From: a virus
Virus record (IMG/VR): IMGVR_UViG_3300042938_001069
Coordinates: 1-22,740 of that record
DNA length: 22,740 nucleotides
Strand: one strand, 5' to 3'
The position numbers were made by a program, and so were the translations under genes. The notes beneath the pieces were generated by a model. That model did not search any database. It saw only the letters and a list, made by a program, of their open reading frames with translations, and had not been told where the DNA came from. Positions 1-22,740 of the stretch are shown here, one piece after another. Positions within the stretch are counted from its first letter, which is position 1. Each line of letters begins with the position of its first letter.

Positions 1-7
1 TGAGGAA

Positions 8-493
8 ATGAAAGCAATCATACAGACTGGTTATATGGGCCGTCCTGCTATTGCTTCTGGTAAACTTATCAACTCAATAGACTACGACATACAAGTTCAA
101 GACGGTGTTTGGACCCTCGTAATAGAATACGCAGACTACGGCAAGTGGGTAAACAATGGTAGAAACCCTGGAAGATTTCCACCAAAAGCAGCGATTGAGA
201 ACTGGGTTAGAATGAAAGGCCTTCCTCAAAAAGCAGTTTGGCCTATTATGGTAAAGATAAAGAAAGGTGGTTTCTACTCAAAGAAAATCGCAATGGTTAG
301 AGGAACAGATAAGATAACTGGTAAAACAGGTCAAAGCACCATATACAGCACACCTGTGAAAGGACTTCACTTTACAAGTCCATTAGATAAGAATTTAGAA
401 CTTTCCTCTTTACATAAAGAACTTGGTGTTGCGTTTCACGATTACATACAAGAAGAGTTTGATAAAATAAAAAAAGAAATAGGAACGAAATGA
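8..493 (+). CDS. Neck / tail-completion protein, HK97 gp10-like (probably 5'-truncated by window edge)
   Basis: The visible 161 residues contain a SGKLINSI-like early strand, then YADYGKWVNNGRNPG followed by PPKAAIENWV and KGLP. This 'position within the tail ring, Gly-Arg, PP, Trp-Val, Lys-Gly' order is typical of HK97-gp10-like head-tail joining or tail-completion proteins. Such proteins sit at the head-tail interface and help close the tail. The reading frame is open upstream to the first base of the window, and family members usually have some more residues before the SGKL segment, so the ATG at 8 may be internal; GAGG just before it is a weak argument for a true start. The stop overlaps the next start (ATGA at 490-493), which indicates translational coupling with the following tail protein. 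Assignment is by motif pattern only. Confidence 0.6.
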   Translation: MKAIIQTGYMGRPAIASGKLINSIDYDIQVQDGVWTLVIEYADYGKWVNNGRNPGRFPPKAAIENWVRMKGLPQKAVWPIMVKIKKGGFYSKKIAMVRGTDKITGKTGQSTIYSTPVKGLHFTSPLDKNLELSSLHKELGVAFHDYIQEEFDKIKKEIGTK

Positions 494-2754
494 TAACACC
501 TGTAAAATACCCATACACCGGACTTTGGGCCAACTATAACGGAGTATACAATGGTCTAAACTTTATAGTTGACAGCGACCAGAAATATGTTCCTGGGTTC
601 CGATATATCTGTGAGATTTTCGCAGGTTATGGACCTACTATACAAAACACATTATCAAAAGTTGGTGAGTTGAGACACAACCCTGACATATCATACAACA
701 ACCAAGGCGTGTTTGATGTAGGTAGAGTATTAGAAGACTTTCTTACATACAATCTTGCTTGGAACGCATTAGGTCTAAATGATAATAAAAATCACTATAA
801 GAAATACTATTGTAATTTTGGTGAGGAGAAAGCAAGAACTTCAAAAATCTCAAAGATAGAAAATGGTGCTGGAAAGTTTATGATAACTCTGGCAACACCA
901 CACGATATGCAATCTACTTATTGGTCTGCTCTAATACAAGGAACTTCATTGGGTCAACTAAATGAACCATATGCAGTCTTACAAGCTCTTTCACCTATTA
1001 CATTTACGGTAGCACTTCCTTATCAATCAGGAGTTAGTTGGGATAATGCTTACATTATACAAGGAGCATACGCGAGTGGTGGCTTACAAACCTATACAGG
1101 TGCAGACGGAATGACATACTACTTATTTAGACATGCTGGTGGTGGTGATGACGCTGCTTATGCTGATGTAGGCGACGGTATCGTAGTTTATTCTACTGAC
1201 CCAGGAAAGACTTTCGTTCAAGGAAGTTGGCAGATACTTGACAAATACTATGATAGCAACTCCGAGAGTTTTGTCTATAAGACGAATATGCCTTATGTAA
1301 ATAATATGAACGGAGTTCCAGTTCACATATTTCCACAATCTACTATACAAAGAAAGAACTTATGGACTACAAAACTTGACAACGCTACCGCATTCAATGC
1401 CGTATTCCAATACGAAGACATACTTGATTACGATGTAAAGCCTTATGCCCCATATCAAAATACTAATCCTGTTCCAACTACACTTGCGAAGTTTCTTACA
1501 TATAGACCAAGAACTAAAATGCAAATGTGTCTTTCGGACTATTACTCTCTTGGATTTTTAGGTCAAGACGGTATGCCAGTAAATGGTATGTCAAGAAAGT
1601 TTGCGACTAATACAATGGGTGCTTGTGTAGAAGTATGGACCAAATCAAAGCCAACTCCTATATCAACAACAGCCACAGGTAATAGCATAACAAACGGAGG
1701 CACTATTATCAATCTTGGTGCAAAATATGCCAACTATACCGCTATAATACTTCCTGGAAGTGCAACAAACGATTTCACAGCAGGAAGTTATATTACCGTT
1801 TCTTTTTGGACCAAAGTAGGTTCTACTTGGTCGCCAGGAACATATACAGGAAGAATAATCAAATCACTAATCGCACCAGCAACTGGCTTCGTAATACTTA
1901 TTGACAAAGTGTGGGGTTCTACACAACAATCTGGCACTTCACACCAATGGACGATAACTGTTACACAAAGAGTTATATTGAGACCATACGACTTTTCTCT
2001 TGACGGAAACTCCGATACAAGATTAGAAAAACAACCAGCGGTTCAGGCACCAAGGTGGGAACTTGGTATGGGTCCAAAGAACTTGGCACTAAACAACTGT
2101 CAAGAGTTTCAAACAGACGATGTAATAAAATACTTTGTTTACTTATTAGGATACGATGCTAACTTACAAACTAATACAACACTAAACTCTTGCCTTCAAA
2201 AATATGTAAAAGCAAGTGAGACTTGGGAGATAGAGATTGTTCCTTGTTGTTCTACATACACACCATATACGGTATTCTGGTTGAATAAACTTGGTGGTTG
2301 GGACTATTACACCTTCAAACAAAGAACTGATAAAGTGAGAAATGTAGAAGCAAGAAATCAGTTTAGAAGAAGTCTATACAACTATGGAACTTTTACAAAC
2401 GGACAGAAAGGTCAAAGCACATATACTACATTATCTAATGACGAGTGGACGCTAAACACAGATTGGCTTACACAAGCAGAGGTTGATTGGCTACAAGAAT
2501 TGTATGAAAGTCCAGAGGTATTCATAATACTGAAAGACCATACTAATGAGTTCATAAAATCAAAAGGAATAAACTCAAAAGACATTATACTTCCTGTAAA
2601 TATAACGAACGAACAAGTAATACTCGGAGACAAAAGAAACAGAGGTGAGAAAGGTGGTTTGTTCCAATACTCAATTACTGCGGCTGCTGCGAATAGAAGA
2701 GAGAACCTTCGTGGTTCTAACTTCGGTGGAAACTACTGGTATAACAGGTCATAA
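490..2754 (+). CDS. Large tail structural protein, tail-tip/baseplate-like, function unassigned
   Basis: A 754-residue protein without signal peptide or clear membrane segment, rich in Tyr, Asn and Thr and predicted beta-rich, as expected for a virion protein. The N-terminal part (YTGLWANYNGVYNG, later GVFDVGRVLEDFL) and the C-terminal part (TDWLTQAEVDWLQELYESPEVFII) resemble large uncharacterised tail proteins of Bacteroidota phages. Residues about 395-490 form a Gly/Thr-rich segment with NDFTAGSYITVSFW and YTGRIIKS that looks like a separate small beta domain; a similar-looking segment is inserted in the second tube paralogue at 18759-19592. The gene overlaps the preceding one by 4 bases and is followed 15 bases later by another tail-tip protein. 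I infer a role in the distal tail from this context; the family name is not recognised. Confidence 0.6.
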   Translation: MITPVKYPYTGLWANYNGVYNGLNFIVDSDQKYVPGFRYICEIFAGYGPTIQNTLSKVGELRHNPDISYNNQGVFDVGRVLEDFLTYNLAWNALGLNDNKNHYKKYYCNFGEEKARTSKISKIENGAGKFMITLATPHDMQSTYWSALIQGTSLGQLNEPYAVLQALSPITFTVALPYQSGVSWDNAYIIQGAYASGGLQTYTGADGMTYYLFRHAGGGDDAAYADVGDGIVVYSTDPGKTFVQGSWQILDKYYDSNSESFVYKTNMPYVNNMNGVPVHIFPQSTIQRKNLWTTKLDNATAFNAVFQYEDILDYDVKPYAPYQNTNPVPTTLAKFLTYRPRTKMQMCLSDYYSLGFLGQDGMPVNGMSRKFATNTMGACVEVWTKSKPTPISTTATGNSITNGGTIINLGAKYANYTAIILPGSATNDFTAGSYITVSFWTKVGSTWSPGTYTGRIIKSLIAPATGFVILIDKVWGSTQQSGTSHQWTITVTQRVILRPYDFSLDGNSDTRLEKQPAVQAPRWELGMGPKNLALNNCQEFQTDDVIKYFVYLLGYDANLQTNTTLNSCLQKYVKASETWEIEIVPCCSTYTPYTVFWLNKLGGWDYYTFKQRTDKVRNVEARNQFRRSLYNYGTFTNGQKGQSTYTTLSNDEWTLNTDWLTQAEVDWLQELYESPEVFIILKDHTNEFIKSKGINSKDIILPVNITNEQVILGDKRNRGEKGGLFQYSITAAAANRRENLRGSNFGGNYWYNRS

Positions 2755-2769
2755 AAAGAAAAGTAAACA

Positions 2770-5700
2770 ATGGCAAATAGCATAGAGATAAAGATAAAAC
2801 AAATAGGTCAGTTCCAAAACTACTATGTAGACGGTATTCTTGACCTTGCTGACGACAGTGTTCTAAACACGGTAATACAACTTGTGGATGTTAGAGAACC
2901 AGAAAAGAGAGCAACAGACTTCGTTCAGTCGTTCAAACTTCCTGCGACTAAAAGAAACAACCAAGCATTTCAGCACATAAAACTGAAAGGCTTCCAAAGT
3001 TATGCTTACAATCCTACGCAGAAACTTGATTGTCAAATCATAGTAAATGGCAACCAGTATTTCAACGGGTATATGCAGGTAAACGAAATCACACAAGTAG
3101 ACGGACACCCAACTTCGTATGAGGTTACGGTGTATGCTAAACTTGGTGCGTTCTTCAATGACTTAGCCGACAATACAATGCGTGATTTGATTGATGTCAG
3201 CGACTTCAACCACTTATCAAACATATACACAATAGCTCAATCGTGGGGACCTATTGGCACAGACCCAATGCTTGGTGCTTACAAATACCCAGACTTGCCA
3301 CCAGAACCTTTCAAAAGTATATTCTTCAAGCCAGGAATATATTACAAAGGAACTGTAAAACCATTTTCACTTGGATTTGGATATGTTTATCCACCTATAT
3401 TCGTAGGACAAACTGATAAGGCCCTTTGGTCTACACAAGATTTCAAACCTGCTTTCTATATAAAGACTTTGTTTGATAGATTGTTAGAGAGCCAAGGTGT
3501 GAGATATACTTCCGACTTTCTAAACAGTGAGTATTTTAGAAGACTTATTATTCCTTCACAATCCGAAATTGAGGGAAACACAGGAAACGCACAACTTACA
3601 GAAACGCAGATAAAGAACGCTTCTGTGTGGGCTAAATACAATCCTACTGGTGGTGTTGGTATAAATAGTAATGTTGGTGCACCAGACGGTGTTGGACCTT
3701 TCTTTCCAGTCGTGTCGGTTGGAACAGAGACAGGTAAAAACTATGGACCATACAAACTTATTTTTCCTAATGATACTGTTGCTCCTGGCGAAGACCCTGG
3801 CTTACAATACGACAACTCAACAGGAGTTCTTACAATAAAGAAAAACGGAAGATATAACTTGACGGTTCAGGTTAGGACTGCTATTGTTATGAGGCTAAAA
3901 TACTTTGGTAAAAGTGGCTCTGCCGGAAATCTACACGTGCAGGGTGGAAAAACTATACCTGTAACATTACACATAAGAAATGGTGCCGGCGATGTCGTTG
4001 CTTCAAATACAGATAGTTTTGAATTTACAGACGGTGGTGGAAACTTTGAGGCTTCTACTAAACCACTTGCTTGTTCTCTAAAAAATCAAGTGTTATCAGT
4101 AGGACAAACTTTCTATTTCACTATTAGTTTCCAAACTACTGGCTCTAACTACAAATACAAAACTTATGACACAACAGTTGCTTTCTGGTATATCGCAAAT
4201 GCAGGAGACTACAACGGAACTATTGACCTTTATATCAAAGGAACAGAAATAAATGGGACAAACAACCCAAGCGAAGGCTCAAAGTTTCAATTGAATTTGG
4301 CTGACACCTCTGTCGCAGACGGTGATATGATTTTGATGAACGACTATTTACCTAACTTGAAAGCGATTGACTTCATAAAGGACCTAAACAAAATGTATAA
4401 CCTTTATTGGAAATGGGACCCGAAAGGTTTCTTTATTATAGAACCAAGAGATAAGTTCTATACAAGTCAAGGAAAGTATGTCATAAAAGACTGGACCTAT
4501 AAAGTAGATAATAACGAGGAGCAAAGCATACAACCTCTTTATGACCTTTCTACAAAAGTTTTTTCTTATTCTTATGACACGGATGACACATATGAAAATC
4601 AAGACCACGAAAGTGAGACCAAAGAAGTATACGGAACTAAAAGAGTTGCGGTAGAAAGTGATTTCGTAGACGGTGATAACAAAACAGAACTCAGCTTCGC
4701 GGCAAGTCCTATGATTGACTTTCTTGGAACAGGATTGATAATGCCAAGTTTTACAGATTACAAAGACGACAAAAGACTTTATCAAAAGCCTGGTCCAAGA
4801 ATACTATTCTATGGTGGTTTCCAAAAGCAATATGCTTGGGAAATGAAAAACATAAAAGATAAGAAGATTGCTCTTACACACTTTCCTTATTGCGGACACC
4901 TTGATAGTCCTACTGCACCAAGGTGGGATTTGAATTGGGGTATAAGCAAGAAATACTATTATGGTTGGTCTAATCTAACACAGAACACTTTATTCAACCA
5001 GTTCTGGGGTGATTACATTGACGAGATAACAGACAGAAGCGGACACTTGTTGACAATCAACCTAATCTTATCGGAACTTGATATGATAAATCTTGACATT
5101 AGAGACATTATACAAATAGACCAAGTTCATTATAGAATAAACAAGATAACTCACAACCCACTAAACAACAAAGCAGAGGCGGAACTTATCAAGTTGAAAG
5201 GTATAAAAGCAACACCTGCTCCTATTGGATTGATAACAGGAATAGCACCAAATTATATTCCTGACCCAGCAGACCCAGGATTAGTTCCAACACCAAAACC
5301 ACCTGTGCCTACACCACCTAAACCTAATCCTTGGCCTAAACCAGTTCCACCAGTTCCTGGTGGTTGGCCTCAACCTTGGCCTGGACCAAGACCGAGACCT
5401 GATGTAGAATGGGGAACTGGAACAATATGGACCCCAGTAGATAAACCGTGGGTTGACGGAAAAAACCCGTGGGTTGAGGGAACTGTTTGGTCTTGGAATA
5501 CACAAGACGCTACCGGAACTACCGTGACTACAACAACAAGTCCAAAGCCAACACCTTGGAGAGAAGGTTGGAATGATGCTCTTCCTGTTACAATTTGGAA
5601 TAATACCACTACAAAAGACTGGGTTTCCAACAACAACTATTCTACTATGAACTCTCAAAAGGTCACAGGAGTAAATAATAGAGTTGCTGCTTCATCCGCA

Positions 5701-6072
5701 TTTGTGAGTATTCAGGGTAATAACAATACCGTTGCTGAAAACGCGAAAAACATACAGGTTGTAGGAAACAATAACATTATAGCACCAGGAGTTTCCAATG
5801 CTATGGTTGTTGGTGATAATCAGTTTGTAACTAAAAGTAATACTACATTCCTAAACGGTGTAGAACAACCTAATAGAACACCAGGTGCGAGGATTTTGAA
5901 ATCTCCTTCAAACTCGGCAGGACATAATGCAAGAAGACTTTCAGGTGGTGCAAATTCTACCGATGCGAACATAGTCGTAAATGGAGGACAAGATACGAAC
6001 TCAAAAGAAATAACATACATACCTTTTGACCCGACTATTATCCAAACTCCTTTTGGACCGAAAACGGCATAG
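2770..6072 (+). CDS. Tail-tip / hub-like protein with Pro-Trp-rich hinge and C-terminal beta-solenoid-like region
   Basis: 1100 residues. Residues about 15-130 (VREPEKRATDFVQSFKLPAT, KRNNQAFQHIKL, NGNQYFNGYMQV) match the N-terminal pattern of tail-associated hub proteins in Bacteroidota phages: a 'sksF-LPaTk-NN-F-hi' segment followed by a short barrel. Residues about 540-815 contain a second domain with conserved-looking NKMYNLYWKWDPKGFFIIEPRD. Residues about 835-877 are a Pro-rich linker with many PxP and WP units, then Trp-rich repeats (PWVDGK / PWVEGT). Residues about 957-1037 carry GNNN-x-V units (QGNNNTV, VGNNNII, VGDNQFV) that suggest a trimeric beta-roll or solenoid. This fits a hub whose C-terminus projects as an adhesin stalk. 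The gene directly precedes the fibre gene; a candidate promoter for that gene lies in its last codons. Confidence 0.6.
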   Translation: MANSIEIKIKQIGQFQNYYVDGILDLADDSVLNTVIQLVDVREPEKRATDFVQSFKLPATKRNNQAFQHIKLKGFQSYAYNPTQKLDCQIIVNGNQYFNGYMQVNEITQVDGHPTSYEVTVYAKLGAFFNDLADNTMRDLIDVSDFNHLSNIYTIAQSWGPIGTDPMLGAYKYPDLPPEPFKSIFFKPGIYYKGTVKPFSLGFGYVYPPIFVGQTDKALWSTQDFKPAFYIKTLFDRLLESQGVRYTSDFLNSEYFRRLIIPSQSEIEGNTGNAQLTETQIKNASVWAKYNPTGGVGINSNVGAPDGVGPFFPVVSVGTETGKNYGPYKLIFPNDTVAPGEDPGLQYDNSTGVLTIKKNGRYNLTVQVRTAIVMRLKYFGKSGSAGNLHVQGGKTIPVTLHIRNGAGDVVASNTDSFEFTDGGGNFEASTKPLACSLKNQVLSVGQTFYFTISFQTTGSNYKYKTYDTTVAFWYIANAGDYNGTIDLYIKGTEINGTNNPSEGSKFQLNLADTSVADGDMILMNDYLPNLKAIDFIKDLNKMYNLYWKWDPKGFFIIEPRDKFYTSQGKYVIKDWTYKVDNNEEQSIQPLYDLSTKVFSYSYDTDDTYENQDHESETKEVYGTKRVAVESDFVDGDNKTELSFAASPMIDFLGTGLIMPSFTDYKDDKRLYQKPGPRILFYGGFQKQYAWEMKNIKDKKIALTHFPYCGHLDSPTAPRWDLNWGISKKYYYGWSNLTQNTLFNQFWGDYIDEITDRSGHLLTINLILSELDMINLDIRDIIQIDQVHYRINKITHNPLNNKAEAELIKLKGIKATPAPIGLITGIAPNYIPDPADPGLVPTPKPPVPTPPKPNPWPKPVPPVPGGWPQPWPGPRPRPDVEWGTGTIWTPVDKPWVDGKNPWVEGTVWSWNTQDATGTTVTTTTSPKPTPWREGWNDALPVTIWNNTTTKDWVSNNNYSTMNSQKVTGVNNRVAASSAFVSIQGNNNTVAENAKNIQVVGNNNIIAPGVSNAMVVGDNQFVTKSNTTFLNGVEQPNRTPGARILKSPSNSAGHNARRLSGGANSTDANIVVNGGQDTNSKEITYIPFDPTIIQTPFGPKTA

Positions 6073-6088
6073 CCGAGAAATATATTTA
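6064..6088 (+). promoter_or_regulatory. Candidate phage promoter P1 (fibre gene)
   Basis: ACG at 6064 and TATATTTA at 6081, start-to-start distance 17 bases. The same two boxes at the same distance are found before the tape-measure, protease and capsid genes. The ACG box falls in the last codons of the upstream gene and the AT box in the 38-base gap, 22 bases before the ATG at 6111. There is no canonical TTTG box at the usual distance, so this is not the standard host-type promoter. Inference from spacing conservation only. Confidence 0.5.
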
Positions 6089-6110
6089 TATAAGAAACCA
6101 AATAGAACAT

Positions 6111-9074
6111 ATGAGCTGTCAAGATACCGAAGATGTTAGAATAATAGTCAAATACTCTTCATTTCCAGGCGAAACGCCTACAATACCTAATAGCGCCAAC
6201 CACGAAGATGGAACTTGGCTTCCTACCGACTTATATGTCGGCGAAATGTTTATCAATGCATTTGACAATAAAGCCTGGGTTAGAGGTATAGGTGGTATAT
6301 TTCCACTTGGTGCCACAGGTGGAACCGTGTCTTTTATAGGTGATTTTGTTCCTGCCTCAACAGGTGGAACATTTTCAGGACCTGTAACGACTACGACATT
6401 GACTACTGGAACCGTTTCAGCAGTGTCTATAACTGCGTCAAACATATTCGGAGATGTAATCACAGCCAGTTATTTTATAGGCGACGGTTCAGGACTTACA
6501 AATATACAATCAACTTGGAACGGTGGCACGGTGTCAAACCCTGTTGCGTTTTTAGGAGATACAGACCACTATGGTTTTACAAACTTCTATGGCGAACTAC
6601 AAGGTGATAACGGAGTAATAGATGTAAATTCCAATATAGACGCAAGTGGGTTTGGAATTTCTGCTTCATACTTTTATGGAGACGGTTCTTTCTTGACTAA
6701 TCTTCCAGTTGGAACATATTCCGACATTTATACAATCTCTGCTACTCTGTCTGGCAACCAAATACTTTTCAATAGAAATGACTTTGCTCCGGCTTACTCT
6801 GTTGACCTAACTCCAATCTTGGCGACTGATAGTATAGTTTCTGTTCTTTGGGACAGCCCAGCGTCTTCTTTGGTGATAACATACGGTTCAGGATACGAAG
6901 TGTCAACCATTATTGATACCTTCACAAACTTTTCAGCACAGAACCTAACTGTAAACAACGCTTATGGTGGTGTATTCTATGGTGAATTTGTAGGAACTTT
7001 TTCAGGACCTATATCAGGAGACATATACACAACATCAGCAACACTTGTTGGAACAGAGGCAATCTTTGATAGAACAGACGGAATAACATATTCATTGGAC
7101 TTATCAACTCTTTCTGGTGGTGGTTCAGGTTCGGTTGGCCCAACAGGTGCTACCGGACCACAAGGATATAGAGCAGTAATGAACTTATCATATGAAAGTT
7201 CTTCACTAACAATCGGAATAGGAACAATCACACTACCTATTGGTGTTCCAATAAACAATTTAGGTTGGCAACAAGGCACAAGAGTTAGAGTATGGCATAG
7301 TGATACCGAATATATGGAAGGACAAATAACTACTGTTATTACTAACCCACAAACAGCTGGTATAAATGTAAATATAGACTATGTTGTTGGTTCAGGTTCT
7401 TTCGGAGAATGGTATGTTGGTATCGCTGGTGATGTTGGTGCAAGTGCCACAGCAGGAGCAACACCTTCATTGGCAGAAGTTTTAGCAATAGGTAATACAA
7501 CAGAAAACAATGACATTGTTTTATCAAATAGTCCTATAACCGGAACTTCGGATAGTATAAGAGCATTTGGAAATGCATTTGCAGACGCAAAGTTTTCTTT
7601 TGAGGACTATGGTAGTGGTGGATATGCACCAACAATGAGAACAGATGTGTTGTATAGACAAAACTATGTGAGCGTTGGGGACCAACAGACATATATACAC
7701 AATAGTTATGCTGACGCTGGCACAGACGCATACTCACAGATAAAAGTAGAACCATTGAGTTTAGAGTTGAGAGCAGACGACTTAGCTGTGGCACAAGGAG
7801 CAACTATAAATCTTTCACCATACCAAATAGATACTGCTGTTACAACAGGAATAAACTATACACAAATTACACAAGGACAAACAAATATACAAAGCATAGT
7901 TGATAGTGGTTATTCAGCTACTGGTTCTTCTAGATTTGATATGTTTTACAACGAAACGGTAGCAAAGACAGATTGTATAATAGACGGAGGAATAGGCACA
8001 TTGTCGTCAGGTCAAAGAACATATCAAGACGGTGCCGGCACAATAGGTTCCGAAATCACAACGAGTAATATAACACAAGGATTTTACGCTAACATATACA
8101 ACTGGTTTGACCCGTCAACAGCAGCGGTAGAAAACATATTCTCAATAACAGCGGCAAACCCATACGGGTCATCATACATAACAAACATAACACAAAGAAA
8201 AGACGAGATAAAAGTTCAAGGAAATGTAGGAACATTCCGAGGTATAGAATATGTTGATGACTATTCTGCTGAATTTACAGCAAACTCATTGGTAACAAAA
8301 GACTGGGTAATAAACAACCAAGCAACTTCATTGACTGACACAGTTTGTAATAGAACAGACGAAATCTTTGTAGACGCTTCTGGTGGTGAATACGAATGTA
8401 ATCCATATATCTACCCTACAATTTCTTACACAACTATTCGTTCAGCTATGAGTGGTGCTACGGCAGCAATATATGTTGACCCTGATACAATAAGACTAAA
8501 CGTAGTAGAGATACCAGGTTCATACGAGAGTGAGGTAACCATAACAGACGAAGTTCTAACAATGTATGGTGGTAGAAGCGATGTGAATAACCAAACAAGT
8601 TGGGGTATAGAACTTGGAACAGAAGTGAGAAGATATAGATACGAACACCCTTCTGCTCCTTGGGGCGATGTAGATAAGTTTGAGGAAAAAAGATTGGTTC
8701 TACACCAGAAGTTCACTAACGAAAGTGGAGTTCCAGGACAACTTGACCTTTACTACGAAAACTTCGTTCAGGACGCAATAAATGATTTTGAGATTGACTT
8801 TTATATAATGAATAACGAAGTTCAGGTGTCAAACAAAAGGTATATGACTAAATCTTACAAAAGAAGAGTATACTACAACACTTCAAATCAACCAACAATA
8901 CTAATACCAGACGAAACAAAACAAGGAGATACACTAAACCCGCTATACGATAGTTGGAGTATAACAACGGTTGATACGGTATACGGAACGAAGTATCGTC
9001 TTGATTATACACTTGACAGTTCATACGACTACTCTGTTACAATAGTAGTAAAACAGACTGCAAAAAAATACTAA
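6111..9074 (+). CDS. Tail fibre protein with GDGS-LTN modules and short collagen-like segment
   Basis: 987 residues. The N-terminus has a DLYVGEMFINAFDNKAWVR segment common at the start of phage fibre proteins of this type. Two copies of an ASYF-x-GDGS-x-LTN module occur at residues about 118-132 and 185-199; a third copy is in the next gene. A short Gly-X-Y run (GPTGATGPQG, residues about 343-352) is collagen-like. Around residue 450 the ATPSLAEVLAIGNTT segment is a motif often seen in fibre shafts and recurs in the next gene. The C-terminal 250 residues are a distinct beta-rich region with several charged strands that may form the tip. It presumably binds the cell surface. The start at 6111 lies 22 bases downstream of candidate promoter P1. 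Confidence 0.75.
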   Translation: MSCQDTEDVRIIVKYSSFPGETPTIPNSANHEDGTWLPTDLYVGEMFINAFDNKAWVRGIGGIFPLGATGGTVSFIGDFVPASTGGTFSGPVTTTTLTTGTVSAVSITASNIFGDVITASYFIGDGSGLTNIQSTWNGGTVSNPVAFLGDTDHYGFTNFYGELQGDNGVIDVNSNIDASGFGISASYFYGDGSFLTNLPVGTYSDIYTISATLSGNQILFNRNDFAPAYSVDLTPILATDSIVSVLWDSPASSLVITYGSGYEVSTIIDTFTNFSAQNLTVNNAYGGVFYGEFVGTFSGPISGDIYTTSATLVGTEAIFDRTDGITYSLDLSTLSGGGSGSVGPTGATGPQGYRAVMNLSYESSSLTIGIGTITLPIGVPINNLGWQQGTRVRVWHSDTEYMEGQITTVITNPQTAGINVNIDYVVGSGSFGEWYVGIAGDVGASATAGATPSLAEVLAIGNTTENNDIVLSNSPITGTSDSIRAFGNAFADAKFSFEDYGSGGYAPTMRTDVLYRQNYVSVGDQQTYIHNSYADAGTDAYSQIKVEPLSLELRADDLAVAQGATINLSPYQIDTAVTTGINYTQITQGQTNIQSIVDSGYSATGSSRFDMFYNETVAKTDCIIDGGIGTLSSGQRTYQDGAGTIGSEITTSNITQGFYANIYNWFDPSTAAVENIFSITAANPYGSSYITNITQRKDEIKVQGNVGTFRGIEYVDDYSAEFTANSLVTKDWVINNQATSLTDTVCNRTDEIFVDASGGEYECNPYIYPTISYTTIRSAMSGATAAIYVDPDTIRLNVVEIPGSYESEVTITDEVLTMYGGRSDVNNQTSWGIELGTEVRRYRYEHPSAPWGDVDKFEEKRLVLHQKFTNESGVPGQLDLYYENFVQDAINDFEIDFYIMNNEVQVSNKRYMTKSYKRRVYYNTSNQPTILIPDETKQGDTLNPLYDSWSITTVDTVYGTKYRLDYTLDSSYDYSVTIVVKQTAKKY

Positions 9075-9080
9075 TATAAT

Positions 9081-9764
9081 ATGAGTTTTGATAGAAAAGG
9101 AGAAGATTTTTTCATAAGTGGTTCGGTGAGTGCGGTCTCATTTTATGGTGACGGTTCTAACCTTACTGGTATATCTGCTGGTGGTGGTGGAGGACTTACA
9201 GGTTCAGGAACTGCAAACTACATAGCAAAGTTCACATCGGCAGGAGTTCTTGCTGATAGTAATATAAGAGACAATGGCTACCCTAATGGAGTGAGTATAA
9301 ACTACGCACCACAAACAGGAGTTCAATTAGCAGTAGGAAACGCAGTAAATGAAACAACAATATACTCGCTAAACAACTACGCGACATCGTCAACTACAAG
9401 AGCAGGATACTTTGAGAACTACGCAAATGGTGGAACTGGTTCCAAACTTGGTATTGAGATTTTGGTTCCTCCGGGAGCGATAAACTATGGTTTGAAAATT
9501 CAAGACGGAAGACAATCACCAGGATATGTTCTTACTTCGGACGCTTCTGGAAATGGTTATTGGGCTGCACCAACAGGTGGTGGAGGTGGAGCAACTCCTT
9601 CTTTATCACAAGTTCTTACAACTGGAAACACAGCATCTACTGATATAGATATGAACCAATACCAAATTCAAAATGTTTCTGTTATTGACGCAGACGGAGA
9701 TGTTGGTATTGATACTATAAATATGATAAACGCGTCTTTATTGACACTAATGTATAATACATAA
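9081..9764 (+). CDS. Second, shorter tail fibre protein
   Basis: 227 residues, starting 6 bases after the preceding fibre gene. It opens with a SAVSFYGDGSNLTGIS module like those in the larger fibre, then a Gly-rich hinge, then LTGSGTANYIAKFTSAGVLADS, a sequence style typical of phage fibre shafts. Near the C-terminus ATPSLSQVLTTGNT repeats the ATPSL-x-x-VL-x-x-GNT motif of the larger fibre. It may be a partial duplicate of fibre modules or a partner that trimerises with it. There is no identifiable receptor-binding tip; the C-terminus is short and hydrophobic (INMINASLLTLMYN). Confidence 0.65.
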   Translation: MSFDRKGEDFFISGSVSAVSFYGDGSNLTGISAGGGGGLTGSGTANYIAKFTSAGVLADSNIRDNGYPNGVSINYAPQTGVQLAVGNAVNETTIYSLNNYATSSTTRAGYFENYANGGTGSKLGIEILVPPGAINYGLKIQDGRQSPGYVLTSDASGNGYWAAPTGGGGGATPSLSQVLTTGNTASTDIDMNQYQIQNVSVIDADGDVGIDTINMINASLLTLMYNT

Positions 9765-9781
9765 AAAAAGAAAAATATAAA

Positions 9782-10204
9782 ATGGCTTCAACACTAAACT
9801 TTACAACCGTTCCTTTCACAAGAGTAACGCAGTTTGCACCAGCAGACACTACTGTGGCTAAGGACATACTTCCAGCAAACCCTACACAAGCAAGAAGAGT
9901 ATATGGCATCACGGTATGGACTGACGAAAGTGCTGCGAAAGATGTCGCTCTACACATTTCCGATGGAACAACTACTTGGGAACTAACTACCGTTGCTATT
10001 CCACTAAACGCAGGTAATACAAATGCTATTGTTCCAGTAGACTTATTTGCGAGCACGCAAGTTTCTCCTTTTATCAAAAACAGAGATGCTTCTGGCGCAC
10101 CATACTTACACATACCAGCAACTTGGTCTATAAAGTTGGCATACAACGCAACAATGACTGCTGCTAAGTTAGCAAACTTTATAGTAATAGGAGAAACTTA
10201 CTAA
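9782..10204 (+). CDS. Small virion protein, unknown function
   Basis: 140 residues, predicted all-beta, no signal peptide or membrane helix. It has a compact strand-rich pattern (RRVYGITVWTDESAAKDVALHISDG, then FVIGETY-like end) that looks like a single jelly-roll or Ig-type domain. It sits between fibre proteins and a lectin-like protein, with a 17-base A-rich leader, so a fibre-accessory or capsid/tail decoration role is plausible. I do not recognise the family. The next gene starts 2 bases after its stop codon, so the two are almost certainly co-expressed. Confidence 0.5.
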   Translation: MASTLNFTTVPFTRVTQFAPADTTVAKDILPANPTQARRVYGITVWTDESAAKDVALHISDGTTTWELTTVAIPLNAGNTNAIVPVDLFASTQVSPFIKNRDASGAPYLHIPATWSIKLAYNATMTAAKLANFIVIGETY

Positions 10205-10205
10205 T

Positions 10206-11213
10206 ATGAATAGAGGACTTGAAAACGGATTTATACTTGGAAATTCCAAAGGAATGTTATCTGGATTAGGTTCTGGATTGCAATCTGGTAATGTTATGAC
10301 TAATAGGTTGAATATGTTGAACCCTGCTGCTATAACTGACCCAAAGACAAAACCTGTCTTTTATGTAAATGCCGACAATGTGGCACTAACTTCTGGTGCT
10401 ATAAGCATTGTATATAATCTTGTAGACGCACTTCCAGGAGACCTTCTTCCAAAAGTAGAAAACATATTTACACAAGCAGCAGGAACTACATATCGTCCAC
10501 CGTTGGTAGTCGGAGGACTAAACGGTAAAAACTATATGAATTTTGCAGATACAGGTAATAGATACTTGGAAAGTGCACCGGCTGCTTTATACGCACAAAC
10601 TGCTCCACAGACAAGTGGAATAGGCTTTACTTATATTTTTATCATAAAAAGATTGCCAGGAGCAACAAGAAGCATACTTGACGGAAGAGACAGCACAACT
10701 CTTGCAACTACTAACGACATACTTATTGAGGTAAACGCAGAAGGTAGAATAACATTTGACTATAAAGGAGGAAACTCTGGTTCGGTAACAAGTCTTACAG
10801 GAACTGCTGGTGTGAACCTACTAAACAATTGGTCTATATTGACGATAAAGACACAACTACGAAACGATGGTGGTTATATACCAAGTGATAGTGATAACTA
10901 TGGAACGATTGCAAAAAGATATGCGATGCCTTGTGGTGCCAAAATAGGAAATCCTGGTGTTATTGATATATTCGTCAATGGAGTAGAACAACAGAAGACA
11001 ATAACGACAAATACCTATACTAATGCAGACTACTACAATGACGGCACATTTAGGATGTTAGATAGAGATATATTTATTGGTAATAAAGGAAATGTATTTG
11101 GAACAAGTGGAACTCATATAGGTGCTTTTCTAATGATACCCACTTATATAACAAAAGGACTACAACAAAGACTTGAAAACTATTTCAGGTGGTATTATTC
11201 ACTGCCTTTCTAA
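10206..11213 (+). CDS. Putative adhesin with concanavalin A/LamG-like domain
   Basis: 335 residues. After a Gly-rich N-terminus, the segment from about residue 55 (KPVFYVNADNV) through a LNGKNYMNFADTGNRYLES strand, a FTYIFIIKR strand, an ILDGRD turn, an IDIFVNG strand and the C-terminal LQQRLENYFRWYYSLPF follows the order seen in concanavalin A-like (LamG) domains of phage fibres, which commonly end in an 'E-x-Y-L/F-x-x-K/Y-Y' helix. This fold often binds carbohydrate, so surface-glycan binding is a reasonable inference. The first 45 residues (many Gly, Leu, Asn, Met) could be an attachment segment to the tail. It starts 2 bases after the preceding gene. Confidence 0.6.
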   Translation: MNRGLENGFILGNSKGMLSGLGSGLQSGNVMTNRLNMLNPAAITDPKTKPVFYVNADNVALTSGAISIVYNLVDALPGDLLPKVENIFTQAAGTTYRPPLVVGGLNGKNYMNFADTGNRYLESAPAALYAQTAPQTSGIGFTYIFIIKRLPGATRSILDGRDSTTLATTNDILIEVNAEGRITFDYKGGNSGSVTSLTGTAGVNLLNNWSILTIKTQLRNDGGYIPSDSDNYGTIAKRYAMPCGAKIGNPGVIDIFVNGVEQQKTITTNTYTNADYYNDGTFRMLDRDIFIGNKGNVFGTSGTHIGAFLMIPTYITKGLQQRLENYFRWYYSLPF

Positions 11214-11228
11214 AAAGAAAATAAAGAT

Positions 11229-11378
11229 ATGTATATACTAAAACCAGAATATGTCGGAACTATAATGGAAATCATTAGAGAAGAAATGAAAATAGTTTTT
11301 GACACTACAATAGAACCACAAGAAAAATACGAATACTTCTATAACATAGGCTTTGATTGGGCCTTTGACATAATATAA
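11229..11378 (+). CDS. 49-residue hypothetical protein
   Basis: A short reading frame, ATG at 11229 to TAA at 11376-11378, fills the gap between the lectin-like gene and the next structural gene. It encodes an acidic, aromatic-rich peptide beginning MYILKPEYVG and ending GFDWAFDII. It has an A-rich leader (AAAATAAAGAT) like its neighbours and lies 9 bases ahead of the next start. No family is recognised. Without it there would be a 174-base gap in an otherwise tightly packed region, which supports it being real. Confidence 0.5.
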   Translation: MYILKPEYVGTIMEIIREEMKIVFDTTIEPQEKYEYFYNIGFDWAFDII

Positions 11379-11387
11379 TACGACAAT

Positions 11388-12005
11388 ATGAGCCAATTGA
11401 TAAGAGACTTACACGATAAATATATTCTTGACTTTGACCCAAACTCAAACAATATGGTCGTATACAAATACTGTCCTGCCACCTTCTCAAAAGCAGAAGG
11501 TGAATTCATATACAATCAGTGTGCCACATTTTCATATTCACCTTCTACTGGTGGTGGTTCTACACAATCTGGTATTGCTGGTTCTTGGTATGATACGACT
11601 TCTCAAACAACGACTGCAAACACACCAACAAAAATGTTCTGTGATACGACTTCGTTTGAGAACGGTATAACTAAAAAACTTGGTTCTAACTTTGAGGTCT
11701 CAAATGCTGGTAGATACAACTTGCAGTTTTCAGTTCAGTTAGACCAATCATCGGGTGCCGGTCACCATATCTTTATCTGGTTCAGGAAAAACGGTGTTGA
11801 TATACCATACTCAGCAAGCGAAGTAGCTATACAAGGTTCATTGGCAGAAAGCATACCTTCTTGGAACTTTATATTTGAACTGGAAGCAGGAGACTATGTA
11901 AATGTAATGTATTCTGTTACAGATAGTGATGTATATCTAAAAGCGGTGGCACCAGGAACAATACCAGGCATACCTTCTGTAATCATAACAATGTGGAAAC
12001 TATAA
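11388..12005 (+). CDS. Virion protein with C1q/TNF-like jelly-roll domain
   Basis: 205 residues. The C-terminal 140 residues follow the pattern of C1q/TNF-like trimeric jelly rolls found in phage structural proteins: an early GSWYDTTSQT strand, NAGRYNLQFSVQL, then WFRKNGVDIPYS, ELEAGDYVNVMYS and a final PSVIITMWKL strand. The 'AG-Y-x-x-Q-S', 'NG-x-x-I' and 'AGDYV' positions are the usual landmarks. The N-terminal 55 residues (SQLIRDLHDKYILDFDP) may anchor it to the virion. It closes the fibre/adhesin block and precedes the tape measure; a receptor-binding or capsid-surface role is possible. Confidence 0.6.
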   Translation: MSQLIRDLHDKYILDFDPNSNNMVVYKYCPATFSKAEGEFIYNQCATFSYSPSTGGGSTQSGIAGSWYDTTSQTTTANTPTKMFCDTTSFENGITKKLGSNFEVSNAGRYNLQFSVQLDQSSGAGHHIFIWFRKNGVDIPYSASEVAIQGSLAESIPSWNFIFELEAGDYVNVMYSVTDSDVYLKAVAPGTIPGIPSVIITMWKL

Positions 12006-12007
12006 AA

Positions 12008-12032
12008 ACGAATAGCAATCCAACTATATTTC
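12008..12032 (+). promoter_or_regulatory. Candidate phage promoter P2 (tape measure gene)
   Basis: ACGAA at 12008 and TATATTTC at 12025, 17 bases start to start, located wholly in the 47-base gap before the tape measure gene. The AT box is followed by a second TATA (TATAAAA from 12033). The predicted leader is roughly 14 bases. Same architecture as the sites at 6064, 15982 and 17090. Confidence 0.55.
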
Positions 12033-12052
12033 TATAAAACAACACAACTCTA

Positions 12053-15000
12053 ATGGACGAAATAAAAATCAAGGCGCTCATTGACGCGGCAGATAGTGCC
12101 AAGACAATACAAGAACTGAAAAAAGCGTTGAGGGACCTGAAATCCGCAGCCGTAGAGGTTGGAGAAGGTTCGGAAAGTTTCAATAGAATAACACAAGCCG
12201 CAGGTCAAGTTAGCGACCAGATTGGCGACCTAAACGCACAGGTAAAGAACCTTGGTGACGACCTATTCAAACTACGAGGTGTCGCTCAAATAGGACAAGG
12301 AATAGCGGCAGGATTTGCTGTGGCACAAGGTGCTATTGCCATGTTTGGTGCAGAAAATGGAGCATTAGAACAAAGTCTTCTAAAAGTAAATGCCGCAATG
12401 TCTATGCTGAACGGTGTAATGGCTATTGGTGAACTTTTACAAAAAGAAAGTGCTGCTGTTTTACTTACACAAAACATTGTGAGAGGTGCAACCGTAGGAC
12501 TTGTTGGTAAAGAAACCGTTGCGAAGGCACAACTTGCCGTTGCTAATGGAACAGCAACTCTAACTCAAAGAGCTCTAAACGCAGCAATGACTGCAAACCC
12601 AGCAGGTATTCTTATCGCGGCTATAACCGCTCTTGTTGGTGTATACTACCTATTCTCTTCCAGCACAGACGAACTAAAAGCAAAGAACGACGCACTAAAC
12701 TCTTCATTAGAATATAGTAGAAAACTTCTTGACGCACAAGAAGATGCTGTCATAAAAGAAATTGATAACAGAAAGAAACTTGCTGAAAGTCGTGGTGCTG
12801 ACGCAAAAGAGATTTCTAAACTTGAATTAGAAAAACTAAACGAACAGGAAAAGTATGCGAAAAAGAGAAAGACCGCATTAGAAAACGAACTGAAAGCAGA
12901 GCGTAAACAAAGAACTGATTTGATTTTCCAAGGAGAAGACGACCTTGCAAAAGAAACTAATACTAAAATAGAAAAGAAACAAGAGGAACTTGACAAGATT
13001 GATAATATGCTCCAAAAAACGGTTGGTTATGAAAACCAATACGCATTGGAAAGAGAAGTTATCCAGAACAAACTAACTCAAAGCGAGAAAAAGGAAAACG
13101 ACAAAAGACTAAAAGACAACAAAAAGACTACTGATAGCAAACTTGACAACGCGAAAAAGTTCGCTGTTGATATGAATAAGGTCAATGCAGTAATCTATGA
13201 CAATGAGATAAAAATGCAGGAAGCACTTCTTTCTACTTGGGGTGATACTTATGATAAAAAAGTCTTGGAACAACTTTCAGCAGAAGCAAAAGCAAATAAA
13301 GAAGTTAGCGACGCACAAAAAGAACTTCTAAATAGTTTACAAGAAGACTACCTAAAAAGCGAAGACTTCCTAAAACTAAAAATAGAGGTTACAGGAATAG
13401 AAGATACAAGGTTCCAATCGGCTTGGAACAACTTTCTAAAATCAAATAACATTGAGGCACAGAAAGCACAAATTGCTTTGAACTTGATACAAAAGTCTGG
13501 TGAGGAAGCAAGAACTGCTATATCGGCTCAGTATGCCGAAACAAGAAAAGAACTTGCAGAACAAGAGCGTAAAAGAATAAGAGAGTTGTTTGAGGAAAGC
13601 ACTAAAATCGTATTGGCACAAGACGAGTATAAAAGGTTCTATGAGTTCCTAAACATACAGATTGATAAGTTTTCCACAAATATAAAAGAACAAGGTAAAG
13701 CACTTGACGGATTTGACGCAAAGAACAAACAATCCGCACAAGAAAGGATTGATGCAATAAAGGCAGAGATTGCCGCAGAGGAACTAAAAATACAAAAGAA
13801 TAAAGAGGTTGACGAAAAGAATAACGAGATAAACAGAACGCTTATGGAACAAGGTTCTATAACTCGTGATAACTACGAAGATACTCTAAAACTAAACGAG
13901 AAGGCAATAGACGATATAAAGGCGGTAATAGCAACAAAGAACGAACAGATTACTGCTATAAACGGAGAGACAGACGCACAATTACAATACAACAAAGCAT
14001 TCAAACAATGGTCCGATAACTTGGGACAGACAGAAGGAGAACAAAAAAGTCTAAACGATAAGATTGGTGAGTTTGTGAATACTGTAAAAATAGGTCAACT
14101 TGTATTCAATGAGTTGCTAAATGCTGCACAAGAAGGTGGTGAACTAACTGGCGCACAATGGAAAAAAGGATTTGACAAAATAGCAAGTAATGTAACTGCT
14201 TTTGCGCAAAGCCTTGGAGATGTAGAAAGCAACATAAATGATTTTGGTAAAGCAGTAGACTTTGCACTCTCTGGTATAAAACCAGTTTCTATTCCTGTAA
14301 AACTTGATAAGACAAAAGTAGAAAAAAATAGTTTTATAGAAGGTCTAATAAGTGAAATAAAAGAAGACGGACAGATTATAGAGACCGAACTGGATGATTT
14401 TGGAAGAAAACTAGTAGTAACTCTTGAAAATAGAGCAGGTGAAATATATCAAACCATTACAACTGCGCAAGAAAGAACTGCGGCACTTACATTAGAAGGT
14501 GCAACAACAGTTCTTGCTCTAAACAGAGGTATAAATGAGGACCAGGTTGCTGATAGTCTAAAAGCAAATGTTCTTTTGGCAGCGATATACAAAGACAAAA
14601 ATGACTTGATTTTATCACAAGAAACAGAGATAACAAATGCTGTTAGAAAATCAGCAGAAGCAAAAGTTGCTGCTATAAACGCACAAATACTTGCTGATAC
14701 AAATCAAACAGATAGCACAAAAAAACTTACTGCGGACCAGATTGCTGAACTTGAAAAGTTGAAAACAAAGTTTGAGGGCTATAAAGATTTGTCTTTCAAA
14801 ATACAACCACTTGACGCAAAAGATTTTGGTCTTGATGCTCTTGCTACTGATTTTGAGGCACAACTTGTAGGTCTAAACGATAAACTGAAAAAGAGAAGAG
14901 ACGATGTTGTAAAATTGGAACAACAAACATATGAGGAAAGTTTGTTTCAACTATTCAAAAAACTTGACGCGGGTCAAATAACACAAGAAGAGTATGATAA

Positions 15001-15976
15001 GAAACAAACAGAAATGAAAATCAACCACGAGCAAAACCTTCTTGTAATAGAAGTGTCTTATGGTGAAAAAGGACAGGAAGCTCTTGTTGATAGTGCAAAG
15101 AAAAGAAGAGACTATATCAAAACGGAACAAGAAAAAGAAAAAGAAGAGCGTTTCAAAAGTATAGAAATGATGGTTGATTTAGAAAAACAAGCAATGGATG
15201 TTTATCTACAATGGCTCGCTCAACAATATGCAGAGGAAGATAGATTGAGCCAACAAAGATTTGATGCGAGGATTGCTCTTATTGACGAAGAGGAAAAGGC
15301 TTATGACGATGCTCTTGCAAACAGGACTGCTGCCGAACAGCAGGCTATTGATATAAAAGAAGAGTTTGACCTTCGTAGAGACCAAGCAGAAAATGAAAGA
15401 AGAAGAGAGCAAAATGACCTTGCGGAAAAGCAATTTCAGGCACAGAAATACAATAGTTTAGCACAGATTGCTATTGAGTATGCCGTTGCTATTGCAAAGG
15501 CTTGGGGAACTGCTGGACCTTTTGGTATTCCTATGGCTGCGTTTTTAGCAACACAAGGTGGTCTTGCTGCTGCTGCTGTCGCAATGCAAGAATTTGTTCC
15601 TTCGTATGCTACTGGTGGTCTTGTAATGGGACCTGGCGGACCGAAAGACGATAAGGTAAAAGCAAATCTTTCCAATGGTGAAAGTGTTATCAATGCCAAA
15701 TCAACAAAAATGTATGCTCCACTTTTATCAGCAATCAACCAAGCAGGTGGTGGTGTCGCAATACCTAATCTAAAAAGTGGAGGTATAATAATGCCACCAG
15801 GAGCAAACATACAAAGCGTCAGCGTTGTGAACTCTTCTGCTGTCGTTAGTTTAGACCAATCAAGTATACAAGCAATTGGAAACGCAATGAGTTCTCAACA
15901 GATTACAGTTCAAGAAAACACAATCAGCAACGCACAAGAAAAACAAGCAAAGGTGGAACGCAGGACAAAGTTCTAA
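12053..15976 (+). CDS. Tail tape measure protein
   Basis: 1307 residues, dominated by charged Lys/Glu/Gln-rich coiled coil. It has hydrophobic segments at about residues 85-150 and a likely membrane-spanning stretch at about 181-201 (NPAGILIAAITALVGVYYLF), and another Ala/Ile-rich segment near residues 1133-1182. The C-terminus has the hallmark ATGGLVMGPGGPKDDKVKA and LSNGESVINAKST motifs of tape measure proteins. It sets tail length during assembly and may later help DNA cross the envelope. By the usual rule of about 0.15 nm per residue the tail would be near 200 nm. No tail-assembly chaperone pair with a ribosomal slippage site precedes it, and it follows the fibres instead of the tube gene, both unusual. 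Confidence 0.9.
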   Translation: MDEIKIKALIDAADSAKTIQELKKALRDLKSAAVEVGEGSESFNRITQAAGQVSDQIGDLNAQVKNLGDDLFKLRGVAQIGQGIAAGFAVAQGAIAMFGAENGALEQSLLKVNAAMSMLNGVMAIGELLQKESAAVLLTQNIVRGATVGLVGKETVAKAQLAVANGTATLTQRALNAAMTANPAGILIAAITALVGVYYLFSSSTDELKAKNDALNSSLEYSRKLLDAQEDAVIKEIDNRKKLAESRGADAKEISKLELEKLNEQEKYAKKRKTALENELKAERKQRTDLIFQGEDDLAKETNTKIEKKQEELDKIDNMLQKTVGYENQYALEREVIQNKLTQSEKKENDKRLKDNKKTTDSKLDNAKKFAVDMNKVNAVIYDNEIKMQEALLSTWGDTYDKKVLEQLSAEAKANKEVSDAQKELLNSLQEDYLKSEDFLKLKIEVTGIEDTRFQSAWNNFLKSNNIEAQKAQIALNLIQKSGEEARTAISAQYAETRKELAEQERKRIRELFEESTKIVLAQDEYKRFYEFLNIQIDKFSTNIKEQGKALDGFDAKNKQSAQERIDAIKAEIAAEELKIQKNKEVDEKNNEINRTLMEQGSITRDNYEDTLKLNEKAIDDIKAVIATKNEQITAINGETDAQLQYNKAFKQWSDNLGQTEGEQKSLNDKIGEFVNTVKIGQLVFNELLNAAQEGGELTGAQWKKGFDKIASNVTAFAQSLGDVESNINDFGKAVDFALSGIKPVSIPVKLDKTKVEKNSFIEGLISEIKEDGQIIETELDDFGRKLVVTLENRAGEIYQTITTAQERTAALTLEGATTVLALNRGINEDQVADSLKANVLLAAIYKDKNDLILSQETEITNAVRKSAEAKVAAINAQILADTNQTDSTKKLTADQIAELEKLKTKFEGYKDLSFKIQPLDAKDFGLDALATDFEAQLVGLNDKLKKRRDDVVKLEQQTYEESLFQLFKKLDAGQITQEEYDKKQTEMKINHEQNLLVIEVSYGEKGQEALVDSAKKRRDYIKTEQEKEKEERFKSIEMMVDLEKQAMDVYLQWLAQQYAEEDRLSQQRFDARIALIDEEEKAYDDALANRTAAEQQAIDIKEEFDLRRDQAENERRREQNDLAEKQFQAQKYNSLAQIAIEYAVAIAKAWGTAGPFGIPMAAFLATQGGLAAAAVAMQEFVPSYATGGLVMGPGGPKDDKVKANLSNGESVINAKSTKMYAPLLSAINQAGGGVAIPNLKSGGIIMPPGANIQSVSVVNSSAVVSLDQSSIQAIGNAMSSQQITVQENTISNAQEKQAKVERRTKF

Positions 15977-15988
15977 AATCTACGAAAA
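15972..15988 (+). repeat. 17-base direct repeat, copy 1
   Basis: TCTAAAATCTACGAAAA, identical to the copy at 17080-17096. In this copy it contains the tape-measure stop codon (TAA at 15974) and is otherwise non-coding. It contains the ACG box of candidate promoter P3 and ends 10 bases before TATACTTT. Confidence 0.8.
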
Positions 15989-16006
15989 ACACAAAAAATA
16001 TACTTT
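15982..16006 (+). promoter_or_regulatory. Candidate phage promoter P3 (protease gene)
   Basis: ACGAA at 15982 and TATACTTT at 15999, 17 bases start to start. Only 6 bases separate the AT box from the ATG at 16013, so a transcript starting at the normal distance would have almost no leader. A TACTTTTG at 16001-16008 also fits the Bacteroidota TAnnTTTG box but has no TTTG box upstream. Confidence 0.5.
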
Positions 16007-16012
16007 TGATAT

Positions 16013-17101
16013 ATGGAAAAGAAAATACCTACCTATAAAATAGTTGTCAACCCAGACGACAGCGAGACAGGCGTATACGCAGTCTCATTGGTAGACCAAC
16101 CGGCCATTGAGGTTGATTGGATAAAACTTGCAAAAATAGAAGAACTTTACTTCTCGGCAAACAAAGACAAGCAAATGTTATTCGGACCTATGCTTATTCC
16201 TAACAAACTCATATTTAGAAGAGACGAAAAAGGAAACGAGTATAACATTGTATTTGACGAAGATACAATTCAAACAATCGCTGATAAATACAATGAGAAT
16301 AAACTTGGTGATGTATTCAACTTCCAACACTCCGATAAGAAAGTAGAGGCAGTTCTTTTACAGAATTGGATTACAGGAGAAAACGATAAGTCAAAAGATT
16401 TTGGATTTGAACTTCCAAAAGGAACTTGGTTTGGTGGTGTCAAAGTAAAAGACGAAGACTTTTGGCTTACAGAAGTAAAAACTGAAAGAGTGAAAGGTTT
16501 CTCTGTTGAGATAATGGCAGGAACTGAACTAATAGAAATGACTTCCGAAATGGAAGATAAAAATAAAAACACAAAACTTATGGAAATCAAAACAAATGAG
16601 GGTGTTGCCTTATATTATGATGGTGCAGAAGTTGCGGTTGGAACAGCATTATTTACTGATGAGGCAATGACTATTGTTGCACCAGAAGGAGCACATATGC
16701 TGGAAGACGGAAGAGTTATTACATTGGATGTAAATGGCGTTATTCTTTCAATCGCAGAAGAAACACCAGAGATTGAGGTTGAGGCAGCGGAAGTTGCTAC
16801 ACCGGCAGCTACTGATGTTCTTGCAGAGGTAATGCCTATTTTTGAGGAATTGAGAGGTATAATGGCTGAGTTATCTACAAGACTTGACAAGTTAGAAAAT
16901 GTAGAGACTACGGAAGAGGAAGCAACTACTAATGCAGAAAACCTTTCTAAAATCACAGAACTTGAAAACAGAATAGAGTTACTTAGCTCAATGGCTGGTG
17001 CTCCGTCAATCGTAAAGAGAGACGACAACACAATGAAAAGAGAAGCAAAGGAAGCGGCAATTGTCAGCAGAATAGAAGCTCTAAAATCTACGAAAAGATA
17101 A
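16013..17101 (+). CDS. XkdF-like prohead serine protease with scaffold-like C-terminal domain
   Basis: 362 residues. The N-terminal half matches the XkdF/prohead protease pattern: YAVSLVDQPAI near the start, LFGPMLIPNKLIFR, NIVFDEDTIQTIADKY, a His in NFQHSDK (about residue 106), PKGTWFGGVKV, and a Ser in RVKGFSVEI (about residue 164); His and Ser are the likely catalytic pair. Residues about 185-255 form a separate beta-rich part, and residues about 260-362 are acidic then coiled coil (ELSTRLDKLENVET, ITELENRIELLSS) as in scaffold domains. This suggests a protease-scaffold fusion that acts inside the procapsid and is cleaved during maturation. It lies just upstream of the capsid gene. The ATG at 16013 has a minimal leader if promoter P3 is real; there is no good later Met. 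Confidence 0.85.
   Translation: MEKKIPTYKIVVNPDDSETGVYAVSLVDQPAIEVDWIKLAKIEELYFSANKDKQMLFGPMLIPNKLIFRRDEKGNEYNIVFDEDTIQTIADKYNENKLGDVFNFQHSDKKVEAVLLQNWITGENDKSKDFGFELPKGTWFGGVKVKDEDFWLTEVKTERVKGFSVEIMAGTELIEMTSEMEDKNKNTKLMEIKTNEGVALYYDGAEVAVGTALFTDEAMTIVAPEGAHMLEDGRVITLDVNGVILSIAEETPEIEVEAAEVATPAATDVLAEVMPIFEELRGIMAELSTRLDKLENVETTEEEATTNAENLSKITELENRIELLSSMAGAPSIVKRDDNTMKREAKEAAIVSRIEALKSTKR
17080..17096 (+). repeat. 17-base direct repeat, copy 2
   Basis: TCTAAAATCTACGAAAA, identical to 15972-15988. Here it is coding and specifies part of the protease C-terminus (LKSTK) in a different context from copy 1. It again ends exactly 10 bases before TATACTTT and includes the ACG box of candidate promoter P4. 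Confidence 0.8.
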
Positions 17102-17114
17102 AGATTTATACTTT
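17090..17114 (+). promoter_or_regulatory. Candidate phage promoter P4 (major capsid gene)
   Basis: ACGAA at 17090 and TATACTTT at 17107, 17 bases start to start, followed by a second TATA (GTATAAAC). It gives the capsid gene its own transcript with a leader of about 24 A-rich bases before the ATG at 17145. It overlaps the alternative upstream ATG at 17115, which argues that this earlier ATG is not the translation start. Confidence 0.55.
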
Positions 17115-17144
17115 ATGTATAAACGAAAAAAAAACGAAAACAAA

Positions 17145-18068
17145 ATGAATAAGTCAAACTTCAAGCTTGCGTTCACAGACAACACAACTTACTACGGTAA
17201 AGATTTGGAAGGTTTCTACGCTGCTGCTTTACTTACAGGGAACTCAAAAAGCGAGTTCAAACTAATACCTAATGTGAAATCAAAGGTAAAACTAGGACAA
17301 CTTGACCTTGGAAACATTCTTCAAGACGCTGATTGTTCTTTCTCGTCTACGGGCGAAGGAACTTTATCTCAAAAAACTTTTGAGGTATGTCCTATAAAAA
17401 TCAACTTGGAATACTGTCAAAGAACTTTTGAGGTAAACTATTTATCCGAGTTATTGAGACCAGGTTCTAATAGCGACCAAGTTATGCCAGATAGTGTTGA
17501 AAGCTTCTTACTTGCAAGGTCTGCTGAAAAAATCTCTGCTGATACTGAAAAGTTAGTATGGCAAGGTAATACAGCTACTGCTTCTTACCCATTAGCTCTT
17601 TGCGACGGTTTAGAGAAACAACTTTTAGCTGACGCTGCTGTTGTTGATGTTGCTGCTGGAACATTATCTGCTTCTAACATTATCGCAGAATTGACAAAAG
17701 TATATAACGCTATTTCTAACACGGTTATTGACGCAGAAGACTTACGTATCTTCTTATCTCCATCAGCACATAGATTTTACAGAGCTGCATTAGCGTCTGC
17801 TTCTGCCGAAGCATACTACATGCAAAACTACGGAGAACTACATTTCTTGAATGTTAGATTGTCTGTTGCTCCTGGTATTTCAACTAACAAAATGGTTGCT
17901 GCTAGAAAATCAAACTTACTTTTATTGACTGACTTGATGTCGGATTTTGAGGACATTATGATTTTGCCACAGAAGCAAACGAGTGGGGTTCCAGTAGTGC
18001 GCATGGTCGGAGAATTCAAATTTGGGGTTGGATATATTTTCGGAAGCGAAATCGTATTCTACAACTAA
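17145..18068 (+). CDS. Major capsid protein (HK97 fold)
   Basis: 307 residues from the ATG at 17145 (MNKSNFKLAF). The protein has the features of an HK97-fold major capsid protein: it directly follows the protease/scaffold gene, has an N-terminal arm, a long helix-rich middle (SAEKISADTEKLVWQGNT), AEDLRIFLSPSAHRFYRAAL and a C-terminal KFGVGYIFGSEIVFYN strand, a common ending for this fold. Cys occurs in several conserved-looking places (DADCSF, FEVCPIK, LEYCQRTF). I chose the second ATG because the upstream one at 17115 lies in candidate promoter P4 and adds an atypical Lys/Asn-rich extension (MYKRKKNENK). A hairpin terminator follows at 18088. The extended reading from 17115 cannot be fully excluded. 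Confidence 0.8.
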   Translation: MNKSNFKLAFTDNTTYYGKDLEGFYAAALLTGNSKSEFKLIPNVKSKVKLGQLDLGNILQDADCSFSSTGEGTLSQKTFEVCPIKINLEYCQRTFEVNYLSELLRPGSNSDQVMPDSVESFLLARSAEKISADTEKLVWQGNTATASYPLALCDGLEKQLLADAAVVDVAAGTLSASNIIAELTKVYNAISNTVIDAEDLRIFLSPSAHRFYRAALASASAEAYYMQNYGELHFLNVRLSVAPGISTNKMVAARKSNLLLLTDLMSDFEDIMILPQKQTSGVPVVRMVGEFKFGVGYIFGSEIVFYN

Positions 18069-18087
18069 TAAAATAAAAACAAATAAC

Positions 18088-18106
18088 GGGGCTTCGGCCC
18101 CTTTAT
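18088..18106 (+). terminator. Hairpin terminator after the capsid gene
   Basis: GGGGC-TTCG-GCCCC, a 5-bp GC stem closed by a UUCG tetraloop, followed by a short TTTAT tract. The T tract is weak, so partial readthrough into the next gene is likely; the hairpin may also protect the capsid mRNA 3' end. Confidence 0.75.
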
Positions 18107-18128
18107 AGAAAAAAATATAATAATCAAA

Positions 18129-18677
18129 ATGGCAATATGTAATGCTTTATCGGCAGGCCTTGACAAATCGTGTGACAACAACGCAGGTGGTGTAAACAAA
18201 ATCTTTATTACGGATTTTGACAACGTAGCGTTTTCTGGAATAACGATTGGTGCTGCTACTTCTCCTCAAACAGGAGACTGGGTTGACGCTATAACTATGA
18301 TTTCTGGCGATTTCTACGAAGTGAAAACCAACAAAAATGTATGTAACTTTACAGAAACGGTAGCAGTTGACCTTGCTAACGGAACAACTTACTTCAACCA
18401 AGTTGTAACATTAGAACTTTCTAGAAGAGAGACTACTAAAAGAACTTTCATTGACAAACTAATCGCAGGACAAAAACAACTTCGTTTGATTGTTCTTGAT
18501 AGTAATGGAAACTACTGGTTGTTTGGATACACAGAGGGTTCTTATGTAACTGCGATTGAGGGTGGTTCGGGAACTGCAAAAGCTGACAAAAACGGATATA
18601 CGGTGACTTTCACTGCTATGGAACCTTTACAAGCTTGGCAAGTAGACCCAACAATCGTTGCTGCAATCACAGCATAA
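18129..18677 (+). CDS. Candidate major tail tube protein (paralogue 1)
   Basis: 182 residues, beta-rich. It begins MAICNALSAGLDKSCD and contains GGVNKIFITDF, an EVKTNKNVCNFTET segment, a LSRRETTKRTFIDKLIAGQK helix, NGNYWLFG and GGSGTAKADKNGYTVTFTA. Length, position near capsid and tape measure, and the 'ETT-R-FI-L-GQ-L' helix between two sheets fit a tail tube subunit that polymerises around the tape measure. The neighbouring gene at 18759 is a clear paralogue. Alternatives are a capsid decoration protein or another abundant structural protein. It has terminators on both sides, so its level may be set separately from the capsid. The three Cys at residues 4, 15 and about 77 are shared with the paralogue. 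Confidence 0.55.
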   Translation: MAICNALSAGLDKSCDNNAGGVNKIFITDFDNVAFSGITIGAATSPQTGDWVDAITMISGDFYEVKTNKNVCNFTETVAVDLANGTTYFNQVVTLELSRRETTKRTFIDKLIAGQKQLRLIVLDSNGNYWLFGYTEGSYVTAIEGGSGTAKADKNGYTVTFTAMEPLQAWQVDPTIVAAITA

Positions 18678-18701
18678 TCTACAATCAAATAATAACAAAA
18701 G

Positions 18702-18734
18702 AAAGCCCGCCGCCTAATATGGAGGCGGGCTTTT
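18702..18734 (+). terminator. Strong hairpin terminator after tube paralogue 1
   Basis: Stem AAAGCCCGCC / GGCGGGCTTT with an inner CC/GG extension, loop around TAATAT, then a TTTTC tract. The A/T ends make it work in both directions in principle. It lies in the 81-base gap between the two tube-like paralogues. Confidence 0.85.
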
Positions 18735-18758
18735 CTTATACAAAAAAATATAATCAAA

Positions 18759-19592
18759 ATGGCAATATGTAATGCACTAACAGCAGGCTTGGATAAGTCC
18801 TGTGATACGAATGCAGGTGGTGTCAATAAAATCTTTATCGCGGATTTTGTGAGTTTGTCTCCAAGTATAAGTGGTGGAGAAATAGCGAATATATCTCCTG
18901 ACCTAAACGAAGGAATATATGTTGTGACTACCGTAGCAACAATAAATACAACAATCACTGCTGGCAACTATTTCATAACTACAATAGAAGTAGCAGGTGA
19001 CCTAACAGATAAGATAAAAGTTGGAAAGCAAATCAAGTTCTCATATAACACACAAACTGGTGGTGGAAACTGGACTGGAAATCTAGCATCAGTCTCATAC
19101 AATTCTGGAACAAATAAAACTACTATTACACCAGACTTTGCTGGTTTCACACCATCGGTTGGTTTAGTTTCGGCCGGTGCTGCACCAAACAACACGACTA
19201 ATCAGTCTATAACTACATTTCTATTCTGGGAAATAAAGACAAATAAAAATGTATGTAATTTCACAGAAACTATACAGACTGATATGACTAATGGAACTAC
19301 TTTCTTTACTCAAACGGTAAATGTTGTTTTATCAAAAAGAGAGACTACAAAAAGAGAAACCCTAAAAAGGTTTATTGACGGACAAAAGCAATTGGTGCTT
19401 GTTGTTCTTGATACTAATGGAAACTATTGGTTATTCGGACTTGTAGAAGGTGTTTATGTAACAGCAATGGAAGGTGGTTCAGGAACTGCGAAGGCAGACC
19501 AAAATGGATATACAATCACTTTTACTGCAACAGAAACTATACAAGCATATGAATTTGCTTATTCTAATCTTGCTCCTTATTTAGTAGGATAA
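18759..19592 (+). CDS. Tube-like paralogue 2 with inserted beta-rich domain
   Basis: 277 residues. The first 30 residues differ from the upstream paralogue at only three positions, and similarity resumes from WEIKTNKNVCNFTET to NGNYWLFG, GGSGTAKAD and NGYT-TFTA. Between these, about residues 31-130, is a segment absent from the first copy, containing AGNYFITTIEVAGDLTDKIK, VGKQIKFSY and SGTNKTTITPDF, a pattern seen in small beta domains of phage virion proteins. The result is a tube-like core carrying an extra surface domain. It could be a minor tube subunit, a tail terminator-side variant or a decorated tube. The leader (AAAAAAATATAATCAAA) and the first codons are also nearly identical to those of paralogue 1, so a tandem duplication is clear. 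Confidence 0.6.
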   Translation: MAICNALTAGLDKSCDTNAGGVNKIFIADFVSLSPSISGGEIANISPDLNEGIYVVTTVATINTTITAGNYFITTIEVAGDLTDKIKVGKQIKFSYNTQTGGGNWTGNLASVSYNSGTNKTTITPDFAGFTPSVGLVSAGAAPNNTTNQSITTFLFWEIKTNKNVCNFTETIQTDMTNGTTFFTQTVNVVLSKRETTKRETLKRFIDGQKQLVLVVLDTNGNYWLFGLVEGVYVTAMEGGSGTAKADQNGYTITFTATETIQAYEFAYSNLAPYLVG

Positions 19593-19597
19593 AAAAC

Positions 19598-19648
19598 AAA
19601 CCCAGAGCAATCTGCTCCGGGAGACCCAGGTTGAGGCCTGGGTTTTTT
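19598..19648. terminator. Bidirectional terminator between tube paralogue 2 and the minus-strand gene
   Basis: Stem ACCCAGG-TTGAGG-CCTGGGT (19624-19643) followed by TTTTTT serves + strand transcripts. A larger alternative stem pairs AAACCCAG at 19598 with CTGGGTTT at 19638, enclosing a small GAGCA-ATC-TGCTC hairpin. The A run at 19591-19596 becomes a T run for the minus strand, so the structure can also end the convergent gene, whose stop codon is at 19647-19649. Confidence 0.8.
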
Positions 19649-19949
19649 ATTTTACTGGAACCGAACTCTCAAAAAGGTAGTTCGCTCTCACATCATACTT
19701 ATCAAGGCCATAAGACCTGAATACTTCTTCGCTGTCTGCTATGATTTTTACTAACTTGTCATATACTGCGTCAGCCGGCGAGATTATAGACTTTGTGATA
19801 AGCAAGTAAACAAAAGTGTCATTTGCCGTTCTGTGGTGATATAACGCGTCTACTAATACTTTGTCAAGGATTACGGTCTCATACATTCCGCCTTCTACTG
19901 ACCTTTTGATTTCTACTCCTCCTGCGATTGCTTTTCTCATGTCTTTCAT
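19647..19949 (-). CDS. Moron-like small protein, unknown function
   Basis: 100 residues from the ATG at 19949 (MKDMRKAIAGGVEIKRS) to the TAA at 19647. It is a soluble alpha/beta-looking protein with an early Gly-Gly hinge, TVILDKVLVDALYHH, FVYLLITKSIISPADAVYDKLVKIIADSEE-like helices and a C-terminal YDVRANYLFES. No signal peptide or membrane segment. I do not recognise it. It is the only minus-strand gene inside the virion block, has its own host-type promoter (19976-20007) and its own terminator, and so could be expressed when the late genes are silent. The open frame upstream to 20057 is rejected because it covers that promoter. Early host-takeover, exclusion or regulatory functions are all possible. 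Confidence 0.65.
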   Translation of the reverse strand: MKDMRKAIAGGVEIKRSVEGGMYETVILDKVLVDALYHHRTANDTFVYLLITKSIISPADAVYDKLVKIIADSEEVFRSYGLDKYDVRANYLFESSVPVK

Positions 19950-19975
19950 AATGTTTATGTTTTTAGTTTGTCTTA

Positions 19976-20007
19976 CAAATATACGGAGGTTATTCCGAAT
20001 AAACAAA
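19976..20007 (-). promoter_or_regulatory. Bacteroidota-type promoter for the minus-strand gene
   Basis: On the minus strand, TTTG (20007-20004), 20 bases, then TATATTTG (19983-19976), an exact match to the TTTG / TAnnTTTG consensus of Bacteroidota primary sigma promoters. It lies 26 bases upstream of the ATG at 19949, giving a leader of about 20 bases that is AT-rich (AAAAACATAAACATT). Confidence 0.75.
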
Positions 20008-20027
20008 CAATCACCGAAATATATTTC
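20003..20027 (+). promoter_or_regulatory. Candidate phage promoter P5 (portal gene group)
   Basis: ACAAA at 20003 and TATATTTC at 20020, 17 bases start to start, differing by one base in the first box from the ACGAA sites upstream of other virion genes. It overlaps the upstream box of the divergent minus-strand promoter by four bases. A promoter is needed here because the terminator at 19598-19648 and the convergent gene isolate the portal group from upstream transcription. Confidence 0.4.
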
Positions 20028-20031
20028 AGGT

Positions 20032-20466
20032 ATGATAATGCTAAAACCAGGAACCACCGATGCCGTCTTTACTCTAAACGAGAAGTTCGGCTTTTTCTCG
20101 CCGTCTGTTTACACATACACAGACTTGTTTTTCTACTTTCGTTTTGAGAACGAATTGAACTATTCAGTAATAGACTTCTCTAAAACTTCTTTGTTAGATT
20201 TAGGAGACGGAACCAGATATAACAAGTTTGCAATCAGCTCCACTTTCTCGGCTACCGCTTCGGCTGGAACTAATGAGACTTGGGACAGAACTTATGACAT
20301 ACACTTATTTGGTGAAAACAATGATTTAGGTTCTGGTTGGAACTATACAATATGGGCTTGTCAAGGACCAGTTCCTTTATCAGGAACAATCTCTTTACCA
20401 TCAATGACACAGAGCACTCCTCCTGTCATAGTAGAAACTGGACGAGTTAGGTTCACAGAGCAATAA
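20032..20466 (+). CDS. Small structural-region protein, unknown function
   Basis: 144 residues if started at 20032 (MIMLKPGTTDAV) or 142 from the ATG at 20038. It is beta-rich (FYFRFENELNYSVID, then TRYNKFAISSTFSA, TYDIHLFGENND, NYTIWACQG) and ends in VETGRVRFTEQ. The pattern recalls small single-domain proteins encoded next to the portal in Bacteroidota phages, with no firm family. The longer open frame back to 19861 is antisense to the minus-strand gene and is not used. The candidate promoter P5 ends 4 bases before the first ATG, so the second ATG may be the true start. It is followed 16 bases later by the portal gene, so they are likely co-transcribed. Confidence 0.55.
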   Translation: MIMLKPGTTDAVFTLNEKFGFFSPSVYTYTDLFFYFRFENELNYSVIDFSKTSLLDLGDGTRYNKFAISSTFSATASAGTNETWDRTYDIHLFGENNDLGSGWNYTIWACQGPVPLSGTISLPSMTQSTPPVIVETGRVRFTEQ

Positions 20467-20482
20467 AAAAACACATAAACAA

Positions 20483-21622
20483 ATGAAAATCTTCGGCTAC
20501 GAACTTACAAAAACGCAGGCACAAATTGCCTCACCAATACAGGAAATAAAAGACGCTGTTGATGGATTTCAACTTGGTGCTGAAACAGACCTTCCTGTAA
20601 TAAGAGAAAGCAGGAACAATGAGTGGGTTGACTATGGTATAAACAACCTTTATCCTGAATACCTGAAAGATATGTATAATACATCACCAACACACAATGC
20701 TATTGTAAAAACGAAAGCACAAATGGTAGTTGGCGAAGGATGGGAAATAAACGACGAACTTCTTGACGAAAAGGCAAAGGTCGCAGTTAGACAGATAATC
20801 AACCAGGTTTGGCGTGACGCGTATGAAATCTCATTAGATTATCAAATCTTTGGAGCAATGGCATTAGAAACTATATGGTCTCTTGACGGTCAAAGAATAG
20901 TTGAGGTAAATAGAATTGACCCAGCAAAGTTGAGGTCTGGAAAATATGAGGACGGAAAAGTATGTGAGTGGTTCTACAAAAGAAACTGGGCTGACAGAAG
21001 AGAAGACGCAGTAGAGATATATCCTTTTGCGGAAGGAGACTTGGAACATAAAAGACAACTTCTTTACCACGCAGGTCAAAAGGTTACGAACGAGTATTAT
21101 GGTGAGCCAACCTATTTGGCTGCAATGGACTGGGTGTCATTAGAAAGTCAAGTTGGTTTATATTACAAATCTCTTATAGAAAACGGTTTCAATCCTTCTA
21201 TACTTGTAAAGTTTTATAGAAAGCCAGGAACGCAAGAAGAAAGAGACGATGTAGTAACAGGTCTAAAAAGAACTTTTGGTGGTGTAAAACGCGCTGGAAA
21301 AGCAATGGTAATGTTTTCCGACGGTAAAGACTTGGCACCGGATGTTACACCAATAGACATACAAAATGTAGACAAGCAGTTTGTGGCAATCGCAGACCAA
21401 ATAACACAGAAAATACTTACAGCTGAAAGAGCAACAACTCCTGAATTATTTGGATTATGTGTGCCAGGCCAACTTGGCTCAGGAGACTTTGAGGTAAAAG
21501 TAAAGTGTTTCAACAAGTTTGTAATACAACCAGACCAAATGGCATTTGAATATGTTGTAAACAAGTTATTACTTGCTAACGGTTATATGGTTGATTTCAA
21601 ACTCAAACCAATGACGATATAA
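20483..21622 (+). CDS. Portal protein
   Basis: 379 residues. The N-terminal WVDYGINNLYPEYLKDMYNTSPTHNAIVKTKAQMVVGEGW pattern (no-gap 'NN-x-P-x-x-L-x-x-x-Y-x-x-SP-T-H-x-x-I') is typical of portal proteins, as are the middle (DYQIFGAMALETIW, VEVNRIDPAKLR) and the C-terminal ITQKILTAERATTPELFG followed by a Gly-rich loop. It forms the dodecameric ring at the capsid vertex through which DNA enters. It is at the short end of the family's length range (usually 400 or more), lacking a long C-terminal barrel. Here it is downstream of the capsid, tube and a minus-strand gene, whereas in most siphoviruses it precedes the protease and capsid. No terminase is in the window. Confidence 0.75.
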   Translation: MKIFGYELTKTQAQIASPIQEIKDAVDGFQLGAETDLPVIRESRNNEWVDYGINNLYPEYLKDMYNTSPTHNAIVKTKAQMVVGEGWEINDELLDEKAKVAVRQIINQVWRDAYEISLDYQIFGAMALETIWSLDGQRIVEVNRIDPAKLRSGKYEDGKVCEWFYKRNWADRREDAVEIYPFAEGDLEHKRQLLYHAGQKVTNEYYGEPTYLAAMDWVSLESQVGLYYKSLIENGFNPSILVKFYRKPGTQEERDDVVTGLKRTFGGVKRAGKAMVMFSDGKDLAPDVTPIDIQNVDKQFVAIADQITQKILTAERATTPELFGLCVPGQLGSGDFEVKVKCFNKFVIQPDQMAFEYVVNKLLLANGYMVDFKLKPMTI

Positions 21623-21638
21623 AAATAAAGAAAAGATA

Positions 21639-22226
21639 ATGGCAACTTGGGTCACTCAACAATACCTAAAATCGTTTACACCAATCAACAACAATGTTGA
21701 CGCAAACGACATAGCACCGCATGTAGATACGGCGCAACTTATATACACAAGAGAACTTCTTGGAAAACTTCTATACGATGACATTGATACGAAATTCAAA
21801 GCAGGAACTCTAAACGCAATAGAGACTGAACTATTTGATATACTAAAACAACATATCGCTTATAGAGCAACAGAGACTGCTATACCTTTCTTATCAATCA
21901 AGATTAGGAATAAAGGAACTGTAAAGTTGAGAGACGAATATGCAGAACCGGCTTCTATTGAGGAAATGAAATACCTACGACACGAACTGAAAAACAGAGC
22001 AGAGTTCTTTGAAAAGAGAGCACAAGAGTTTTTGTGTCAATACTCTACTGACTTTCCATTATGGACGGCAGGTCAAGACGCAAACGGAAAGAAGCAACAA
22101 ATTTGGCCTAACCCTAACAATCCTTATGATAGCGATGTCTATTTAGAGGACAAAGATAATTGGGACCTAAAAAGAAACAGATACTTATACGGACCGAATG
22201 GTTCATTTCCTAATAGAGGATACTAA
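21639..22226 (+). CDS. Head-tail connector / neck protein (DUF6712-like)
   Basis: 195 residues, mostly helical. It begins MATWVTQQYLKSFTPIN and has a Y-T-R-E-L-L-G-K-L-L-Y-D segment, AYRATETAIPFLSIKIRNKGTVKLRD and a long charged helix (SIEEMKYLRHELKNRAEFFEKRAQEFL). This resembles the helical head-completion proteins encoded just after the portal in Bacteroidota phages, which I associate with DUF6712; the name is a recollection, not a search result. The C-terminal 40 residues are Asn/Pro/Gly-rich (WPNPNNPYDSD, GPNGSFPNRGY) and probably extended. The last gene of the portal group, ended by a bidirectional terminator immediately after the stop codon. Confidence 0.55.
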   Translation: MATWVTQQYLKSFTPINNNVDANDIAPHVDTAQLIYTRELLGKLLYDDIDTKFKAGTLNAIETELFDILKQHIAYRATETAIPFLSIKIRNKGTVKLRDEYAEPASIEEMKYLRHELKNRAEFFEKRAQEFLCQYSTDFPLWTAGQDANGKKQQIWPNPNNPYDSDVYLEDKDNWDLKRNRYLYGPNGSFPNRGY

Positions 22227-22253
22227 AAAAAGCGACTTTGAGGGTCGCTTTTT
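22227..22253. terminator. Bidirectional terminator at the convergent gene junction
   Basis: Near-perfect palindrome AAAAAGCGAC-TTTGAGG-GTCGCTTTTT, a 10-bp stem with A-tract and T-tract ends. It can stop the portal group on the + strand and the converging nuclease-like gene on the minus strand, whose stop codon is 30 bases away. Confidence 0.9.
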
Positions 22254-22282
22254 CGTTTTAGAGTATATTAGTATTTATTATA

Positions 22283-22740
22283 TCATGATGTTGCATCTTT
22301 TAGCACCTTTGGAGTGCATTTATCAATCTCTACCTCAAAGTATTCTCTCGGTATTTTCACCGTTAGAAAGTGGTGCCCGTTGGCAAATCTATTTACGAGG
22401 TGAACTCTTGCTCGCAGACCTTGTCCGGCAGTAGCAGTATGATATACAAACCCCGCAGTTTTGATTAGTCTTCTCAACTTATCTGTTTCTATGATATAAG
22501 CAATCTCGTGGTCTGGAAAGTAATACACAAATAAGTCTGCCTTCGTCGCATTGACACCACTTGCCGTTCCATTACATTGGAACTCTATAACCATATTTCC
22601 AGTCTCACCATTGTATGTTTCATATCTGTCTGTTTTTACTTCTACCGACTTATGTGAGCCGTCATACATATAAAAGTCAAATTCTTTTAGTTTTTGTTTG
22701 TCCTTGCTTTCGTTGAAATATACCCAACTCCAACCGAAGT
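22283..22740 (-). CDS. PD-(D/E)XK nuclease-like protein (5' end beyond the window)
   Basis: The frame is open to the window edge, so the ATG at 22669 is probably internal: translation upstream of it (WVYFNESKDKQKLKEFDFY) continues the same domain. The visible 152 residues contain an Asp in EFDFYMYDG and, 13 residues on, VEVKTDR, the D...ExK signature of PD-(D/E)XK nucleases, followed by TGNMVIEF, NGTASGV and TKADLFVYYF, an order seen in phage and resolvase-like enzymes of this superfamily. The C-terminal third is a basic, mixed alpha/beta segment. It may act in DNA recombination, packaging-end processing or host DNA degradation; its precise role is not determinable. It converges on the portal group, so it belongs to a separate, probably early or middle, transcription unit. 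Confidence 0.5.
   Translation of the reverse strand, partial: FGWSWVYFNESKDKQKLKEFDFYMYDGSHKSVEVKTDRYETYNGETGNMVIEFQCNGTASGVNATKADLFVYYFPDHEIAYIIETDKLRRLIKTAGFVYHTATAGQGLRARVHLVNRFANGHHFLTVKIPREYFEVEIDKCTPKVLKDATS

Follow-up and report, generated by a model that had tools for sequence, protein, structure and literature searches.

Absence of TTAA and several other restriction-type words from an uncultured tailed phage, and turnover of the missing words among its relatives

Introduction

Avoidance of restriction sites by bacteriophages was reportedly described by Sharp in 1986 and by Rocha, Danchin and Viari in 2001. The usual picture is of a phage whose host is known and in which one site, or a few, are moderately depleted. 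In the survey of Rusinov et al. (2018), elimination affected 7.5% of the (phage, site) cases for Type II systems and about a tenth of genomes, hardly occurred outside orthodox Type II sites, and was stronger in non-temperate phages (PMC6286503). The bipartite words CTNNAG and TGNNCA are documented methyltransferase targets, with m6A at CTNNAG in Mycoplasma dispar (PMC6385981), adenine methylation of both words in an algal giant virus, Aureococcus anophagefferens virus (PMC12700378), and M.Eco57I as a further documented case of this type (PMC3874165), so that enzymes with such specificities exist.

Here we analyse a stretch of 22,740 bases (the window, always meaning this DNA at its full length), a lone IMG/VR record (G000) that is part of a tailed-phage genome of ~34 kb; the phage is apparently lytic and its hosts are probably Bacteroidota. 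As in the surveyed avoiders (PMC6286503), Type II-like palindromic sites have been eliminated from a dsDNA phage that looks non-temperate, and asymmetric words are rarely lost; unlike in those phages, at least eight words are at zero together with several others nearly gone, and the sets of lost words change between phages whose proteins or DNA are 76-94% similar. The unusual bipartite words that are methylated in Aureococcus anophagefferens virus and Mycoplasma dispar and by M.Eco57I are the same ones that are missing here. The nearest cultured relatives, the Nonlabens phages P12024S and P12024L (portal ~26%, capsid ~24% identity), show word loss too, but P12024S differs from the window in that TTAA is normal (458 observed, 428 expected) and GGCC (0 of 32 expected) and CCGG (2 of 32) are lost instead.

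Results

TTAA is absent from the window in all codon frames

Inspection of the sequence had led to the original prediction that TTAA is missing from the entire window, and a program count indeed returned zero in 22,740 bases (38% G+C), where 97.6 are expected from an order-2 Markov model and 197 from base composition, the latter figure agreeing with the "couple of hundred" estimated beforehand. When the 15 main genes (20,829 bases of coding DNA) were shuffled 300 times with proteins and codon usage held constant, 128 ± 7.5 TTAA were obtained, and the lowest count in any shuffle was 111. The absence of TTAA is therefore real and the effect very strong: it is the most strongly depleted single word of the window, and the tail tape-measure gene alone has none against 33 by codon shuffle. 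Because the shuffle-expected occurrences are distributed over the three frames as 35/88/5, the loss concerns all codon phases, as predicted. The genes annotated in the window include the following:

8..493, plus strand: 3' part of a tail/connector-type gene, whose start lies upstream of the window (L008:5939-6484)
490-2754 and 2770-6072, plus strand: two large structural genes with 0 TTAA, the second being phrog_38559, of unknown function
6111-9074, 9081-9764, 9782-10204, 10206-11213 and 11388-12005, plus strand: putative tail fibre/appendage genes, so called by position only, with no confident family match
12053..15976, plus strand: tail tape-measure protein (phrog_25241)
16013..17101, plus strand: XkdF-like head maturation protease (Peptidase_S78_2)
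17115..18068, plus strand: putative major capsid protein (virion structural; phrog_1623), the basis of the 54-lineage tree below
20483..21622, plus strand: portal protein, the query for finding relatives

The removal of sites is silent at the protein level, as is evident from sites with conserved residues in L112, the nearest relative by capsid (87% identity). L112 has 58 TTAA that span two codons whose amino acids are identical in the window, and the window keeps none of them, writing CTAAAA for TTAAAA, GTAAAA for GTTAAA, TTGAGA for TTAAGA and CTAAAC for TTAAAT (the spelling of Leu-Asn as CTAAAC had already been pointed out). Likewise, the corresponding 9 GATC and 8 GTAC sites of L112 are all synonymously replaced. 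A codon or amino-acid preference, or a compositional mutation bias such as cytosine deamination, might be suspected in a window that is mostly coding and A-rich on its plus strand; but shuffles that preserve codon usage restore TTAA, the loss extends to all frames, TTAA has no cytosine to deaminate, and L112 encodes identical residues with TTAA, making such an explanation extremely improbable. Together with word sets that differ among relatives (see below), these results bear out the earlier claim that selection acts on the DNA word and not on codons.

Many other words are missing, with sharp limits

When contiguous, gapped and degenerate words were scanned, seven besides TTAA proved to be at zero in the window: GTAC (72 expected), GATC (38), TCGA (38), GANTC (54), CTNNAG (87) and the degenerate TCWGA (52) and RATATY (45), with about ten words extinct overall. 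TGNNCA is almost gone (4 observed, 99 expected), and CTAG (6/63), ACGT (4/45), CATG (7/49) and CTNAG (10/63) are near-absent. Of the four TGNNCA left, three read TGCGCA. The limits of the lost words are sharp, in that CTNNNAG occurs 95 times (87 expected), GANNTC 65 times (64 expected), GTNNAC 66 times (85 expected) and TGNNNCA 146 times (103 expected). The partly avoided words AGCT, CTAG, CATG and ACGT have a hot spot of residual occurrences at 16800..18640, from which the fully extinct words are absent as well. As a separate observation, TCCC is missing from the plus strand of the window; over the rest of the phage, with both strands pooled, its depletion is weaker (0.51 of expected).

That TTAA shows the strongest single-word depletion would suit a process directed at TTAA only, be it one enzyme of MseI type or a transposase or nuclease that targets TTAA, but the seven other zeros make this exceedingly unlikely. 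Because TTAA is one of many extinct words, a single TTAA process will not do, and several sequence-specific agents are needed. The mechanism originally proposed, escape from a restriction system that cuts TTAA, is still the best reading for TTAA itself and is of the right kind, but it was too narrow: TTAA is not special among at least eight extinct words, and the others had been missed.

The same words are missing from the rest of the genome

Overlapping contigs at 97-100% identity prolong the window in both directions: L008 and L034 to the left, which carry the terminase large subunit, and L002 and L003 to the right, which carry a holin and an N6_N4 DNA methyltransferase. As the right end of L002 overlaps the left end of L034 (1,233 bases, 97.6% identity), the contigs close into a circle of ~34.2 kb. 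Counted by pieces, this circle contains none of the expected 137 TTAA, 104 GTAC, 53 GATC, 83 GANTC, 129 CTNNAG, 74 TCWGA and 69 RATATY, and retains 2 of 71 TCGA, 4 of 142 TGNNCA and 6 of 96 CTAG; strain L003 has one single RATATY word. With regard to protection encoded by the phage itself, one methyltransferase was found, of N6_N4 type (L002:5636-6952, minus strand). No integrase was seen among the genes examined.

We found no point in support of an artefact of library preparation or assembly, such as digestion of the DNA before sequencing. The phage is present in metagenomes IMG 3300042900, 3300042863, 3300043467 and 3300034357. The same zeros occur in contigs of this phage from several separate metagenome records, no contig could span sites expected every 230 bases, and relatives from one and the same record (IMG 3300034357: L003, L010, L016) differ in their word sets, so that the chance of such an artefact is practically negligible.

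Sets of lost words turn over among relatives

Searches of IMG/VR with portal, capsid and terminase yielded ~175 loci, which fall into 97 lineages when grouped at 95% DNA identity; these lineages are mostly metagenomic and include one cultured phage, P12024S. With extinction defined as an observed count of 6% or less of the expected one, for expectations of 10 or more, at least one word was lost in 79 of the 97 lineages. The window phage and L012 tie for the most extinct words, with 12 entries each, some of them nested (e.g., TTWAA within TTAA). L012 is without AATT, TTAA, AGCT, GTAC, CTAG and CTNNAG, with GAAGA nearly all gone; L015 is without TTAA, AATT, GATC, GANTC, GTAC and CTAG; L024 is without AATT, TGCA, TGNNCA, GTNAC and ACWGT; L116 is without AATT, ACGT and GANTC; and L006 has lost no word at all. 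Even L112, so close to the window by capsid, has 155 of 179 expected TTAA and none of 119 expected AATT. On a capsid tree of 54 lineages (a quick tree with some long branches), the extinct state requires at least five changes for TTAA, eight for GTAC, nine for GATC, nine for CTAG, six for AATT and seven for GANTC. The word sets are thus lineage-specific, as expected for differing hosts.

Unpurged words can be localized in L016, which is 93% identical to L015; GATC and GANTC are at zero in both. L016 is otherwise without most TTAA and AATT, and those that remain lie mainly at an HNH-endonuclease gene (10656-11135), which is absent from L015, and in a segment at 12512-13381, neither of which aligns to L015. 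This suggests that the two segments were recently imported. Relaxed selection in L016 was considered and rejected, since import better accounts for residual words that map mostly to two segments unaligned to L015.

Lost words have the form of Type II recognition sites

Word forms were compared at the same extinction threshold in 96 lineages. For palindromes of the form XY-N(g)-Y'X', ungapped words (g=0) gave 124 extinctions out of 1,296 tests, those with g=1 gave 34 out of 1,353 and those with g=2 gave 27 out of 1,366 (185 extinct tests for gaps 0-2 together); at gaps 3-5 there was no extinction among 4,104 tests, and at g=6 there were 2 among 1,367. Mirror and direct-repeat words were never extinct (6,976 tests), and 4 extinctions were counted among 20,390 tests of non-palindromic 4-mers. 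The lost words therefore have the form that Type II enzymes recognise, and they include W- and S-centred words and, rarely, asymmetric sites such as GAAGA. A general avoidance of short palindromes that is independent of enzymes (owing to hairpins, recombination or replication) would fit the low representation of four-base palindromes as a class in these phages (O/E 0.77 over 1,296 tests) and the moderately low AATT, AGCT and TGCA of the window. However, the codon shuffle places GGCC (14/17), CCGG (16/17), CGCG (12/12) and TATA (185/178) at normal counts in the window, the loss of gapped words leaves adjoining gap lengths at normal counts, and the lost set differs even between close relatives, all of which renders a general avoidance most unlikely.

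Most of the recurrent lost words are sites of known Type II enzymes: GATC is cut by DpnII, CTAG by MaeI, GANTC by HinfI, GGCC by HaeIII, AATT by Tsp509I, TTAA by MseI, GTAC by RsaI, GCNNGC by Cac8I, GGNNCC by NlaIV, CASTG by TspRI and GAAGA by MboII. We know of no enzyme for TCWGA or RATATY, nor for ACWGT and RTTAAY, which are lost in relatives, and an open-literature search for RATATY, RTTAAY and ACWGT as whole words returned no match.

Selection against the avoided words appears to be ongoing

Of the 42 aligned differences between strains L002 and L003, 5.7 should by expectation give rise to one of nine avoided words, and none does (P=0.002); the remaining strain pairs are too similar for significance singly. 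For L012 and L026 (14% different), in which single-substitution tests are blurred by linked changes, we used a forward drift simulation. Despite 2,117 differences over 14.5 kb, TTAA, GTAC and AATT are all at zero in both, where drift over half the distance between them predicts 13-42 of each, and control words such as TATA and ATAT are near the drift prediction. AGCT is extinct in L012 and occurs 38 times in L026. Selection against the avoided words thus appears to continue.

Discussion

Restriction-site avoidance has been known since 1986, and the phage described here is an extreme and useful example of it; what is unusual is how many words have been purged together and how they turn over between relatives. 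The zeros, the silent removal, the palindromic form of the words, the lineage specificity and the lack of prophage relatives all fit the prior survey (PMC6286503), and we consider it very likely that the pattern arose as the phage, over a long time, escaped several Type II restriction enzymes of its hosts through silent site removal. The phage lineage would have been long exposed to hosts carrying several Type II restriction-modification systems, with proposed specificities that include TTAA, GTAC, GATC, TCGA, GANTC, CTNNAG, TGNNCA, TCWGA and RATATY. Since a genome without sites cannot be cut by the corresponding enzyme, mutations that remove sites would be favoured and those that create them purged, presumably by mostly synonymous changes that continued until the words were gone. 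The agents would be host Type II restriction enzymes that act word by word and differ among hosts; at least eight systems would be many for one host, and the phage may have had to meet them in a succession of hosts or strains. Also counting against this reading are the lost words for which we know of no enzyme, such as TCWGA and RATATY.

These hosts would belong to Bacteroidota: terminase and portal resemble those of Flavobacterium, Parabacteroides and Nonlabens phages, and this resemblance, at 24-35% identity, hints at a host in that phylum. Scans of 84,980 species genomes with a portal alignment and terminase found no host or prophage relatives.

The words might instead be avoided because they are methylated, with solitary host methyltransferases marking them and a Type IV enzyme or a changed host attacking the marked DNA. 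CTNNAG and TGNNCA are known methylation motifs (PMC6385981, PMC3874165, PMC12700378), as this would require; but sites of modification-dependent enzymes were only weakly avoided in the earlier survey (PMC6286503), and each of the many words would need its own methyl-dependent enzyme, so that we regard avoidance of methylation as very unlikely.

If escape from Type II restriction is the cause, sets of extinct words might be read as a record of the restriction specificities of hosts that are themselves unknown, among them some that are still undescribed in bacteria (candidates being RATATY, TCWGA, ACWGT, RTTAAY and CGNCG), and unpurged words might mark recently imported DNA, although we hold this only tentatively, as falling a little short of an even chance. 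Here at least six words are absent from a whole genome, with several more nearly gone, and almost a hundred lineages show sets that are quickly gained and lost while proteins stay similar. Sequence alone would thereby reveal which restriction systems an uncultured phage has met; from this one could predict enzymes to seek in candidate hosts, rule hosts out, and recognize newly acquired genes by the words still unpurged in them.

Asymmetric and G+C-rich words

The word TCCC is absent from the + strand of window 1-22740 (0 vs. 13 expected), whereas its complement GGGA occurs 27 times, close to the normal expectation of about 32, an imbalance that is possibly the result of strand-biased avoidance of an asymmetric site. 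The depletion of TCCC is less marked in the remainder of the phage. In two related lineages, GAAGA, an MboII-type asymmetric site, is almost gone from both strands (4 observed vs. 81 expected in L012, and 2 vs. 75 in L026), a rare case of the loss of a non-palindromic site. Remoter relatives (L050, L063, L091, L095, L155, L172 and others) instead lack G+C-rich words, namely CCGG, GGNCC, GGNNCC, GCNNGC, CGCG, CASTG and CCWGG.

Phage-encoded methyltransferases

L002:5636-6952 (-), N6_N4-type DNA methyltransferase gene

This gene belongs to a strain of the same phage. Genes related to it are common among unrelated phages (identity up to 49%), and methyltransferase genes are also present in the relatives L012, L021 and the cultured Nonlabens phage P12024S.

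Duplications and residual words

Window 18129-18677 and 18759-19592, adjacent paralogous genes (~72-82% DNA identity in parts)

This pair is a duplicated virion protein, its second member carrying an insert. At window 19935-19997, strains L001 and L002 have ~300 additional bases between copies of a 63-base direct repeat, of which the window and L003 hold one copy only; a further, similar stretch (88-91%) is present in another part of the phage, at L034:1765-1827.

Around the capsid gene, window 16800-18640 (8% of the window, its boundaries picked post hoc, after inspection) contains 21 of the 55 residual partly avoided words. AGCT, CTAG and CATG are close to codon-shuffle expectation there but scarce in the remaining window; either an imported segment or the codon constraints on a highly expressed gene could account for this concentration.

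The related phage L016 is nearly free of TTAA and AATT, and its few remaining copies are grouped mainly in two segments, 10656-11135 and 12512-13381. The former is an HNH-endonuclease gene missing in L015, a relative at 93% identity. Newly imported DNA may be marked by unpurged words, with the L016 segments as a possible case.

Follow-up and report, generated by a model that had tools for sequence, protein, structure and literature searches.

According to accounts of Arbiol 2010 and Comeau 2014, the PeSL cassettes of T4-like phages are reportedly small accessory genes separated by repeated promoter motifs that serve as recombination handles, the motif being a sigma-70 early promoter with a stem-loop. 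PeSL cassettes of T4-like phages are also cited in PMC4503421. A moron is defined as a single coding region with its own promoter and terminator, located between two genes that lie side by side in related phages and usually differing from them in composition; how morons come to enter phage genomes has been described as mysterious (PMC4378225). In archaeal viruses, early promoters common to diverse small genes predicted anti-defence genes, and some of these consensus promoters hold inverted repeats that have been read as repressor sites (PMC11065993).

The locus described here lies in a 22,740-nucleotide virus record from IMG/VR (IMGVR_UViG_3300042938_001069), the whole of which is referred to as the window. 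We consider it probable that the locus is an early-expressed, autonomous accessory cassette driven by the host polymerase, which is shuffled by promoter-leader recombination at a hot spot between late units. As the preliminary description had it, a 100-residue gene of opposite strand stands among the virion genes (minus-strand open reading frame, coding part 19650-19949, 19647-19949 with the stop codon). The same description placed the gene between tube paralogue 2 and the portal group, which is correct for the left flank, whereas the direct right neighbour is a 144-aa gene and the portal gene comes next. The name "tube" is also taken from that description; both "tube" proteins match phrog_19091 alone, a family of unknown function. 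The features of the locus are as follows:

18759-19592, plus strand: left flank, tube paralogue 2 (phrog_19091, unknown function)
19591-19621, minus strand: putative accessory-gene terminator, made up of hairpin 19621-19601 and a T-rich tail
19619-19648, plus strand: putative terminator for the tube-unit genes upstream; relatives with an empty site have a hairpin here too
19647-19949, minus strand: accessory gene (family A), 100 aa, ATG at 19949, stop codon 19647-19649, supported by homologues and codon-position test
19950-19975, minus strand: A-rich leader of 26 bases, which with the -7 box is part of the promoter-leader repeat common to the 79-aa gene of L002/L011
19976-20007, minus strand: predicted host-type promoter TTTG-N20-TATATTTG, -33 TTTG at 20007-20004 and -7 box TATATTTG at 19983-19976
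19984-19997, minus strand: imperfect dyad CGGA-N6-TCCG within the promoter spacer, a weak form in the window
20001-20026, plus strand: AAACAAA..ATATATTT, a candidate late promoter for the portal unit, in head-to-head overlap with the accessory promoter
20032-20466, plus strand: right flank, 144-aa gene preceding the portal gene
20483-21622, plus strand: portal protein, matching phrog_33693, Phage_portal and Portal_Mu

The accessory gene is truly coding, because its homologues are 44-54% identical to the window protein at the amino acid level and their codon-position differences are protein-like, with third positions varying most (0.45-0.67 versus 0.28-0.31 at position 2). Four distinct members of this family, family A, were found in IMG/VR, namely the window protein (identical in L001, L007 and L002) and those of L008, L003 and L010, and all of them have a YGLDKYDxRAxYxF motif near the C-terminus, with the core YGLDKYDxRAxY. 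The GC content of the gene (0.396) is not clearly foreign when compared with 303-bp windows (0.382 +/- 0.029), and its GC3 of 0.41 is the highest among the genes listed. Another minus-strand gene of the window (22283-22738) belongs to phrog_13596, of unknown function; its residues hint at a possible PDDEXK-type nuclease.

Among the collections searched, family A is known from IMG/VR contigs only. No relative was detected when all four members were compared with INPHARED phages, and the window protein with PLSDB plasmids, by tblastn, or in two scans of GTDB genomes, and searches of the window protein and its homologues against Pfam, PHROGs, NCBIfam and PADLOC returned sub-threshold noise alone. 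AlphaFold2, given four sequences, predicted a beta-beta-alpha-alpha-beta fold with a mean pLDDT of 78. This fold had no significant match among PDB structures or viral predictions, the best Foldseek E values being 1.4 (PDB) and 0.34 (viral); the best VIA-align match (Z 4.8) was dismissed as a common arrangement. A search of PDB sequences likewise gave no useful match. The homology and structure searches proposed in the preliminary description have thus yielded relatives in IMG/VR and no functional or structural match. From sequence, family A proteins have no membrane segment and a pI of 4.6-6.7, and together with the model this suggests a soluble alpha/beta protein. Family A is a new orphan protein family.

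The Bacteroidetes promoter consensus consists of -33 and -7 elements, TTTG/TANNTTTG (PMC6847099). The cassette promoter fits this consensus, which agrees with the exact host-type promoter reported earlier, and the bare pattern is no rarer in the window than would be expected by chance (2 matches versus 1.28). Although the pattern alone is insufficient, the promoter is credible because family A homologues in other phages are preceded by promoters of the same type. A scan for sigma-70 promoters is uninformative for a Bacteroidota-type host. The 26-base leader is A-rich and has no Shine-Dalgarno site. A missing Shine-Dalgarno site is usual in the Bacteroidetes phylum.

The imperfect dyad of the window has perfect counterparts, ACGGAA-N4-TTCCGT, in the promoters of L002, L010 and L003. 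Dyads between the -33 and -7 boxes were found in 8 of 47 promoter-led open reading frames, compared with 0.86 expected from shuffling (score at least 8), the promoters being partly related and the cases not independent. Further spacer dyads occur in L028 (5856), L021 (5293), L034 (12835), L054 (8922) and L036 (2480), all on the minus strand. Examples include GGAGTATT-GTGA-AATACTCC as well as ACGGAA-N4-TTCCGT, and many accessory-gene promoters have no dyad. The spacer dyads could represent an operator or the terminator of the preceding gene. A scan of the collection for promoters with dyads returned 11 stretches, of which four are ahead of family A genes and one is ahead of a 529-aa open reading frame with no visible link; the remaining stretches are ahead of no substantial open reading frame and were taken as chance.

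The terminator that the preliminary description put at the gene end is present as a minus-strand hairpin (19621-19601) with a T-rich tail, separate from the plus-strand terminator of the tube genes. In total, 1.7 kb holds five terminator-like sites versus 0.8 expected. T-tailed hairpins are also located after the capsid-like gene (18068-18129) and tube paralogue 1 (18677-18759), and possibly tune the amounts of these proteins. At the empty junctions inspected in relatives, a terminator hairpin follows the tube gene and it is about 80-114 bp to the next gene, which is in most cases preceded by a TAAAC[GA]AAA..ATATATTT-like element, read here as a candidate late promoter of the portal unit. Since most of these empty junctions have both the tube terminator and the late-promoter-like element, the cassette sits exactly between two apparent late transcription units. 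The -33 box of the window cassette corresponds, as reverse complement, to a segment of the AATAAACAAA box of the late promoter.

A portal alignment fetched 36 related loci, and 30 loci, counting the window, carry both the tube gene and the portal gene. The junction between the two is empty in 13 loci, holds family A in four (the window, L021, L023 and L054), other minus-strand genes in eight and larger plus-strand genes in five; as the loci include clusters of close relatives, these counts do not represent independent events. The other minus-strand occupants are genes of 199 aa (L053), 183 + 76 aa (L028, L029 and L055), 68 aa (L036), 49 aa (L025) and 70-76 aa (L033 and L034). The last two are related open reading frames (L033 4109-4339 and L034 6695-6907, both minus strand) with no recognisable host-type promoter. 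The 199-aa protein of L053, which at first impression might be acetyltransferase-like, was the subject of a second fold prediction (pLDDT 44). In an automated scan, 12 promoter-led minus-strand open reading frames fell in the tube/portal gap, whereas the entire virion block upstream had only two, one of them nested and the other 51 aa long. Close relatives therefore show the site empty, occupied by family A or occupied by unrelated genes, and conservation at this site in all relatives, which would have spoken against a moron, was not found. Judged from the sequences of its occupants, the junction between tube and portal genes is a hot spot for accessory genes. Neighbouring genes vary as well. 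In L037 (7717-8985), L041 (1088-2353) and L043 (7713-8984), the place of the 144-aa gene is taken by one of about 422 aa, and a relative of the 144-aa gene is found after the portal gene instead in L035 (10673-11116), L036 (4285-4695) and L051 (10718-11113).

Gain and loss can be followed among near-identical genomes. L002 and L011, which are approximately 99% identical to the window, have an extra 79-aa minus-strand gene between the family A gene and the 144-aa gene, and these two accessory genes have a common promoter-leader at their boundaries, exact over 21 bp. Only one gene is present in the window and in L007, which was assembled separately, and the promoter of this one-gene allele consists of the outer sequence of copy 1 joined to the leader of copy 2, which is the product expected from recombination between the repeats. 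Two bases of the window dyad are found in neither repeat copy of L002; a recombination event is therefore only inferred, and no direction is assigned to it. The event may be old, or a third phage may have been involved. Exact promoter-leader repeats precede different accessory genes within one genome in L021/L022 (21 bp), L029 (28 bp), L053 (45 bp, preceding a family A homologue) and L051 (25 bp). Small same-strand genes downstream of the portal gene have near-identical promoter-leaders within one genome (L029, L053 and L051), while other promoter-leader types differ between genomes. These repeats look like handles by which the junction genes are swapped.

The phage probably infects a Bacteroidota bacterium; by portal protein, the nearest isolates are Nonlabens phages P12024S/L, at 27% identity. 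The preliminary description considered the gene a moron, of a kind that often benefits the host or prophage. As a lysogenic-conversion moron, the gene would be expressed from a repressed prophage and provide, for example, superinfection exclusion, and a host-type promoter and terminator independent of the late genes are compatible with it. However, 15 related contigs, all of them fragments, yielded no integrase, rve transposase, resolvase or HTH_3 repressor, whereas the control search worked, detecting the head-protease family PF14550 in 15 of 16 contigs. Family A is also missing from GTDB genomes, where prophages would appear, and it has no membrane segment. The moron reading therefore stands as to structure (one gene, with a promoter and terminator of its own, at a site of variable occupants), while for the prophage benefit there is no positive sign of temperate life in the group among the 15 fragment contigs, and we regard lysogenic conversion as unlikely. 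Exclusion or defence evasion by the family A product is possible. In L008 and L053, the family A homologue lies within an array of small genes on the non-virion strand whose promoter-leaders are nearly identical, and early lytic expression fits such an array better than a prophage benefit. A DruA-like protein (PF14236, E 3e-11) is encoded near the accessory array of L008 (48-1166, minus strand). In L003 and L018, the homologue is elsewhere, encoded on the other strand from the portal genes, and its ACGGAATAAGTTCCGTATCTTTG promoter is the same as that of L010.

Alternatively, the product could be a local regulator, acting on the late promoter of the portal unit, which diverges from and overlaps the accessory promoter, or on the dyad of its own promoter. 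The head-to-head overlap of the accessory and late promoters and the dyads in promoter spacers are consistent with such a role. However, 13 relatives have a late promoter-like element or terminator at the junction and no such gene, and in L003 and L008 family A is away from the portal-unit promoter, so that the chance of a regulatory role appears slim. It is very improbable that the gene encodes a virion or assembly protein merely placed on the other strand, as its position among virion genes might suggest, since family A is missing from most relatives that have these virion genes, occurs at other places and has a host-type promoter like those of non-virion genes. A chance open reading frame or non-coding region, which the short length, the lack of a database match and a promoter pattern no rarer than chance in the window could suggest, is the least credible reading and already made very unlikely by conservation, because the homologues keep the protein motif and the codon-position bias and each has a promoter and an ATG ahead.

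As an early accessory cassette, the locus would operate as follows. Host RNA polymerase would read the cassette promoter early, independently of the late genes and before late transcription, while the cassette terminator and the tube terminator would insulate both sides. Cassettes would be gained, lost and exchanged at the junction through recombination between promoter-leader repeats. The soluble 100-aa product, most likely made early in infection, would inhibit a host defence or take over a host process. Because shared promoters on small accessory genes led to anti-defence genes in archaeal viruses, we tentatively favour, by analogy, a counter-defence role for the family A product, short of holding it probable. 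Some other host-takeover role is a lesser possibility, and local regulation, prophage benefit and a virion role all rank below these two. A bolder and rather doubtful proposal is that the tube/portal boundary is a dedicated counter-defence docking site of uncultured Bacteroidota phages, in which repeats with dyads would be both regulated promoters and recombination handles and family A would be a new class of defence inhibitor.

The natural alleles of one lineage (empty, one-gene, two-gene and swapped) suggest promoter-leader repeats as a recombination handle. To our knowledge, few counter-defence genes are known in Bacteroidota phages. With the help of the promoter-leader signature, candidates for early counter-defence genes could be listed for these phages.

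Compared with the morons of lambdoid and other phages, the cassette is similar in being a single gene with apparent promoter and terminator motifs of its own, and in having flanks that are adjacent in relatives, as in the 13 empty junctions (PMC4378225). Its own promoter and terminator and the variable occupancy between adjacent genes therefore make it a moron in structure. It differs in its strand, opposite to that of its neighbours, in its Bacteroidota promoter type, in the lack of any sign of lysogeny in the group, in a composition that is not clearly foreign and in a site that also takes other genes. The likeness to PeSL cassettes is that one promoter motif recurs ahead of different accessory genes within a genome. 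However, a host-type Bacteroidota promoter TTTG/TANNTTTG with a leader takes the place of the sigma-70 early promoter with stem-loop, a dyad is present at some promoters only and the phage is not T4-like; the cassette works like PeSL cassettes but is not one. The early anti-defence genes of archaeal viruses are likewise small unrelated genes under one genome-specific promoter consensus, and the cassette dyads resemble the inverted repeats of those promoters (PMC11065993). A regulatory sequence common to other single genes of the same genome, a mark of such genes, is found in the sister strains L021/L022 and in L053. The phage and promoter type are bacterial here, and an anti-defence role would follow by analogy only. 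The cassette is a Bacteroidota variant of known accessory-gene shuffling.
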